Made by a program: the position numbers and the translations under genes | Part shown: positions 1 to 64,000 of the stretch, in pieces | Position numbering within the stretch: the first letter of the stretch is position 1 | How the letters are laid out: every line of letters begins with the position of its first letter | Notes under the pieces: model-generated | The model's database searches: none | Told to the model about the DNA's origin: nothing | Seen by the model: the letters and a program-made list of their open reading frames with translations, nothing else | Assembly: GCF_000758605.1 (NCBI RefSeq) | Contig: NZ_CP009282.1 | Span: 186,001-250,000, forward strand | Source: Paenibacillus sp. FSL R5-0912 | Lineage (GTDB): Bacteria > Bacillota > Bacilli > Paenibacillales > Paenibacillaceae | Direction of reading: 5' to 3' | DNA length: 64,000 bases

Positions 1-109
1 CCTTGGTAAAGGTAAGAAGGAATACGACAAGCGCGACTCCGCCGCGAAGCGCGATGCTCAGCGTGATATCCAGCGTGTGCTGCGCGACAAACAGAAGATC
101 GCCCGCTAG
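1..109 (+). CDS. smpB: SsrA-binding protein SmpB, C-terminal end (partial)
   Basis: Only the last 35 codons are inside the window; the gene enters from the left in the frame starting at base 2 and ends with TAG at 107-109. The tail reads LGKGKKEYDKRDSAAKRDAQ and then continues with a basic helix, which is the conserved KGKKxYDKR end of SmpB. SmpB binds the tRNA-like domain of tmRNA and brings it to stalled ribosomes; its C-terminal tail enters the empty mRNA channel. The tmRNA gene lies about 200 bp downstream on the same strand, the usual Firmicutes order, which supports the call. Confidence 0.93.
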   Translation, partial: LGKGKKEYDKRDSAAKRDAQRDIQRVLRDKQKIAR

Positions 110-171
110 ACTGGTAACCACCTGGCGCCCAATTGTTCCAGATTCGACCTTCAATTCCTTTAACCTACGTG

Positions 172-198
172 TTAAAGTGTTGATAAATGTGCTATACT
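172..198 (+). promoter_or_regulatory. Candidate ssrA promoter
   Basis: TATACT at 193-198 is a good -10 box. The -35 is weak: TTAAAG at 172-177 has only 15 bp spacing. Between here and the mature tmRNA start lie about 110 bases with two inverted repeats (around 225-250 and 253-286) lacking U-tracts, so the primary transcript would need 5' trimming. Read-through from smpB is equally possible. Confidence 0.35.
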
Positions 199-311
199 GT
201 GTAAGTAAAACTTATTGCTTCTGAACAGCCATCTTGATCAAGATAGCTGTGAACCGGATCAGCATGTATGCTTGTCATTGATCCGTTAATCCGAAGCGCC
301 CTTTCTAATGA

Positions 312-673
312 GGGGCCGTTCTTGGATTCGACGGGGATAGTTCGAGCATGAGTAGCGAGTAGTGGGGACGCGTCCGCTTCATCAACGCTAAAGCCTATTA
401 AACGGCAAACAACAAAACAACTACGCTTTCGCAGCCTAAGAAACTGTGCGCGTGCTTCTACCCTGCATCGCCCATGTGACAGGGATAGGGGCTAACAAGT
501 AGTGGGATACGCTGTCTCATCTCCGCCTGCGGTGAGCTGAAGAAGACAATCAGGCTGACCCAACGTATAGCCGGTTACGGGGCGATACTCGGGTGACATC
601 AAATCCGTGACTACACTCGTAGAAGCTTATGTGCCGTTATCTTCGGACAGGGGTTCGACTCCCCTCGGCTCCA
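312..673 (+). ncRNA. ssrA: tmRNA (transfer-messenger RNA)
   Basis: This is a one-piece tmRNA of about 362 nt. The 5' end GGGGCCG pairs with CGGCTCC at 666-672 to form the acceptor stem, with A673 as discriminator. CCA is not encoded. The D-like segment GGATTCGACGGGG and a perfect T-arm (AGGGG, TTCGACT, CCCCT) are visible. The tag frame starts with GGC at 404 and encodes GKQQNNYAFAA followed by TAA at 437-439; the usual resume Ala codon would lie just before or at this point. The RNA frees stalled ribosomes and adds a degradation tag together with SmpB. Pieces of this gene recur several times downstream, up to 22.9 kb; see the repeat entries. Confidence 0.95.
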
Positions 674-688
674 TATGGAGTATCAGTG

Positions 689-714
689 AAGACACCTTTA
701 GGGGTGTCTTTTTT
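689..714 (+). terminator. ssrA intrinsic terminator
   Basis: GACACC and GGTGTC form a stem around a TTTAGG-type loop, followed by a run of T. The preceding bases (CTCCATATGGAG and TATCAGTGAAG) recur in similar form after the ssrA-like copy at 22906 and near 34975. Confidence 0.85.
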
Positions 715-1007
715 CATTTCGGCGGCTGTTTTGGACTATACGTGGTGGTTAAAAGGCTTGCTGTGACGCGGTTTCGGGGGCTTGCTGTTAATGGATACAG
801 TGAGTTTCACTGAGGCTATACGGAGACCGGTGGCTTTGGCCTCCACGTAACCCGTGATAAATATGCTCCCCCTTCGGCGTGTGTTTTCGCCTTCCATACC
901 CATCATCCGCCCTTCGATTTTGACCAAAGAAGAGATCGTTGCAGTCTGAGCACTCCTACCTGCTATAAGTTGATATGAACGGTGCCATACGGAAATGTAG
1001 AAATTGG
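715..1007. other. Stretch with no recognisable gene
   Basis: An open frame on the minus strand (1029 to 736) has no ribosome site and resembles no family I know. The bases from about 735 to 775 resemble those after the ssrA-like copy at 22906, so this strip may be old flanking DNA of a former ssrA junction. Confidence 0.4.
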
Positions 1008-1036
1008 TTGTAACACCCAGCAGTATCAACTATAAT
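1008..1036 (+). promoter_or_regulatory. Sigma-A promoter of the riboswitch and GGDEF/EAL transcript
   Basis: TTGTAA (1008-1013) and TATAAT (1031-1036) are separated by exactly 17 bp. Transcription would start near 1043, about 55 bases before the riboswitch. Confidence 0.65.
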
Positions 1037-1097
1037 TAGTGTCAGCTTGTAGATTAATGTCGAATAATGTATTGTCTTTCAGATAATCTCAATAATA

Positions 1098-1190
1098 ATA
1101 GGGCACACTCGTTGAAAAACGGGGTCGCAAAACTACAGGGGCTATCACATGTCCAATTTGGATATGTTATGCCAGCCAGTTACCGAAGGC
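1098..1190 (+). promoter_or_regulatory. c-di-GMP-I (GEMM-I) riboswitch
   Basis: The GEMM-I layout is present in order: an AGGGCA entry, a hairpin with CTCGTT and AACGGG around a GAAA tetraloop, the joining element GTCGCAAAACTACAGGGGC, a second long hairpin (CACATGTCC with GGATATGT), and the exit AGCCAGTTACCG. An intrinsic terminator follows at once, and the gene behind it makes or breaks c-di-GMP. Known GEMM-I RNAs bind c-di-GMP and control genes of the same signalling system. The layout suggests premature termination as the control step, so the cell would adjust this turnover enzyme according to its own product or substrate. The sign (on or off switch) cannot be told by eye. Confidence 0.86.
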
Positions 1191-1195
1191 AAGGA

Positions 1196-1223
1196 AACCT
1201 CTCCTTTTCGGGAGAGTTTTTTT
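1196..1223 (+). terminator. Riboswitch expression-platform terminator
   Basis: CTCTCC (1199-1204) and GGAGAG (1211-1216) form a stem closed by a TTTTCG loop, followed by seven T. It lies between the riboswitch and the start codon at 1259, the right place for ligand-controlled attenuation. Confidence 0.8.
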
Positions 1224-1258
1224 GTTGCAATGGGCCTGATTCATAAGGTGGGAGAACA

Positions 1259-4129
1259 GTGAGTATATTTAATAAGTCGATTGTATTTATCATAGCTCTG
1301 ATTATTTTTGGACTACTAGGTAATATGCTCAGCCTATCCCTATTGCTGGGGGTCAATTTTATCTTCGGTAGTATATTCACCTTTTTGATATTGCGGATAT
1401 ATGGTCTTAAATGGGCTTTAGTGGCATCGGTTATTGTAAATGGTTACACGTTGTTTCTTTGGAATCATCCTTACGCTATGCTTGTTTTTGTGCTGGAAAC
1501 TTTATTTGTCGGCGTCTTCTACAGAGGGAAAAGGATTGTTCTTTTTGATAGCCTATATTGGATGATTTTAGGGATGCCTCTCATATGGGTATTCTATCGT
1601 TATGCCCTGGATATGAATTTTACCGCTTCCCTGCTGGTTGTGCTTAAGGATGCCGTGAATGGTATTTTAAATGTATTGATTTCCAGTTTAATCTTTACTT
1701 ATCTGCCTCTTCTTAAATGGCCATCATTCCAAAAACGCAAGATGTCGAGCTCTCTTCATGATGTGCTTTTCAACATATTTGTCACGTTTACCTTTATAAC
1801 TTTGCTTCTGGTGACGGTGATGATCGGTCATGAACAGTATCACAACATGAATGAAAAAATAAAGTCAGAGACTGAACGAGATTCCGCTATCATCCGCAAT
1901 GATCTTACAGAGTGGGGAGAAGTTCATGTTGCCGCAGTGAATACTTTATCGATGGCGGCGGCTGAGAATAGGATGGAAGAGATCGATTCCTTGCAGCGCC
2001 AAATGGCTTATCTACTGGCGTTATATCCGGATTTTACTACTTCATACATTGCTGATCGCAACGGAGTTACAAAGCTGTTCTCTCCATTACTAAATAACAA
2101 AGGAAAGTCAACGATTGGCTTAAACTTCTCGGATCGGCCTTACTTTGAATATATGAGAGAAAAACACCAATTCGTTGTTTCCGATGTGTTTCTTGGAAGA
2201 GGTTGCGTTAACGAACCCATTGTCGTTGTGGGCTCCCCTATTATGATTAGCGGCGAATTTACAGGGGCGGCCGTAGGTGTGCTCAATCTTAACTATGTTA
2301 CAACGGAGTTAAAAAAGCTGGCGAATAATAGACTAATGAATGTCACAATCGTAGACCGGAATGACAGGGTTATTGCGAGTACTCGTGATGATCTGGCCGT
2401 TATGAACCCGTATAACTGGGCAGAAAGGGGCGAAGCAAGTGAAATAATTGGCGGTTTGTATCACTGGTTCCCGGATGCTATCAGAAATCCAATGAACAGA
2501 TGGGGAGAATCCTCCTATTTCAAGATCATGACAATTCCGGAACTGGGTGATTGGAGTGTTATTGTCGAGGCACCAATTGCCCCCTATCGTGACCGCTTGT
2601 ATAGCTACTACATAAAAATATTCAGTGTTTTATTGGCCTGTGGATTGATATTTATTTTTATTTCTAATGTGATCAGTGAAATCATTGTTCGACCGATTAA
2701 GCTTTTAACCCACACAACCACTAATTTACCTGAGAAAATAGCCGAGAACCAGAGCGTGAACTGGAAAGGCAGCTTTATACAAGAAATTAATACGCTTATA
2801 TCTAACAGCAAGGATACGGCCACCAGACTTCAAAGCATGTTTGCTGAGATTCAACTCCTCGCCTATTACGACTGCTTGACCGGTTTACCCAATAGAGTCA
2901 ACTTTAATCAACGGTTACAAGCTTACTTGAAGGAAGCCGACGACCATGGTCACACAGCCGCAATCCTGTTCATCGATGTCGATCGGTTTAAGATGGTAAA
3001 TGATACGTTCGGTCATACAAAGGGCGATCAGTTATTAAAGCTGGTAGTTGTGAGGGTTCAAGAATGTCTTGGTCAGGATGCGATCCTCTCAAGAATGGGT
3101 GGAGATGAATTCATCGCCTTACTTCCCAATGTGACCCGTGAACAATCGGAACAAATTGCCCAAGCTGTTCTTGCGGCATTTAAGATACCCATTTCGCTAA
3201 GTGATCACGAGGTGTATACTACACCAAGTATTGGTATCAGCCTCTTTCCAACGGATGGAGACAGTGAGATGGAACTTATTAAGAATGCAGATCAAGCGAT
3301 GTATATGGTTAAAAAGACAGGGCGTAATGGTTACAGTTTCTATGAGGGGAAGCTTAATACGTCATTGTCAAACCAAATGAGCTTGGAGACGATGCTTCAT
3401 AAAGCTTTAGATAATCATGAGTTTGAACTATTCTATCAGCCCCGGATGGAATTGAAGACAGGCCAAATTATCGGACTAGAGGCTCTGATTCGATGGCGCC
3501 ATCCAGTTCAGGGCATGATTAGCCCCGCGGAATTTATACCGATTGCCGAAGAAAGCGGACTGATTAGCCCCATTGGAGAATGGGTGTTACGGACAGCTTG
3601 TTCGCAAAACAAAGCTTGGCAGAATGAGGGCTACAAGCCAGTCTGTGTCTCCGTTAATCTATCCGTAAGGCAATTTAAGGATAAGGATCTGGTTCGGAAC
3701 ATCTCTGGCATCTTGAACGAGACCCAGCTTGATCCACGATACTTGGAGCTGGAGATTACTGAAAATATAAGTATGAACAATGAAGAACAGGTACTCTCCA
3801 CTTTACAGGAGATAAGAAAGTTAGGCGTTAAGATCTCCATTGATGATTTTGGCACTGGGTATTCTTCATTGAACTATCTTGTGAACTACCCAATCGATTT
3901 CCTTAAAATTGATCAGTCCTTCGTTCGTAACATTCAGAGCCAATCCAACGATGTGTCCATTGTGAAAGCTATCATTTTCATCGCTCATAGCATCGGTTTA
4001 AAAGTTGTCGCGGAAGGCGTCGAAACGGAGGAACAATTGAACTTGCTGCGTGAATTGGAGTGTGATGATGTCCAGGGATATTTAATAAGCAAACCGGTAC
4101 AATGTGAAGAGGTAAGGAATTTCTTATAA
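1259..4129 (+). CDS. Membrane dCACHE-GGDEF-EAL c-di-GMP turnover protein
   Basis: The 956-residue protein starts with GTG behind AAGGTGGGAG. About six membrane segments (roughly residues 8-165) are followed by another at 170-190, an extracytoplasmic dCACHE-like sensor region (about 200-460), a membrane segment near 462-482, a GGDEF domain (about 540-700) and an EAL domain (about 715-955). GGDEF is intact (RMGGDEF), but the RxxD inhibitory site is not conserved. The EAL domain keeps GLEALIRWRHP, LELEITEN, DDFGTGYSS, KIDQSF and EGVET, so phosphodiesterase activity is likely; a cyclase role is possible. It probably links an outside signal to motility or biofilm choice. It sits alone behind a c-di-GMP riboswitch and between two ssrA 3' ends, as if it were a cassette. 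The DNA looks more AT-rich than the sugar genes further on. Confidence 0.9.
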   Translation: MSIFNKSIVFIIALIIFGLLGNMLSLSLLLGVNFIFGSIFTFLILRIYGLKWALVASVIVNGYTLFLWNHPYAMLVFVLETLFVGVFYRGKRIVLFDSLYWMILGMPLIWVFYRYALDMNFTASLLVVLKDAVNGILNVLISSLIFTYLPLLKWPSFQKRKMSSSLHDVLFNIFVTFTFITLLLVTVMIGHEQYHNMNEKIKSETERDSAIIRNDLTEWGEVHVAAVNTLSMAAAENRMEEIDSLQRQMAYLLALYPDFTTSYIADRNGVTKLFSPLLNNKGKSTIGLNFSDRPYFEYMREKHQFVVSDVFLGRGCVNEPIVVVGSPIMISGEFTGAAVGVLNLNYVTTELKKLANNRLMNVTIVDRNDRVIASTRDDLAVMNPYNWAERGEASEIIGGLYHWFPDAIRNPMNRWGESSYFKIMTIPELGDWSVIVEAPIAPYRDRLYSYYIKIFSVLLACGLIFIFISNVISEIIVRPIKLLTHTTTNLPEKIAENQSVNWKGSFIQEINTLISNSKDTATRLQSMFAEIQLLAYYDCLTGLPNRVNFNQRLQAYLKEADDHGHTAAILFIDVDRFKMVNDTFGHTKGDQLLKLVVVRVQECLGQDAILSRMGGDEFIALLPNVTREQSEQIAQAVLAAFKIPISLSDHEVYTTPSIGISLFPTDGDSEMELIKNADQAMYMVKKTGRNGYSFYEGKLNTSLSNQMSLETMLHKALDNHEFELFYQPRMELKTGQIIGLEALIRWRHPVQGMISPAEFIPIAEESGLISPIGEWVLRTACSQNKAWQNEGYKPVCVSVNLSVRQFKDKDLVRNISGILNETQLDPRYLELEITENISMNNEEQVLSTLQEIRKLGVKISIDDFGTGYSSLNYLVNYPIDFLKIDQSFVRNIQSQSNDVSIVKAIIFIAHSIGLKVVAEGVETEEQLNLLRELECDDVQGYLISKPVQCEEVRNFL

Positions 4130-4170
4130 GGGAGTGCCGATAAGCTGCCTTTCTATGTATTATGGTGTCG

Positions 4171-4268
4171 TACGGGGGGCTTCTAGGGTGACATCAAAAC
4201 TGTAACTACACTCGTAGAAGCTTATGTGCCGTTATCTTCGGACAGGGGTTCGACTCCCCTCGGCTCCA
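4171..4268 (+). repeat. ssrA 3'-end copy B (att-like direct repeat)
   Basis: This 98-bp stretch aligns without gaps to 576-673 of ssrA; over the last 83 bases I count three mismatches, all near 4200. It keeps the whole T-arm and the 3' strand of the acceptor stem but lacks the 5' half, so it cannot be a working tmRNA. Duplicated 3' ends of tRNA or tmRNA genes are the usual scar of site-specific island integration. It closes a 3595-bp unit holding the GGDEF/EAL gene and opens the mscS unit. Confidence 0.9.
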
Positions 4269-4283
4269 TCTTATTATCAGTGA

Positions 4284-4309
4284 GATCACCTTCTTATGGT
4301 GGTCTTTTT
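4284..4309 (+). terminator. Terminator after ssrA copy B
   Basis: GATCACC (4284-4290) pairs with GGTGGTC (4298-4304), followed by TTTTTATTTTT. It occupies the same place relative to the ssrA end as the true ssrA terminator, though the sequence has changed. Only its left arm survives upstream of the second mscS copy. Confidence 0.7.
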
Positions 4310-4364
4310 ATTTTTAGCAGAACTGCTTGCTCTATCGTCTAACCAGATTGTTTTTGTTTTAATT

Positions 4365-4393
4365 TTGCTTAATCCCTGACAATAATCTATAAT
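4365..4393 (+). promoter_or_regulatory. Promoter of mscS copy 1
   Basis: TTGCTT (4365-4370) and TATAAT (4388-4393) are 17 bp apart. The transcript would start about 25 bases before the ribosome site. This segment is missing at the second mscS copy. Confidence 0.6.
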
Positions 4394-4427
4394 TGTAGGC
4401 TAATATGCACTCTGTCAGGAGGAAATG

Positions 4428-5681
4428 ATGAATTTTATTAGAGAGCACCTAGCAGGATATGGAGCGAGCGACCAAATGGTTGTGTATCTCTCGAACATCA
4501 TCATGGTCTTATGTATTGCTGTACTCTCTGTAACGGCCAATCTTGTAGCCAAAAGAATCGTACTTAAGATCATTATTCATATTATCAATAACAACCGGTA
4601 TACGTGGGATAATATTTTTTTGGAGAAAAAAGTATTTCACAAGCTGTCGCATCTCGCTCCAGCCTTTATCATCTATTACGCTGCGCCTATTTTTCCGCTG
4701 TATCAATCTTTTATTGTAAAGGTTGCCTTAGCTTATATGATTATTGTAACGATCAGGGTACTCAATGCACTTCTTGATGCCATTGATACTATTTATCGTA
4801 CGTATGAAGTGTCCAAGATTAGGCCGATCAAGGGCTACATCCAGGTTGCGAAGATTTTTCTGTATATTATTGGTGCGATTGTGGTGATTTCTAACCTCAT
4901 GGGTCAGAATCCGCTGATTCTTCTTAGTGGACTGGGAGCGTTATCCGCTGTTCTTATGCTAGTCTTCAAAGATTCGATACTGGGCTTGGTGGCAGGTGTT
5001 CAATTATCCTCTAACGATATGGTTCGTGTAGGGGACTGGATTGAAATGCCTAAATATAATGCCGACGGTAATGTCATAGATATTACGCTAAATACGGTAA
5101 AGGTGATGAATTTCGATAAAACCATTACCATGATTCCAAGTTATGCCCTGATATCAGACTCTTTTAAAAATTGGCGGGGCATGGAAGCCTCTGGGGGCAG
5201 AAGGATGAAACGAAGTGTCTGTATTGATACTAGCAGCATATGTTTCTGTACAAAAGAAATGATTGAGGAGTTCCGTAAGGTTCACTACCTTAGCGATTAC
5301 ATCACTACAAGAATCGATGAAATTAACGCCTATAATATCGAACATCATATCAATATGGAGAGCAAGGTTAATGGGAGACAGCTAACGAATATCGGGGTGT
5401 TCAGAGAATATGTCCAAGAATATCTGCGCAATCATCCTAAAATCCATAAGAATATGACGCTCATTGTCAGACAGCTGGAAGCAGGAGACAGCGGACTGCC
5501 CTTAGAAATTTATGCGTTCAGCAATGAGACTACCTGGGGTGTGTATGAGGCGGTCCAGTCTGATATCTTTGATCACATTTTTGCGATTATCCCTTTGTTT
5601 GGACTTCGTATTTTTCAGAACCCGACGGGCCAAGATATCCTTAACTTAAAAGAAAGAAGAGAGTATTCGATAGGATACTGA
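4428..5681 (+). CDS. Mechanosensitive channel of the MscS superfamily, YbdG-type, copy 1
   Basis: Two ATG codons stand in a row (4425, 4428) behind AGGAGG; 4428 matches the start of copy 2 and gives the better spacing, for 417 residues. The N-terminal half has about five membrane segments. The pore helix and beta domain are clear: LSGLGALSAVLMLVFKDSIL, then SSNDMVRVGDWIEMPKYNAD and DKTITMIPSYALISDSFKNW, which match the E. coli YbdG branch of the MscS superfamily rather than short MscS. Such channels open under membrane tension at osmotic downshock. Its product is about 88% identical by eye to the one at 21582-22835. Its stop codon almost touches the next ssrA-like tail, and ssrA copy B with a terminator precedes it, so the gene is enclosed by ssrA ends on both sides. 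Confidence 0.93.
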   Translation: MNFIREHLAGYGASDQMVVYLSNIIMVLCIAVLSVTANLVAKRIVLKIIIHIINNNRYTWDNIFLEKKVFHKLSHLAPAFIIYYAAPIFPLYQSFIVKVALAYMIIVTIRVLNALLDAIDTIYRTYEVSKIRPIKGYIQVAKIFLYIIGAIVVISNLMGQNPLILLSGLGALSAVLMLVFKDSILGLVAGVQLSSNDMVRVGDWIEMPKYNADGNVIDITLNTVKVMNFDKTITMIPSYALISDSFKNWRGMEASGGRRMKRSVCIDTSSICFCTKEMIEEFRKVHYLSDYITTRIDEINAYNIEHHINMESKVNGRQLTNIGVFREYVQEYLRNHPKIHKNMTLIVRQLEAGDSGLPLEIYAFSNETTWGVYEAVQSDIFDHIFAIIPLFGLRIFQNPTGQDILNLKERREYSIGY

Positions 5682-5689
5682 AGATATGA

Positions 5690-5752
5690 TTGCATCCGTA
5701 AAGGCTTGTGTGCCTTTATCTTCGGGCAGGGCGGCGATTCCCTACGGCTCCG
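5690..5752 (+). repeat. ssrA 3'-end copy C (degenerate)
   Basis: Starting a few bases after the mscS stop, the sequence follows the ssrA tail (TTATCTTCGGGCAGGG, then CGGCTCC at 5745-5751) with many substitutions, and the T-arm no longer pairs fully. CGGCTCC here lies exactly 1484 bp after the CGGCTCC of copy B. No U-rich terminator follows. Confidence 0.8.
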
Positions 5753-5794
5753 TCTGAAGGTGGGCTGATCAACTGCCGGGATTATTGAGGGTAA

Positions 5795-5895
5795 GCTTCA
5801 TCAACGCTACGCTAAAGCCTATTAAACGGCAAACAACAAAACAACTACGCTTTCGCAGCCTAAGAAACTGTGCGCGTGCTTCTACCCTGCATCGC
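5795..5895 (+). repeat. Copy of the tmRNA tag-coding segment
   Basis: This stretch is identical to ssrA 376-471 apart from a 5-base tandem duplication (CGCTA) near 5806. It includes the entire tag frame GKQQNNYAFAA and its stop. There is no tRNA-like domain around it, so it should not act as tmRNA. Near-identity contrasts with the worn copy C just before it, so this duplication is either recent or kept in step by gene conversion. At 5896 it runs straight into a transposase fragment. Confidence 0.93.
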
Positions 5896-6877
5896 TTTAA
5901 AGTTTAACCCGCACATCCATTCACTCATTACAGAAGGTGCGCTGGACCGGAACAAGGAGTGGAAAAAGGCAGAGTTTATCTCGTATGAGTACTTACGAAA
6001 GTCGTGGCAAAAGCTACTGCTGGATCTCATGATGAAATGGTATCCGGAGGACGAACGGGTAAGAAGACTGGTGAATCAGTTGTACCAGCGTTACCCGAAG
6101 GGGTTTTGCGTGAATGCGGAGCAACGGATGATAGATGCGCGGGGAGCCGCAAAATATATAGGACGATATTTAGCACGTCCAGCGATCGCGGAGTACCGGG
6201 TCGTCAGCTATGATTACCATAAAGTCCATTATTGGTATGCAGATCACCGAACGGGTAAACGGGTATGTGTGGTCTCGCCCGTGATGAAATTTACTTACGA
6301 CCTGGTGCAGCACATCCCGCCGAAGCATATACGGATGGTAGGGCGCTACGGTCTATACAGCCGTGGAAAAAACAAAGAGTCGCAGAAGGTCATAAATCTG
6401 TGGCGGTTCATGGTACATAAACAAATGGAGATGATCTTTCCAGCCAAAGAACGGAGGAAGAAGAGTTACCGTGAGCGAATGCTGGAGAGTTATGGTCAAG
6501 ATCCGCTGATCTGTCCCTGCTGCAAGCACCGGATGTTGCTTGTGGTGATTTGGCATGCAGAATATGGCCGAATTTATTATTATGACGAAGAGCGAGAATA
6601 TGCAGACCAAAAGAAATGGGGGATAAGGAAACATGGGAAAGGCGAAGAGAACAAACCGGATAAAATGAAGGATGGGGACTTATGGGAACCGTGGGCAGAA
6701 GAAGAGCCATAGATATGGATTGATTATGTCTGTGTGGAATGTGGGGAGTTAGACCCGGTGCCTGAGTTTATCGTGGTCGAGTGTTCGTATGGACTGGAGG
6801 TCGGAGAATCGCCGGAGTTTTTCTGTCCTTCTTGTAATGGAACCTTGGTAAGAAAAGAAGAGCCAACGGACAAATGA
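5896..6877 (+). pseudogene. IS91-like Y2/HUH transposase, 5'-truncated and interrupted by a stop
   Basis: The frame runs KFNPHIHSLITEGALD, with the HUH-type PHIH motif, then KYIGRYLARPAIAEYRV, where the two tyrosines of a Y2 transposase would sit, then a CPCC zinc-binding region. These are features of the IS91 family, which moves by rolling-circle replication. The N-terminal zinc finger and start are gone: the apparent first residues are translated from the tmRNA copy. A TAG at 6710-6712 stops the frame, yet the same frame continues to TGA at 6877 with a second zinc ribbon (CVECGEL and CPSCNG), so I read the gene as broken. No terminal repeats were recognised. One-ended transposition of such elements can carry neighbouring DNA, a possible reason for the ssrA fragment beside it. 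Confidence 0.8.
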
Positions 6878-7028
6878 CCGCTGGCTAGTAAGTCTATTCA
6901 CCTGCTAGGGTGATTTTGTTCTGCTACTTCCTCCGCACCCGGAATGCAGTGTTCCTACTGTAGACGTCGTCTAACGTAGAAATTGCAAATTTCATTTTTT
7001 AATTCTTAGGAGATGAAGCTAAATTTTC

Positions 7029-7913
7029 ATGAAAAAAACTAATTCTGTTTCGATGTTATTATTGCTGCTGACGTTAGGGGGATGGGCCGGTGCGCTGTGG
7101 ATTCATGGCATGATCGGTGTGTATGCGTGGTTGGTGCTGAAGTTCATTTTGCCGGCTGCCGGAGCCGTATGGGCTGTAATGAATCTGATTTGGCTGGCCG
7201 TAAAACTTGTGAAGCGAGCACCCCTAAATAAACTGTTGCTGAATTTGGGGGTGTCGGCTGTACTAATTGGCCATTTTCTTTTGACGGTCAATGTAATCCC
7301 ATTAGCATACCCAGTTGCCATTGTAGATACTAAGCCAGGGCTTACCGTGAAAATGCCGCTTCATACAGCAGCAGTCGTCGGCTGGGGTGGAGATTCCGCC
7401 GAAGATAACGCACCGCATGCGGTATGGTCCTCCGAACGCTGGGCTTATGATCTGGTAATGGAACCCTATAACACCGGAAGCAGCCATGCGGAGGATTACG
7501 GCATATGGAATCAGGAAGTGTACGCACCGCTGGATGCCGTTGTCATTGCTGCTTATGACGAGGAGGCTGACCTTACGCCCGGATCGGAGGAAGTTCTCTC
7601 TATGGAAGGCAATTATGTCTACCTGAAGGTTCCGGATACAGGCACCTACCTGCTTTTGAATCACCTGAAGCAGCACAGTATTACTGTAGCTGTTGGAGAC
7701 AAGGTACAAGCAGGTGATCTGTTGGGACACGTAGGCAACAGCGGCTCGAGTTCCGAGCCTCATCTGCATGTTCACCATCAGCGACAGGATCCTACTCAAA
7801 CATGGCTGCCCATCTTGGCCGAGGGGTTGCCGCTTTACTTCGGGGATATAGATAGTGCCACTATGCCTGTTAAAGGCGATCTGATTACCCCAACTGTTGT
7901 ACATCAACCTTAG
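7029..7913 (+). CDS. Membrane-anchored M23 family metallopeptidase
   Basis: The protein has 294 residues with three hydrophobic segments in the first 100 (about 7-27, 30-58 and 75-95) and an outside M23 (LytM/peptidase family) domain from about 140 to 265. The C-terminal metal motif HLHVH is present within GNSGSSSEPHLHVH. The first site is less regular: RWAYDL carries the Asp, but the usual His just before it is replaced, with the nearest His eight or so residues upstream. Intact M23 enzymes cut peptide cross-links in cell walls. A ribosome site (AGGAGA near 7009) is rather far from the ATG. The gene stands alone between the transposase remnant and VOC fragments. Confidence 0.8.
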   Translation: MKKTNSVSMLLLLLTLGGWAGALWIHGMIGVYAWLVLKFILPAAGAVWAVMNLIWLAVKLVKRAPLNKLLLNLGVSAVLIGHFLLTVNVIPLAYPVAIVDTKPGLTVKMPLHTAAVVGWGGDSAEDNAPHAVWSSERWAYDLVMEPYNTGSSHAEDYGIWNQEVYAPLDAVVIAAYDEEADLTPGSEEVLSMEGNYVYLKVPDTGTYLLLNHLKQHSITVAVGDKVQAGDLLGHVGNSGSSSEPHLHVHHQRQDPTQTWLPILAEGLPLYFGDIDSATMPVKGDLITPTVVHQP

Positions 7914-8095
7914 GGTAAAGGGGAAATTCTGAATATTACTTATAGGTAGCTTGCATGGCTTGAGAAAATTGATCGGAACTATGCTGTTTGTAGTGTCATG
8001 TGCGTGGAACTCTGCAATTGATAAGGTCTTAGCGCCGCCTGATTTCCGCTCAAGGGAGCAGCGTTCGTGACTGACTCTTATATGAAGGAGTAAAG

Positions 8096-8260
8096 GTGAG
8101 TTATTTCGGACTGTTTTTGTTTAGGTCAGGTTTGGACCAATATACTCTAGCCCGACAAGATCAGAACGATAGGTCGGTTCAGATTGCCATTCATCCTACA
8201 GAAGAGGCAGACGCACGGGAGATTTTTGCTGCACTGGAAGACGGCGGAGGGCGTATCTAA
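8096..8260 (+). pseudogene. PhnB/VOC-type protein fragment
   Basis: A GTG behind AAGGAG opens a 54-codon frame that ends at TAA 8258-8260. The second half, VQIAIHPTEEADAREIFAAL followed by EDGGGRI, fits the middle of PhnB-like glyoxalase-fold (VOC) proteins, where a strand and helix lead to LxxGG. The rest of such a protein (about 140 residues) is absent, so this is a remnant. The 180 bases before it hold nothing I recognise. Confidence 0.6.
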
Positions 8261-8289
8261 GTCCTTTGTTTCTGCCTGATTGAGTGAAC

Positions 8290-8607
8290 TTATTTGGCCT
8301 GCTTATCAGGCTGATGAATCCCAAATAGATTACCTTCTGTATCATGGTAATATCCCTGCCAGGCCATTCCCGGCAGAGCATACTTCGGCATTGCGAGCTT
8401 GCCCCCAAGTTGCAGAATCAGAGCTTCAGTAGCGTCGTAATCCCCCACGCCCAGGGTACAAGCGTATCCATTCAGAGCTTGTCCGGGCCCTGGAGCAGCG
8501 CCTTGGCGTTTAATTAAGGCCCCATCGATTCCGGGCTGACTTGGATCCCCCGTAGTAGCTCCGAAATAGGGCATTCCGGCATACTCGCTCCAATCCTCGA
8601 AATACAT
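8290..8607 (-). pseudogene. VOC family protein lacking its N-terminal strand region
   Basis: The 105 residues match the C-terminal part of single-domain VOC (glyoxalase/bleomycin resistance) proteins: a mid-section GATTGDPSQPGIDGAL and the typical end GGKLAMPKYALPGMAW then DTEGNLFGIHQPD. Family members of this kind are about 120-130 residues and begin with a metal-binding strand and the FYxxVFGW helix; these are missing here and the upstream frame is closed by stops in AT-rich DNA. It may still be translated, but the fold would lack one half of its metal site. It ends 52 bp from the end of the AraC-type gene on the same strand. Confidence 0.65.
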
Positions 8608-8659
8608 TTTTATTAAATATATAAAATTTGATCAGGAATCAAGACTTTACAGAGATTCT

Positions 8660-10990
8660 TTATAGCTTCTCAATAGTATTGCCACCTCTATACTTCTTCC
8701 GATATTGGGCCGGTGTCATTGCGTACACCTTTTTGAAGCTGGAATAAAACGTGTTAAGCGACGAGAATCCGAAATTTTGGACGATGGGCTCAATCGGAGA
8801 GTCGGAGGCAATGAGCTCCTGACAGATGAAGCTTAGGCGCTTCTCCGAGATTTTGTCCGTAATGGACTGGTTTGTCTCCGCTTTATATAAACTGCGGAAA
8901 TAATTAACGGATAACCCCAAATGATCAGCGAGCATTTTTGCGGACAAGTTCGGATCGGTTAATTGTGCTTCAATGAACCGGTCCGCCTGCTCGATCAGTG
9001 TCACATTCTTGGACAGCCCGCGGGCAGCTGCTATGTCTTCGAGTGTCTTAGTGACCAAGGCTTCCATCCATGGCACCACTTTGTCCATCGTCTCCTGCTG
9101 AATAATCTGTTTCTCAATAGAAGTCAGCCCCCATGAACTGGGCAGAGGCTGAGCGGAATGCTCCTGCATGAGCCGGCGTATATCCATAAACAAGGTAATT
9201 AACGACATTTTACATTCAAAATAGGGCATTTCCCGCAGCTTGACTACGGCTGAGCGTATGACTTCCAGAACCGTCTCTGCATTCCCCTTGGGAAGAGCCT
9301 GAGCGATATGCCGCTCTTTGTTCACAGGCAGGTGGTACAGCTCTCCGGGCGCACCTGGCAGCCATGCTTTTACGATGAGCGCCCTGTGTCCGAAGCGGAA
9401 CCGTTCCTGCGTCAACTCATACGTCTCCATATATATCTCATGCATGTCGGTCAGGCTGGGCAGCGTCCTGCCCCAAGCGACAGTCGTTCCAACTGACAAA
9501 TACTGCTCTATTAACTGTTGGGAGCCTTGCAGCTTCCGTGCATATTCTTCGGACAAGGGGGCGGATAGGACAACGGCCACGTGATCGTCACCCATATCCA
9601 CCGTTTGCAGCTTGTGCTTGGACGATTGCAGCGACTCTTGAATAATATTGGACATGGCGAACCGGAGCAGACGCCGGTCCTTCTCCGGGTAGGTCTCCGA
9701 GAATTCCGAGAAATGGTCAATCCGGAAGATGGCCACCGACAGCTGATCTATCGGCAGGTCAATGCCCCACTCCAGAAATTGAGAACCTATCTCCTCTGCT
9801 GAATGGTAAGTCTCCCCCAGGAAATCTCGCAGGAACCTTTCTCTGCCCAAAAATTTATTAAGCCGCCATTGCTCGGTCAGTTCGTTGATCTGATTGTGCT
9901 GGGCTATAAACACATTGGATAAGTAGTCAAGTTCATTGGTGCTGTATCCGAGACCGGGCTTTTCCGCTTGATGCTGCCGCATTACTCTGGTAATCAGTTC
10001 TTGAATGGGCGAGTATACCCGTTTGGAGATCAGCACGATCACGGTCCAGGAGGCCCCGAACAAGGCAATGAACAGGACCAGGCTGGTGTTACGCAGAACC
10101 GTTATTTTCTCCAGAATGACAGACTTCGGTATCGTTTCGATGAAGGTCCAATCCTGAATTCCTTTGATGGAGATGTCTGCGTAAACCATTAGCTGCTCTC
10201 CCTGAGTTCGGGGATGAAAGAGCTTCCATCCGCTTTCGCCCTTAATCACGTGATTCCTGAGGTCCGCAGTTTGTTCCTGATTCAGAGAAGTGCTGCTAAA
10301 AACCGTCTCCTCCCGGTCATTCAGAACCGCAACCGATCTGTCGGCATCATTCGAATTGTCCTGAAGCAGGGTCATGAGATTATCCGTATCTATATTCATA
10401 ACGAAAGCGGAGATGGAGCTGCCTCTTTCGTAAAATCTGATGATGGTCATCACCTCTTTGGGCGTATTCCCGGTAAGAGGGAGAGGCAGGGTTCTTGGAA
10501 TGAGCACGCTGTGATTCGCGGTAACCGGGTCCTGTAAGCGCTTAATGATATCTTGGTCGTAGAACGTATCCGCATCATTCAATCCCAGTCTGGAATCAAC
10601 AACTGTATCCGTGTAATCGTTAATGAGGTATACCGAATCGATCGACGGATTGGCGTTCTTGATGTCCATAAGCCGGCTCCATACCTCGAAAGTTTCAAAA
10701 TCGCTGTAATGATCTGAAAGGGCATATACCTTGAGGGCGCTGTCATCACTGGAGGAGAAGCTAAATTCCAGCGCCCATTCCATCAGCCGTGCGGTGTTCT
10801 GGGCGCTGTTCACCAGCAGGGATTCGGAATGATCGCCGATCTCTTCCAGAAGCGTCTTGGATGACTGCCAATAGAGCAGCGCAAAGGATATACCCAGCAC
10901 CAGAACGTTTGCACTGACAAAATAAAAAATAAGCTTCATATAAGTAGGATGCTGCTTCAGCGATGCGAGGAGTGGACGTCTGATTTTCAT
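8660..10990 (-). CDS. Membrane-bound AraC family transcriptional regulator
   Basis: I chose the start MKIRRPLLASLKQHP (ATG at 10990) because GGAGGT lies six bases before it; a longer frame to 11026 has no such site. The 776-residue protein has a membrane segment near 20-42, an outside sensor region to about 285, a second membrane segment near 288-312, a cytoplasmic linker, and two AraC helix-turn-helix motifs at the C-terminus (about 670-772, with FGFSSLNTFYSSFKK and MTPAQYRKKY). Paenibacillus proteins with this build sense sugars or their binding proteins outside the cell and activate the next-door transporter. It is transcribed away from the ABC operon that starts at 11244, so it is the likely regulator of that locus. 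Confidence 0.92.
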   Translation of the reverse strand: MKIRRPLLASLKQHPTYMKLIFYFVSANVLVLGISFALLYWQSSKTLLEEIGDHSESLLVNSAQNTARLMEWALEFSFSSSDDSALKVYALSDHYSDFETFEVWSRLMDIKNANPSIDSVYLINDYTDTVVDSRLGLNDADTFYDQDIIKRLQDPVTANHSVLIPRTLPLPLTGNTPKEVMTIIRFYERGSSISAFVMNIDTDNLMTLLQDNSNDADRSVAVLNDREETVFSSTSLNQEQTADLRNHVIKGESGWKLFHPRTQGEQLMVYADISIKGIQDWTFIETIPKSVILEKITVLRNTSLVLFIALFGASWTVIVLISKRVYSPIQELITRVMRQHQAEKPGLGYSTNELDYLSNVFIAQHNQINELTEQWRLNKFLGRERFLRDFLGETYHSAEEIGSQFLEWGIDLPIDQLSVAIFRIDHFSEFSETYPEKDRRLLRFAMSNIIQESLQSSKHKLQTVDMGDDHVAVVLSAPLSEEYARKLQGSQQLIEQYLSVGTTVAWGRTLPSLTDMHEIYMETYELTQERFRFGHRALIVKAWLPGAPGELYHLPVNKERHIAQALPKGNAETVLEVIRSAVVKLREMPYFECKMSLITLFMDIRRLMQEHSAQPLPSSWGLTSIEKQIIQQETMDKVVPWMEALVTKTLEDIAAARGLSKNVTLIEQADRFIEAQLTDPNLSAKMLADHLGLSVNYFRSLYKAETNQSITDKISEKRLSFICQELIASDSPIEPIVQNFGFSSLNTFYSSFKKVYAMTPAQYRKKYRGGNTIEKL

Positions 10991-11243
10991 TGCTGGAACC
11001 TCCGTAATCATAACTGCCGGGCTCATAAATTGTAGATTAATTATAGCATACCGATTATTTTCGTCTTCAGAATCGTTTGTTTTCGCAATAGTGTTGTTTT
11101 TGGGAAGTTTGTAAATCTGCGCTTGCAGGAAGGATTAGAGCTTTTCGGAATTGCCGTAGCAGTGAGGGCTTGATAAGGTGACGGCATAGATAACGGCGTG
11201 CTCATGCAATTGCCGGTCTCGATGAAAGGGGGGATATAAACAG

Positions 11244-12182
11244 ATGCAATACCCAATTAACACCAGTAAAAAGTCTAAAATGAACCATATTGTCCAAAAT
11301 CCATTTCTTTATGTTATGGCCGTGCCGGGGTTGTTGTTTTTTCTAGTGTTCAGTTATTTTCCCATATACGGGATTATGATTGCCTTCAAAGACTATAATT
11401 TTGCCAAGGGAATCACAGGAAGTGATTGGGTCGGTTTTAAAAATTTCGATTACTTTTTTACTTCAGGTGATTTCTGGACCATTCTGCGCAATACGCTGGT
11501 ACTGAACATACTGTTCATTGTGTTTACTACGGTGGCTGCGGTTATGATTGCTCTTATGTTTAATGAGATTCGTAATAAGTATTTCAAGCGAATATCGCAG
11601 TCTTTCATTTTTCTTCCTTATTTTATGTCTTGGATTGTAATAGGAATGATTGTCCAATCCTTATTCGGCGGGGAAGAGCCGATGATCAATAACTGGCTGC
11701 AAAATATCGGTATGGAGCCGGTGAACTGGATGTTTGAGTCGAAGCTTTGGCCCTACATTCTGACGGTAATCCGTGTATGGCAGGGAGCCGGTTATCTTTC
11801 GATTATTTTCCTGGCCGCGATTACCGGGATATCGGAGGATTTGTACGAGGCTGCCCGGATTGACGGGGCGTCCAAAGTGCAGATTGTGCTGCGCATTACG
11901 CTGCCACTGCTCGTTCCTACCATCATGATTATGACTTTGCTGGCCGTAGGCAAGATTTTCAATGGTGACTTTGCCATGATCTATGCCATCATTGGAGATA
12001 ATTCATCGCTCTATCCGACTACCGATGTCATTGACACCTTCGTGTTCCGCTCTATGAGACAGCTGCATGACTTCGGCATGTCCTCGGCGGTTGGCCTGTT
12101 CCAGTCGGTGATGGGTCTAATCTTCGTCATTACCGCCAACTGGATAACCCGAAGGGTGTCCAAAGAATCTGCTTTATTCTAG
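11244..12182 (+). CDS. Sugar ABC transporter permease, LplB-type
   Basis: The 312-residue protein has six membrane segments and the EAA loop EAARIDGASKVQIVLRITLP near residue 210, where the shared ATPase docks. The N-terminus and length fit LplB-like permeases of the CUT1 family, which take up oligosaccharides. A strong purine-rich ribosome site (AAAGGGGGG) precedes the ATG. It is the first gene of a run with the next permease (10-bp gap), a binding lipoprotein and a GH130 enzyme. No ATPase gene is present; CUT1 systems of this kind usually borrow a housekeeping MsmX-type ATPase encoded elsewhere. Confidence 0.93.
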   Translation: MQYPINTSKKSKMNHIVQNPFLYVMAVPGLLFFLVFSYFPIYGIMIAFKDYNFAKGITGSDWVGFKNFDYFFTSGDFWTILRNTLVLNILFIVFTTVAAVMIALMFNEIRNKYFKRISQSFIFLPYFMSWIVIGMIVQSLFGGEEPMINNWLQNIGMEPVNWMFESKLWPYILTVIRVWQGAGYLSIIFLAAITGISEDLYEAARIDGASKVQIVLRITLPLLVPTIMIMTLLAVGKIFNGDFAMIYAIIGDNSSLYPTTDVIDTFVFRSMRQLHDFGMSSAVGLFQSVMGLIFVITANWITRRVSKESALF

Positions 12183-12192
12183 GAGAAGAACT

Positions 12193-13077
12193 ATGAGACA
12201 GAAACAGAGTGCTGCGGATCGAACGTTTACGATATTTGCCCATACGTTCATTTTGTTGTTTACCTTATTTTGTGTGTTTCCTTTTCTGCTGATGATTATC
12301 GGCTCTTTTACGGATGAACAGGAACTGATTGCGCACGGCTATACTTTATTTCCGCAAGCATTATCCCTGGATGCGTATAAGGCGGTTTTGCAATCGGATG
12401 TACTGTTCAATGGCTATGCGGTTACGATCTTTATCACTGTCGTAGGCGCATTAACCGCACTGTGCATTTCCGCAATGCTCGGCTATTCGCTGGCTAACAA
12501 ACGGAATGTCCTGCAAACACCGTTTCTGTTTTTTTGCTATCTGCCAATGCTGTTTTCCGGAGGCATCATTCCATTTTATATTGTGGTCAGTCAGTGGCTG
12601 CATTTGCAGAATACCATCTGGGTGCTCATTTTGACGATGTTATGCCAGCCGTTCCTCGTCTTTTTGTTGGTCAGTTTCTTCCGTACCATTCCCGAGGAAT
12701 TGGAGGAAGCTGCAAGAATAGACGGAGCGAATGAAATGAGGGTCTTCTTTCAAATTATGATTCCGATCTCGACGCCGATTCTGGCCTCCGTCGGTCTCTT
12801 CTATGCCCTGAGCTACTGGAATGACTGGTTCATGGGACTGATGTTCGTGGATAATGAGAAGTTGTTCCCGCTGCAGCTGATTCTGCGCCGGATGGTCTCC
12901 AATATGGAAGCGGCCAAGAATCTCATTCCCGCTTCAGCAGCCATTGCCGTGACGCCGCCGACCTATGGCGTGCGGATGGCGACAACCGTGCTGACGATCG
13001 GCCCGATTGTCTTGCTGTATCCCATGCTTCAGAAGTATTTCGTCAAAGGGCTAACGGTAGGAGCAGTAAAAGGATAA
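12193..13077 (+). CDS. Sugar ABC transporter permease, LplC-type
   Basis: The 294-residue inner-membrane protein has six predicted membrane segments and an EAA loop EEAARIDGANEMRVFFQIMI around residues 174-193. The C-terminus LLYPMLQKYFVKGLTVGAVKG follows the standard LplC/YtcP ending (QKYFVKGxxxGAxKG). It forms the channel with the permease just upstream; AGGAG stands directly before its ATG. Specificity cannot be read from the permease, but the neighbours (GH130 and PL8 enzymes) point to fragments of an acidic or mannose-containing polysaccharide. Confidence 0.93.
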   Translation: MRQKQSAADRTFTIFAHTFILLFTLFCVFPFLLMIIGSFTDEQELIAHGYTLFPQALSLDAYKAVLQSDVLFNGYAVTIFITVVGALTALCISAMLGYSLANKRNVLQTPFLFFCYLPMLFSGGIIPFYIVVSQWLHLQNTIWVLILTMLCQPFLVFLLVSFFRTIPEELEEAARIDGANEMRVFFQIMIPISTPILASVGLFYALSYWNDWFMGLMFVDNEKLFPLQLILRRMVSNMEAAKNLIPASAAIAVTPPTYGVRMATTVLTIGPIVLLYPMLQKYFVKGLTVGAVKG

Positions 13078-13155
13078 ACGAAGAATATCCGGCATTAACC
13101 GGATTAGTCCGGGGGAAACATAGATTGTTAGCCATAGATATGGGAGGGTTAAGGA

Positions 13156-14688
13156 ATGAGATTAAAAAAATGGGTTGGCACGACAACAGCAACGGTATTG
13201 GTATCTTCACTGATCCTGGCAGGCTGCGGAGGTAATACAAAGACTGGCGGCAATGAAGCGAATTCTCCAAAGAATACGGAAAGTGCTGCACCCGCATCTA
13301 AGGAAACGGTGACATTGAAAGCTTATTTTCCGGGGGATAAGCCGGTGGGCTTTGACGATGTGCTACAGGCGGTCAACGACAAATTGAAAGCGGATAACGT
13401 CGGAGCGGCCTTGAACATCAATTTCTTGCCGTGGACCGATTACGGGAATGCGGTATCCGTGAAGATGTCTGCCGGGGAAGATTTCGATATGTATTTGGAT
13501 GCCCCATGGATATCCATGAATCAGATGATCGAGGGCAATTCATTAATGGAACTGGATGCCGCGGTGGCCGAACGTCCGGAGCTCAAAGCATCCATTCCCG
13601 AGGAAATGTGGGAGTACAACAAATTCGGCGGAAAAATTATGGGGATTCCGCTCGGTACCACCCAGGGCCAGCTATATGGCCTTCTAATCCGCAAAGATTT
13701 GCGCGAGAAGTATGGACTTCCCGAGTTAAAAACCTTGGATGATTTAGAGAAATTCTTGTATATGGTCAAGGAACAAGAGAAGGATGTCAAGCCCTTCGTC
13801 ATTAACGGCATCAAAGCGGATAAACTTCCGTTTATCTTGAGCGAATCCGCTAATCAGGCGCTGGATGAAGTGCTCGAAATCGGTGTCAACATGTTCGCCT
13901 ATTCCATCAAGGACAAGAAAGTAATCGGCCAATGGACCAGCCCGGTGATTGCCGATGGTTACGATCGTGTCACCCAATACTACAAGGACGGCATCATTTC
14001 CAAAAATATCGCCCAGGAGCAAAATGCAGAAACACTGTTCAAGCAGGGGAAATATGCGGCCACTTATTATGCGGCGGATGGTGTGGAGGGATTGAAATAT
14101 TCGGAAATGCTACAGGACGGCAGCGACAAGCTTGAGATTTTCATTCCGAACGGGGATAAAGCCAAGCCGTATACCGCTTTTCAGCAATGGAATTTCCTGT
14201 GTATCCCGGCGGCTTCCAAGCACGCTGATTTGGCAATGGATGTAGCCAATTGGTTGTCCATTAAGGAAAACCACGATCTGATGGAATACGGCATTCAAGG
14301 GAAGGACTGGGAACCGGTCGGGGATTCGAGCTATAAGGTGCTGTCCAGCTATTCATTCCCGGGGTACGTGCTAACCTGGCGGCCAACGCTGAACCGCACG
14401 CCGGACACGATGATGAAGGATGACAAGAAGTGGTTCGACTTCTCTACCAACCCGGCCAATTTCACACTTAGTCCAACGGCGGGCTTCAACTTTAACGCTG
14501 AAAAGGTGAAGACGGAATATGCCAAAATCACTCCGCTTCACGATTCGACCTTCCTGCCGTTTAGCCAGGGCCTGGTGCCTGCTGCTGAAGGCAAGGAGAT
14601 GATGGAGAAAAAAATGGCGAGCCTCGGCGGACAAAAAGTGATCGAGGAAATTCAGGCGCAAATCGACGCTGTCACATCCGGTAAATAA
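13156..14688 (+). CDS. ABC transporter substrate-binding lipoprotein (LplA-like, DUF3502 end)
   Basis: The 510-residue protein begins with a lipoprotein signal peptide ending in the lipobox LAGC, with Cys24 as the lipid-modified residue. A Ser/Asn/Thr-rich spacer leads into a type-1 extracellular solute-binding fold. The last 130 residues (FDFSTNPANFTLSPTAGFNF onward) match the DUF3502 domain of LplA-like proteins partnered with LplB/LplC permeases. It should sit on the outer face of the membrane and hand oligosaccharides to the two permeases encoded just upstream. The gap of 78 bp to the permease gene carries no clear terminator. Confidence 0.93.
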   Translation: MRLKKWVGTTTATVLVSSLILAGCGGNTKTGGNEANSPKNTESAAPASKETVTLKAYFPGDKPVGFDDVLQAVNDKLKADNVGAALNINFLPWTDYGNAVSVKMSAGEDFDMYLDAPWISMNQMIEGNSLMELDAAVAERPELKASIPEEMWEYNKFGGKIMGIPLGTTQGQLYGLLIRKDLREKYGLPELKTLDDLEKFLYMVKEQEKDVKPFVINGIKADKLPFILSESANQALDEVLEIGVNMFAYSIKDKKVIGQWTSPVIADGYDRVTQYYKDGIISKNIAQEQNAETLFKQGKYAATYYAADGVEGLKYSEMLQDGSDKLEIFIPNGDKAKPYTAFQQWNFLCIPAASKHADLAMDVANWLSIKENHDLMEYGIQGKDWEPVGDSSYKVLSSYSFPGYVLTWRPTLNRTPDTMMKDDKKWFDFSTNPANFTLSPTAGFNFNAEKVKTEYAKITPLHDSTFLPFSQGLVPAAEGKEMMEKKMASLGGQKVIEEIQAQIDAVTSGK

Positions 14689-14719
14689 CGGCCTAAAAAT
14701 ACTGAAAGAGGTACTTCAC

Positions 14720-15766
14720 ATGAACATACAACGCAGCGCGCACAATCCTGTTATACGAGTCCGGGACGTTGTCCCTTCCCGCCCCGATTTTCGGGTGCTG
14801 GGGGCGTTTAATGCAGGGGTGGCGCAGTTAGGGGATGAAACGATCCTTTTACTGCGCATTGCGGAGGCGCCGATATCGGACCGGGCGGATGAAGTGCTGG
14901 TCCCCCGGCTGAATGAAGCGGGTACCGATGTCCTTGTAGAGCGCTACGACAAGGCTGATCCGGACTATGATTTCTCCGATTCGCGCTTCATCGCAAGGAA
15001 CGGACGAACGGTCATGCTCACCTCCTTATCCCATCTGCGGGTGGCGCGAAGCACAGACGGCATTCATTTCGAGATTGAGCCGCAGCCGGCCCTGTTCCCG
15101 GAGCACGCTCTGGAGGCGTGGGGAATTGAAGATCCGCGCGTGACCCAAATCGGAGATATCTATTATATTACCTACAGCTCCGCTTCCGCTCACGGCGTTG
15201 GCGCCGGCCTGGCGGAGACCCGGGATTTCCGGACCTTCAAGCGCCGCGGGCTGATGCTGGCTCCTGAGAATAAGGACGTCATCTTATTCCCGGATACAAT
15301 TAATGGCAAATACTATGCGCTGCACCGTCCGGTACCGAACTCGTTCGGCTCTCCCGAGATGTGGATCGCCGAATCGCCCGATCTCGACCATTGGGGGAAT
15401 CACCGCTTCCTGATGGGGCTTAGCGAGCAAGGCTGGGATTCGGCCCGTATGGGCGGCGGGGCGGTTCCGATTCGAACCGAACGCGGCTGGCTGGCGCTGT
15501 ACCACGGAGCGGACAGCAAGCACCGCTATTGTATGGGCGCGGTGCTGCTTGATCTGGAGAACCCGGCCAAGGTCATCGCGAGATCCCGTGTACCGATTTT
15601 GGAGCCGGAAGCTGTCTATGAGGTGAATGGATTCTTCGGCAAGGTCGTGTTCTCGTGCGGAGCCTTGCTTCTGGATCAGACGGTCCGCATGTATTACGGT
15701 GCCGCAGACGAAGTGATGGCAGTGGCGGACATACCACTGGAGGATATATATAATACGCTAGTGTAG
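14720..15766 (+). CDS. GH130 family glycoside phosphorylase or mannosidase
   Basis: The 348-residue protein has no signal peptide. A five-bladed propeller pattern and the GH130 motifs are visible: AWGIEDPRV, ITYSS, NKDVILFPDTINGKYYALHR and LYHGAD. Family GH130 acts on beta-mannosides, mostly by phosphorolysis (releasing mannose 1-phosphate) and in some branches by hydrolysis; the branch cannot be settled by eye. As an intracellular enzyme behind an ABC importer it should cut imported oligosaccharides. With a PL8 lyase next door, a mannose-bearing acidic polymer such as xanthan is one reasonable target. A terminator follows at 15773. Confidence 0.9.
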   Translation: MNIQRSAHNPVIRVRDVVPSRPDFRVLGAFNAGVAQLGDETILLLRIAEAPISDRADEVLVPRLNEAGTDVLVERYDKADPDYDFSDSRFIARNGRTVMLTSLSHLRVARSTDGIHFEIEPQPALFPEHALEAWGIEDPRVTQIGDIYYITYSSASAHGVGAGLAETRDFRTFKRRGLMLAPENKDVILFPDTINGKYYALHRPVPNSFGSPEMWIAESPDLDHWGNHRFLMGLSEQGWDSARMGGGAVPIRTERGWLALYHGADSKHRYCMGAVLLDLENPAKVIARSRVPILEPEAVYEVNGFFGKVVFSCGALLLDQTVRMYYGAADEVMAVADIPLEDIYNTLV

Positions 15767-15772
15767 AAGGCT

Positions 15773-15797
15773 GAAGGCAGTGCAAGCTGCCTTCTTC
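15773..15797 (+). terminator. Terminator of the ABC/GH130 operon
   Basis: GAAGGCAG (15773-15780) and CTGCCTTC (15787-15794) form a perfect 8-bp stem followed by a short T-poor tail (TTC). It separates the operon from the PL8 gene and may be leaky. Confidence 0.6.
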
Positions 15798-15808
15798 AAC
15801 CCATATTT

Positions 15809-15823
15809 AGGAAAGCGCTATCA
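15809..15823 (+). promoter_or_regulatory. Possible cre (CcpA) site before the PL8 gene
   Basis: AGGAAAGCGCTATCA fits the cre pattern WTGNAANCGNWNNCW at every fixed position except the second. It lies about 50 bp before the PL8 start, so glucose repression of the lyase is plausible. Confidence 0.4.
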
Positions 15824-15856
15824 TAAACGATTGAATTTAGATAGACAAAGGAGCGC

Positions 15857-18800
15857 ATGTACATGACTGACAAAAGGCAAAGGGTTGTAAAGAGGTGGAC
15901 ATGTCTTGTTATTGTTTGTTTGTTGATATCCTCCATAGGGTTATATTCGCCCGTATCTGCGAGCACGCCCGGGGCGACCAACGTTTCTCCAGAGATCGCT
16001 GAAATAAAATTGATGAAAAGCCGGACGGCGGCATTTTATGTCTCCAAAGATATCATCAACGATGGAACGAACGGCCGGGTCGAATGGACCTACAAATCTC
16101 AGGCCGGCACGTACTTATCCAATCAAAATTCCAATGGAAGCTGGGGGGATGTAGATTATGCGAGTACAGCCTCCAGTGCCAATGGGAGGGCCTGGTCGCC
16201 TTATCTCGCCTTAGACCGGCTGCAGTCAATGGCTCAGGCGTTTGCTGATCCGAAGGGTCCATACTATCATAATGAAACCCTGTTAGGAGGCATTCAAAAA
16301 GGGCTGGACTATTGGTTTACGGTGAAGCCGACATCCACCAACTGGTGGGAGACCGGAATCGGCAAGCAATTAAGGCTGGGGAAAATCGCGCTTTTATGTG
16401 AAGGCTATTTAACTGAAGCGCAAGCTTCCAATATAATCGGTACGCTGGACAGCAGCCCGAACACTGTCGATGGTGCCAATTCGTCCTGGTACAACCAGAA
16501 TTATATGATCCGCGGCTTATTGCTGGAGGATGCCCAGATTGTCCGGAATGCTGTGGAAGCGTTTAACGTGCTGTCTAATGTGACGGCGACAGTGACGGGG
16601 ATCCAGTCGGACATGTCATTTTTCATGCATGGCAAAACAAATTATACGACGGGATATGGAAGAAGCTTCGCCAGAGATATGTCATTCTGGGCGTATGTAA
16701 CTTCGGATACCTCATTCTCGTACAGCAAGGCGGCGATTGATTCGTTATCGTCCTACCTGCTGGACGGCACCAGGTACCTCGTGAGAGGCGATGTTGCCGA
16801 TCTGGGGATGGGGATGAATGGACCGGAGTGGCCAGATTATGCGAGTGCAGCTTTGACCTTCTATGAAGATCCGCTGCAGTGGATGCAGGCGGCCAATCCG
16901 AAGCGCGCAGCCGAGTTTGCGGGTTTTCTTGAGAACATCCGCAGCATTGGTACGAGCACGAGCAACGGACTGGACGTTAACAATATGACACAATGGCAGA
17001 CGCTGGTCTCCTCCCATATGCGGAATGATTATGGAATTACGGTCAAGATGTCTTCCAGCACGGTCAAAGGCGGTGAATGGAGAACCATTAATCCTAGCGG
17101 ATATAACCTGCTCTACTGGACGCCGCAAGGAGCCACTGCCATTCAGAGAACCGGAGATGAATACAGGACTGTTTACCCGCTGATGGACTGGGCTCATGTT
17201 CCAGGTTCGACGGCTCCGTATGTACTCACGAAAGATGGGAATTTCAACAATCCCAAAACATTTGTAGGCGGTGTGACCAACGAGCGTTATGGAGCCACAG
17301 CGTTTGATTTCAACAAGCTGAGTACCAGCGGCAAAAAAGGCTACTTCTTTTTCGATGATGAAATGGTGGCGCTGGGAACAGGTATCGCTTCAACTAATGC
17401 TGCGCCGGTCCATACGACATTGAACCAAAGTCTGGCGGCAGGAGATGTGCTCGTAGACGGCGAGATCATGGCGGACGGAACGAAGCAAGTTAACGGGCGC
17501 TGGGCATATAACGATAAGATCGGCTATGTTTTCCCGAATCCTACCGGCTTTCAAGTGAATCGGGAGACGAAGACGGGAAAATGGGGCGACGTTATCACCG
17601 GAAGCTCAACGGAGCCGATCACCAAGCCGGTTTTTTCAATATGGCTCGATCATGGCGTGAAACCGACTAACGCTTCCTATGAATACATCGTATTGCCGAA
17701 TAAAACCCCTGAAGAGGTCAGCAGCTACGCAAGCGCAAGCCCGGTCAGTATTCTTGCGAATACACCGTCGGTTCAGGCAGTCCGGCACAATCCCCTTGGC
17801 ATTGCAGAATTGCTGTTCTATCAACCCGGGACGGTGACGCTAAGAGACGGTTTGACGGTCACAGCTGACAAACCATCCATGGTGATCATTGACGAATCCG
17901 TGACACCTGTCCGCATCTCGGTGGCGAATCCCGAAACACCGGGGATTACAGTGAACGTAACGCTGAACCGTAACGGAGAAAAAACCACAACAACCTATAG
18001 ACTCGGCAAGGATACGTTTACCGGCCGGAGCATGACCCTAACCGAGGGGACGGCTCTTGACGACAGCGGATTCGATCTCGCTTACAGTAAAGGAGCGACT
18101 GCTTCCTCCAGCCAAGGCAAGCAATTTGCCTCGAATGCTACGGATCTGTACAGAAGCTCCTCTTGGAGTTCAAATGCTTCGGACAACGAGTGGATCTATG
18201 TCGATCTGCAGAATTCCTATATGATCAATAAAGTAAGGCTAAACTGGCAAAAGGCCTATGGGAAAAGCTATAAAATTCAAGTGTCGGAGGACGCTGTCAC
18301 CTGGACGGATGTTTATACAACTTCCATGGGGGATGGCGGAATCGACGAACTTTCCTTCGGTAAAGTTCCTGCCAGGTTTGTGCGGATGCAGGGCGTTCAG
18401 CAGGGCACCGGAGACGGCTACTCGCTTGCTGAATTTAACGTATTTGAGGCGGTGGCGCCTAATCTCGCCGAAGGCATGCAAGCAAAGGCGAACTCATCCA
18501 GAGCCGCCGATGTGTCTCCTGGAAATGCGGTTGACGGGTCATTGACGACCCGCTGGGGATCTAACTATGCTGATCCGCAGTGGATTTACGCCGATCTTGG
18601 CTCCAGCCAACCCATCGCGAAGGTCATGCTGCATTGGGAAAGTGCGTATGGGAAGGAGTATCAAATCCAGGTTTCCGACAACACGGCGGACTGGACGACA
18701 GTATACAGTACCACCACCGGAGACGGAGAAATTGATGAGATCTCCTTCGAACCGGTGAATGCAAGATATGTTCGGATGTATGGAACGAAAAGAGCGACCA

Positions 18801-20713
18801 CGTACGGCTACTCGCTCTGGGAATTCAAAGTGTATGGTCCAGAGAACGTACAAAAGGTTCCGGCCCGGGTTGAACTAGAAGCAACGCCATCTTCCGTGGC
18901 GGCTGGAGGCAAAGTGTCCGTTACGGGAGCCGTCTACGATGGCGACGATCTTCCGGTCCCGGGCGTGGAGGTCGAAATTGTGTCTGCATCGGGCAGCATC
19001 GAAACGGCTAAAGCAGTAACGGACGTTAACGGCCGGTTCAACACGGTCTATACGGCGCCGTCTGCAGCCGGAGACGTGACGATCGCGGTTGTCCTGCCTG
19101 CAAGTCCGACCGTGACGGATACGGTTACCGTATCCGTGAACAAGGACGTACAAGTACCCGCCCGAATCGAACTCCAAGCAACGCCGTCTTCCGTGACATC
19201 CGGAGGCATCGTGTCCGTTACGGGAGCTGTCTACGACAGTGACGATCTTCCGGTATCCGGCGTAGAGGTCGAAATCGCGTCTGCATCGGGCAGTGTCAAT
19301 GACGCCAGTGTGGTAACGGATGCGAACGGCCGGTTCAGCACGGTCTTTACAGCGTCGTCTGCAGCCGGAGAAGTGACGATTACAGCAGTCTTGACCGCGA
19401 ATCCGTCCGTGAGAGGGACGACTGCCGTTTACGTAGAAGGGGTCGTACAAGTGCCCGCCAGGATCGAACTCCAGGAGGCACCGTCTTCCGTGATGGTTGG
19501 AGGCAAAATGTCCGTTACGGGAGTCGTCTACGACGGCGACAATCTTCCGGTCCCGGGCGTGGAGGTCGAAATCGCGGCTTCGTCAGGCAGCATCAAAATG
19601 GCTAAAGCAGTAACGGACGCGAACGGCCGGTTCAGTACGGTCTTTACGGCGCCTTCTGCAGCTGGAGAAGTGACGATTACAGCCGTTTTGACTGCGAGTC
19701 CGGCCGTGACGGATAAGATTACCGTCTCCGTAATTAAGGCCGCACAAGTACCCGTTCTAATCGAACTCCAGGCGACGCCGTCTGCTGTGACGGTGGGAGA
19801 CGATGTATCTGTTGCGGGAATCGTCTACGACAGTGACAATCTTCCGGTCTCCGGGGTGGAGGCCGAAGTCGCGGCTTCGTCGGGCAGCTTCAACACTGCT
19901 AAAGCAGTAACAGATGCGAACGGCCGGTTCAGCATGGTCTTTACGGCGCCTTCCGCAGCCGGAGAAGTGACGATTACAGCCGTCTTGACCGCAAATCCGT
20001 CCGTTACGGGGAAAATAAACGTTTCCGTAAACGAGCGTTCAAACGGCGGAAGCGGAGGCAATTCGGGAGGAGGAGCTCCGGTGAGTCCGCCGGTAACTCC
20101 TAATAATCCTAATGTTAATCCAAGCGATGATCCAAACGATGGTCCTGACACGCCGGACGTACCGGTACCCGGTCATGCCTTCGCGGATATTGGCGGTCAT
20201 TGGGCCGAATCCAATATCCTGGAAGCAGAACAGAGGGGAATGATCACAGGTTATCCGGACGGCTCGTTCCGGCCCGATCGCACGGTAACGCGCGCTGAAT
20301 TCGCGGTAATGCTGGCGAAAGCGCTGAAGCTTCAGAACAAAGAAGCTGTCCTGTCCTTCAAGGACGCGGACCGGATCGGGCAGTGGGCCAAGGCAGCTGT
20401 TGCGCGAGCCGTAAGCTTGGGTCTTATTCAGGGCGATAAGAACAGTAACTTCCGTCCAGATGCGTCCTTGACGAGATCGGAAATGGCCGTGCTGCTGGCG
20501 AGAGCCTTAAACCTGGCACCCGAAGCTCGTTCCGCCGGATTCGCGGATGACCGCGACATACCGGTCTGGGCTGCCGGAGCGGCAGCAGAGATGAAGAAGC
20601 TGGGGATTATGCAGGGTAAGGGTAACAACAGCTTCTTCCCGAAAAATGCCGCGACAAGGGCGGAAACGGTCACGGTTCTGCTCAGAATGCTCACAGCGAA
20701 GGAGCAGGAATAA
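15857..20713 (+). CDS. SLH-anchored PL8 polysaccharide lyase with discoidin and Ig-like repeats
   Basis: This 1618-residue exported enzyme has a signal peptide (to about residue 36), a PL8 catalytic region (about 45-735), two discoidin (F5/8 type C) domains (about 738-865 and 870-990), four Ig-like repeats of about 99 residues (1000-1395), an Asn/Pro linker, and three SLH domains (about 1437-1615) that tie it to the cell wall. PL8 catalytic residues appear in order: Asn208 (DGAN), His258 and Tyr267 (HGKTNYTTGYG), with the same His-to-Tyr spacing of nine as in xanthan lyase; NWWETGIG is also typical. PL8 enzymes split uronic-acid polymers (hyaluronan, chondroitin, xanthan) by beta-elimination. 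No unsaturated glucuronyl hydrolase lies near. A second ATG at 15863 has better spacing from AAGGAG and may be the true start. Confidence 0.92.
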   Translation: MYMTDKRQRVVKRWTCLVIVCLLISSIGLYSPVSASTPGATNVSPEIAEIKLMKSRTAAFYVSKDIINDGTNGRVEWTYKSQAGTYLSNQNSNGSWGDVDYASTASSANGRAWSPYLALDRLQSMAQAFADPKGPYYHNETLLGGIQKGLDYWFTVKPTSTNWWETGIGKQLRLGKIALLCEGYLTEAQASNIIGTLDSSPNTVDGANSSWYNQNYMIRGLLLEDAQIVRNAVEAFNVLSNVTATVTGIQSDMSFFMHGKTNYTTGYGRSFARDMSFWAYVTSDTSFSYSKAAIDSLSSYLLDGTRYLVRGDVADLGMGMNGPEWPDYASAALTFYEDPLQWMQAANPKRAAEFAGFLENIRSIGTSTSNGLDVNNMTQWQTLVSSHMRNDYGITVKMSSSTVKGGEWRTINPSGYNLLYWTPQGATAIQRTGDEYRTVYPLMDWAHVPGSTAPYVLTKDGNFNNPKTFVGGVTNERYGATAFDFNKLSTSGKKGYFFFDDEMVALGTGIASTNAAPVHTTLNQSLAAGDVLVDGEIMADGTKQVNGRWAYNDKIGYVFPNPTGFQVNRETKTGKWGDVITGSSTEPITKPVFSIWLDHGVKPTNASYEYIVLPNKTPEEVSSYASASPVSILANTPSVQAVRHNPLGIAELLFYQPGTVTLRDGLTVTADKPSMVIIDESVTPVRISVANPETPGITVNVTLNRNGEKTTTTYRLGKDTFTGRSMTLTEGTALDDSGFDLAYSKGATASSSQGKQFASNATDLYRSSSWSSNASDNEWIYVDLQNSYMINKVRLNWQKAYGKSYKIQVSEDAVTWTDVYTTSMGDGGIDELSFGKVPARFVRMQGVQQGTGDGYSLAEFNVFEAVAPNLAEGMQAKANSSRAADVSPGNAVDGSLTTRWGSNYADPQWIYADLGSSQPIAKVMLHWESAYGKEYQIQVSDNTADWTTVYSTTTGDGEIDEISFEPVNARYVRMYGTKRATTYGYSLWEFKVYGPENVQKVPARVELEATPSSVAAGGKVSVTGAVYDGDDLPVPGVEVEIVSASGSIETAKAVTDVNGRFNTVYTAPSAAGDVTIAVVLPASPTVTDTVTVSVNKDVQVPARIELQATPSSVTSGGIVSVTGAVYDSDDLPVSGVEVEIASASGSVNDASVVTDANGRFSTVFTASSAAGEVTITAVLTANPSVRGTTAVYVEGVVQVPARIELQEAPSSVMVGGKMSVTGVVYDGDNLPVPGVEVEIAASSGSIKMAKAVTDANGRFSTVFTAPSAAGEVTITAVLTASPAVTDKITVSVIKAAQVPVLIELQATPSAVTVGDDVSVAGIVYDSDNLPVSGVEAEVAASSGSFNTAKAVTDANGRFSMVFTAPSAAGEVTITAVLTANPSVTGKINVSVNERSNGGSGGNSGGGAPVSPPVTPNNPNVNPSDDPNDGPDTPDVPVPGHAFADIGGHWAESNILEAEQRGMITGYPDGSFRPDRTVTRAEFAVMLAKALKLQNKEAVLSFKDADRIGQWAKAAVARAVSLGLIQGDKNSNFRPDASLTRSEMAVLLARALNLAPEARSAGFADDRDIPVWAAGAAAEMKKLGIMQGKGNNSFFPKNAATRAETVTVLLRMLTAKEQE
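18850..20030 (+). repeat. Four tandem Ig-like coding repeats in the PL8 gene
   Basis: Units of 297-300 bp start near 18850, 19147, 19447 and 19744, each beginning with a VPxxIELxxxPSSV pattern and containing VTDANGRFSTVFTAPSAAGE. Long identical DNA stretches between units invite recombination and copy-number change. They act as a stalk between the catalytic part and the SLH anchor. Confidence 0.88.
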
Positions 20714-20738
20714 TAAACAGGGGGATTGTTCATTCCCG

Positions 20739-20810
20739 GATACTTATACAATTCCAGCAGCAACCCCCGCCGGATTGTGGCTCTGCATGTCCACGCTTCG
20801 GCTCTATTCT
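20739..20810 (+). repeat. Unexplained repeated element R2, copy 1
   Basis: About 70 bases (TACTTATACAATTCCAGCAG, then TGTGGCTCTGCATGTCCACG and CGGCTCTATT) match 23845-23918 closely; both are followed at once by a strong terminator. The end CGGCTCTATT recalls the ssrA 3' end, but there is no T-arm. It behaves like the tail of a small RNA or of another gene. Confidence 0.55.
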
Positions 20811-20838
20811 AAAACCCGCTCCCAGAGCGGGTTTTTTA
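20811..20838 (+). terminator. Terminator after the PL8 gene and R2 copy 1
   Basis: AACCCGCT (20813-20820) pairs with AGCGGGTT (20825-20832) around CCCA, followed by six T. The stem has A-run and T-run on both sides. Confidence 0.85.
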
Positions 20839-21283
20839 CGTATGGCGTGCCCAGAGGCACGCATTATCTGGTTGGTGCAAGCCCAACCCAAGGAGGGGCC
20901 AAGCCACCTTGGTAGCCAGGATGCTTGCACATGGCGAAATCTGTGTGTAAAAGTGCATCGACAAAAGTACCTGTCAGAGACAGGGCGAGCGACAATCCAG
21001 GCTGCAACATGAAAGGCCGGTTATTTGGGACTTAGACGTAAAGAGATTGTAGGTGCAATGACGAAATAAATGCAGGCGGTGTTTGAGAAATAATTGGTGG
21101 CGTAGCTGAGGTAATTAGTGGTATGACTGTAGTAGTTGGAGGAGGTATTGCGAGTATTCCGACAAACTAGCTTTCTGATCTGTTTGTGTGCAAGAAGGTA
21201 ATTATGCCTTCATGCACAATTTTTTGAACATTAAAAAGACTTTGAGTGATTGAAATCCTAAGTTTTGAGAGGTGATGAAAATA
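20839..21283. other. Stretch with coding remnants only
   Basis: No intact gene is visible. At 21087-21170 a short frame reads EIIGGVAEVISGMTVVVGGG and then IASIPTN before a stop; this Gly/Val-rich strip resembles the hydrophobic linker found in some secreted polymorphic toxins, but there is too little to assign it. The rest looks like worn-out DNA between the PL8 locus and the second mscS cassette. Confidence 0.4.
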
Positions 21284-21481
21284 ATGGAGAAAAAAGTTAA
21301 AACTTTAAGAGTTTCTCTTTTCTTTTCTATACTATGTGTTATTACATCGGGAATCAACTACTTAAATAATAAATTGCCTGTAGTTGGAGTATTGCTTATT
21401 GTAGTTATAGTTGCGTTTCTAATTCAAGTTGTGGCTTATACAATAGAAATGAAAAACATTAATAATAATAGTGTGAGATAA
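21284..21481 (+). CDS. Small two-span membrane protein
   Basis: The 65-residue product, counted from ATG 21284, has a basic start (MEKKVKTLRV) and two hydrophobic spans, SLFFSILCVITSGINYL and VVGVLLIVVIVAFLIQVVAY. The ribosome site GAGAGGTG lies nine bases before this ATG; ATG 21275 and GTG 21272 are in frame but too close to it. The gene is AT-rich compared with the neighbours. I do not recognise a family. Because a toxin-like linker remnant lies just upstream, an orphan immunity protein is one possibility, but nothing proves it. Confidence 0.5.
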   Translation: MEKKVKTLRVSLFFSILCVITSGINYLNNKLPVVGVLLIVVIVAFLIQVVAYTIEMKNINNNSVR

Positions 21482-21510
21482 AAGTTGGCGGGGCTTTGGA
21501 GATGGGATCC

Positions 21511-21547
21511 CGGCTCTATCCTATTATCAGTGAGACCACCTTCTTAT
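21511..21547 (+). repeat. ssrA-tail stub E with half terminator
   Basis: CGGCTCTATC followed by CTATTATCAGTGAGACCACC and TTCTTAT aligns with 4261-4297, the end of ssrA copy B and the left arm of its terminator. The match then jumps to TGTAGGC, which lies 96 bp further on in copy 1. Only the last seven tmRNA bases remain; further upstream the similarity fades. Confidence 0.75.
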
Positions 21548-21581
21548 TGTAGGCTAATATGTACCTTGCCAGGAGGAAATC

Positions 21582-22835
21582 ATGAATTTTATAAAAGAGC
21601 ATCTAGCAGGGTATGGCGTGAGCGAACAAATGATTGTTTATCTCTCGAACATGATCATGGTCATATTTATTGCTTTACTCTCTATTGTGGCCAATTTCAT
21701 CGCCAAAAAAATCGTGCTGAAAATAATTATTCATATCATCAATAACAACCGGTATACGTGGGATAATATCTTTTTGGAGACAAAAGTATTCCACAAGCTG
21801 TCGCATCTCGCTCCAGCCTTTATCATCTATTACTCTGCGTCTATTTTTCCGTTGTATCAGTCTTTCATTGTAAAAGTCGCCTTAACTTATATGATTATCG
21901 TAGCGATCACGGTGTTTAATGCGTTACTTGATGCCACCAATGCTATTTATCGTAAGTATGAAGTGTCCAAGATTAGGCCGATCAAAGGCTACATTCAGGT
22001 TGCGAAAATTATTCTGTTTATTATTGGTGCGATTGTGGTGATTTCTAACCTCATGGGTCAGAATCCACTGATTATTCTTAGTGGACTGGGAGCGATATCA
22101 GCTGTTCTTATGCTAGTTTTCAAAGATTCTATATTGGGCTTGGTGGCAGGTGTTCAATTATCATCTAATGATATGGTTCGTGTAGGTGACTGGATTGAAA
22201 TGCCTAAATATAATGCTGACGGTAATGTAATTGACATTACTCTTAATACGGTTAAGGTTATGAATTTCGATAAAACAATTACCATGATTCCAAGCTATGC
22301 CCTGATATCAGATTCTTTCAAAAATTGGAGAGGCATGGAAGCCTCTGGTGGCAGAAGGATTAAACGAAGTGTCAGTATCGATACAAGCAGCATATGTTTC
22401 TGTACAAAAGAAATGATTGAGGAGTTCCAAAAGGTTCATTACCTTAGTGATTATGTCACGACAAGATTAGATGAGATTAGCACCTATAATATCGAACATC
22501 ATATCAATATGGATAGTAAAGTTAATGGAAGACAACTCACGAATATTGGCGTGTTCAGAGAATATATCCATGAATATCTGCGGAATCATCCTAAAATCCA
22601 TAAGGATATGGCGTTGATCGTCAGACAGTTAGAACCAGGAGATAGTGGACTGCCTTTAGAAATTTATGCGTTCAGCAATGATACGACCTGGGGTGTGTAC
22701 GAGTCGGTCCAGTCTGATATCTTTGATCACATTTTTGCAATTATACCTGTGTTCGGGCTTCGCGTTTTTCAAAACCCAACGGGCCAAGACATCGTTAACT
22801 TAAAAGAAAGAAAAGAGTATTCGACGGGACACTGA
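21582..22835 (+). CDS. Mechanosensitive channel of the MscS superfamily, YbdG-type, copy 2
   Basis: The 417-residue product is about 88% identical to the copy at 4428 by eye; the pore and beta domain (FKDSILGLVAG, VRVGDWIEMPKYNADGNV, SFKNWRGMEASGGRR) are nearly unchanged, while the membrane-spanning N-terminal part holds most of the substitutions. AGGAGG precedes the ATG at the same spacing as in copy 1. The frame is intact, which implies that it has been kept functional. However, the promoter found before copy 1 has been removed by a 96-bp deletion, so expression must come from another promoter. An ssrA-like tail starts within about 12 bases after its stop, just as in copy 1. Confidence 0.93.
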   Translation: MNFIKEHLAGYGVSEQMIVYLSNMIMVIFIALLSIVANFIAKKIVLKIIIHIINNNRYTWDNIFLETKVFHKLSHLAPAFIIYYSASIFPLYQSFIVKVALTYMIIVAITVFNALLDATNAIYRKYEVSKIRPIKGYIQVAKIILFIIGAIVVISNLMGQNPLIILSGLGAISAVLMLVFKDSILGLVAGVQLSSNDMVRVGDWIEMPKYNADGNVIDITLNTVKVMNFDKTITMIPSYALISDSFKNWRGMEASGGRRIKRSVSIDTSSICFCTKEMIEEFQKVHYLSDYVTTRLDEISTYNIEHHINMDSKVNGRQLTNIGVFREYIHEYLRNHPKIHKDMALIVRQLEPGDSGLPLEIYAFSNDTTWGVYESVQSDIFDHIFAIIPVFGLRVFQNPTGQDIVNLKERKEYSTGH

Positions 22836-22846
22836 AGATATGACTG

Positions 22847-22906
22847 CACTCGTAGAAGTTTATGTGCTGTTATCTTCGGACAGCAATTCGACTCCCCTCG
22901 GCTCGA
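22847..22906 (+). repeat. ssrA 3'-end copy D
   Basis: GACTGCACTCGTAGAAG and TTATCTTCGGACAG, then TTCGACTCCCCTCGGCTCG, follow ssrA closely. The left strand of the T-stem has changed (GCAAT for GGGGT), so the T-arm cannot fold. After it come GATATGGAGTATCAG and a terminator very like those of the real ssrA, more so than copies B and C. Confidence 0.87.
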
Positions 22907-22924
22907 TATGGAGTATCAGAAAAG

Positions 22925-22946
22925 AGACCCTTCGGGGTCTTTTTTA
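22925..22946 (+). terminator. Terminator after ssrA copy D
   Basis: AGACCC and GGGTCT (22925-22940) form the stem with a TTCG loop, followed by six T. It lies at the same distance from the tail as the ssrA terminator and would end the mscS copy 2 transcript. Confidence 0.85.
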
Positions 22947-23100
22947 TGTAGCGTTATGCGTTGTGGTTAGAGAAACTGTGAAGTATCGGATTTTTGTATT
23001 CCTGCACGCTGTTATTAATCATGGCATCAAAGGATAACAAGTCCGGAATGCGCTTTCCGCCTGGAAGGTATGGGTTGGTGCTCTTGTTTTCTTTGTGTGT

Positions 23101-23595
23101 TCACAGGTGCAGAATCCCTCTGCCTCTGGGTCTAATCCAATCGTGTTTGTCAAAATCCAAGGCCAAAAACCAGCAGGTCTCGTCCTGCAGCATGGGATGG
23201 ATCCCAATTGTGCGGTCTTGCCGTGCATCTAAATGGGCTGACAGCACTTCGCTTGTAAGGGGCAGGAAGTTCTGGTGTTTGCAAACGGAGCATTTCACCC
23301 TAGGTTTCTCGCAAACGCAAGTCCATTCATTAGCGCAAGCGGACGAGTATCCGGACTTGCCTTGCTTGTTGCTCCAGCGAATCGGATAAACATCGTCTCT
23401 GCCGCGAAAATAACTTTTATACAGGGCGAGCTTATCCTCTACGGTAGAGTACTGGTGGGCAGCGGATTCTACAACAGTTATTCCTGGGTTCTCTTGTTCC
23501 AAAGCCCCCAGCACACCTCTCAACCGGCTGATTTCAAGTTTAAGTTCCTCAATATGAGCCAGAGCCGCGTTATATTTGTCCTCGATATTGTCCAT
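23101..23595 (-). pseudogene. TOTE-type conflict-system primase, N-terminal fragment
   Basis: From a well-placed start (GAGGG seven bases before ATG), 164 codons give a coiled-coil lead (about 1-35) and then the hallmark front of the archaeo-eukaryotic primase domain of TOTE conflict proteins: YKSYFRGRDDVYPIRW, SNKQGKSGYSSACANEW, the zinc-type CEKPRVKCSVCKHQNF, and FLALDFDKHDW with the catalytic DxD-like pair. Complete proteins run to about 1000 residues and carry a helicase. Here the similarity ends right after DFDKHDW in an unrelated tail, so this is a remnant. It indicates that an anti-phage or conflict locus once stood in this accessory zone. Confidence 0.8.
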
Positions 23596-23642
23596 CTATA
23601 AGCCCTCATGTTTCAACCAATAAGGGGCAAATTGCCGAGCTG

Positions 23643-23831
23643 ATGATTTTTACAGTGGAATGTGGAGTAGACTTTACGCTCTCATACGGAGACATAGACG
23701 AAAGATTCTATCTTACGATTTTAAGCATATTTGAACAAGCTTTAATATATATTGTGGACAATCAGTTAGAAGAAGAGTTTGTAGATTTATGCAGCGAATC
23801 GGCCAAAAGCGATGAACAAGACCTTGAATAG
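23643..23831 (+). CDS. Short acidic protein with a YGDIDE motif (possible remnant)
   Basis: The frame gives 62 residues, MIFTVECGVDFTLSYGDIDE and a helix FYLTILSIFEQALIYIV then an acidic end. The open frame extends upstream without a start codon (reading KGQIAEL before the Met), and no ribosome site is seen, so it may be the end of a longer protein. The FTxxYGDIDExFY pattern recalls small domains of unknown function in Firmicutes (DUF6155-like), but I would not insist on that. Confidence 0.35.
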   Translation: MIFTVECGVDFTLSYGDIDERFYLTILSIFEQALIYIVDNQLEEEFVDLCSESAKSDEQDLE

Positions 23832-23844
23832 TGTAGCGAATATT

Positions 23845-23918
23845 TGCTACTCGTATAGTTCCAGTATCCATTCCCACCGCATAGTGGCTCTGCACGTCAA
23901 CGCCGCGGCTCCATTTAA
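23845..23918 (+). repeat. Unexplained repeated element R2, copy 2
   Basis: GCTACTCGTATAGTTCCAGT and TAGTGGCTCTGCACGTCAAC, ending GCGGCTCCATTT, match 20739-20810. A terminator follows at once, as in copy 1. The two copies bracket the second mscS cassette and the TOTE remnant. Confidence 0.55.
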
Positions 23919-23920
23919 AA

Positions 23921-23949
23921 AAAACCGCTATTCTATTAGCGGTTTTTTT
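23921..23949 (+). terminator. Terminator after R2 copy 2
   Basis: AACCGCTA (23923-23930) pairs with TAGCGGTT (23937-23944), followed by a run of T. It closes the accessory zone before the second sugar operon. Confidence 0.85.
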
Positions 23950-24127
23950 GCTTTGTCTGGCAGAATTGTAGACCTCATCTACAAGCTGCCATACAGTGGT
24001 CTGCTGCAACGTCCAAAAAAAAGAAACCAAACGTAAAATATGATACCTACTGTCAAATTGAGGCATGACCTATAATGGGTTAACAGCAGGAAACAAACAA
24101 ACAAACATAATAGGAGGGTATGATTGA

Positions 24128-25087
24128 ATGAAGGCTGGAGTGGTGGAACCCATAGCAAACCCCGAGATAAACCAGAAAAAACGGGGAATCCTGCGCAGAA
24201 TGTATAAACAACGTTATTTACAGATTATGGCCTTGCTTGGCGTGATCTGGATGCTTGTATTCAACTATTTTCCAATGTATGGAATTGTGATCGCTTTCAA
24301 AGATTACGATATTATCGGATCAATAGGCAGTGCCCCTTGGGCGGGGCTGGAGCATTTTCGGGAGTTCTTTGAAGATGAGAATATGGGGTACGTGGTCAAG
24401 AACACGCTGGGTATCAGCGCGTTACGCCTTTTGATCGGGTTTCCTTTACCGATTCTGTTTGCCATTGTACTTAATGAGATGCGATCCGTTCGTTTTAAGA
24501 AGAGTGTTCAGACGATTTCCTATTTACCGTATTTTTTATCCTGGGTCATTCTGGGGGGGATTTTGACAACCTGGTTGTCGGATGTAGGGATTATTAACCA
24601 CCTGCTGTCCAAACTGCATCTTATTCAAGAGCCAGTGAACTTTCTTGCGGAACCCAAATATTTCTGGGGCATTGCCGTAATTTCAGGTATTTGGAAGGAG
24701 CTGGGCTGGTCAGCAATTATCTATCTGGCGGCGATCTCAGGAGTCTCACCCGAGCTTTATGAAGCAGCAAAGATTGATGGCGCCGGACGCTTTCAGCGGA
24801 TCAGAAGCATTACGCTTCCTTCTATCGCCGGAACGATATCCATCCTGTTCATTCTGGCAGTCAGCGGAATTCTTAATTCCAACTTTGATCAGATTATGGT
24901 TCTCCGCAACTCACTCAATGAAAGTGCAAGTAGTGTTATTGATATTTATATTTATCAGACCGGTCTGCAAAATGCCCGTTTCTCTTACTCTACAGCGGTG
25001 AGTCTCGTTAAGTCTGTCATTGCATTATTACTCCTGCTGGCAAGCAACAGCTTCACCAAGCGGGTCAATAATACATCGCTGTTCTAA
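24128..25087 (+). CDS. Sugar ABC transporter permease, LplB-type
   Basis: The 319-residue membrane protein has six spans and the EAA loop YEAAKIDGAGRFQRIRSITL at about residues 211-230, the docking site for the ATPase. AGGAGGG lies nine bases before the ATG, and TATAAT at 24071-24076 is a possible -10 box, though no good -35 was found. It begins an operon-like series of two permeases, a binding lipoprotein, a sensor kinase, a response regulator and a GH3 enzyme, all on this strand. It is only distantly similar to the permease at 11244, so the two systems are not recent duplicates. Confidence 0.93.
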   Translation: MKAGVVEPIANPEINQKKRGILRRMYKQRYLQIMALLGVIWMLVFNYFPMYGIVIAFKDYDIIGSIGSAPWAGLEHFREFFEDENMGYVVKNTLGISALRLLIGFPLPILFAIVLNEMRSVRFKKSVQTISYLPYFLSWVILGGILTTWLSDVGIINHLLSKLHLIQEPVNFLAEPKYFWGIAVISGIWKELGWSAIIYLAAISGVSPELYEAAKIDGAGRFQRIRSITLPSIAGTISILFILAVSGILNSNFDQIMVLRNSLNESASSVIDIYIYQTGLQNARFSYSTAVSLVKSVIALLLLLASNSFTKRVNNTSLF

Positions 25088-25112
25088 TATGAAGAAAAGG
25101 GGAGATTCAAGT

Positions 25113-26000
25113 ATGTTCCGACTAAGCCGGAGAACGGGCAGCGAAATCGTGTTTGATATATGCAATAACCTGCTGATGCTGTTAGTCTGCTTTGCCACGC
25201 TGTATCCCGTGTGGTATGTACTGGTCAATTCGTTCAATGAGGGCATGGATGCCATGCTGGGCAATATTTACTGGTGGCCGAGGGTCTTCATTCTCGACAA
25301 CTACAAGGCGGTTTTTAACAATAATGGAATCATGACGGCTATGGGAATCACCGTGGCCAAAACTGTGGTGGGAACGGTTATTCATGTATTCTTCACCGCC
25401 ATGGTCGCGTATGCCTTATGCAGTCAAGAGCTGATCGGGCGGAAGCTGTACATGATCATGGGAACCATTACGCTGTTCTTTGGAGGAGGCCTCATTCCGA
25501 CCTATTTGTTGATCCGTGATCTTGGATTGCTGGACAATTTCTGGGTATACATTTTACCCGCCGCGTTCAGTTTCTATGATCTGATCATTTTCATGTCCTT
25601 TTTCCGGGAGATTCCGAAAGGGCTGGAGGAGGCGGCTAAAATTGACGGGGCGAATGAGCTTACGATTTTCCTCCGGGTGATCATTCCCGTCTCTATGCCG
25701 GTTATCGCTACAATCGCTTTGTTCCACGGTGTTTATCAATGGAATGATTATTTTGCCGGCGTAATCTATATCAACAATTCCAATCTACAGCCGATACAGA
25801 CGTACTTATACAGGGTGGTTGCGGAATCCAGCTCCAATCAGATGGTGTCGGCGATGGCTGGCTCGGTGCAGAAGTCGGTTACCTCCCAGTCAGTCAAGCT
25901 GGCAACTATGGTGGTCACGACTGTTCCGATCGTTATGGTATATCCGTTCCTGCAGAAGTATTTTGTCAAGGGTATGATGATCGGTTCAATCAAGGGCTAA
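25113..26000 (+). CDS. Sugar ABC transporter permease, LplC-type
   Basis: I place the start at MFRLSRRTGSE (ATG 25113), nine bases after AGGGGAG; an in-frame ATG at 25089 lies right behind the previous stop codon and lacks a good site. The 295-residue protein has six spans, the EAA loop LEEAAKIDGANELTIFLRVI and the usual LplC ending QKYFVKGMMIGSIKG. It pairs with the permease 25 bp upstream to form the membrane channel. Confidence 0.92.
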   Translation: MFRLSRRTGSEIVFDICNNLLMLLVCFATLYPVWYVLVNSFNEGMDAMLGNIYWWPRVFILDNYKAVFNNNGIMTAMGITVAKTVVGTVIHVFFTAMVAYALCSQELIGRKLYMIMGTITLFFGGGLIPTYLLIRDLGLLDNFWVYILPAAFSFYDLIIFMSFFREIPKGLEEAAKIDGANELTIFLRVIIPVSMPVIATIALFHGVYQWNDYFAGVIYINNSNLQPIQTYLYRVVAESSSNQMVSAMAGSVQKSVTSQSVKLATMVVTTVPIVMVYPFLQKYFVKGMMIGSIKG

Positions 26001-26037
26001 GCTCTTCTATAAAACTTACGAAAAGGGGAATTCATTT

Positions 26038-27687
26038 ATGATTTATTCAAAAAAATGGCTGCCATCCATACTGGCACTTGCACTTACAGCCAGCCTGACT
26101 GCTTGTGGGGGCGACGGGAATAACAAAGACAATACAGCAAAGACCGATAATAATACTGCCGCACCTGCTGTCAACGCGGATGAGCCGGGGTGGAAGAGCT
26201 CTACAGATCCGATTACATTCGATTGGTATTTGAATTACTCCTGGTTTGCCGACAAGTGGGGTACTGACAAAACCACTCAATATATCACGAAAAAAACCGG
26301 TGTTGACATCAACTTTATCGTTCCAGCCGGAAACGAGAATGAAAAGCTGAATACGATGATCGCTTCCAACAATCTGCCTGACTTTATTACGCTGGACTGG
26401 AACTCCGATGCCATTGATAAAATGGTTCAAGGCGGCTTGGTATTGCCACTCAATGAGCTTGCCGATCAATATGATCCTTATTTCTTCAAAATTGCTGATC
26501 CGGACAAGCTGAAATGGTACACGGAGAAAGATGGAAATGTATATGGATATCCGAACCAGTCCAGTTCTCCGGCCAATTTCAAAGAAAATGGCGATAATTT
26601 CACCTCTTCCAATACCTTTCTTGTGCGTAAAGACATTTATGAGGCCATTGGCAAACCGGATATGAGAACACCGGAAGGCTTCCTGAATGCGCTCAAAGCC
26701 GCCAAAGAGAAATTCCCAGAGGTAAACGGACAACCGCTTATTCCCTTCGGGACACAGGAGTTTACGGATATGGGAAATGGCTCGTTTGGAGCAAATCTGA
26801 TGGATTTCCTAGCTATTCCGTATGAAAAAGACGGTAAGCTATATGATCGCTCTACGGATCCGGAATACATCCGCTGGCTGAAAGCGTTCCGTCAGGCCAA
26901 CGAACAGGGGCTGATTGCGAAGGATATTTTCATTGACAAGCGTCCGCAAATGGAAGAGAAAATTGTGCAAGGCCGTTACTTCTCTATGATGTTCCCGCGT
27001 TCCGATCTTCAGAACCAGAACATTACCCGTTATCAGCAAGACCCGAATTCGGTCTATATTGCTGTTGACGGGCCGGCGAATTCCAAGCAGGAGCAGCCGA
27101 AGCTGAGCGGACCGTCCATTGCGGGCTGGGCGCTCACCCTGATCTCCAAGAAAGTGAAGGATAAAGAAAGAGCGATCGAATTCTTGACTTATATAATCAG
27201 TGAAGAGGGCAACAAGGATTTGTTCTTTGGTGAAAAGGGCACCACGTATGATACTATTGATGGAAAAGAGCAATTTTTGCCGGAAGTTCTGAACATGTAT
27301 AACAATGACCGTTCCACCTTTGCCAAAACATATGGAGCCTCCTACACATTCTGGATGATGATGGACCCTGCACTCAACTTAAAATGGGCTCCGGCATCGG
27401 TAGAACCGATTAAACAGCCGGAGGACTGGACCCGCGGCAAAGTGGTCGATAACTCCATCTATGCGAATCTGGACCCGGCCGTTTCCTCTCCGGAGGGAAT
27501 TGCACTTGGAAAGATTAATACCCAATGGGGAAAGACATTGCCTAAGCTCATTCTGGCTGTGTCAGAGGCTGATTTCGATAAGGCATGGAATGAATTCCTG
27601 CAATACCGCAAGGAACATGATTGGGACAAAATTCAAGCCTATCAGCAGGATGCATTTGAACAAAATGCTGCTAAGCTCCAGAACTGA
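26038..27687 (+). CDS. ABC transporter substrate-binding lipoprotein
   Basis: The 549-residue precursor has a lipoprotein signal with lipobox LTAC (Cys23), a spacer rich in Asn, Asp and Thr, then a type-1 solute-binding fold of the large (about 500-550 residue) Paenibacillus class. Many aromatic residues in the C-terminal half (for example SYTFWMMMDPALNLKWAPAS) fit a sugar-stacking cleft. It should bind an oligosaccharide outside the cell and pass it to the two permeases upstream. The GH3 hexosaminidase-like enzyme at the end of the operon suggests an amino-sugar substrate, but this is inference. Confidence 0.92.
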   Translation: MIYSKKWLPSILALALTASLTACGGDGNNKDNTAKTDNNTAAPAVNADEPGWKSSTDPITFDWYLNYSWFADKWGTDKTTQYITKKTGVDINFIVPAGNENEKLNTMIASNNLPDFITLDWNSDAIDKMVQGGLVLPLNELADQYDPYFFKIADPDKLKWYTEKDGNVYGYPNQSSSPANFKENGDNFTSSNTFLVRKDIYEAIGKPDMRTPEGFLNALKAAKEKFPEVNGQPLIPFGTQEFTDMGNGSFGANLMDFLAIPYEKDGKLYDRSTDPEYIRWLKAFRQANEQGLIAKDIFIDKRPQMEEKIVQGRYFSMMFPRSDLQNQNITRYQQDPNSVYIAVDGPANSKQEQPKLSGPSIAGWALTLISKKVKDKERAIEFLTYIISEEGNKDLFFGEKGTTYDTIDGKEQFLPEVLNMYNNDRSTFAKTYGASYTFWMMMDPALNLKWAPASVEPIKQPEDWTRGKVVDNSIYANLDPAVSSPEGIALGKINTQWGKTLPKLILAVSEADFDKAWNEFLQYRKEHDWDKIQAYQQDAFEQNAAKLQN

Positions 27688-27716
27688 CAGGCCTGAGCAG
27701 ATAGCTGATTAAAACT

Positions 27717-27745
27717 GGGGGAGATCGGCATTAAGCCGGCTCCCC
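27717..27745 (+). terminator. Strong hairpin between binding-protein and kinase genes
   Basis: GGGGGAG, then CGGC, pairs with GCCG and CTCCCC around ATTAA. There is no proper T-run (GAGTTTCG follows), so it is more likely a partial terminator or an mRNA 3' stabiliser that keeps the lipoprotein transcript more abundant than the regulators. Confidence 0.55.
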
Positions 27746-27863
27746 GAGTTTCGTCCAAACCATCGGGAAACGGAAGTGAAGACAACTGGGGAATTACATC
27801 AAAGTAAGGTTTCGTTTTCTCTCCGGTTCTATAGGGCGTCTTTCTATTCAGGCTAAGCTGATT

Positions 27864-29702
27864 TTGACTTATATTATTGTTATTCTGATTCCGACAACGA
27901 TATTCTCCGGTTATATTCTTGACGTCAACTACCAAAACAGCATCACAAGTATCATCACCAAGAATGAGTATTTACTTAATATGGAGAAGAAAAATATCCA
28001 GAATCACATGGAGGCCATGGAACTAACTTCGCAACTCGCGCTGTCTGACCGTGATGTGCTGGATTACATGCTCAGCAACCGGGAGTTTTCGGCTGAGGAA
28101 CTGATTAAATTTAACAACTACTCATATCATAACCTGCAATATATTATGTCCAACAATCCTAATATCAGTAATTTGCGGTTCTTCACCGGCAATGAATATG
28201 CCCGGGAAATCTGGCCGATTATCTATAACGAGCGCCGAATCTCCGGCGAGGTCTGGGCCAAAGAGTTCTACGAACAACCGGAAGAGGTATGGTGGACGAT
28301 CTATAGCGGCCCCGAAGAGCTGCGCAGCAGGGTGGGAGCGGGGAGCCAGGATTACTTGAACTTTGCCAGTCTGGTCCGGGAAATCAAATATCCGCTGGAA
28401 CAGCATTTAGCATTAATGCAGGTTAATATGCGGCTGGACGTGTTATTCTCGAATATTTACAGCAACCTGCAGGAAGCTTCTACGCAGCTGCTTGCGATGG
28501 ATCGGAACTCCCGGCTGTACTTCAACGATACCTCCGTCTTTTATACAAAAATTCCCACTAAGGAAATCAGAAATGAATTTATGCTTAAATCCAGAGGAGA
28601 TGAGGGGGACTTTCAGTTTACCTATGGGGGAGTTCCATATTTGTGTGTCTATATCGGCATAGACAGGCTGGATAGTAAGCTGCTGAGCGTCGTTTCATTG
28701 GAAACGTCCTACAATGATATGAATAAAACCAGGCTGTCCATCGGCGGGGCCACCCTGCTGCTGGTGCTGATTCTCTCGCTGATTACATATAAGCTGCTGT
28801 CTGTGATTCTGAAGAGGCTGCATCTTTTGCGTGATTCCATGAAGAAGGTCCGTCAGGGTGATTTTAATGTAGAGATTCCTCAGCTTGGCGGCGATGAAGT
28901 GGGAGAACTCGGCAATCATATCCGCCAAATGCTGAATAAAATCAATGAACTGATTGCAGAAGCGGTTATCAAGCAAGCTTCTTCAAAAGAGGCCGAGCTA
29001 AACTCTCTCAAAAACCAGATCGATGCCCACTTTCTGTATAATACTCTGGAAAATTTGAAGATGCTGGCGGAAATAGAGGGACAGCTGGTCATTTCCGATA
29101 CGCTAACCTCCCTTGGATCAATGCTGCGCTATAATTTGCACTGGACGACGCACTATGTGCGTTTATATGAAGAGATTCAGCATATTCAGAATTATATTGC
29201 GGTTATGAATATTCGTTACGGCGGCAGATTACAGCTGCAGCTTGATCATCATCAGCCACACCGGCAACAGGAGATCCTCAAGATGTCGCTCCAGCCTATA
29301 GTGGAAAATGCGCTCAAATACGGAATGAATGCCCCCGGAATGCGAAAACGCGGGCTGATTATTTCGATTCACACGTATAAGCAGGGAGATTTCATGTATA
29401 TTGAAATCCGGGATAACGGGGCGGGGATCTCCGCTGAACGCCTGGATCATATTAATTCAACGCTTAAGTGGGAATCCGGTGTTCAAGCGGTGTACACGAC
29501 CAACGGCAATGCTGCCCGCTCGGGTAAGGAGTCCGCCTTTGATGCTTCAGGGGGCGGTATCGGTCTGCGAAATGTTCATTTGCGTATTCAATTGCATTAC
29601 GGAAAGACCAGCGGTCTATGGCTAGAGAGTGTCGAAGGTGAATATACAAAGATTATGATTAAAATTCCTTATTTAATTCTCTCGGGGGGACTGGCGGAAT
29701 GA
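27864..29702 (+). CDS. Sensor histidine kinase (YesM/LytS-like)
   Basis: From TTG 27864 the product is 612 residues, but the true start is probably upstream: the same frame reads KVRFRFLSGSIGRLSIQAKL before it, a typical basic lead into the first span, and stays open back to a stop at 27777. No ATG, GTG or TTG exists there, so an unusual start such as CTG 27786 (nine bases after GGAAG) is possible. Domains: span near 1-19, outside sensor to about 290, span 293-315, HAMP, then a HisKA_7TM-like kinase core with HFLYNTLENLK (His about 389), N-box IVENALKYG, DNGAGIS and GIGLRNVHLRI. It should phosphorylate the response regulator whose start overlaps its stop. Confidence 0.9.
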   Translation: MTYIIVILIPTTIFSGYILDVNYQNSITSIITKNEYLLNMEKKNIQNHMEAMELTSQLALSDRDVLDYMLSNREFSAEELIKFNNYSYHNLQYIMSNNPNISNLRFFTGNEYAREIWPIIYNERRISGEVWAKEFYEQPEEVWWTIYSGPEELRSRVGAGSQDYLNFASLVREIKYPLEQHLALMQVNMRLDVLFSNIYSNLQEASTQLLAMDRNSRLYFNDTSVFYTKIPTKEIRNEFMLKSRGDEGDFQFTYGGVPYLCVYIGIDRLDSKLLSVVSLETSYNDMNKTRLSIGGATLLLVLILSLITYKLLSVILKRLHLLRDSMKKVRQGDFNVEIPQLGGDEVGELGNHIRQMLNKINELIAEAVIKQASSKEAELNSLKNQIDAHFLYNTLENLKMLAEIEGQLVISDTLTSLGSMLRYNLHWTTHYVRLYEEIQHIQNYIAVMNIRYGGRLQLQLDHHQPHRQQEILKMSLQPIVENALKYGMNAPGMRKRGLIISIHTYKQGDFMYIEIRDNGAGISAERLDHINSTLKWESGVQAVYTTNGNAARSGKESAFDASGGGIGLRNVHLRIQLHYGKTSGLWLESVEGEYTKIMIKIPYLILSGGLAE

Positions 29703-31303
29703 AGCGCAACTTGCTCATCGTAGATGACGAGGAGAATATCCGTATTGGCATTCGGGCCATGCTGGAGCGGGAGTATCCAGGAGACTATAACTATTTCTTT
29801 GCCGAGGACGGGGAGGAAGCGCTGCAGCAGTTAAACCGGGAGGCCTTTGACATCCTGATGACTGATATTCGGATGCCGGTCATGGACGGTCTCTCCCTGA
29901 TCGAGCGCATCCAACAACTCGAGCATCATCCTGCCGTGGTCATTATCAGCGGTTACGACGACTTCGAATACGCAAAGCAAGCCATACGGTTTGAAGTCAG
30001 GGATTATTTATTGAAGCCCATTGTGCGCAGTGAGCTGCGCCAAACCTTTTCCCGGCTGGAGCAGACCCTGCAACGGGAGCAAGAAATCAGCGGCATGCTG
30101 AGTAAGGCAACGCAGAGAGAGCAGGATTACCGGCAGAATGAAATGTACTATATTCTGATGAATCCGGAAATTGATGGGGAGGAATTAAGTAAACGGCTGG
30201 GTTTCGCGGGGCTTGAGAATCTGCAGGCAGGATGCTTCGTAGTCCTGATCCAGGAAGCCGAGGCGAGTGGCGGAACAAAGGGAAGCGGCATGCTGTATGC
30301 ACGCGTTGAGGAATTTATTCGTACGGGACCATCGGCAGACGATCGCCATTTTCTGGACAAGGAGGGCAGGTCTCTGGCTATTATTCATGATGAGTTACGG
30401 TTAGCGGAGCTATCGGAGCTTCTTCGTCAAGACCGCCTGATTTCTTGTCAGATCGCTATCAGTGACCGGATGTACCAGCCGGAACAGTTCAAGACAGCCT
30501 ATGCTCAGGCATTGAAAACACTGAGATACTTTTTTCTTAAATCGGCAGCAGGCATTCTTCATTACGGGCAGCTCAAGGATAAGTCCGGAGACTTTGTAAT
30601 TCCGACGGAGGATATTATCAAGGTCGGCAATATGATTGGTACCGGCCGTGAACAGGAAATGCAGCGGCTGCTGTCTCAGGTACTGGATTATCACACAATA
30701 CTGGACAATGACATTTCCTACCTGGAGAGAATTAGCACTGCAATTAATGAATTGATTTTCGACAAGGTCTTTAATGATTACGGCAAGGAAGCGGTTGATA
30801 TTATTAAAGTGTACCGGCGGATTGGCTACTTGTACAACTCCCGGAATTTTCAGGATTATTATCATGGAGTAGAGAATCTCCTGAATCAAATGAATGATTT
30901 TATCATGGGAATCAAATCGGCCCATCTGAACCGGAAAGAAATGGAAAAGGCGCTGCATTTCATTGAACAGAACTTTAGCCGCAGTGATTTCAATCTGGCG
31001 CTGGTCTCCAACCATGTTTCATTCAATTATTCGTATTTCAGTTCAGCGTTCAAGGATTATATGGGGATGAGCTTCAGCCAGTATCTGAAGAAGGTAAGAC
31101 TAGTCAGGGCAAAGGAACTGCTGGAGAGCAGTACTTATAAAGTATACGAGGTCAGCGCAAAGGTGGGTTTCGAGAATCCAAAGCATTTCAATAAGGTATT
31201 CCGGGAAGCTGAAGGGATATCTCCGCTGGAGTTCCGCTTGACTGCCGGCTTAAAGAACCACTCGATCTTGCCGGAAAATATGAAGGAGGATAAGCAGGAA
31301 TGA
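29699..31303 (+). CDS. Response regulator with AraC-type output (YesN-like)
   Basis: The 534-residue protein begins with a receiver domain: LLIVDDEENIR with the acidic pocket, phosphoacceptor Asp56 in MTDIRMPVMDG, and the Lys of DYLLKPI. A middle region of about 280 residues leads to two AraC helix-turn-helix motifs at the C-terminus (about 430-520, NFNLALVSNHVSFNYSYFSS in pattern, VGFENPKHFNKVFREAEG). ATG overlaps the kinase stop by four bases (ATGA), so translation is coupled. It presumably activates this operon on sensing the sugar or its binding protein. Confidence 0.94.
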   Translation: MKRNLLIVDDEENIRIGIRAMLEREYPGDYNYFFAEDGEEALQQLNREAFDILMTDIRMPVMDGLSLIERIQQLEHHPAVVIISGYDDFEYAKQAIRFEVRDYLLKPIVRSELRQTFSRLEQTLQREQEISGMLSKATQREQDYRQNEMYYILMNPEIDGEELSKRLGFAGLENLQAGCFVVLIQEAEASGGTKGSGMLYARVEEFIRTGPSADDRHFLDKEGRSLAIIHDELRLAELSELLRQDRLISCQIAISDRMYQPEQFKTAYAQALKTLRYFFLKSAAGILHYGQLKDKSGDFVIPTEDIIKVGNMIGTGREQEMQRLLSQVLDYHTILDNDISYLERISTAINELIFDKVFNDYGKEAVDIIKVYRRIGYLYNSRNFQDYYHGVENLLNQMNDFIMGIKSAHLNRKEMEKALHFIEQNFSRSDFNLALVSNHVSFNYSYFSSAFKDYMGMSFSQYLKKVRLVRAKELLESSTYKVYEVSAKVGFENPKHFNKVFREAEGISPLEFRLTAGLKNHSILPENMKEDKQE

Positions 31304-32886
31304 AATACATTATTGAGCCTTCCCGGAAAATGCGTGAATTGGCAGAAGGATGGGACTTTCGCAGGCTGCTGAATCAGGTGTGTTGTCCCACTAACGCCCG
31401 GATCGGGAAGCAGATGTCTGAATTTGGCGCGATGTTCTTTTTTGCCGGAGATAAAGATGCCTTAAATGAAGAAATCGCATCCTTCCGTGCGAGTTGCGAA
31501 ATCCCGCCGTTTATTGTAACGGACTTGGAAAATGGTCCCGGCGAAATGATACAAGGCTCGCAGCGCTTTCCTCATATGATGGGGATAAGCCAGACGGATT
31601 CGCCTGAACTGGCATATGAAATTGGCCGTGCAGCCGCTCTGGAAGCCGGACAAATCGGCTATAACTGGACCTTCTCCCCTGTGGTGGATCAGGCAATGGT
31701 TCCGGATAGTCCGGTGGTTTCCAGCCGCAGCGCCGGGCAAAGACCTGAGCAGATTATCAAGATGGCCGGAGCCTATATGCGGGGACTGCAGGACAACGGA
31801 ATGATGGCTACGATCAAGCATTTTCCGGGAGACGGGTATGATACAGTGGACCAGCATTTAACAACACCGGTGAATCATCTGTCGCGGGAGGCATGGCTCC
31901 AGGGACCTGGACGTGTTTTTAGGGAGCTGATTGAATCTGGTGCTATGGCTGTGATGCCGGGACATATCGCCTTGCCGGCGTTTGACAGTCCTGATGAGCG
32001 GGGAATGTATCCTCCGGCCACAGTATCCCGTGCTTTGCTTCAGGACCTGCTGCGCGGAGAACTTGGTTTCAAGGGGCTGATTGTGACTGATGCGATGGAA
32101 ATGGGCGGGATTGCCGGATTCATGAATTACTATGATGCCTGTGCGGCAGCGCTTGAAGGCGGCTGTGACATGCTATTGTTCCCCCGGATTGAGGAGCGGT
32201 TCTACCTTGAAATGGAACGCCGCTACAATGAGGGCAAGCTGACACGGAGTACATTAATCGAGCGCGCTTGCCGTGTGCTATCGTTGAAGGAACAACTGGG
32301 ATTGATTGCGGCGGATTCTTCGCAGGTGCGTGATCGGGAGCAGCCCGACCGTAAAGCGATCTCGCGCTTAGCTGAACGGGCGGTTGCAGAGAGTCTGACA
32401 CTGGTGAGAGACCGCCCTGCTCTGATTCCATTTCCGCTGAATCCTGGGACACGGATATTGCATGTGGTCATCATGAACTATCATAATCGTTATACTGAAC
32501 TATATGAGCGGATCAAATATGAGCTTGAACAGTACTCGGATCATGTAGATCAGTGGATAGACCCCGGCCCGGGAGAATTATTCACCGCAGCGCTGCCCGG
32601 AACCTATGACCTCATTCTCTGTTCAATCGGCAGTCGGCAGGATTACGGTCTAAATGTCACCCGTCTGCACGGGGAGGTTGCCCGCAATATGATGGGGGGA
32701 TGGACCAAGCTCGGTACCCCGGTTGTTTTTATATCCCATTTCCATCCGTTTGTTCATAAAGAATTCAACGCGTCCATAGATACAATCATTAATACTTATG
32801 GAGATATTGAGTGCACCGCTTCCATGGTGGTCGCCGCCATTGCAGGGGAGAGGCCCTTCCGCCGGGAGCTCGCCGTCCACGACTGA
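31300..32886 (+). CDS. GH3 family glycoside hydrolase, NagZ-like
   Basis: The 528-residue cytoplasmic protein shows the GH3 barrel signature: KHFPGDGYDTVDQHLTTPVN, then AVMPGHIALP and the nucleophile region GLIVTDAMEMGGI. The pattern (KHFPG-x-G, D-x-H, TDAM) is that of NagZ-type beta-N-acetylhexosaminidases, in which a His-Asp pair acts as acid/base, rather than of classical beta-glucosidases. A C-terminal GH3_C-like domain of about 150 residues follows. The start overlaps the regulator stop by four bases. It should cleave the imported oligosaccharide; GlcNAc-containing substrates from chitin or peptidoglycan are the leading guess. Confidence 0.9.
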   Translation: MKYIIEPSRKMRELAEGWDFRRLLNQVCCPTNARIGKQMSEFGAMFFFAGDKDALNEEIASFRASCEIPPFIVTDLENGPGEMIQGSQRFPHMMGISQTDSPELAYEIGRAAALEAGQIGYNWTFSPVVDQAMVPDSPVVSSRSAGQRPEQIIKMAGAYMRGLQDNGMMATIKHFPGDGYDTVDQHLTTPVNHLSREAWLQGPGRVFRELIESGAMAVMPGHIALPAFDSPDERGMYPPATVSRALLQDLLRGELGFKGLIVTDAMEMGGIAGFMNYYDACAAALEGGCDMLLFPRIEERFYLEMERRYNEGKLTRSTLIERACRVLSLKEQLGLIAADSSQVRDREQPDRKAISRLAERAVAESLTLVRDRPALIPFPLNPGTRILHVVIMNYHNRYTELYERIKYELEQYSDHVDQWIDPGPGELFTAALPGTYDLILCSIGSRQDYGLNVTRLHGEVARNMMGGWTKLGTPVVFISHFHPFVHKEFNASIDTIINTYGDIECTASMVVAAIAGERPFRRELAVHD

Positions 32887-32894
32887 GAGGAATA

Positions 32895-32923
32895 TCCCAA
32901 CCCATACCGGGTTGGGAATTTTT
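32895..32923 (+). terminator. Terminator of the second sugar operon
   Basis: TCCCAACCC and GGGTTGGGA form a perfect 9-bp stem around ATACC, followed by ATTTTT. Confidence 0.9.
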
Positions 32924-32944
32924 CAAATTATAGTATAATAGACT

Positions 32945-33226
32945 TTGCTGATGATGCTTCCTCTTATAGGGATTGACCGCGACGCTGCTTTTATTGAATA
33001 CGCCAGACAAGAAGCTCAAGAGCAAGGCATGAATCATATTACATACATACAAGGCGATATTCTACAAATCCCGCTTTATGATTATGGGGTTCCGGTGACG
33101 TTGAATACTCATGATTTGCTGATCTTTAATCAGAGTGTCTCACAGGAATATATGAATCTGTATAAAGCGAGGCTAATGACTGCAGAAGAGCTGAACGAGA
33201 TTCGGCTGGGAGGACTTGGTAGATAA
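32945..33226 (+). pseudogene. Class I methyltransferase remnant with internal deletion
   Basis: The frame starts inside a Rossmann fold: GIDRDAAFIEYARQEAQEQG and ITYIQGDILQIPL match motifs I-end to II/III of SAM-dependent methyltransferases. It then jumps to a tail (TLNTHDLLIFNQSVSQEYMN, YKARLMTAEEL) that looks like the far C-terminus of such proteins. The glycine-rich SAM loop at the front and about 100 residues in the middle are missing. No ribosome site is seen. I take it as a dead gene. Confidence 0.65.
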
Positions 33227-33244
33227 AAGGATCATAGGTTCGCA

Positions 33245-33672
33245 AAACCGATTCTTACCAATGCGGAAGGTGAAGAGCGGCCTGCTATAATCCCGTCGTT
33301 TCAGCAAGGAACTCTTGCCCGCTATCCCAAAGGCCCGGGGCCTGACCAGGAAGGAACCATTATGTTCGCTGATTTCATGCTTGAGAATCAGTGGTTCTCC
33401 GCAATGGATAGTGCACATGATCATCAATTCAGCTTCAATGAGGCTATCTCCTTTATGGCGAAGTGCGACTTGCAGGAGGCGATTGATTACTACTGGATAA
33501 GCTTTCTGCGGTTCCCGAAGCCGAGCAGTGCGGCTGCCTGACAGATAAGCATGGATTATCATGGCAGATTGTTCCGGGTGAGATGGGCGAGATGATGGCT
33601 TAGGATACTCCGGAGCAGCTTACGCGAGTTACAGAGGCTTTTCTTAAGTTACTGTTCCTGGTAGATAAGTAA
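33245..33672 (+). pseudogene. PhnB-like VOC protein, frameshifted
   Basis: The frame KPILTNAEGEERPAIIPSFQ, then MFADFMLENQWFSAMDS and QFSFNEAISFMAKCDLQEAI, matches PhnB-like proteins (tandem beta-alpha-beta glyoxalase fold). Near 33490 the match shifts to another frame ([33 protein letters not shown]), where a TAG at about 33601 interrupts before the last helix ending at TAA 33670-33672. So it carries one frameshift and one stop and has no start. Its function, when alive, is unknown. Confidence 0.75.
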
Positions 33673-33692
33673 AGTAGAAGGAAGGTTATAGT

Positions 33693-34766
33693 GTGTCAGA
33701 GGCAGTTCAAGTTTTCCCGGCAACGGACAGGTATGTGAAAATCATCGGGCGGACCCACTTTTACAATGAAGTATTGTGGCTGGCGCTGTCCGGTGGAGGC
33801 GTGGAATTTGTATTCTATGGTACAAAAGCGGAAATTACAGTAAGGGGAGATCAGATAGCTTCCACACTTACGAATCAGGCCAGAATCAGCATTTACGTAA
33901 ACGGAAAACAGATCATTGATGATCTGGTAGACCAGCCAACGAAAACCTATACGGTTTTCGAAAGTGATACCGAAGAGAATGTCACTGTAAGAATCATCAA
34001 ATTATCGGAGGCGCCTATGTCAACGGTTGGGATTCAGAAGATTACCGTCGATGCCGTTCAGGGAATCAAGCCTACCCCGGTGAACGTACATAGGATTGAA
34101 TTCATCGGCGATTCCATTACCTGCGGTTATGGGGTTGACGATGAGGATGCATTACATTCTTTTTCCACGGCTACGGAAGATGTCACGAAAGCTTATGCTT
34201 ATCTAACGGCTCAAGAGCTTCAGGCTGACTACAGCATGGTGGCGTACAGCGGTTATGGCATCATTAGCGGCTACACGGAGAACGACCGGAAGCTCACTTC
34301 GCATCTTGTTCCAGATTATTACGAAAAAGTGGGCAAATCGGAAGGGAGGTTTGACGATACGCTGGACCCTCAATCCGTAAGCTGGGATTTCAGCAAATTT
34401 GTGCCCGATCTGATTGTCATTAATCTGGGGACGAATGATGATTCCTATACCCGGGAGGATGCTGACAGACAGGCAGAATATGCCGGACAGTATGTTGAGT
34501 TTCTAAAATTGGTCAGACGAAATAATACACACGCCCCGCTCCTGTGCACCTTGGGCATTATGGGAGACAGACTGTACCCTTTGGTTGAACAAGCGGTCAG
34601 CAGCTATATACAGGAAACAGGTGATTCCAATATCACTTCAATGCGGTTTGCCGTCCAACTGGAAGAAGATGGTTATGCAGCGGATTGGCATCCGTCGAAG
34701 CTCACTCATTACAAAGCGGCGAAGCAGCTGGTTGCTCAGATTAAGGAGCTTATGAAGTGGGAATAA
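33693..34766 (+). CDS. SGNH/GDSL esterase, CE2-like
   Basis: The 357-residue protein starts with GTG a few bases after AAGGAAGG. An N-terminal beta-sandwich (about 1-130) precedes an SGNH hydrolase domain: EFIGDSITCGYG with the nucleophile Ser (about 151), VINLGTNDDS (block III Asn), and the catalytic DWHPS near 327. The two-domain layout and motifs resemble carbohydrate esterase family 2, which removes acetyl groups from xylan, mannan or glucomannan. There is no signal peptide, so it should act inside the cell on imported acetylated sugars, or be released by lysis. The next gene starts 25 bp after it. Confidence 0.87.
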   Translation: MSEAVQVFPATDRYVKIIGRTHFYNEVLWLALSGGGVEFVFYGTKAEITVRGDQIASTLTNQARISIYVNGKQIIDDLVDQPTKTYTVFESDTEENVTVRIIKLSEAPMSTVGIQKITVDAVQGIKPTPVNVHRIEFIGDSITCGYGVDDEDALHSFSTATEDVTKAYAYLTAQELQADYSMVAYSGYGIISGYTENDRKLTSHLVPDYYEKVGKSEGRFDDTLDPQSVSWDFSKFVPDLIVINLGTNDDSYTREDADRQAEYAGQYVEFLKLVRRNNTHAPLLCTLGIMGDRLYPLVEQAVSSYIQETGDSNITSMRFAVQLEEDGYAADWHPSKLTHYKAAKQLVAQIKELMKWE

Positions 34767-34791
34767 CTAATTCAGGAGAGGACAAGATCAG

Positions 34792-34971
34792 ATGGCGGCG
34801 AATTGGTGGTTGGCACTCATAATAATGGTTGTGTTAAACGGAATTCTGGTTTGGACTTTGTTGGTGGATGGAGAGTCCACAAGCCGCAGGGCCAAAAAGT
34901 GGTTTTTTATCATAGTCAATGCCATCGGGCTTGTCCTTGCAGTCTCTCAATTTTTCTGGATGAAGTTTTAG
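34792..34971 (+). CDS. 59-residue two-span membrane protein
   Basis: ATG 34792 follows CAGGAGAGGACAAGATCAG; the product runs MAANWWLALIIMVVLNGILV and WTLLVDGESTSRRAKKWFF, then IIVNAIGLVLAVSQFFWMKF. Two hydrophobic helices flank a short polar loop with a basic RRAKK patch, so both ends likely face the same side. It may be cotranscribed with the CE2-like esterase 25 bp upstream. I do not know a named family; a small membrane regulator or transporter subunit would fit. Its stop codon is followed directly by a strip that resembles the ssrA end and terminator. Confidence 0.75.
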   Translation: MAANWWLALIIMVVLNGILVWTLLVDGESTSRRAKKWFFIIVNAIGLVLAVSQFFWMKF

Positions 34972-34991
34972 CTCCATATAGAGCATCAGTG

Positions 34992-35018
34992 AAGACACCT
35001 TAACGGGTGTCTTTTTTT
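34992..35018 (+). terminator. Terminator after the 59-residue protein
   Basis: GACACC and GGTGTC with a TTAACG loop are followed by seven T. The bases before it (GCTCCATATAGAGCATCAGT, GAAG) resemble those following ssrA at 669-693. Confidence 0.88.
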
Positions 35019-35264
35019 GTTCTGCGCGTACCAGACATACCTGACTTATACAGTCCGGCACGGATTACACAGAGTATCACTTCCCTGCAAAATAATCATT
35101 AACCCATAATAACGCATCAACTCTACTGATATGAGCAAATGATTGTTTCTGCACCCTTTTCACATTTGATATGCTCGGGTTGTCCGAGAGGGTTCATCTC
35201 ATCCTACTTCAGCGGTTCGGATTAGCCGGTACAAGAGGAGGTGCAGAAGGAGCATCACAGATTA
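35019..35264. other. Leader region before the pectate lyase gene
   Basis: No gene is seen. An open frame reaching back to 35171 in the pectate lyase frame lacks a ribosome site and a signal-peptide start, and I treat it as untranslated leader. No clear -35/-10 pair was found. Confidence 0.5.
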
Positions 35265-35279
35265 TTGCAAGCGGTTACA
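35265..35279 (+). promoter_or_regulatory. cre (CcpA) site before the pectate lyase gene
   Basis: TTGCAAGCGGTTACA fits WTGNAANCGNWNNCW at every fixed position. It is about 40 bp before the start codon, a position where bound CcpA would block transcription, so the gene is probably under carbon catabolite repression. Confidence 0.65.
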
Positions 35280-35317
35280 GAAGGAGCTGCAACAAATTAA
35301 AATTAGGAGGCAATGAA

Positions 35318-37456
35318 ATGAAAAGGACAGTTGCAAAGGTAACCAGTATAGTTTTGCTATTTTCTCTTGCACTATCTCTGATCGCCGGCGGATGGGGAAC
35401 TACGGTAGCACACGCTGCGGGTCTTACGATAACGGGCAGTGGAGGCGGAAATGAAGCCGCTTATGTGGAGTGGTCACCAGTAAGCAATGCATCGGGATAT
35501 AATGTATATGTTAAAGCAGCGGGCGCAGCGGACTCCCAGTATCAGCAGATTAATAACGAGTTGATCCGCAAGTATTCTTCCTATTGGAGAGCTGATGCGG
35601 TAGGGCTTGCAGCCGGAAGTTATGTGTTGAAGGTTGAGGCCGTATCGTCAGGCGCAGTGACGGCAAATGCTGTCTCAGGAACGCTGGCGGTAGCGGCGTA
35701 TGACCGGTCTGGATTTGCTTTTTCAGCCCATTCGCAATTTGGTACAGGCTCAGGTGCTTATAATGATAATGGGACGCTCAAAAGCGGGGCACAGGTGCTG
35801 TATATCACTTCCCAGAATGCGCAAACCGTAACGCTCGATGTGAAAACCAGCAGCTCGGGTACCGTACAGACCGGGGTGGGTCTTGGCGGAATTCTGACAC
35901 TGAGACAAAAAGGCTATGATACATCGCCGCTGGCCATCCGGATTATCGGAAAAGTAACAGCATCTGATCTGAGCGGACAGCTCAACAGCAGCGGTTATCT
36001 TGAAGTCAAAGGTAAAAACAATTATACGGAAATGAATATTACCATTGAGGGTATCGGGAAAGATGCTTACGCCTATGGCTGGGGAATGCTGCTTAGATAT
36101 ACCGGGAATGTGGAAGTAAGAAACCTGGGCGTGATGTTATTCCCTGACGACGGTATTTCCATGGATACAGGCAATGCGAATGTATGGGTGCATAATAACG
36201 ATATTTTCTACGGATCTGCAGGGGGTGATGCGGACCAGGCTAAGGGTGACGGTTCTACAGACCTCAAGAAGGGCTCAACGTATATCACTATCTCCTACAA
36301 CCACTATTTTGATTCCGGAAAAGCGGCTCTAGTCGGACTTAGTGAGTCGGCAGAATTCTTTGTTACCTTCCATCACAACTGGTTCGATCATTCGGACTCC
36401 CGTCATCCGCGGATCAGAGTGGCATCAGTTCATGTCTACAACAACTTCTATGATGGAGTCTCGAAATATGGTGTGGGCGTTACAACCGGAGCTTCGGCTT
36501 TTGTAGAATCCAATGTGTTCAGAAATACTAAAGATCCAATGCTGAGTTCCTTACAGGGTACGGATGCTATAGGGGAGGAAGGCACATTCTCTGGCGAAAA
36601 TGGAGGGATGATCAAAGCCTACAACAATAGCATTGTTGGTGCGGCAAGTCTGATCTATGCCAACTCCAGTACCGGAACTGCTCCGGCAAATGCTACCTCG
36701 TTTGATGCCTACTTAGCTTCTTCGAGAAATGAGACCGTCCCAAGCTCATACAAAGCTCTAGTCGGCGGAACGGCTTATAACAACTTTGATACTAGCGTCG
36801 ATACTGGTGTCAGTGCATCTGATGTTGATAACGTAAGCACAGTTGAACAGGTCGTTACGGCAAAAGCCGGACGCCAGGGCGGTGGAGACTTCATATGGGC
36901 TTTTAATGACGCTGTGGATGACGCATCGTACGCGCTGAATGCAGCACTGATGTCCGCAATCAGAAATTATACTACGGGTCTTGTATCGGTAGGCGGCAAT
37001 TCCAGTCCGGTTGGACCGACTCCGACTCCATCAGCAACACCTGTACCAACGGCAACGCCTGCTCCGACGGCAACACCTGCGCCAACGGCAACTCCGGTGC
37101 CGACTGCAACACCAACGCCCACTACCGGGGCAATTGTTCATAACTTCACTACATCCGGAACAACCAGCAGCTTCTTCTCTATTTCGGGGAATCTCTCCAC
37201 GAGCAAGGGAACTGTGGTGTATAGCGGTCTGACCCTAAGCCAATGTCTGAAAATCGAGAGCGCAACCAGCATTGGGTTCACAGCAGCCCAAGCTTCAACC
37301 TTAACGTTAGTGTTCAACTCGGAAGGAACGAAGGTCAAAGTGGATGGAACCAGCTATCCGATCACGAATGGTATTGCTACAGTCTCGCTCGCAGCGGGTG
37401 CGCATACAATTACGAAGGATAGTACTGCGAATTTGTATTATATGGAGCTGAAATAG
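35318..37456 (+). CDS. Secreted pectate lyase, PL1 family
   Basis: AGGAGG seven bases upstream fixes the start at MKRTVAKVTSIV. The 712-residue precursor has a signal peptide ending near TTVAHAAG, an Ig/fibronectin-like part (about 35-125), a PL1 beta-helix catalytic domain (about 130-545), a Pro/Thr linker made of PTATP repeats (about 570-605) and a C-terminal beta domain of about 105 residues that probably binds carbohydrate. PL1 signatures include VWVHNNDIFYG, the calcium-binding Asp region SYNHYFDSG, and HNWFDHSDSRHPRIR with the catalytic Arg. It splits homogalacturonan by calcium-dependent beta-elimination. Bases 35171-35317 extend the frame but carry no signal peptide or ribosome site. 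Confidence 0.93.
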   Translation: MKRTVAKVTSIVLLFSLALSLIAGGWGTTVAHAAGLTITGSGGGNEAAYVEWSPVSNASGYNVYVKAAGAADSQYQQINNELIRKYSSYWRADAVGLAAGSYVLKVEAVSSGAVTANAVSGTLAVAAYDRSGFAFSAHSQFGTGSGAYNDNGTLKSGAQVLYITSQNAQTVTLDVKTSSSGTVQTGVGLGGILTLRQKGYDTSPLAIRIIGKVTASDLSGQLNSSGYLEVKGKNNYTEMNITIEGIGKDAYAYGWGMLLRYTGNVEVRNLGVMLFPDDGISMDTGNANVWVHNNDIFYGSAGGDADQAKGDGSTDLKKGSTYITISYNHYFDSGKAALVGLSESAEFFVTFHHNWFDHSDSRHPRIRVASVHVYNNFYDGVSKYGVGVTTGASAFVESNVFRNTKDPMLSSLQGTDAIGEEGTFSGENGGMIKAYNNSIVGAASLIYANSSTGTAPANATSFDAYLASSRNETVPSSYKALVGGTAYNNFDTSVDTGVSASDVDNVSTVEQVVTAKAGRQGGGDFIWAFNDAVDDASYALNAALMSAIRNYTTGLVSVGGNSSPVGPTPTPSATPVPTATPAPTATPAPTATPVPTATPTPTTGAIVHNFTTSGTTSSFFSISGNLSTSKGTVVYSGLTLSQCLKIESATSIGFTAAQASTLTLVFNSEGTKVKVDGTSYPITNGIATVSLAAGAHTITKDSTANLYYMELK

Positions 37457-37516
37457 AGAGGCGATCCCTTTCGCTTTATATGGGGAACATAGTTCAAATA
37501 ATGAGAAAAATGAGTG

Positions 37517-37540
37517 GGCTATCCTAAAAAGGGTGGCCTT
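37517..37540 (+). terminator. Possible weak terminator after pectate lyase
   Basis: GGCTATCC pairs with GGGTGGCC (with G-U pairs) around TAAAAA, followed by TTAAAATTT. The T-run is short. Confidence 0.4.
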
Positions 37541-38038
37541 AAAATTTACCGTTACAGACGATGCGGGGATGCGTATCGTGCACGCTGGTACAGCAAAAAG
37601 TTGAGTTAAAAGTATTGATGGTTCTGAATCAATAAGTGAGATGTGGCAGTATCGCTCAAATGCATTGATTTTAATGTCTCTGTACGTTTAGGTGTATTAT
37701 TAGTCTAACAGCATTAAGTTTCAAGGGGGCATCCAATGAACAAAAAAGACCGATTATTAGCCATCGTGCTGGAGCTGCAAAGCAGAGAAGTGGCCTAGTT
37801 AACCTCTTCGAGCCGATGACCGAGGAAGCGATCAAACGGTTTAGCGGTAGGGGTTGACGGACAGTTAAAGTGAGTGATGCCTCAGTTCCGTACATTCGAC
37901 ACATGTGGAGTGTACAGTAAGATTTGAAAGAAAAGACACAGCCGATTAAACTGTATCTTTGTTTTGTGGAAGAGGGTTGGAAAGATGGTATATTAGAGCA
38001 TATGGAGATCTTGCGAATATATGAAAGGGGACGGGCTT
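37541..38038. other. Stretch of decayed coding DNA
   Basis: Apart from the WYL-type N-terminal scrap at 37736 nothing is recognisable. Short frames are closed by frequent stops. Confidence 0.5.
37736..37798 (+). pseudogene. N-terminal scrap of a YafY-type (HTH-WYL) regulator
   Basis: ATG behind a GGGGG-type ribosome site gives MNKKDRLLAIVLELQSREVA and then a stop. This is the usual start of YafY-like HTH-WYL regulators (the first helix of the winged helix). The remaining 280 or so residues are gone. Confidence 0.6.
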
Positions 38039-38413
38039 ATGGTTTGCATGGGATTCGGCTTGATTACCGAGGATGTGCGCCGTCTGCGGGAATTTTATAC
38101 AAAGGTGCTGGGTTGCCCTGCAGAGGGCGATGATATCCACACCGAGATGCAGTGCGAGGGCCTGCCATTTGTACTGTACGATAAGGCGGCCTCCATCGCA
38201 GATATGGCATTTTCTTATGATGACTCCATGGGGCATGGGCACACCACCATCTCCTTCCGCGTGGAGGATGTGGACACCGAATACGCCCGGCTGCAACAGA
38301 TGGGCGTTGCCTTCATGACGCAGCCATATACCTACCCATGGGGTGCGCGCAGCGTGCATTTCAGGGACCCGGACGGAAATATCGTGACCTTGGTTACTCC
38401 GCCGAAACGGTAG
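38039..38413 (+). CDS. VOC family (glyoxalase/bleomycin-resistance fold) protein
   Basis: The start at ATG 38039 (MVCMGFGLITEDVRRLREFY) follows AAGGGGA at good spacing; the frame could extend six codons further up. The 124-residue protein has the full beta-alpha-beta-beta-beta pair: strand VCMGFGLIT with helix LREFYTKVLG, and at the end GARSVHFRDPDGNIVTLVTP. HGHTTISFRVEDVDTEYARL is the second module start. Metal-ligand positions look partly conserved. VOC proteins include dioxygenases, antibiotic-binding proteins and thiol transferases, so no reaction can be given. It stands alone, converging with the WYL gene behind it. Confidence 0.85.
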   Translation: MVCMGFGLITEDVRRLREFYTKVLGCPAEGDDIHTEMQCEGLPFVLYDKAASIADMAFSYDDSMGHGHTTISFRVEDVDTEYARLQQMGVAFMTQPYTYPWGARSVHFRDPDGNIVTLVTPPKR

Positions 38414-38431
38414 GCATTCGTGGATATCGAT

Positions 38432-39268
38432 TTAATCAAGCTCTCGCTGCTGCGTGAATTCCTGTTTCCCCGCCTCCCCATACCGCTCAACCGCCATCTC
38501 CGCCGACATCAGCATACGCCGCTTAAGCTGCCCGCCCTCCACGATTTTAACCCGCAGGCCCAGGAAGCGGATTCGGGATAACAGGAACTCGCTGTCGTCT
38601 CTCATGTAGTTGACATGAATCTGGTAGATGCCGTTAGCCTCATCGAAGGACACGGATTTATCGAAGCAGGAGAAGGCGGATAGTATCCGTGACAGCTCCG
38701 CATTATAGGTAGGAATGACTTGGATGCAGGCCGATTCCTTGAGACCTTCTAATAAGCGCGCTATCCGTGCCTTCAGGTCATCCATCCGTTTGGCAGGAAT
38801 GGGGAATACTTCGACCGAAACAATATTTCTTAGTTTGGTAGACATGAGCGAACGCTGCCGGGTGCTGTACCATTGCAGATACCACTCCCGCTTGTACATG
38901 TTGTACTCCAGCTTGTGAGGGAAGCCGGCCTGATCCGCTCGTTCGCCGCCATGCTTAATCTGATAAGTAATCAGAATGCCTTGATTCTGCATAATCATGC
39001 GGCGGAGTGTGCGGAGCAGCGGATGATAGACCTGGCGCTCTTTACTGCGGGCTTTCTCCATAATAATCTCCCGCACTTCTATGGATGCTTCAGCCTCCAG
39101 TATAGAATCCAGTTTCATTAAAGTTTCCGGTGTAAAAGCCGCCTCTGAAGCCGGGTGTATTAACATCGTTTTCAGCCATGAACGTTCCTGCGAGGTCAAC
39201 GCAAGTGACCCCGCTTCATCGAGGCGTGAGATGATCTGGAAATTGAATATTTTCTCAAATGGATTCAT
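38432..39268 (-). CDS. WYL domain protein, second of a pair
   Basis: The chosen start (ATG 39268, MNPFEKIFNFQIISRLDEAG) overlaps the end of the gene before it by 14 bases, so translation is coupled. The 278-residue protein has a short helical front and a WYL-like core in the middle (about 100-180, with QGILITYQIKHG and KREWYLQWYSTRQRSLMSTK) plus a WCX-type C-terminal domain. WYL domains are thought to bind nucleotides or nucleic acid ends and control defence and repair genes. No clear helix-turn-helix is visible, so it may need its partner to bind DNA. The pair is divergent from an RNA-repair operon. Confidence 0.85.
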   Translation of the reverse strand: MNPFEKIFNFQIISRLDEAGSLALTSQERSWLKTMLIHPASEAAFTPETLMKLDSILEAEASIEVREIIMEKARSKERQVYHPLLRTLRRMIMQNQGILITYQIKHGGERADQAGFPHKLEYNMYKREWYLQWYSTRQRSLMSTKLRNIVSVEVFPIPAKRMDDLKARIARLLEGLKESACIQVIPTYNAELSRILSAFSCFDKSVSFDEANGIYQIHVNYMRDDSEFLLSRIRFLGLRVKIVEGGQLKRRMLMSAEMAVERYGEAGKQEFTQQRELD

Positions 39269-40568
39269 AGTAGCTCCGGAGCTCCTTCCATTCCGCAATA
39301 AATTGCTTACGAAGCCAACGGGGTCCTAAGATCTCACAGCTCGAACCGAAGCTCCGTAGCCAAGGCTTGATTTCATAAATCTCGTTCACTTCGATCTCGT
39401 ACAGGAACGTTGTATCGGACTCCTCTGTAATCACGCCCCATTGTCCCTGCGCCTCAACCCGCTCCCGGATGAAATTAGCACCGGACCCGCTGGGATTATA
39501 GAATCTGACAGCTACCTTAACCGTACGATTGGTATCTGTGACCCAGCTGTTCTTCAGCTGCGCTTCCAGAGCTTTAAGCTTCTCCGCATATTCTTCTTCT
39601 TCCACGGGTTCGCCCTCTTCAATCTGCGTAAGGCCCTCCATCCGGAATTTCTTGATCTCCATCCGGGCATGATGTCCGATTAAATACCACCGCCCATACT
39701 GATGGTCGTAAACGACGCGTAGCGGAAGGATACTATCTGTAATACCCGCAGACTCCCGCTCAAAGAGAGGGTTCGTGTTCTGGGAGGTGTAGTTCATTCC
39801 TTTTTTCGGGGACAGATAGAGAAACCGGATTCTCCGGCGCTGTTGAATAGCACCGAATATCGTGTAGAGATGAGCCTCATCAAGAATACGTGAATGGTAA
39901 TTGTATTTATATCTATGGGTCTCTGTAGCTTCGGGGTTAAAGCCCCGCTTCCGCAGAACCTTCTTCAGGGTGTCGCGCAGCAGGTAGCCCTGTACAGACG
40001 GAATCTGTGTATTAGCGATGACATCCACGTAGTCATAGAGGTCCAAAAGCTGATCATCTGTTAGCTGGTCAATCAGGTCGTTGGCAGCCTTGTACCGGTA
40101 AGGACGCCGCTCATTGACACGGAGAATGACACCAACTTCCTCCAGGTATTTCAGATCTCCCCGGATGGTCTTCTCATCAGGCAGCGGCGAATCGGCGGGC
40201 ATCTGCTCACTGCATAGATCCTGCAGATCCTTGGCAGTCCGCTCCTGGGTCTGGAGTGCTGTTAAGAGTAGGGTAAGCCGGATGCTCTCCGTTTCCTTAA
40301 GCGACTTCGCCCGGAACAGGAACAGTAGCAGCGGATCGGCAGATTCATAGTAGTTGTAACGGAGCCACTCGGAGAGCTCGGTTCCTTGCTCAGCAGGCAG
40401 ATCCTGCTGCAGGACAGTAACCATTTCCTTCAGGTTGCGCAGCGTTTTGTCATAGGTATGTACGGAAATGCCGAGCCGGTCGGCGAATTGTTGTCTGCTG
40501 TAGGCTCCCCCGGCTAAAGACAGCATGCGAAGAAACTGAATTTCTTTATCAAAGCTTTCCTTGGCCAT
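39255..40568 (-). CDS. HTH-WYL transcriptional regulator
   Basis: GGAGGATTACAA before ATG 40568 sets the start MAKESFDKEIQFLRMLSL; a longer frame to 40598 has no such site. The 437-residue protein has an N-terminal winged-helix segment (about 10-60, YSRQQFADRLGISVHTYDKT), a helical middle, a WYL domain (about 250-330, RRIRFLYLSPKKG, VYDHQYGRWYLIGHH) and a WCX-like C-terminus (about 360-437). Its gene is transcribed away from rlaP, hen1 and pnkp, with 178 bp between the starts, so it is the obvious candidate for their control. The ligand could be a broken RNA end or a nucleotide signal; this is inference. Confidence 0.9.
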   Translation of the reverse strand: MAKESFDKEIQFLRMLSLAGGAYSRQQFADRLGISVHTYDKTLRNLKEMVTVLQQDLPAEQGTELSEWLRYNYYESADPLLLFLFRAKSLKETESIRLTLLLTALQTQERTAKDLQDLCSEQMPADSPLPDEKTIRGDLKYLEEVGVILRVNERRPYRYKAANDLIDQLTDDQLLDLYDYVDVIANTQIPSVQGYLLRDTLKKVLRKRGFNPEATETHRYKYNYHSRILDEAHLYTIFGAIQQRRRIRFLYLSPKKGMNYTSQNTNPLFERESAGITDSILPLRVVYDHQYGRWYLIGHHARMEIKKFRMEGLTQIEEGEPVEEEEYAEKLKALEAQLKNSWVTDTNRTVKVAVRFYNPSGSGANFIRERVEAQGQWGVITEESDTTFLYEIEVNEIYEIKPWLRSFGSSCEILGPRWLRKQFIAEWKELRSYYESI

Positions 40569-40746
40569 TTGTAATCCTCCAGCCTGTAACGAATTCATTA
40601 GAAGTGATAGTACCTATTTATATTAAGCACCAGAGTTGAAGAAAATGGAAGGTTTTTTGCCTGCCGCCATACTTCCGCCCTGTTCGTGAATGGGAAAATG
40701 AGGGAAGATAGGTTTCATGAAGCCGAGTTGAACTGGAGTGATAACA

Positions 40747-41538
40747 ATGACCTTTATAAACAAACTTATCCTGGAGCAGCTGGAACAGATTGAACAGGAA
40801 GAGCAGGTTACCATCCTCTATGCCTGTGAATCAGGCAGCCGGGCGTGGGGTTTCCCCTCTCAGGACAGTGATTATGATGTGCGGTTCATTTACCTACATA
40901 AGCCGGAATGGTATTTGTCTATCTACGATAAACGGGATGTCATAGAGCGTCCGATTAACAATAGGCTGGATATCAATGGGTGGGATTTACGTAAGGCGCT
41001 TAATTTATTCCGTAAGTCCAATCCGCCGCTGCTGGAGTGGCTGCAATCGCCGATTCAGTATGCAGAGAAGTTCAGTGTAGCCGGGCAGCTTAGAGGAATA
41101 TCGCCATATACTTTTTCACCTAAATCCTGTATGTACCATTACTTGAATATGGCTAAAGGCAATTACCGTGATTACCTGCTGGGCGAGCAGGTCAAGATCA
41201 AGAAATACTTTTATGTGCTGCGCCCGGTTCTGGCCTGTGAATGGATTAACCGGTATGAAGAGATGCCGCCGATGGAGTTCGATGTGCTGGTAGACCGGCT
41301 GATTCCGCAGGATGGAGAGCTATGGCAGGCAGTGCAGCAATTACTGGCACGGAAGAAATCCGGTGAAGAGCTGGATGTTGAGCCGCGGTTAAGCGCGATT
41401 AACGATTATTTGGAAGAGCAGCTTGGGGTGCTGGAGAAGGTGGCAGCGGCGGCCTTGAGTATCAAAGAGGATAACCGGGACCAGCAGCTGGATGCCCTTT
41501 TCCGGGAGGCGCTGCAGGAAGTATGGGAAAGTGACTAA
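40747..41538 (+). CDS. RlaP-like nucleotidyltransferase (YcgL family)
   Basis: GGAG ten bases before ATG 40747 (MTFINKLILEQLEQ) supports this start over GTG 40738. The 263-residue protein has the polymerase-beta-type fold: GSRAWGFPSQDSDYDVRFIY holds the GS motif and the two Asp of the metal site, and RLDINGWDLRKAL carries a third acidic residue. These are features of the YcgL-like minimal nucleotidyltransferases; relatives encoded beside RNA ligases were named RlaP (RNA ligase-associated polymerase). Its place 30 bp before hen1 fits a role in adding nucleotides to damaged RNA ends before or after sealing. Confidence 0.87.
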   Translation: MTFINKLILEQLEQIEQEEQVTILYACESGSRAWGFPSQDSDYDVRFIYLHKPEWYLSIYDKRDVIERPINNRLDINGWDLRKALNLFRKSNPPLLEWLQSPIQYAEKFSVAGQLRGISPYTFSPKSCMYHYLNMAKGNYRDYLLGEQVKIKKYFYVLRPVLACEWINRYEEMPPMEFDVLVDRLIPQDGELWQAVQQLLARKKSGEELDVEPRLSAINDYLEEQLGVLEKVAAAALSIKEDNRDQQLDALFREALQEVWESD

Positions 41539-41568
41539 GACAGGAAGACTGACAGGAGGAAGATCGTA

Positions 41569-42834
41569 GTGGCTATTGTACAACTGAAATCAACAAACCC
41601 GAAGTTCACCTTTTTGATCAAAAAAAATCCGCAGAGCGGCATGCAGCTTCGCCCGGTCCGCAAAGGGATAGCCTACGGCTGGTATTCGGATGATGCTACC
41701 TATAACGTTTTTTTCAAGGATGCAGATAATGAACTCTCCTATAAGCAGAGCGACAGTGACAGCTTTGAGTATCTCAATGTCTCCCGGTATAACACCCCGC
41801 TGTTTCCGCTGAATGCGGTGAATGAGTTCTTCTCCACGCCTGTTAAGGCGCAGGATGAGCGGGACATTGAAGGCTATGAGCATACCTTTTATATCCATAT
41901 GGTTCAGGTGGAGCGGCTGCATTATATTGAATTTTTCAACAAGCATCTGAAGGATTATACCTTCTCCCTGCAGCATCAGGCGCATAAGAGCTATTCACTA
42001 ACCATTACCACACATAAAAGCCTGTATCACCTCCTGCATGTGACTCAGGTGCTGTCCCTGTTCTTATCCATTTTTGGTGATGAGTATATTGATATTTCAG
42101 ACCGTATTCTGGATAAATATATCCGCAGCCTGAATGTGATTGATGCACCGTTCTACATCCGCAGTCTGTTTGCACGGAGCTTCCTTACTACCCGGGAACT
42201 GTTCAAGCGCTACAAAGCCTCCATTGAACAAACGGAGCAGGCCTCCATCGGGCTGGAGTATGGCGGTACGGCGATGCAGCGGCGTACGTTTATCTCAAGT
42301 GTGCTTCCATTTAACAAGCCGATTCTGGATATCGGTTGCGGGGAGGGCTTCTATGCCATTCCGTTTGCCGGGAAAATAGAGAGTACCTATTACGCGGTGG
42401 ATATCAATGCAGAGCTGCTGGAGGTTGTGAACCGGAAGGCAAAGGCCAAGCAAATCGATAACATCGCCACCTTCGGCTCGCTGGATCATTTTCTGGAGTC
42501 GTATAACGGGGAGCAGGTCGATGTGATTCTGACCGAAGTGGTAGAGCATATGAGCGAGGATGAAGCGGCTGCGCTGATCCGGCAAATTATCGGAAGTGTA
42601 GATTTCGCACAGCTGATTGTGACCACGCCGAATGCCGACTTCAACCGGTATTATGAGCTGGAGGGATTCCGGCATGAGGATCATAAGTGGGAAATGGGTA
42701 TTGATGCGTTCCGCGAGTGGTTCACAGATACGATTCAAGGCCTGGCCGTTGAGGCGGAGTACGGGATGGTCGGTGACCGGGTAGATGAGATCCGGACGAC
42801 GCAAAGCGCGATTGTGCGCAGAAAGGAGGAATAG
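41569..42834 (+). CDS. hen1: Bacterial Hen1, RNA 3'-terminal ribose 2'-O-methyltransferase
   Basis: The GTG start follows AGGAGGAAG. The 421-residue protein has an N-terminal half (about 1-235) that in bacterial Hen1 helps activate the Pnkp ligase, and a C-terminal SAM methyltransferase: ILDIGCGEGFYAIPFAG binds SAM, and the manganese-binding set that defines Hen1 is present as TEVVEHM (Glu-x-x-Glu-His, about residue 322) with HEDHKWEM (His, about 372). Hen1 methylates the 2'-OH at the 3' end of a cleaved RNA before sealing, so the repaired RNA resists being cut again at the same place. It sits four bases before the pnkp start codon. Confidence 0.95.
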   Translation: MAIVQLKSTNPKFTFLIKKNPQSGMQLRPVRKGIAYGWYSDDATYNVFFKDADNELSYKQSDSDSFEYLNVSRYNTPLFPLNAVNEFFSTPVKAQDERDIEGYEHTFYIHMVQVERLHYIEFFNKHLKDYTFSLQHQAHKSYSLTITTHKSLYHLLHVTQVLSLFLSIFGDEYIDISDRILDKYIRSLNVIDAPFYIRSLFARSFLTTRELFKRYKASIEQTEQASIGLEYGGTAMQRRTFISSVLPFNKPILDIGCGEGFYAIPFAGKIESTYYAVDINAELLEVVNRKAKAKQIDNIATFGSLDHFLESYNGEQVDVILTEVVEHMSEDEAAALIRQIIGSVDFAQLIVTTPNADFNRYYELEGFRHEDHKWEMGIDAFREWFTDTIQGLAVEAEYGMVGDRVDEIRTTQSAIVRRKEE

Positions 42835-42837
42835 ACA

Positions 42838-45435
42838 GTGGACATTGGAACCCGGGTACACACGATATTCATGCTGGTGGGGGCAACGGAATGCGGAAAA
42901 ACGACATTTGCCAAGGAAGTCCTGATCCCGCAGCTGAAGCTTGCGGATAACTCCAAAGGGCTGCGCACGAATGTGCAGTACCTGTCCTCGGATAGCATCC
43001 GGCAGGACATCTTAGGCTACGATTACGACAAATATGATCAGGTGATGCTGGAGGCGAGCTCGCATACGTTTCAATTGCTGTTTGAGCGGCTGAAGCTGGT
43101 GACCTCCTGGCCGATTAATGCGGAGTTTGTGATTATGGATACGATTGGACTGGCTGAAGATTACCGCAGTAAAGTCCGCGCTATTGCCCAGGAGAACAAT
43201 TACAATCTCGAGGTTATACTGTTCGATTACCGCAAACGGGAGGATTATTACGCCTCGGAGCGGTCGAAGAAGCTGATCTCGGGTCATCTGAACCGGCTGA
43301 GAAAAGAAGTGCTGCCTGTACTGTCCCGCGAAGGCTACAACAAGATCCATAAGGTGCGCGCCAAAGATTTCCTCCTGGAAGGGGAGGCTGAAGGTCAAGG
43401 GCTGCCTAATCCGGACTACCGGGTGATCATTCAGGATTGGGAGACTTACGCAGCCTCGGTACTCCCACAGGATCAAGAGTATATTGTGGTCGGCGATGTC
43501 CATGAGTGTGTTCAAGAGCTTCAGGGGCTGCTGCGCAGCTATGGATATAAAATAGAAGAAGGTATGTTAAGCGCTACAGATAAGCTGGGCAACACAAAGG
43601 TCATTCTTGTAGGTGACTGGATAGATAAAGGCAAGCAGACCCGGGAAATCATAGAGTTTCTATATGACTACCGTGAGCATTTCCTGTTCGTGATCGGCAA
43701 TCATGAGAACTTTGTCTATAAGTATATAAAGGGTGAAATTCAAGGAACCGATCCGGAGCTGCTAAGAACATATTTCGATTCAACCCAGGTGCTGCAAGAG
43801 GACGCTGAGCTCTTCAGTAAATTCTCGTTACTGGTAGAGGATTCTAAGCCCTTTTACCGTTATATCGGTATGCAGGGTCCTTCCTTCTATGTTACGCACG
43901 CGCCTTGCCGCAATAAGTACATTGGGAAGCTGGATACGAATTCGCTGCGCCATCAGCGTAACTTCCGGCTGGACCGTGAAGCTGCATACGAGCAGCAGCT
44001 TGATTTCCTGAAGCAGGAGGCGGTGAGTAATCACCCGTTCCATCTCTTTGGTCATATTGCCGCCAAGCAGACGTTCCGGATCAAGAACAAGCTCCACCTC
44101 GACACGGGAGCCGTACAGGGAAATGGGCTGACGTCTGTCCGCATGTCGTTCAAGCCGTTCTACAAAAGCCATAAATCTCATCAGATTGTGCTGCAGGAAG
44201 AGCTGCCAATGTTGTTCCAGGAAGAGCAGCCCGTATCGCTGCAGGAGCTGGACTACGAAGCTGTGCGCAGACTGCAATATTCTTCACGGAACCGGGTGAA
44301 CTTTATCTCCGGGACGATGTCACCTGCCGATAAGGATGTGGCTGCGGGTGAGCTGGAGTCGCTGCGCAAGGGTCAGGATTATTTCGCTGACCGGCGCGCT
44401 TCTGAGGTTGTCCTGCAGCCCAAGTACATGGGATCACGCTGTAGTGTATACCTCTACCGGGAGATAGAGCAGTGTTATGCGGTCAGCCGTAACGGCTATA
44501 AGGTCAAGGCGGTTGACTTGGCTCCCATCTACGAAGGTTTGCTGCAGAAATTCGGACCGTATATGGCTGAGCAAGGCATTCGTGTGCTTCTGCTGGACGG
44601 GGAGCTGCTGCCGTGGAAGGCGCTGGGGGACGGGCTGATTGAACGCCAGTTCAAGCCGATCGGGAAGGCGCTGGAGACAGAGCTTGAATTCCTCAGACAA
44701 CACGGGTTCGAAGAGTCGCTGGGTAAGCTGATTCAGGATTATGAGGCGAGCGGATTTGAGCAGGATCAGCATCATCTGACCAAAGAAGCACTTAATAGCA
44801 GCTATGGATCTCATGTGTATCAGACGTATAAGAATGTCCGTGACATAAGGGATTCCTACGTGGACCTGGACCAGCGGGACGAAGCTTACCGGGTATATCA
44901 GCAGCAGCTGGAGCTGTATGCGGGTGACGCGGAGCTGGACTACAAACCTTTTGCCATCCTGAAGGAAGTGCTAGAAAGTGGAGATGAACGGATGCCTGAC
45001 GGCCTGACTTCGGAACAATACCGTTTCCTAAATGTCGACGAAATTCTGGTGCTCGACTTGAATGAGCCGGATGCCTACAGTAAGGCAGAGGCGTATTTCG
45101 CAAAAGTAACAGTGGAGAAAGGTATGGAAGGTATCGTCATTAAGCCGGAGCAGGAGCAGCAGGGGGTGGTCCCTTACCTGAAGGTCCGTAATCCGGGCTA
45201 CCTGTCGATCATCTACGGATATGACTACAAGTTCCCCCATAAGTATGCCAAGCTGATGAAGCAGAAGAATATCGCTCCCAAGCTGCGCACGTCCTTAGCC
45301 GAGCACCGGCTGGGCCGGCAACTGCTGGAGGTAAAGCTGGAGGAGATTTCGGCCGATAACGCGGTTTATAAGCAGCTTGCGGCCAACCTCTTGTTTGAGG
45401 TAACGAAGGAGAAGGAGATGGACCCGCGGTTGTAG
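42838..45435 (+). CDS. pnkp: Polynucleotide kinase-phosphatase-ligase Pnkp (RNA repair)
   Basis: GTG 42838 follows AAAGGAGGAATAGACA, four bases after the hen1 stop. The 865-residue protein contains all three domains: kinase (about 1-170, P-loop GATECGKTT), metallophosphatase (about 213-430: VVGDVHECVQEL, LVGDWIDKGKQT, VIGNHEN, THAPC, LFGHIA) and nucleotidyl ligase (about 480-865: KYMGSRCSVYL with the nucleophile Lys near 528, EGIVIKPE, LKVRNPGYL). Pnkp heals both ends of ribotoxin-cut RNA and, activated by Hen1, seals them. With hen1 and rlaP it makes a complete RNA-repair operon, an answer to tRNA-cutting toxins. Confidence 0.95.
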   Translation: MDIGTRVHTIFMLVGATECGKTTFAKEVLIPQLKLADNSKGLRTNVQYLSSDSIRQDILGYDYDKYDQVMLEASSHTFQLLFERLKLVTSWPINAEFVIMDTIGLAEDYRSKVRAIAQENNYNLEVILFDYRKREDYYASERSKKLISGHLNRLRKEVLPVLSREGYNKIHKVRAKDFLLEGEAEGQGLPNPDYRVIIQDWETYAASVLPQDQEYIVVGDVHECVQELQGLLRSYGYKIEEGMLSATDKLGNTKVILVGDWIDKGKQTREIIEFLYDYREHFLFVIGNHENFVYKYIKGEIQGTDPELLRTYFDSTQVLQEDAELFSKFSLLVEDSKPFYRYIGMQGPSFYVTHAPCRNKYIGKLDTNSLRHQRNFRLDREAAYEQQLDFLKQEAVSNHPFHLFGHIAAKQTFRIKNKLHLDTGAVQGNGLTSVRMSFKPFYKSHKSHQIVLQEELPMLFQEEQPVSLQELDYEAVRRLQYSSRNRVNFISGTMSPADKDVAAGELESLRKGQDYFADRRASEVVLQPKYMGSRCSVYLYREIEQCYAVSRNGYKVKAVDLAPIYEGLLQKFGPYMAEQGIRVLLLDGELLPWKALGDGLIERQFKPIGKALETELEFLRQHGFEESLGKLIQDYEASGFEQDQHHLTKEALNSSYGSHVYQTYKNVRDIRDSYVDLDQRDEAYRVYQQQLELYAGDAELDYKPFAILKEVLESGDERMPDGLTSEQYRFLNVDEILVLDLNEPDAYSKAEAYFAKVTVEKGMEGIVIKPEQEQQGVVPYLKVRNPGYLSIIYGYDYKFPHKYAKLMKQKNIAPKLRTSLAEHRLGRQLLEVKLEEISADNAVYKQLAANLLFEVTKEKEMDPRL

Positions 45436-45450
45436 CGGGGAGGTTAGGGC

Positions 45451-45483
45451 AGACTGCCGGGAACTTCCCGGCGGTCTTATTTG
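45451..45483 (+). terminator. Terminator of the RNA-repair operon
   Basis: GACTGCCGGG and CCCGGCGGTC form a near-perfect stem with an AACTT loop, followed by TTATTTGT. Confidence 0.85.
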
Positions 45484-45607
45484 TGTCTGGGGAGCAGGAG
45501 GAATGTCTCTCCTGAAACAAACAGACGAATATATGCAAGAAAACGTAGAATGGTGGTCATTGCTCCTTTTTGATACTAATATGAAATCTGAGAGGAGGCA
45601 GCGCAGC

Positions 45608-46057
45608 TTGGATATTATTTTTGAAGCGGAATCAGGTATGGGGCAAGGAATTGCGAAAATAGTCACCCACCCGGCTGAACAGGGGCTTTGGGGGAATATC
45701 GAAGCAGCCATTCAGGCGGCGGAGAGACGGATCGTGGTAATCAACGCCAAGAACGACCGGAATGTTACGATTGTGACCAGCACCATTGCAGTTATAGAGC
45801 CGGAAGGCCGGATGTGCAGTGTACGTGTTATTACCGGAGAAATGTTTCTGCTGAATACACGGTTGAAATTCGCATTGGAAGTGCTGGATTCACCCCGGTT
45901 CATGAAAATCAATAATCAGACCATCATCAACACCAGCTACATTAAAGAATTCTCAGCGACAGATAATGCCCGGATAAAAGTGAATTTGACAGATGGTTCA
46001 TATTATTATGTCAGCCGTTACTATATGAATAATTTCAGGAGGAGTTATCATGGCTAA
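45608..46057 (+). CDS. LytTR DNA-binding domain protein
   Basis: A TTG start at 45608 (MDIIFEAESGMGQGIAKIV) lies nine bases after AGGAGG and gives 149 residues, the normal size of this class; the open frame back to 45503 has no ribosome site. The C-terminal 95 residues form a LytTR domain: GEMFLLNTRLKFALEVLDSP, FMKINNQTIINTSYIKEF and YYYVSRYYMNNFR. Such short LytTR proteins pair with a DUF3021 membrane protein and control themselves and nearby transport genes. It overlaps the next gene by eight bases, which fits this pairing. Confidence 0.9.
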   Translation: MDIIFEAESGMGQGIAKIVTHPAEQGLWGNIEAAIQAAERRIVVINAKNDRNVTIVTSTIAVIEPEGRMCSVRVITGEMFLLNTRLKFALEVLDSPRFMKINNQTIINTSYIKEFSATDNARIKVNLTDGSYYYVSRYYMNNFRRSYHG

Positions 46058-46460
46058 TCAATTGAAACAGTCGTTTTTTCAGGTGTTCACCTTAACTTCG
46101 TTATGGATCACGCTGCTGCTTACGGTCTTCTTCAGGGAGCAATCACTGGACATGCTGTATCTCTGGCGGCTTGCGGGTATCGCTGTTATTGCTGCGGGGA
46201 TCTTCGGAGTTATGTACAATGTGCTGTGGAATCATTTCACGCTACGGCCGCTGTGGAACATTCTTATTTCTTCGACCCTCAGTATAACAGGCGGAATGGG
46301 TATGGTGTGGCTGTTCTCTGTAGATATGTTCAACCATATCAGACCATGGCTGCCTGCAATGCTGCTGTTATCCGTTGTCCTGCATACAATTGCGTTCTAC
46401 TTCTATGCCAGAGTGAACAGTAAGAAGCAAGCTGCGGAGTTAAATAAGATATTGAAGTAG
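46050..46460 (+). CDS. DUF3021 family membrane protein
   Basis: The 136-residue protein has four membrane spans (about 15-33, 42-62, 70-92, 98-120) and a basic end (NSKKQAAELNKILK). AGGAGG stands eight bases before ATG, inside the end of the LytTR gene. DUF3021 proteins are regularly encoded next to LytTR regulators and are thought to hold them at the membrane until a signal comes; the ligand is unknown. There is no ABC exporter here, which is often seen with such pairs. Confidence 0.87.
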   Translation: MANQLKQSFFQVFTLTSLWITLLLTVFFREQSLDMLYLWRLAGIAVIAAGIFGVMYNVLWNHFTLRPLWNILISSTLSITGGMGMVWLFSVDMFNHIRPWLPAMLLLSVVLHTIAFYFYARVNSKKQAAELNKILK

Positions 46461-46503
46461 ACCGGAGCCTACGGGGGGCACAGAGAAAATGTCTGCTATA
46501 CCG

Positions 46504-46540
46504 CAAAAAGAAAGAGAGCGTCCGTAACCGGTCCGCTCTC
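46504..46540 (-). terminator. Terminator of the GH94 gene
   Basis: Read on the minus strand, GAGAGCGGACC and the matching CGCTCTC form a stem followed by TTTCTTTTTG. On the plus strand it could also end the DUF3021 transcript, though less well. Confidence 0.75.
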
Positions 46541-46574
46541 CTTGTCGATCCCTAACGTTATTCCATAACAAACG

Positions 46575-48956
46575 TTACCCCATAACAACCAGGACATCGT
46601 TCTCTGCCGCCAATTGGGAAGCCGGAATCAGGTCGCCCTGAATTTCTACGCCGTTAATGACGATATGCGATACCCCTTTTTGCACGCCGTTCTTGTTCTC
46701 AACCTGGATGTTCAGCTTCTTGCCGCGGAATTCCCGTACCATAGAGAATTCTGTCCAGTCGGAAGGGACGCACGGATTCAGGCGGAGGCCATCCTTCTGC
46801 GGTTGAACCCCCATAATGCCTTCTGCCAGAGCGACCATCACGGTTGAGGCGGTGCCGGTGAGCCAGTGCACATGCGCCCGTCCTTGGTACGGGCTGTCTT
46901 TGGATTCAACGAACTGGCCATGTACGTAAGGCTCCAGCTTGCGGATTTCGGCCTGATCGTTCATGCTGGCCGGACTGCAGTTCAGGAAATACTCGAACGC
47001 GCGTTCACCGTTGCCGATCATCGTCTCCGCCAGAATGAGCCAGCCCTGCGGTTGGCTGAAGATGCCGCCGTTTTCCTTAGTTGAGGCGTTGAACAAGGCC
47101 ATCAATGCTACCGGCAGACCATATTTCCGGAACGGTGGATAGAACAGCATTGTGCCGTAATCTGTCCGTAGATTCTCGTACACTTTATCCATGGAGAGCT
47201 TCGCCTGTTCAGGGCGGGCTGCACCGCTTAATACAGACCAGCTTTGCGGATTCAGCCAAATTTTACCTTCATCGTTCTCCCAGGAACCGATAGTATAGTT
47301 ATCTTCAGTGAAGCCGCGGACGAACTGATCGTTCTCCCAGGCATGCTTTTGAATATTCCCGTCCAGTTCGTCGAGCAGGCCTTGTGCCCACTCTACATCT
47401 TCAGGTTTGTTCTTATTCTGCGCGATGTCCATGAATATTTTGAAGCCCATGTACAGCTGGAAGGCGACGAACAGCGATTCACCCTTGGCGCCGAGACGCA
47501 GACAGTCGTTCCAGTCGGCATGCAACCCAACCGGCATACCATGTGCTCCCATACGGTCCAGACTGAACTGAAGGGCCTGGCGGAGATGTCCGTAGACCGT
47601 ATCCTCGCCTTTATCCGAATAAGGCACCACTTCATCCGTAAAGTCCCAGTTACCGCTTTCGTTTAAGTATTTGATAACCGTCGGGAACAGCCACAGGGCA
47701 TCATCGGCGCGATAATGGGGATGACCGGTCTCCCGCACGTATTCCGGATCTTCCGGGGTGCCTTCATGGCCCGGATTGTGATCAAATTTAACGAGTGGCA
47801 GGCCGCCGCCGTTGGAGACCTGGGCAGAAATCATCAGTCTCAGGCGCACAAGCGCCATCTCATGGTCCAGATGGATGATGCCTTGAATATCCTGCACGGT
47901 ATCCCGGTAACCGAGCCCGTTACGCAGACCGGAGTACTGGAAGGAGGCTGCACGCGACCAGATGAAGGTAATGAAGCACTGGTAAGCATTCCAGGTGTTG
48001 ATCATATGGTTCAGATTGTCGCTCGGGGTCTGGACCTGGAAACGGTTAAGCTTGCTGTGCCAGAACGCCTTCAGTTCTTCGAGCTCCTTCTCTACCACAG
48101 ACAGATCCTTATAGTGGCTGAGAATTTCAGCCGCACCCTGCTCATCATACTGTCCCAGCAGGAAGGCGACTTCCTTCTCTTCTCCCGGCTGCAGCTCCAC
48201 ATTGATCTGCAGGGCGCCGCAGGCATTGGCGTTGTAGTTCAGCGAGTTCGAGCATTGACCGTTCTCCACGGAGACCGGATTCCCGTAACTGTGGTAATCA
48301 CCCAGGAACGTGTCTCTGTCTCCGTCGTAACCGGCAACCTCCGCACCGGCAGCGCCGAAGAATCTCCAGCTCTGCTCTCCCTGTATATTCTCATTGATTA
48401 CCTGGAGGATCTTATTGTTCTTGTAATAGGTCCGGGAAATAAACAGAGTGTACTGCAGGTTGACGGTATCCTGCTCATAGTTGTTATCGTTAGTGAATTC
48501 AGCGAAGCCGAAGAGGGCCAGCTTCCGGGCAGCGGGGCCATCATTGCGGATCTTCATACGCCATACTTCATAGGTTTTGTTCAGCGGTACATAGTATAAG
48601 GACTCTGTATGAATGTTATCGTAGTCTGAGACGATGTTCGTGTATCCGGTTCCATGATGGCATACGGACTTATACTGGTCCAGGTCTTTACCCACCGGCT
48701 GCCAGGAACCGGACCAATAGTCCCCGTTCTCTAAATCTTTGACGTAAATGTAGCGTCCCGGCTCGTCCTTCGAGTTGAAATGGTAGCGGAGATGCCGTCC
48801 GTTGGCCCCGGATTTCACGAAGCTGTAGCCTCCGGCATTTCCCGAGATAATCGCGCCGTATTCTGGCGAGCCAAGATAGTTGGCCCAAGGTGCAGGTGTA
48901 TTAGGCTTCGTAATGAGATACTCTTTGTTTTTTTCGTCAAAATGACCGTATTGCAT
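46575..48956 (-). CDS. GH94 family disaccharide phosphorylase
   Basis: The start MQYGHFDEKNKEYLITKPNT (ATG 48956) lies seven bases after AGGAGG, giving 793 residues, the usual size for GH94. An N-terminal beta-sandwich (about 1-275), linker helices and an (alpha/alpha)6 barrel (about 310-725) are recognisable. The catalytic Asp sits in GLHADWNDCLRLGAKGES; RNGLGYRDTVQD and WNPQSW-like stretches line the pocket. Known relatives split cellobiose, chitobiose or glucosyl-glucuronate with phosphate. DWNDC rather than DWNDG suggests the enzyme is not a plain cellobiose phosphorylase. It is a single-gene unit with a palindromic operator before it. Confidence 0.9.
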   Translation of the reverse strand: MQYGHFDEKNKEYLITKPNTPAPWANYLGSPEYGAIISGNAGGYSFVKSGANGRHLRYHFNSKDEPGRYIYVKDLENGDYWSGSWQPVGKDLDQYKSVCHHGTGYTNIVSDYDNIHTESLYYVPLNKTYEVWRMKIRNDGPAARKLALFGFAEFTNDNNYEQDTVNLQYTLFISRTYYKNNKILQVINENIQGEQSWRFFGAAGAEVAGYDGDRDTFLGDYHSYGNPVSVENGQCSNSLNYNANACGALQINVELQPGEEKEVAFLLGQYDEQGAAEILSHYKDLSVVEKELEELKAFWHSKLNRFQVQTPSDNLNHMINTWNAYQCFITFIWSRAASFQYSGLRNGLGYRDTVQDIQGIIHLDHEMALVRLRLMISAQVSNGGGLPLVKFDHNPGHEGTPEDPEYVRETGHPHYRADDALWLFPTVIKYLNESGNWDFTDEVVPYSDKGEDTVYGHLRQALQFSLDRMGAHGMPVGLHADWNDCLRLGAKGESLFVAFQLYMGFKIFMDIAQNKNKPEDVEWAQGLLDELDGNIQKHAWENDQFVRGFTEDNYTIGSWENDEGKIWLNPQSWSVLSGAARPEQAKLSMDKVYENLRTDYGTMLFYPPFRKYGLPVALMALFNASTKENGGIFSQPQGWLILAETMIGNGERAFEYFLNCSPASMNDQAEIRKLEPYVHGQFVESKDSPYQGRAHVHWLTGTASTVMVALAEGIMGVQPQKDGLRLNPCVPSDWTEFSMVREFRGKKLNIQVENKNGVQKGVSHIVINGVEIQGDLIPASQLAAENDVLVVMG

Positions 48957-48994
48957 AACCATTCCTCCTACAAAGTGGATGACAGGCAGGAGTA

Positions 48995-49008
48995 TGAACG
49001 CGCGTTCA
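48995..49008. promoter_or_regulatory. 14-bp palindromic operator before the GH94 gene
   Basis: TGAACGCGCGTTCA is a perfect palindrome with a central CG, the style of LacI-family operators. It lies about 40 bp before the start codon and just downstream of the likely transcription start, so it should repress. GAAC-N4-GTTC also fits the LexA core, but the outer bases do not. Confidence 0.6.
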
Positions 49009-49037
49009 CAAACAGCCGAAGAACCCCGCCTTATTCC

Positions 49038-49043
49038 ATTATA
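49038..49043 (-). promoter_or_regulatory. -10 box of the GH94 promoter
   Basis: On the minus strand TATAAT stands about 30 bp before the palindrome. A -35 at the right distance is weak (TTCATA at 18 bp). Confidence 0.45.
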
Positions 49044-49207
49044 ATACAATTCTTGCTCGCCTATGAATCTTTTTATAGCTGTTTAGTATGTTGGAGCTGG
49101 GTAAGCTCAAGGTTATGATTACATGGAGATTAAGCATAGAAAATATTGGTGTTATATCGTATGATCAAATTTGGTGAATAACCAAAAATGTGTAAGGGGC
49201 GTCGTTC

Positions 49208-52200
49208 ATGAAAAAAGGAAAGAATGTTTTGGTTTTACTGCTAGTATTGCTAGTAATGGTTAACACACTGGGGGTTGGGGCTCCAGCAGCCAGTGCAGAT
49301 TCATCAACGGCGTCCCTGGAACTTTCCCTTCCTGCTAATTTGACAGACTGGATTTTGGACGAAGATGCGGGTTATATCTATGCGATTTCCAGCACCGAGA
49401 ACACTCTTTATTTTATCCGGCTCAGTGATCTCAAGATCGAGAAAACGCTGAACGTAGGTTCTAACCCGTCCTATATTGCAAGGGATGGACATTCTTTGCA
49501 GGTTGTACTTTCCGGAGCAACGCTGATCAAGACAGTTGACCTCTCCACGCAACAAGTTTCGGATACGATTATTACCACCGGAATGCCTGATTCGGTAGCG
49601 GCCACTTCCAATTATCTGTTCTATAGTACTAATTCAGGGCAAATATATAAATATGATAAAACTACAAAAGAAAACTGCTTACTATTGTTTGATCCTTCTA
49701 TGTACTCTGATAATTTGGCTTTAGCAGTTGATGAGGTGTCTAGCACCTTATATGTGGGACAGTTAACGTCATATGCAGGGATAACAGCGATTAACGCCGA
49801 GACGGGTGCAAAGCTAAGTGAAGACATTGATGATGATATGGAGATCGGAGGGTCCGCTTACTCTATCAAACATATTTTTATGGATGAGCACTCTGTATAT
49901 TTTGGGGGCCATCAGTTTAATAAACAGAATTTGACTGAGACGACCGGCACCTATATTAGAGCAAATGACGATTATACTTATCTCGAATCGGTTATATTGG
50001 GTATTTCAGATGCCTACGTCCTCACCACACAAGGGGTCTATGATAAAAAGACGTATATGCCGCTGTCTTTATTTCCAACGAATCAAAAGTTTGCCTTGCT
50101 CGATTCAAAAGGACATGCGTATATTGCAGGGGAAGCCAACTGGTATGATAATGCCAAAAAAATCACACGGATGGATATAACACTACCGCAAAGCACCACC
50201 GCACTCTTTACATCAGATGCTTACTCCATCGGAAGCGATCAAGCCATTACAGATTGGGCCACTACGGATAATTCTCCTTATATTTATGCTATTGTGGCAA
50301 GCACCAATGAACTTGTAGTTATCAATAAGAGCAATATGAGTGTAGTACAGAAGATATTCATTGGTTCTAATCCAACTGCTATTAAAATCTTCGAGAACAA
50401 AGCTTATATCATCTTTAAAGGTGAGAACCACATAACTATCGTAGATTTACAGGAGGGTATTCTCTCGCAAGCGGCGATTGCTAAAATTACTACAAAGCAC
50501 TATCCGCTGGATGTCCTCCCTGATCACAAGAATCGAATTCTGTATGATGGTGGAATATTTGCCGGTGGTGTCAGTGTGACGTCAACTGTTTACACCTCGG
50601 TTATGGATGCAGTTTACAACGAAAAGAATGCAGGAATTAGGAATCCGGACAGCTATATATTGGATCCGGATCAAGAGATTCTCTATGGAGCAGATAGCTT
50701 CTCTCTCTATAAATTTGACAGTCAGAATTTTGAGATGAGTGAAAGAAATGACATACAAAGCGGATATTATGAATCGAAGCTCCTTCTTGATGACAATAAT
50801 CTTTATTTGGGCGGTAGAAGGTACGATGCTAGCAAACCTTCCGTACTACACGGGACCTACCCGGAAAGAGTTATTTACGCGCGTGGTAACCTTGTATTCA
50901 GTCATAGTTCTGTTTACGACAGGGATAGTTTTGTAAAAATGTCTGATTTATTAATGTTTGTCCAGCACGCATATGTTGATGACGATCATACCCTTTTCGT
51001 ATCAACGGGTAACCGGTTGTACAAATTTCATAGCTTAGAAGAACTGCAGACAGTCATGAACGAGACACGTTCGCCTTCCAATGCCGTTTTCGTGGATGAA
51101 GATTTGACCGCTGGAAGGGTTAAAGGGTATTTGTACATTGAACCACCGGTTAATCAGGATGGCATTACAGGTTATGCTGCTTACTATCTTGACCAGAATG
51201 GCACACGGCTTAATCGACTAGGGATTTATAAGAAAGAGAACTTATCAAATGACTCCCTTTTTGTTTTTGAAGTAAGTAATTCATACCTGCCCGCAGAAGC
51301 AGCAGGCATCGGAGTATATCCTGTTATCCGTAGCGACAATTACGGAAGTGACGGTACGCTTGGTGTTCATGCAATGACTCCGATCTATGATGCGCCGAGT
51401 TATCTGCCTGTAGACTTTTCAGTTACAGATACGAATCCGGATAACAGTATATTCTCGGGTACAGTCACATGGAAGTCCGGAATAGCAGAGCTGCCGGGTG
51501 TCCGATATTCGTTGTATTTTATTGGTGAAAAAGGTGCGATTGGAGAGGGGCTTGCCTTGGTGAACGGGGGGGAGAAGAGTTACTCCCTTACGATTCCCGC
51601 AACGAATGTACCGGAGGAAGCTTTGGCGCTTGGTATTTTCATTGAGAATGATGAGTTCAAATCACCATTCTATAGCATTGGAATACTGGAAGATAAAGTG
51701 ACAGCGGATATTCCTGTATCGTCTATTACTGTACACAAATATCAGGTGAAGTCGGATGAGATCGTTGTGAATAACCTGGCTGCCGGAGATATTATTCGTG
51801 TATACAATGAGCAGCTAACCAACTTGCTGGGTTACGGTATCGTTGAACCGAATAAGACTACTGTTACAATTACTATTGTGAACCTTGGAAATCCCGGGCA
51901 GAAGCTCCGTATAACCCGGCAAACACTCGATCGCATTGAAAGTATGGGAACTTTAGTCGTTATACCTGCTGTTATTGATGACAGCAAAGGAGAAACTGGC
52001 GGCGGTGGAGGAACTGGCGGTGGTGGAGGAACTGGCGGTGGTGGAGGAACTGGCGGCGGTGGAGGAACTGGCGGCGGTGGAGAAACTGGCGGCGGTGGAG
52101 AAACTGGCGGCGGCGGAGGAACTGGCGGTGGCGGAGGAACTGGCGGTGGTGGTGTCAGCACAGCCCCTGTCTCTGCGGATGACGCCAAGATCGTGACCAC

Positions 52201-53401
52201 AGTTAAAGAAAATACTGATGGAACCCGTTCATCTATGACAGAAGTGACAGAGGCAATGATCTCTAAGGCATTGGACGATCCGGAATTTAAGAAGAATCCA
52301 GTAATCACTATTAAGGCAGATGAAAAAACGGCAACTCAAAGCAGTCGATTCCAGATAGATTTGAGTTCATTAACAAGCATTAATAATAACTCTAAGGAAG
52401 CTATACTTATAATAGAATCTTCATCCGGCAAGCTTCAGATTCCTGTGAATTCCTTATTTTCGGCTGTTGCCGGAACGATTAGTCCTGATCAGAAGGTCAT
52501 CATTACGGTTGCACAAGCGGCAAGCGAATACCAGGCCAAATGGACAGCTCAACTGGGCGGCTCTAGCAGTGTTATGTTGGGGAGACCTGTGGACTATGAG
52601 GTTAAACTGGTTGGGGGCGGCCCGGATCGTGTTATTTCCAGTTTCTCTGACTACGTAGGTCATATGATGAGTTTCAAGGTAGCCCAAGATGCAAACGCCG
52701 TTTATTCAGGCTTAACCTATGATCCGTTGACCCAGGTCTACGTTCCGGTTCCGACCACCTGGGAGTGGAAGGATGGAATTCTTCAGGTGACAATGAAGCG
52801 CAAAGGGAATTCTGTATATACCGTTGTCCAGAATCATGCCCAGTTTAATGATTTGAATAACAGCAATCCTTACAAAGACAGTATTTTAGCCTTAGCGAAC
52901 CGGAGCGTAATTAACGGTTATGCCGATGGGAGCTTCAAAGCGGAATCGGTTGTAACACGTGCTGAATTCGCCGCCATGCTTAATCGTGCTTTAGGTATTT
53001 TACCGAAACAGCAGGCTGCAAAAAGCTTCAAAGATGTTAAGGCTGAAGCCTGGTATGCATCGCAGGTAAATGCAGCTGTCGATGCTGCCCTGATTAACGG
53101 CTTTACGGATGGTACTTTCCGGCCAACTCAAGAAATTACGCATCAAGAGATGATTGTTATGCTGGTCAACGCATTGAAAAATGGTGAAATAAGCACAGGT
53201 GTAAATAAGTCCGCTAAGGCATCAGTTCCCGGGAATGTACCGGATTGGGCAAAACCTTATTATGTTATTGCCTTGGACCATGGGTTACTGCCGGCAAACG
53301 GTCCATTCCAATTCCAGACCGGGAAGAAAACGGAGCGCCAGGAAAGTGCATTGTTACTCTACAATTTGATGAAGGTATTGAAGCTTACGAATGAATTGTA
53401 A
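49208..53401 (+). CDS. Large SLH-anchored surface protein with propeller-like repeats
   Basis: The 1397-residue product has a signal peptide (about 1-30), two similar halves of beta-propeller type (about 35-330 and 335-620; compare LTDWILDEDAGYIYAIS with ITDWATTDNSPYIYAIV), beta domains to about 925, a Gly-rich hinge (about 929-981), a domain of about 200 residues, and three SLH repeats at the end (from about 1215: RSVINGYADGSFKAESVVTR, AALINGFTDGTFRPTQEITH). The SLH repeats bind cell-wall polymers. No catalytic motif is recognised, so an adhesive or scaffold role is likelier than an enzyme. It stands alone, with a terminator after it. Confidence 0.85.
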   Translation: MKKGKNVLVLLLVLLVMVNTLGVGAPAASADSSTASLELSLPANLTDWILDEDAGYIYAISSTENTLYFIRLSDLKIEKTLNVGSNPSYIARDGHSLQVVLSGATLIKTVDLSTQQVSDTIITTGMPDSVAATSNYLFYSTNSGQIYKYDKTTKENCLLLFDPSMYSDNLALAVDEVSSTLYVGQLTSYAGITAINAETGAKLSEDIDDDMEIGGSAYSIKHIFMDEHSVYFGGHQFNKQNLTETTGTYIRANDDYTYLESVILGISDAYVLTTQGVYDKKTYMPLSLFPTNQKFALLDSKGHAYIAGEANWYDNAKKITRMDITLPQSTTALFTSDAYSIGSDQAITDWATTDNSPYIYAIVASTNELVVINKSNMSVVQKIFIGSNPTAIKIFENKAYIIFKGENHITIVDLQEGILSQAAIAKITTKHYPLDVLPDHKNRILYDGGIFAGGVSVTSTVYTSVMDAVYNEKNAGIRNPDSYILDPDQEILYGADSFSLYKFDSQNFEMSERNDIQSGYYESKLLLDDNNLYLGGRRYDASKPSVLHGTYPERVIYARGNLVFSHSSVYDRDSFVKMSDLLMFVQHAYVDDDHTLFVSTGNRLYKFHSLEELQTVMNETRSPSNAVFVDEDLTAGRVKGYLYIEPPVNQDGITGYAAYYLDQNGTRLNRLGIYKKENLSNDSLFVFEVSNSYLPAEAAGIGVYPVIRSDNYGSDGTLGVHAMTPIYDAPSYLPVDFSVTDTNPDNSIFSGTVTWKSGIAELPGVRYSLYFIGEKGAIGEGLALVNGGEKSYSLTIPATNVPEEALALGIFIENDEFKSPFYSIGILEDKVTADIPVSSITVHKYQVKSDEIVVNNLAAGDIIRVYNEQLTNLLGYGIVEPNKTTVTITIVNLGNPGQKLRITRQTLDRIESMGTLVVIPAVIDDSKGETGGGGGTGGGGGTGGGGGTGGGGGTGGGGETGGGGETGGGGGTGGGGGTGGGGVSTAPVSADDAKIVTTVKENTDGTRSSMTEVTEAMISKALDDPEFKKNPVITIKADEKTATQSSRFQIDLSSLTSINNNSKEAILIIESSSGKLQIPVNSLFSAVAGTISPDQKVIITVAQAASEYQAKWTAQLGGSSSVMLGRPVDYEVKLVGGGPDRVISSFSDYVGHMMSFKVAQDANAVYSGLTYDPLTQVYVPVPTTWEWKDGILQVTMKRKGNSVYTVVQNHAQFNDLNNSNPYKDSILALANRSVINGYADGSFKAESVVTRAEFAAMLNRALGILPKQQAAKSFKDVKAEAWYASQVNAAVDAALINGFTDGTFRPTQEITHQEMIVMLVNALKNGEISTGVNKSAKASVPGNVPDWAKPYYVIALDHGLLPANGPFQFQTGKKTERQESALLLYNLMKVLKLTNEL
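51994..52152 (+). repeat. 15-bp minisatellite coding the Gly-rich hinge
   Basis: About ten copies of AACTGGCGGTGGTGG-like units (five residues, TGGGG or EGGGG with changes) run head to tail. Slipped pairing would change hinge length in steps of five residues without breaking the frame. Confidence 0.92.
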
Positions 53402-53453
53402 ATTCGGTGAATTGAAATTTTTTAAGCTTCCGCGCTTTATGGAGATCATAAAA

Positions 53454-53478
53454 AGGCACCTTTAGGGGTGTCTTTTTA
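53454..53478 (+). terminator. Terminator after the SLH protein
   Basis: AGGCACC and GGGTGTCT form a stem around TTTAG, followed by TTTTT. Confidence 0.82.
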
Positions 53479-53563
53479 ATTTCAAGTTTGAACGCCATCA
53501 TTCTCCCTAATATGATATATTTAATATTGAACTTTAATGCAGGGTCCGACGAAGGAGTACTAC

Positions 53564-54286
53564 ATGACACAATTTGTCTACAAGCAAATTATTGATGACC
53601 TCAAGATGAAGATTTTTGCGGGACGGTTTGCTGATATGAGATTGCCGGATGAGCGCAGCCTTAGTGAAACGTATCAGGTTAGCCGCAGTACCATTAAACG
53701 TGCGCTAACCAAGATGGAGAGTTACGGCATTATTTTCAAGAAACGCGGATCGGGAACCTTTATTAACCCGCTGTACATAAAAAATGATTCGATTTTTAAT
53801 TACGAAGGCTCTAATCTCGGGGTCTCCGACAACTTTCAAATGCATGGCAAGAAGCCGGAGATCAAGGTACTGAACTTCGAGGTTATCCGGCCCACGGAAG
53901 AGCTTCAGCGTGATTTGTTCCTGCAGCCTCATGATTTCGTATATAAGATTGTCCGCCTGCGCCTGTTTGATGAGGAGCCCTTTATGATTGAGACCGGATA
54001 TATTCCGATTAAAATCGTACAGGATCTCGATATGGCGATTATCGAAGGATCGATCTTTCATTATCTGGAGGAGTCGCGCAATCTGGCGGTTACCAAATCC
54101 TTTTTATCTATTTTTGCCGAGCCGTCATTGCCTAATGATCAGGAATTGCTCCACTTGAAGGAGAATGAGCCTGTTGGAATCATGGAAGGGATCTTCTTCC
54201 TGGATAACGGGACCCCGTTTGAATTCTCGCATATGCGGTTCCACTACAAATATCTGAAGTTCAATACGTTCGTATCGGTTCAATAA
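53564..54286 (+). CDS. GntR/HutC family transcriptional regulator with UTRA domain
   Basis: AAGGAG six bases before ATG 53564 (MTQFVYKQIIDDLKMKIFAG) sets the start; nine further codons are open upstream without a site. The 240-residue protein has a winged helix (about 1-70, LPDERSLSETYQVSRSTIKR and KKRGSGTFINP) and a UTRA sensor (about 90-235, ending GTPFEFSHMRFHYKYLKF). HutC-type GntR regulators usually answer to sugar phosphates or amino sugars. The phosphoketolase gene lies 310 bp downstream on the same strand, but a terminator and a separate promoter lie between, so it may control that gene in trans. Confidence 0.9.
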   Translation: MTQFVYKQIIDDLKMKIFAGRFADMRLPDERSLSETYQVSRSTIKRALTKMESYGIIFKKRGSGTFINPLYIKNDSIFNYEGSNLGVSDNFQMHGKKPEIKVLNFEVIRPTEELQRDLFLQPHDFVYKIVRLRLFDEEPFMIETGYIPIKIVQDLDMAIIEGSIFHYLEESRNLAVTKSFLSIFAEPSLPNDQELLHLKENEPVGIMEGIFFLDNGTPFEFSHMRFHYKYLKFNTFVSVQ

Positions 54287-54312
54287 GGGAACAACTGAAT
54301 AATGTCGCGAAA

Positions 54313-54337
54313 GGCCGGGATTGTATCCCGGTCTTTT
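54313..54337 (+). terminator. Terminator of the GntR-type gene
   Basis: GCCGGGA and TCCCGGT pair around TTGTA, followed by CTTTT. Confidence 0.85.
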
Positions 54338-54512
54338 GCGTCTGCTCCCGGAGAAAGAGCCGGCAACGAAGCTAGTGAATTCCGCCCCTGAAAACAAATA
54401 ACAAATACATACATAATTATAATAATAATGCTTATTTTATAATTAATTAGCTACGAATTTCATACTATGTTCAAAATTTCACAATATTGGACCGTATCAA
54501 TTGTTAAAAAGA

Positions 54513-54540
54513 TTGAATTTATTAAATGCAGGAGTATGAT
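54513..54540 (+). promoter_or_regulatory. Candidate phosphoketolase promoter
   Basis: TTGAAT (54513-54518) and TATGAT (54535-54540) are 16 bp apart, about 57 bp before the start codon. The very AT-rich stretch before it (54400-54500) could serve as an UP element. Confidence 0.5.
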
Positions 54541-54596
54541 GTAACTGTAGAAGTGATACATTCAAAATACAAAGAAAAGATTAGGGAGTGGAAGAC

Positions 54597-56981
54597 ATGG
54601 GATTATCAATCGCACAGGTGGATTATTCTTCTAAAACTTATTTGGCCAAGCTTGACGCCTACTGGCGCGCAACGAACTACATCTCCGTGGGTCAGCTCTA
54701 TTTGAAGGATAACCCGTTGTTAAGAGAACCTTTGAAGGATGCAGACGTAAAAGTGAAGCCGATCGGACACTGGGGTACCATCCCTGGGCAGAACTTTATC
54801 TATGCGCATCTGAACCGCGTAATTACTAAATATGATTTGGATATGTTCTATATTGAAGGTCCGGGCCACGGCGGTCAGGTTATGGTATCGAACTCCTATC
54901 TGGACGGAAGCTACACTGAGATCTACCCGCAGATCACTCAAGATATCCCTGGACTGAAGAAATTGTTCAAACAGTTCTCATTCCCGGGTGGAGTTGCTTC
55001 CCATGCTGCTCCAGAAACACCAGGATCGATTCATGAAGGCGGCGAACTGGGTTACTCCTTGTCTCACAGTGTGGGTGCAATTCTGGATAATCCGAACCTG
55101 ATCTCGGCAGTTGTTGTAGGTGATGGCGAAGCGGAAACCGGCCCGCTGGCGGCTTCCTGGTTCTCCAACCGGTTCATTAACCCGATTACAGATGGTGCGG
55201 TGCTGCCGATTCTGCATTTGAACGGCTTCAAGATCAGCAACCCGACCATTCTGTCCCGGATGTCCAGAGAAGAGTTAACGGCTTATTTTGCAGGAAATGG
55301 CTGGGAACCGTTCTTCGTGGAAGGTGAGAATCCTGATCTGATGCACCCGGAAATGGCTAAGGTTCTGGACACCATCATTGAGAAGATCGCAGCGATTCAG
55401 AAGAATGCCCGTGAAAATAACGACACCACACGCCCTGCATGGCCAATGCTGGTCTTCCGTACACCTAAAGGCTGGACTGGTCCGAAAGCGTGGGACGGCG
55501 TGCCAAATGAAGGCTCCTTCCGTGCTCATCAGGTGCCGATTCCGGTAGATCAGAAGAATATGAAGCATGCACCCGCATTGCTCGAATGGCTGAACAGCTA
55601 CAGACCTGAAGAATTATTTGATAAGAACGGCCGTTTGAACGCTGATCTGGCTGAGATCCTGCCTACTGGCGACAGACGTATGGGAATGAACCCTGTAACC
55701 AATGCCGGTAACCTGATCAAAGATCTGCACAAGCCGAATTTCCGCAACTATGCGCTGGATAATTCCGTACCAGGTCAAGTGGTTGCGCAAGATATGGCAG
55801 TACTGGGCAAATACCTGAAAGAGGTTGTAATGCTCAATGAAGAGAACCGCAACTTCAGAATTTTCGGACCGGATGAAACGATGTCAAACCGTCTGGGACC
55901 TGTTTTTGAAGTAACAAAACGCCAATGGATGGATTCCATCCAGGAACCTCAGGATGAATTCCTGGCTCCTTATGGCCGTGTAATTGATTCCCAACTATCC
56001 GAGCATCAGGCTGAAGGGTTGCTGGAAGGGTATGTATTAACTGGACGCCACGGTTTCTTTGCAAGCTATGAAGCTTTCCTGCGCGTTGTCGATTCAATGA
56101 TTACCCAGCACTTCAAATGGCTGCGCAAGGCTACGGATCAGACCTGGCGCGCAGATATCCCATCCTTGAACGTTATTGCCACATCAACCGTGTTCCAGCA
56201 GGATCATAACGGTTATACTCACCAGGATCCGGGTCTGCTGGGTCACCTGGCTGATAAGAAGCCTGAATTTATCCGTGAATATTTGCCAGCCGATGCCAAC
56301 TCCTTGCTGGCAGTCTTCGATACCATTCTGAACGACCGTCAGAAGATCAACCTGATTGTATCGTCCAAGCACCCGCGTCCGCAGTGGTTCTCGGCAGATG
56401 AAGCTCAGGAACTGGTGGACAAAGGCCTCAAAATCATTGACTGGGCAAGCACCGACAAGGGCGGAGAGCCGGATGTGGTTATTGCTTCGTCGGGTACAGA
56501 ACCAACGATGGAGAGCCTTGCTGCGATCTCGATCCTGCATGAGAAATTGCCTGAGCTGAAAATCCGCTATATCAACGTGGTAGACCTGCTGAAGCTGAGA
56601 AGCCAAAAGCTCGATCCGCGCGGCTTATCTGACGAGGAGTTTGATCAATTTTTCACAAAGGATAAACCGGTGATCTTCGCATTCCACGGCTATGAAGGCC
56701 TGATCAAAGACCTGTTCTTCGACCGCCACAACCATAACCTGCATGTACATGGATACCGCGAGAATGGCGACATCACTACACCATTCGATATGCGTGTGCT
56801 TAATCAGATGGACCGCTTCGACCTTACGAAGGAAGCCGTGCTGAGCTTGCCGGATGCCGGCCAATATCAGGCGATTGCTGATGAAATGGATGCCATGGTG
56901 AAGAAACATAACCAGTACATCCGTGAAGAAGGTATCGATCTTCCAGAGGTTGAGAACTGGGTATGGAAGGCTTTGAACTAA
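54597..56981 (+). CDS. xfp: Phosphoketolase (xylulose-5-phosphate/fructose-6-phosphate)
   Basis: AGGGAG eight bases before ATG 54597 ([20 protein letters not shown]) fits better than GTG 54588. The 794 residues cover the whole family: [33 protein letters not shown], the thiamine diphosphate site [19 protein letters not shown], the XFP motif [11 protein letters not shown] and the C-terminal [13 protein letters not shown]. The enzyme splits xylulose 5-phosphate (and usually fructose 6-phosphate) with phosphate to acetyl phosphate plus glyceraldehyde 3-phosphate or erythrose 4-phosphate. It gives a short route from pentoses of plant polymers to acetate and ATP, fitting this sugar-rich gene set. 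Confidence 0.97.
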
Positions 56982-57022
56982 CTGTTATCTGATGTAAATA
57001 TATTATAGTAGGCTTTTACAAG

Positions 57023-57069
57023 GGAGTGCTCCGCAGGGTCATGCAAAATGGCTACGGGGCACTCCTTTT
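57023..57069 (+). terminator. Phosphoketolase terminator
   Basis: GGAGTGC (57023-57029) pairs with GCACTCC (57059-57065) and inner bases extend the stem; TTTT follows. It may also serve the converging gene on the other strand. Confidence 0.78.
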
Positions 57070-57100
57070 GCGCTGGGTAATGTGAAGCTGCCGACTATGC

Positions 57101-57964
57101 TTAAGTATGAGTATTTGTTTGTCTGAGTGAGGCCGGGAGAGAGTCGATTGTCTTCGGCGGCTCCGGCTGTAACGCCTTCTTCCGCTGCGGAGCAGCGAGT
57201 GCAGGGACGCCATTGCTGCCGTTCATCTCTAGCATGTGCTTCCAGTACCGCTTGGGCATCAGCGAGGAGCGCAGGCGGTCGTTGCGGCGTTCTTTGATCC
57301 CGATCGCATGATAAAAGCCTGTCCATAAGCGGCGATAGGCTTCTTCTGCTTCATCCGGCTCGGGTGCAAGCCATCCGCTAAGCGGTATGATAGCCTCCCG
57401 TCCGGGTTCGTGAATCAGCGCCGCCTCGTGGGTCTGATCGTAGATCATGAAGCTCTCATTCTGAAACCGGTCGCAGAAATGCTCCTGAATCACAGGGAGG
57501 ATGTATCCCTGCGGCTCAATGACAGCAGCCATGACCGGACCGTACACGGAGAAGCGGACAAATCCCAGATACAGGTGACCTTCCCGCCGAAGCTGCTGAA
57601 CGGCCTTCATTAGAGCATTAACCGTGTCATCGGCAAGCATGTTCATTACCTTGCGGCCATGCTTGAAGCCGAGATACAGGAAGTTCAGCAGCAGCAGCTC
57701 CTTCTCCGGCGTACATGACCAGAACCCCAGACGGACCAGTTCCTCGGCTTCAGGGCTGATCCGGAGCGGGATAGACTTCAGTACTCTCCCCGCTTTGGCG
57801 TGGTCGGTTTCGATCCACTTCGATTCCAGCAGCAGGCCTTGCTCCTGACCTTCTGAATGAACAGCAAGCGGAATCTCCCTCCAGGTATAGCTCTCAAAAA
57901 CACAGCATAGTAAACCTTCAAAGCTGCCATCATAGGTATAAGCCAGAGCGGACGGCTTGAACAT
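57101..57964 (-). CDS. TIGR03915-type putative DNA-metabolism protein, partner of the radical SAM gene
   Basis: The start MFKPSALAYTYDGSFEGLLC shares one base with the stop of the radical SAM gene (TGATG). The 287-residue protein fits the TIGR03915 family (DUF4130 domain, about 90-250, with NFLYLGFKHGR, LRREGHLYLGFVRFSVYGPV and VIQEHFCDRFQNESFMIYD). These proteins nearly always follow a TIGR03916 radical SAM gene and are thought to bind damaged DNA or deliver the substrate. The C-terminal 45 residues are rich in Pro and basic residues and look disordered. No catalytic residues are known. It should be induced with its partner from the SOS-type promoter at 59311. Confidence 0.88.
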   Translation of the reverse strand: MFKPSALAYTYDGSFEGLLCCVFESYTWREIPLAVHSEGQEQGLLLESKWIETDHAKAGRVLKSIPLRISPEAEELVRLGFWSCTPEKELLLLNFLYLGFKHGRKVMNMLADDTVNALMKAVQQLRREGHLYLGFVRFSVYGPVMAAVIEPQGYILPVIQEHFCDRFQNESFMIYDQTHEAALIHEPGREAIIPLSGWLAPEPDEAEEAYRRLWTGFYHAIGIKERRNDRLRSSLMPKRYWKHMLEMNGSNGVPALAAPQRKKALQPEPPKTIDSLPASLRQTNTHT

Positions 57965-59286
57965 CAGGCTTCCGCTCCTTTCTTGAACCCGGCCCATCTT
58001 TCTGCTGCCGGCAGGGCTGCCAGGTTATGGTCCTCGAACAGCGTCATCTGCTCGTATTGCGGGGGCTGAAAAGGGGCCAGCTGTTGGCCGGACATTAGTG
58101 AACGAAGCAGCGTATGTTCACTGACTTTCAGCCCTTCCAACGGTCTGCCTTTGCAGGTGATGAAGAATTGGGCACGCTTGAGCACGACACCCAGCTTCTT
58201 GAGTGCCTGGAAATCCAGTGTTCCTGCCCGTCTTGCCTTGACTATCCGCTGTGCGCTCCTTACGCCGATACCGGGTACACGCAGCAGCATTTCATATGGT
58301 GCGCGGTTGATCTCAACCGGGAACTGCTCCCGGTGGTTAACGGCCCAGCTACATTTCGGATCAAGCAGCGGATTGAAGTTGGGGACTGCTTCATCCAATA
58401 ATTCGTTCGCCTGGAAGCCGTAGAAGCGCAGCAGCCAATCGGCCTGATAGAGCCGGTGCTCGCGCAGCAGCGGGGGTTTGGTGTCCAGCGAAGGCAGCAG
58501 CGAATCCTCGATCACCGGGGTGTAGGCAGAGAAGAACACGCGTTTCAGTGCGTACTTCCGGTATAGGCCTTCCGTCAGATTTAGAATCTGGTAATCCGTA
58601 TCGGGCGAGGCGCCAACAATCATCTGCGTGCTCTGGCCGGCGGGAGCGAAGCGGGGAGCGTGATTATATTTGACGATATCTGAGCGGTTCTCCTTGATCT
58701 TATCTTTAATCAGTCCCATCGGCTTCAGGATGGAAATCTTGCTCTTATCGGGAGCGAGTACCCCAAGACTCTCCTGCGAGGGCAGCTCGATATTGACGCT
58801 CATGCGGTCAGCAAGCAGTCCGAGTCTGGACAGCAGGGCGTCGTCAGCTCCAGGAATCGCTTTTACATGAATATAGCCGTTGAAATGGTACACATTCCGC
58901 AGCAGCTCCAGCGCTGCTATCAGTTGCTCGGTTGTATAATCCGGATTGCGCATAATCCCTGAGCTGAGGAATAGTCCTTCTATATAGTTGCGGCGGTAGA
59001 ATTGCATGGTAAGGTCCGCGATCTCTTCGGGTGTAAAAGCCGCTCGGCGGACGGGATTGGATTTGCGGTTAATGCAGTAGGCACAATCATATACACAGGC
59101 ATTGGTCATAAGTACCTTCAGCAGCGAAATGCAGCGTCCGTCCGCCGCGAAGCTGTGGCAGATGCCCACTGCAGCAGTACTGCCCAAACTTCCGGCCTGG
59201 CCTTTGCGGTCTGAACCGCTTGAAGTGCAGGCTACATCATATTTGGCTGAAGCGGTTAGAATCTCAAGTTTCTCCATAACATCCAC
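57964..59286 (-). CDS. TIGR03916-type putative DNA modification/repair radical SAM protein
   Basis: The promoter at 59311-59339 puts the transcript start close to ATG 59304, so I prefer GTG 59286, nine bases after GAGGGGG (440 residues; GTG 59292 and ATG 59277 are also possible). The iron-sulfur motif is C-x3-C-x2-C in NACVYDCAYC (about residue 70). A radical SAM barrel of about 300 residues is followed by a helix-hairpin-helix near 335-360 (RVPGIGVRSAQRIVKARRAG), a non-specific DNA-binding motif. The family is widespread in bacteria, linked to DNA repair by context, with no proven reaction. The SOS box upstream supports a repair role here. Confidence 0.92.
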   Translation of the reverse strand: MDVMEKLEILTASAKYDVACTSSGSDRKGQAGSLGSTAAVGICHSFAADGRCISLLKVLMTNACVYDCAYCINRKSNPVRRAAFTPEEIADLTMQFYRRNYIEGLFLSSGIMRNPDYTTEQLIAALELLRNVYHFNGYIHVKAIPGADDALLSRLGLLADRMSVNIELPSQESLGVLAPDKSKISILKPMGLIKDKIKENRSDIVKYNHAPRFAPAGQSTQMIVGASPDTDYQILNLTEGLYRKYALKRVFFSAYTPVIEDSLLPSLDTKPPLLREHRLYQADWLLRFYGFQANELLDEAVPNFNPLLDPKCSWAVNHREQFPVEINRAPYEMLLRVPGIGVRSAQRIVKARRAGTLDFQALKKLGVVLKRAQFFITCKGRPLEGLKVSEHTLLRSLMSGQQLAPFQPPQYEQMTLFEDHNLAALPAAERWAGFKKGAEA

Positions 59287-59310
59287 GATCACAAACCCCC
59301 TCATAGAGGA

Positions 59311-59339
59311 AGTATATACCGAACACGTGTTCTTGTCAA
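59311..59339 (-). promoter_or_regulatory. Sigma-A promoter with LexA (SOS) box for the radical SAM operon
   Basis: Read on the minus strand: TTGACA (59339-59334), 17-bp spacer, TATACT (59316-59311). The spacer contains CGAACACGTGTTCT on the plus strand (59320-59333), which matches the Bacillus LexA/DinR box CGAAC-N4-GTTCG except for the last base. LexA bound here would cover both promoter boxes, so the two genes should be switched on by DNA damage. Confidence 0.83.
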
Positions 59340-59471
59340 AAGGCTTCGCTATGTACGTGTTACCCGGTCAGAATGTATGCGTATTCCTTAATATGCTATA
59401 ATAGTTTTTAATGGTTCATAGCATTTAGAACTGTACTGTTTCTGAAAATAGGGTTAGGGGTGTTGCTGGGA

Positions 59472-59663
59472 ATGAGAGGATACAACATTTGGCGGCCAAT
59501 CATGCTGATTGCAGTTGCGTTGCTTACGAGAACCTTGGTTTCAAGTATTTGTCTGATGTTTGGGATGTCGCAGGAATCGGCAAGCAGCGTCGCCATGCTT
59601 GGTATGGTTGTTGCCGCTCTTGTGATGTATAACCGTATGATGAAGAGCCGCCGCCGCAAATAA
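59472..59663 (+). CDS. Small two-span membrane protein
   Basis: From ATG 59472 the product has 63 residues: MRGYNIWRPIMLIAVALLTR, a short link, then MSQESASSVAMLGMVVAALVMYNRM and the basic end MKSRRRK (GTG 59460 in frame adds four residues). Two helices with a charged tail suggest an inner-membrane protein with the tail inside the cell. The ribosome site (TAGGGG) is 12 bases from this ATG, rather far. I know no function. A terminator follows at 59718, so it is a one-gene unit, transcribed away from the radical SAM genes. Confidence 0.7.
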   Translation: MRGYNIWRPIMLIAVALLTRTLVSSICLMFGMSQESASSVAMLGMVVAALVMYNRMMKSRRRK

Positions 59664-59717
59664 ATAGAAGATCCGTAAGTTCCCCGGGTGAAACGAATCG
59701 TATGCGAGAACATTTGA

Positions 59718-59741
59718 AGACACCCGTATGGTGTCTTTTTT
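59718..59741 (+). terminator. Terminator after the small membrane protein
   Basis: GACACC and GGTGTC pair around CGTAT, followed by six T. Confidence 0.88.
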
Positions 59742-59952
59742 ATTTAAGAGGGGTTCCGGGCGAAGAGAATAAGGCTGCCCGGTTTTGCTTTTTAAGCTGC
59801 AGAGCTTGTATATTAGGGCTGTAGCTTTTATTCTTAGAAGGTTATGTTATATAAATAACAACAAAGGTTCAAGATATCGTGAATCCCGTAAGGGAGGATG
59901 CTATCTATAGAATCAATACACGTTGGGAAACGAACAAACAGGAGGAAGCCAA

Positions 59953-62739
59953 TTGAGTACACAGAATATCGGAGTGCCATTAGAGGGTTTTGCAGAATTT
60001 AGCCGGGTAGTAGCCGCAGAGGGCACGGTGTTGCTTAAGAATGAGGGGCAGGTGCTTCCGCTTAGAAACGGCGAGAGCGTTGCCATTTTTGGCAGAATAC
60101 AAGTGAATTACTACCGCAGCGGTACAGGATCAGGCGGAAGTGTTCATGTTGCATATACGACTAATCTGCTGGACGGCCTGCGCAGCAAGAAGAACATTAG
60201 CGTCAATGAAGAGCTGGCAACAGCATACGAGGACTGGATTGGACTTAACCCGTTTGATGACGGCGGAAAGGTATGGGCGGCTGAGCCGTGGAACCAGAAG
60301 GAAATGCCGCTTACGGATGAGCTGGTGAAGAAAGCAAGAAGCCAGTCGGGCAAGGCCGTTGTGGTGATTGGACGTACCGCCGGTGAGGATCAGGACAACG
60401 CCGATGCACCGGGAAGCTACCGGTTGACAGAAGATGAGAAGGCTATGCTTACGCAGGTTACGGCTCACTTTGAACAAACTGTTGTTGTGCTCAATGTCTC
60501 CAATATTATGGATATGAGCTGGGTTAACGATGCCGGATATGTACATCCCATCTCTGCTGTGATCTATTCCTGGCATGGCGGTATGGAAGGCGGCAATGCG
60601 ATTGCCGATGTACTGGCCGGAGAGGTGACGCCAAGCGGCAAGCTGACAGATACGATCGCGTATTCCATTGAGGATTACCCGTCCACAAGCAACTACGGCA
60701 ATGAGTTCAAGAACTTGTATGAGGAAGATATCTATGTAGGATACCGTTATTTCGAGACCTTCTGTCCGGATAAGGTTCAGTATGAATTCGGCTATGGCAT
60801 ATCCTACACAACCTTCAAGCTGGAGCCGGAGGAAGCGAAGCTGGTGGACCAGGCGGGTGAACCACAGATTCAGATCGGTGTAACTGTAACCAATACAGGA
60901 GATACCTATTCCGGTAAAGAAGTGGTGCAGGTGTATTATGAAGCGCCGCAGGGACAGCTGGGCAAACCGGCCAAAGCGCTGGCGGCATTCGGGAAGACCA
61001 AGCTGCTTGAGCCTGGAGAGTCCCAGCAGGTTACGGTAAGCTTCCCGCTCCATTCTCTGGCTTCGTATGATGACGCCGGAGTGACAGGGCATCCCTCCGC
61101 TTATGTACTGGAAGCTGGAACCTACCGCTTCTACGTAGGAACCAGTGTTAAAGCTGTAGCAGAAGTTAGCGTAGATGGACAAGCAGGTTATGTTCTGGAT
61201 GAGCTTAAGGTTGTAGAGCAGCTGCAAGAGGCGATGGCGCCGACCGAAAGCTTCAAGAGAATGAAACCGGGGGTCCGGAAGGAAGACGGTTCTTATGAAC
61301 TGATCTCTGCTGAGGTGCCGGTACGCAAGGTAGATATGGCAGCGCGGATTGAAAGCAATCTTCCGGAAACGCTGGTACAGACCGGCAATCAGGGCCATAC
61401 GTTGAGAGATGTCCATGAAGGTAAAGTCAGCATGAATACGTTCATTGCCCAGCTCAGCGACCAGGATCTGGCGGCCATTGTCAGAGGCGAAGGGATGAGC
61501 AGTCCGCTGGTTACGCCGGGTACGGCTTCGGCCTTCGGCGGAGTCAGCGACAGCCTGTTCAGTTACGGCATTCCGGTTGCCGCTACAGCAGACGGCCCAT
61601 CCGGTATCCGTATGGACAGCGGACAGAAGGCGACCCAGGTGTCGATTGGAACCCTGCTTGCCGCTACCTGGAACGCAGAGCTGGTTGAAGAGCTGTATGT
61701 TATGGAAGGTCAGGAATTGTTACGCAACCAGGTGGATGCATTGCTGGGACCGGGTCTTAATATCCGCCGCAGTCCGCTGAACGGGCGTAACTTCGAATAT
61801 TTCTCTGAAGATCCGCTGATCTCCGGGATCTTCGCTGCCGCATGCACGCGCGGTATTATGAAGGGCGGCTCCAATGCCACGCTGAAGCATTTCGCCTGCA
61901 ATAACCAGGAGAAGCACCGCAGCAAGGTGAACGCTGTCGTATCCGAACGCGCGCTGCGCGAGATTTACCTGAAGGGCTTCGAAATCGCTGTGAAGCAGGG
62001 CGGCGCGAATTCGATCATGACCTCCTACAATCCGGTCAACGGACATTGGGCGGCTTCCAACTATGATCTGAATACCACGCTGCTTCGCGGTGAATGGGGC
62101 TTCCGGGGAATTGTAATGACTGACTGGTGGGCAATCATGAATGATGTCGTGAATGGAGGCACTGCGGACCGCAAGAACACGAACTGGATGGTCCGGGCAC
62201 AGAACGATCTGTACATGGTAGTATCCAATTATGGTGCGGAAGTCAACGCCTATGATGACAATACGCTCGAATCCTTGGAGAATGGGACGCTCACCCGTGG
62301 CGAGCTTCAGCGCTCGGCCATCAACATTTGCGAATTCATCATGCAGGCACCGGTCTTCTCCAGAAAGCATGAGATTGTAGAAGCTGTTGAGACCTTTAAG
62401 GCAGACTCTTCCCTGGTGGCTGAGCAGGTTCAGGTGTTGGGCCAGAACGCCCAGGTTGCACCAAGTGTGTCTGGACCAACCTATATCCAGGCGGATGAAG
62501 CCGGTGAGTACCGGATCTTTGTCAGCATCATGTCTCCGGAACCTGAGCTTGCCCAAAGCGCCTGCAACGTGACCCTGAACGGACAGCCAGTGACCACCAT
62601 TCAGACGAACGGGACAGAAGGCAAATGGATCAGACAGAAGCTGGTCAAGATCGGACTTGAAGCCGGTCTGTATGAAATGAAGCTGGACTTCGTCAAACCC
62701 GGCCTGGAGATTGAGTGGATTGAATTCAAGCAGGTGTAA
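59953..62739 (+). CDS. GH3 beta-glucosidase-type enzyme with swapped domain order
   Basis: TTG 59953 (MSTQNIGVPLEGFAEFSRVV) lies seven bases after GGAGG; the frame to ATG-like codons at 59923 has no site. The 928-residue protein carries the GH3 C-terminal domain first (about 15-265, AAEGTVLLKNEGQVLPLRNG), then a fibronectin III-like part (about 300-390), and last the GH3 barrel (about 490-820, ATADGPSGIRMDSG, NIRRSPLNGRNFEYFSEDP, KHFACNNQE and the nucleophile in GIVMTDWW). This order is a known circular arrangement in some GH3 beta-glucosidases. There is no signal peptide. The last 100 residues form an extra beta domain. It stands alone with a terminator behind it. Confidence 0.93.
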   Translation: MSTQNIGVPLEGFAEFSRVVAAEGTVLLKNEGQVLPLRNGESVAIFGRIQVNYYRSGTGSGGSVHVAYTTNLLDGLRSKKNISVNEELATAYEDWIGLNPFDDGGKVWAAEPWNQKEMPLTDELVKKARSQSGKAVVVIGRTAGEDQDNADAPGSYRLTEDEKAMLTQVTAHFEQTVVVLNVSNIMDMSWVNDAGYVHPISAVIYSWHGGMEGGNAIADVLAGEVTPSGKLTDTIAYSIEDYPSTSNYGNEFKNLYEEDIYVGYRYFETFCPDKVQYEFGYGISYTTFKLEPEEAKLVDQAGEPQIQIGVTVTNTGDTYSGKEVVQVYYEAPQGQLGKPAKALAAFGKTKLLEPGESQQVTVSFPLHSLASYDDAGVTGHPSAYVLEAGTYRFYVGTSVKAVAEVSVDGQAGYVLDELKVVEQLQEAMAPTESFKRMKPGVRKEDGSYELISAEVPVRKVDMAARIESNLPETLVQTGNQGHTLRDVHEGKVSMNTFIAQLSDQDLAAIVRGEGMSSPLVTPGTASAFGGVSDSLFSYGIPVAATADGPSGIRMDSGQKATQVSIGTLLAATWNAELVEELYVMEGQELLRNQVDALLGPGLNIRRSPLNGRNFEYFSEDPLISGIFAAACTRGIMKGGSNATLKHFACNNQEKHRSKVNAVVSERALREIYLKGFEIAVKQGGANSIMTSYNPVNGHWAASNYDLNTTLLRGEWGFRGIVMTDWWAIMNDVVNGGTADRKNTNWMVRAQNDLYMVVSNYGAEVNAYDDNTLESLENGTLTRGELQRSAINICEFIMQAPVFSRKHEIVEAVETFKADSSLVAEQVQVLGQNAQVAPSVSGPTYIQADEAGEYRIFVSIMSPEPELAQSACNVTLNGQPVTTIQTNGTEGKWIRQKLVKIGLEAGLYEMKLDFVKPGLEIEWIEFKQV

Positions 62740-62754
62740 CAGCTTTTAATATCA

Positions 62755-62779
62755 GGACACCCTCCGGGGTGTCTTTTTG
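62755..62779 (+). terminator. Terminator of the GH3 gene
   Basis: GGACACCC and GGGTGTCT pair around TCCG, followed by TTTT. Confidence 0.88.
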
Positions 62780-62851
62780 CATCCGCATACCTGCAGCACT
62801 CCCGAATAAAATAAGGTATAACTGCTACTATGAAGGGGTGAGCATGAAAGG

Positions 62852-64000
62852 ATGCAAATACATGTGGTGCAGCCGAAACAGACGCTGTATGGGATTGCTG
62901 ATGCTTATGGCGTGAACATGGATACGATAACTGAGGCGAATCAGTTGTCTGCGCCAGGGAGGCTGGTCATTGGACAAACGCTGGTGATTCCGGTCGTAGG
63001 CCAGTATTATTGGGTTCAGCAGGGGGATAGCTTCTATAGTATCGCGAAGAGGTTCGGCCTGAAGGCCAGCTCGCTGGCGGAAGTGAACGGGCTGACGCTG
63101 AACCAGCCGCTGCAGACCGGGTTCCGCCTGTACATACCTCCTGTGCCAAGGCGGCAGGCAGAAGTGAATGCCTATATTGAGCCGAGAGGGGAAGCGGTCT
63201 CCCAGGCGCTGCAGAATGCTGCCGCAGAAGCTGCCCCTGAGCTTACGTATCTGGCTCCGTTTAGTTTTCGGATTAAGCGGGACGGTTCGCTGCAGGCACC
63301 GCCGCTGGATAATCTGGCTTCAATCGCGGCGCAGAACCGGGTCACGCTGATGCTGGTCGTCACGAATCTGGAGGATGCCCAGTTCAGCTCGGAGCTGGGA
63401 CGGATTATACTGAATGATGTAGCGGTGCAGGACCGGCTGCTGGAGAACATTGTGACAGAGGCGAAGCGGCTGAATTTCAGAGATATCCACTTTGACCTGG
63501 AATTCCTCCGGCCGGAGGACCGCGAAGCGTATAATGCCTTTTTGCGCAAGGCAGCGGACATCATTCACAGGGAGGGGTTCCTGCTGTCTACTGCACTTGC
63601 ACCCAAAACCAGTGCCTCCCAAACCGGGGCCTGGTATACGGCGCATGACTATAAAGTGCACGGCCAGGTTGCTGATTTTGTCATTATTATGACTTACGAA
63701 TGGGGATACAGCGGAGGTCCGCCGATGGCTGTTTCGCCTATAGGACCGGTGCGTCAGGTGCTGACGTATGCGGCAAGTGAAATTCCCCCCGGCAAAATTA
63801 TGATGGGCCAGAATCTGTACGGGTACGATTGGACTTTGCCTTATACGGCTGGCGGAGAGTATGCCAAAGCACTTAGCCCGCAGGCGGCAATTGATCTGGC
63901 GCGGAATAGGAATGCCGCCATTCAGTACGACTATAAAGCCCAGGCTCCGCACTTCGATTACACCGATGACGCAGGCCGGCAGCATAAGGTATGGTTCGAA
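62852..64000 (+). CDS. LysM/GH18 spore-cortex-type glycosidase (SleL/YaaH-like), partial
   Basis: The first 383 codons are in the window and the gene runs off the right edge. ATG 62852 opens MQIHVVQPKQTLYGIADAYG, with no signal peptide. Two LysM domains (about 1-48 and 50-98, WVQQGDSFYSIAKRFGLKAS) bind peptidoglycan sugars. A GH18 barrel starts near residue 120, with the catalytic DxxDxE run as RDIHFDLEFLRPED and later MTYEWGYSGGPP. The order LysM-LysM-GH18 without signal is that of YaaH/SleL, spore-coat-linked N-acetylglucosaminidases that break cortex fragments in germination, so the host should form spores. Confidence 0.92.
   Translation, partial: MQIHVVQPKQTLYGIADAYGVNMDTITEANQLSAPGRLVIGQTLVIPVVGQYYWVQQGDSFYSIAKRFGLKASSLAEVNGLTLNQPLQTGFRLYIPPVPRRQAEVNAYIEPRGEAVSQALQNAAAEAAPELTYLAPFSFRIKRDGSLQAPPLDNLASIAAQNRVTLMLVVTNLEDAQFSSELGRIILNDVAVQDRLLENIVTEAKRLNFRDIHFDLEFLRPEDREAYNAFLRKAADIIHREGFLLSTALAPKTSASQTGAWYTAHDYKVHGQVADFVIIMTYEWGYSGGPPMAVSPIGPVRQVLTYAASEIPPGKIMMGQNLYGYDWTLPYTAGGEYAKALSPQAAIDLARNRNAAIQYDYKAQAPHFDYTDDAGRQHKVWFE

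What the first reader, a model, noticed from the sequence alone, without database searches (positions are those of the whole stretch)
576..22906. Cassette-like units bounded by copies of the ssrA 3' end
Five ssrA tails occur in direct orientation: the real one (CGGCTCC at 666), B (4261), C (5745), E stub (21511) and D (22899). A to B encloses a riboswitch-controlled GGDEF/EAL gene (3595 bp). B to C encloses one mscS-type gene (1484 bp). E to D encloses a second mscS-type gene: 1388 bp, plus the 96-bp deletion before it gives again 1484 bp. Each mscS is thus flanked on both sides by tmRNA tails, with its stop codon nearly touching the next one. tmRNA ends are known island integration sites, but here several small signalling or osmotic-stress cargo genes are strung between repeated tails, and no integrase is present. 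This looks like a serial-insertion array or cassette family that uses the tmRNA tail as its join.
Basis: partly seen in the sequence, partly recalled or inferred. Interest (0 to 1): 0.85.

Follow-up and report, generated by a model that had tools for sequence, protein, structure and literature searches.

The report
Mobile gene units at tmRNA tail
Behind the gene for a ribosome-rescue RNA, Paenibacillus bacteria string together small imported gene units separated by broken copies of that RNA gene; at least one whole unit has moved between species, probably with the help of serine recombinases carried by related elements.

Summary
The window holds ssrA (312-673), tails at 4171, 5687, 21511, 22841, further stubs (34971, 53453) and two sites of another kind (20741, 23848). 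All 46 ssrA loci I mapped (own plus 45 chosen relatives) carry further pieces downstream. This is serial insertion plus exchange between species, not simple tandem duplication. Unit 1 (riboswitch + GGDEF/EAL) is 95-96% identical in three genomes whose rnr is only 84-85% identical. Tail B matches seven other genomes' functional ssrA at 85 of 85 bases but differs from its own by about 7. Related genomes show one tail intact or interrupted by a 1.5-1.6 kb insert. The window encodes no integrase, but relatives carry large serine recombinases exactly at ssrA, recombinase-less units share those elements' ends, and 0 of 130 tyrosine-integrase hits in 15 genomes lie within 100 kb downstream of ssrA. 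Best reading: accreted, mostly non-autonomous islands mobilised in trans, like Dehalococcoides ssrA islands but cut down to units of one or a few genes. The origin of the long tmRNA copies is unsolved. New variant of a known kind.

The parts
312..673 (+). functional tmRNA gene ssrA; host attachment gene
   Evidence: ARAGORN; Rfam RF00023 E=2.5e-71
661..677 (+). inferred crossover region (narrowest shared part, by eye, about 665-674, TCGGCTCCAT)
   Evidence: 36 of 58 stubs start at q349-358; G057 insert overlaps q354-366
674..714 (+). tmRNA intrinsic terminator (T1), also copied with many tails
714..4170 (+). unit 1: conserved left flank, c-di-GMP-I riboswitch, GGDEF/EAL gene; imported unit without recombinase
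   Evidence: 95%, 95%, 96% identical in G087, G095, G077 while rnr is 84-85%
1092..1187 (+). c-di-GMP-I riboswitch
   Evidence: Rfam RF01051
1259..4129 (+). dCache-GGDEF-EAL protein, 956 aa
   Evidence: Pfam
4171..4309 (+). tail B with terminator; its tmRNA part is the allele of other species
   Evidence: 85 of 85 identical to ssrA of seven other genomes, about 7 mismatches to own
4425..5681 (+). mscS-type channel gene, copy 1
   Evidence: Pfam PF00924/PF21082; tree
5687..5759 (+). tail C, degenerate, no terminator
   Evidence: (78%)
5795..5895 (+). internal tmRNA piece (tag region), 87 nt identical to own ssrA
5870..6712 (+). truncated Y2_Tnp (IS91-like) transposase ORF
   Evidence: Pfam PF04986
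20741..20838 (+). P arm + GGCTCTA + AAAACCCGCT..AGCGGGTTTTTT terminator: attP-like or element-element junction
21511..21550 (+). stub E (GGCTCTA + degenerate terminator)
   Evidence: self-comparison
21582..22835 (+). mscS-type channel gene, copy 2
   Evidence: 95.7% aa to G089, 88% to copy 1
22841..22945 (+). tail D with terminator
23101..23595 (-). fragment of TOTE primase-helicase gene of a decayed P-arm element
   Evidence: cluster cl1; full-length relative AEP-TOTE
23848..24000 (+). second P arm + core + terminator site
34971..35017 (+). stub: GCTCCA + terminator
53453..53477 (+). terminator-only stub

Best explanation
The 3' end of ssrA is a genus-wide insertion site in Paenibacillus. Elements enter as circles by site-specific recombination within about 10-17 bp at the tmRNA 3' end (window 661-677). 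Each insertion gives ssrA a new 3' end and terminator carried by the element, and leaves the old 3' end as a stub or tail downstream. The enzymes are most likely large serine recombinases carried by only some elements: a prophage and islands with the gene on the minus strand at attL, and islands with a tandem pair. Many units, including those in the window, lack a recombinase, keep the element ends and are mobilised in trans or accreted (cis-mobilisable elements); tail copies serve as extra landing sites. Homologous recombination between tmRNA-like stretches probably then exchanges tmRNA alleles and lengthens or shortens the copies. Shown: array, interrupted tails, horizontal transfer of unit 1, tail alleles of other species, recombinases at ssrA in relatives, end sequences shared with recombinase-less units. 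Inferred: circular intermediates, trans-mobilisation, the enzyme-site pairing and the origin of the long copies.
For: All 46 mapped ssrA loci have further pieces downstream, median 3, maximum 6 (own plus 45 of the 99 relatives, chosen from the listed tail matches, so not a random sample). Related genomes: G078's tail 2 is intact; at the same place G057 has a 1.5-kb and G081 a 1.58-kb insert, with flanks 90.8-98.5% identical. Unit 1 is 95-96% identical in 3 other genomes of 100 while rnr is 84-85%; it is not found in the closer G041 (rnr 96%) and G008 (92%). 15 of 59 tail copies are closer to another genome's functional ssrA than to their own by at least 4 mismatch equivalents; tail B is one. 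Serine recombinases of the first group (at least 42% identity) sit at ssrA in 7 of 7 genomes (domains). The P arm is shared by recombinase-bearing elements and by recombinase-less units; 31 of 37 genome-wide P-arm hits lie downstream of ssrA within 50 kb on the same strand. First-group recombinase units end in stub or P-arm sites in 7 of 7; tandem-group units end in tmRNA copies in 5 of 6 (Fisher p=0.005). 0 of 130 tyrosine-integrase hits in 15 genomes lie within 100 kb downstream of ssrA (read; four of these genomes are in many contigs, so part of their arrays may lie elsewhere).
Against: No recombinase of this kind lies near ssrA in the window's own genome. Serine integrases normally recombine attB with attP, not two attB-like sites (recalled), so tail copies of 100-350 bp of tmRNA are not explained by that enzyme alone. 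Their 5' ends are scattered from q52 to q313. For tail B the direction is unclear: sister and outgroup species share its allele, so it may be the remnant of the native ssrA while the functional gene's 3' half is the immigrant. Four of 100 genomes have a single tail match only, and 44 of 59 tail copies do not point to another species at my threshold. In G081 the tail left of the insert keeps a terminator, so only the right side of that junction is sharp. The pairing of recombinase type and boundary type rests on 13 units, assigned by me after seeing them; G071's stub has an arm I could not classify, G068's P arm is followed by a P'-type terminator instead of a T1 stub, and G085 has a weak tmRNA-like piece before its P arm; G089 (contig end) and a second, minus-strand tandem-group unit of G093 were not counted. 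Several mscS units are old and stable. No excision was observed.
Confidence: 0.72

Rival explanations
1. Old in-situ tandem duplication: ssrA and neighbouring genes were duplicated in this lineage and the copies decayed.
For: Two mscS copies with matching flanks. Some long tails resemble their own ssrA (G093 99-100%, G046 99%, G076 99%, G048 98%, G037 96%). mscS with a following tail starting at q297 recurs in G082, G083 and G089.
Against: Tail B is identical to other species' ssrA and not to its own. Unit 1 is shared at 95% with species 15% apart in rnr. Unit content between ssrA and the first tail differs among close relatives G000, G008, G041. Insert-versus-intact pairs exist. No listed copy reaches the first 51 bases of ssrA.
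Confidence: 0.08
2. RecA-only shuffling: incoming DNA (transformation, transduction) carrying part of ssrA plus a gene integrates by single crossover in ssrA; no site-specific enzyme is needed.
For: Long tmRNA copies of varying 5' extent, mosaic functional ssrA alleles and copies identical to other species' ssrA are what single crossovers would leave.
Against: 36 of 58 stubs begin sharply at q349-358; the P arm is joined precisely to the stub in many genomes although it shows no long homology to tmRNA; serine recombinases lie exactly at ssrA.
Confidence: 0.13
3. Tails are kept mainly as transcription terminators for the genes they follow.
For: 41 of 66 copies follow an ORF end within 100 nt against about 10% of random positions; 39 of 78 copies reach q374 or beyond, into T1.
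Against: 29 of 78 copies end at q340-366 without T1, and 50-350 nt of tmRNA is not needed for a terminator. Explains retention, not arrival.
Confidence: 0.05

Closest known systems
Dehalococcoides ssrA genomic islands (McMurdie et al. 2011, PMC3146451; I saw abstract, passages and sections 10-11)
   Same: Tandem islands behind ssrA bounded by direct repeats of its 3' end, all repeats within 100 kb; serine recombinase (DsiB) at attL whose 3' end overlaps ssrA; 15 of 31 islands without integration module, proposed as cis-mobilisable elements.
   Different: There the repeat is about 20 bp and the integration module has six genes; here many units hold one or two genes, tail copies reach 350 bp of tmRNA, some carry alleles of other species, and two recombinase groups with different end types occur.
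CIME accretion in Streptococcus ICE/IME (review PMC5704250; passages seen)
   Same: Recombinase-less elements keeping att ends, stacked by later insertions at one gene end.
   Different: Those are ICE/IME remnants; here I saw no conjugation gene (not systematically searched) and one recombinase carrier is a prophage.
Islander-type tDNA genomic islands (PMC4383910; abstract and passages seen)
   Same: Target gene restored by the island, displaced fragment marks the far end; tmRNA the most enriched target.
   Different: Defined by an on-board tyrosine integrase; the 2014 text says serine integrases are not known to target tDNAs. Integrase-less units are excluded by its filter; its table lists only 4 tandems of three or more among 3919 islands.
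Integron cassette arrays (recalled, not looked up)
   Same: One gene followed by a recombination site, same orientation, repeated.
   Different: No tyrosine integrase found near the arrays searched; the site is tmRNA-derived; unit 1 carries its own riboswitch.

Membership tests
tDNA genomic islands (Islander definition) | target gene restored and displaced fragment downstream, same orientation | tested here: met
tDNA genomic islands (Islander definition) | tyrosine integrase on board | tested here: not met
   own genome; 0 of 130 hits in 15 relatives within 100 kb downstream of ssrA
Dehalococcoides-type ssrA islands | serine recombinase at attL overlapping the ssrA 3' end | tested here: inconclusive
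   met in 7 of 100 genomes (ORF ends inside ssrA), absent from the window
Dehalococcoides-type ssrA islands | multiple tandem islands within 100 kb downstream of ssrA | tested here: met
Dehalococcoides-type ssrA islands | DsiA, ParB, Mom and pseudo-tRNA module; descent of the recombinase from DsiB | not tested
   DsiB sequence not in hand; module genes not searched
CIME | no integration genes, recognisable att ends retained | tested here: met
   unit 1; the G081 1.58-kb unit shows two ORFs of at least 90 aa, neither a recombinase by cluster or domain
CIME | excision when a helper recombinase is supplied | not testable with these tools
   needs experiment
Integron | IntI-type tyrosine recombinase beside the array | tested here: not met

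The most novel reading that the evidence does not exclude
A serine-recombinase analogue of the integron: one-gene units ending in a tmRNA-derived recombination site circulate through the genus, are stacked at ssrA by recombinases of prophages and islands acting in trans, and each tail keeps the ssrA allele of its previous host, so an array is a readable record of donors.
Probability: 0.25. Interest if true: 0.85.

Novelty: new variant of a known kind. Interest (0 to 1): 0.58.

Why it matters
If right, accessory genes of a whole genus (second-messenger enzymes, osmotic channels, and in relatives retron, Mrr and TOTE genes) enter through one essential RNA gene by units of one or a few genes that lack any mobility gene; island finders that demand an on-board integrase would miss them. 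The tails may also show which species the DNA came from. Serine integrases acting at tmRNA are rarely reported and would be useful site-specific tools.

Tried and rejected
Tested and dropped: (1) tandem duplication as the general cause. (2) A tyrosine integrase in the arrays. (3) Rpn (PF12784) nuclease as the mover: it recurs beside tails (20 ORFs in 14 of 41 sequences), but unit 1 and both mscS units lack it, so I treat it as cargo. (4) Known phages as carriers: the 98-bp tail has no match in 50,697 phage records; unit 1 with its tail has one 74-base match, at the tail, under the annotated integrase gene of a Moorella phage. (5) Deciding whether the functional ssrA or the tail is foreign in G000/G008/G041: the rnr tree and ssrA alleles leave both open. 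(6) Complete annotation of all units was not done; only selected proteins were scanned.

Limits: the mapped loci were chosen by me from the listed tail matches (45 of 99 relatives with ssrA in hand, plus G089 and G095 without). rnr was recovered for 29 of 40 upstream stretches in the tree. G089 (71% complete) has no rnr match, so transfer of mscS copy 2 could not be judged. One search scored 60 of 66 copies, 59 with their own ssrA in hand; best-of-46 comparison favours finding another species by small margins, hence the threshold of 4. Searches used 38 relative loci (L095 and L096, the window's own downstream stretches, show no listed hit). One search scored at most 4 candidates a genome. Papers: besides those cited I read passages of PMC8779076 (not relevant). 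Six searches listed no paper that by title and start of abstract describes this array in Paenibacillus; the library holds open-licence papers only.
Full report
Numbering: q is the position in tmRNA, q1 = window 312; the tmRNA ends at q362 and its terminator T1 at about q403.

Observation. The window lies at 186001-250000 of a 7.72-Mb single-contig genome. Its genus is Paenibacillus: contigs of relatives G077, G038 and G095 have the same lengths as the named records of Paenibacillus sp. PastM-3, Paenibacillus sp. VTT E-133291 and P. typhae CGMCC 1.11012. ssrA is intact. More pieces occur at 34971 and 53453, and an internal tmRNA piece at 5795; faint hits further on (about 62 and 92 kb from ssrA) have E of 0.29 and 0.54 and are not significant. 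The five hits with E <= 0.01 in the genome, ssrA included, lie within 53 kb on one strand.

Genus-wide. In 100 genomes of the genus the 150-base tail query has 1 to 9 matches per genome at E <= 0.01; four genomes have one only (I did not place every match). In 46 mapped loci with ssrA in hand (own plus 45 relatives chosen from the listed matches) every one has at least one further piece downstream. In the family, 195 of 197 genomes match (at most 4 candidates scored a genome); a single match is simply ssrA, and I did not map the loci of other genera.

Junctions. Copies fall into three shapes: copies running into T1; copies that end near q340-366 (29 of 78); and stubs, 36 of 58 of which start at q349-358. 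The last two look like halves of one split tail. G078 has tail 2 intact; G057 has a 1.5-kb insert there with q354-366 present on both sides, and G081 a 1.58-kb insert; flanks are 90.8-98.5% identical. In G081 the left tail keeps a terminator, presumably the insert's own, so only the right junction is sharp.

Element ends. Many stubs are preceded by a conserved P arm (…GAATTGTGGCTCTGCATGTCCACGC). A query from window 20741-20840 finds P-arm stretches in the genus; of 37 that cover the arm, 31 lie 1-48 kb downstream of ssrA on its strand, 1 is inverted in an array, 1 is elsewhere and 4 are on contigs without ssrA. The window has two such sites, each followed by another end type (at 20741, terminator AAAACCCGCT…AGCGGGTTTTTT), as at G068 and G089. 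The site at 23848 lies behind remnants of a TOTE primase-helicase gene and, by eye from the sequence, of its neighbour gene. So the window also holds decayed members of this class.

Recombinases. A search with one ssrA-adjacent recombinase hits 15 of 100 genomes at E <= 1e-40. In the 7 genomes with at least 42% identity the gene lies at ssrA, and its reading frame ends on the complement of the tmRNA tail. A second group, often a tandem pair, lies in the arrays of G008, G030, G093 and G045; G089 has a pair on a contig without ssrA. G087, G011 and G072 have distant relatives (26-27%), in G087 far from ssrA, the other two not placed. Domains: Resolvase, Recombinase, zinc ribbon. Two first-group carriers, G048 and G066, end in a different arm, P2, as does a recombinase-less two-gene unit of G040. 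The G048 element is a prophage by terminase and tape-measure hits. First-group units end in stub or P-arm sites in 7 of 7 (P1 in 4, P2 in 2, unclassified arm in 1); second-group units end in a tmRNA copy in 5 of 6, the sixth (G017, a fragment) in P1 (Fisher p=0.005, post hoc; G089 and a second G093 unit not counted). Tyrosine integrases: 0 of 130 hits in 15 genomes lie within 100 kb downstream of ssrA (one search read).

Movement. Unit 1 (714-4170) occurs in 4 of 100 genomes including its own: G087 95%, G095 95% over its full 3457 bases, G077 96% over 3190 bases. rnr of these is 84-85% identical to the window's; G041 (96%) and G008 (92%) lack the unit. It sits in different array positions: directly behind ssrA in G000, behind tail 2 in G087, between two tail pieces in G095, behind a stub in G077. 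In G095 its right end is a short arm joined to CCCCTCGGCTCC without the long tmRNA copy.

Tail alleles. Of 59 copies with own ssrA in hand, 15 are closer to another genome's functional ssrA by at least 4 mismatch equivalents, 44 are not. Tail B is 85 of 85 identical to seven genomes and about 7 mismatches from its own. G008's copy equals ssrA of G083, G084 and G086 over 298 bases. Others match their own host (G093, G076, G037). Functional ssrA alleles are themselves mosaics. Because G000's sister and outgroup species carry the tail-B allele, either the tail or the functional gene's 3' half is the immigrant; both need exchange between species, neither is a simple local copy.

Architecture. 41 of 66 copies follow a same-strand ORF end within 100 nt (one overlapping by 17 nt), against 322 of 3300 random positions; 348 array ORFs of at least 120 aa are on the plus and 149 on the minus strand. 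This resembles cassettes, but deletion of spacer DNA next to genes under selection would give the same picture.

mscS. 40 of 100 genomes have a relative at E <= 1e-60, at least 27 of them within 70 kb downstream of ssrA (positions). Copy 1 falls in an 11-row clade (100/98 support); copy 2 has G089 as nearest row at 95.7%. So the pair is two lineages brought together or an old paralogy, not a fresh duplication.

Mechanism. Site-specific insertion by serine recombinases with trans-mobilised units explains stubs, P arms and interrupted tails. It does not explain the long copies with scattered 5' ends; I attribute these to homologous recombination between tmRNA-like DNA, without proof.

Comparison. 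The nearest known case is the Dehalococcoides ssrA islands. The present case adds one-gene units, long tmRNA copies with foreign alleles and two recombinase groups. I call it a new variant of a known kind.

Noticed in passing
5795-6712: Internal tmRNA tag-region piece, 87 nt identical to own ssrA plus a 5-nt insertion, fused to a truncated Y2_Tnp (IS91-like) ORF; looks recent.
   Followed up: partly
20869-21012: Group II intron D1-D4-4 remnant directly behind the terminator of the P-arm site, as expected of terminator-targeting introns (targeting rule recalled).
   Followed up: no
L088, L143 (G048); L090, L144 (G066): Elements of about 39-41 kb at ssrA with a serine integrase; G048's is a prophage by terminase and tape-measure hits.
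   Followed up: partly
L069, L072, L070: Units in relatives carry an RT-protease (PADLOC RT-Protease_XI), an Mrr-type restriction gene and a TOTE primase-helicase: the array may double as a defence hotspot.
   Followed up: partly
ssrA of the mapped loci: Functional ssrA alleles are mosaics across species, with two alternative sequence blocks at about q251-q279.
   Followed up: partly
Moorella phage MCACPph1 OR602863.1:124-197: A tmRNA-tail-like stretch lies under the annotated integrase gene of this phage.
   Followed up: no
15857-20713: Large gene with several imperfect direct repeats about 300 bp apart (75-81% identical).
   Followed up: no
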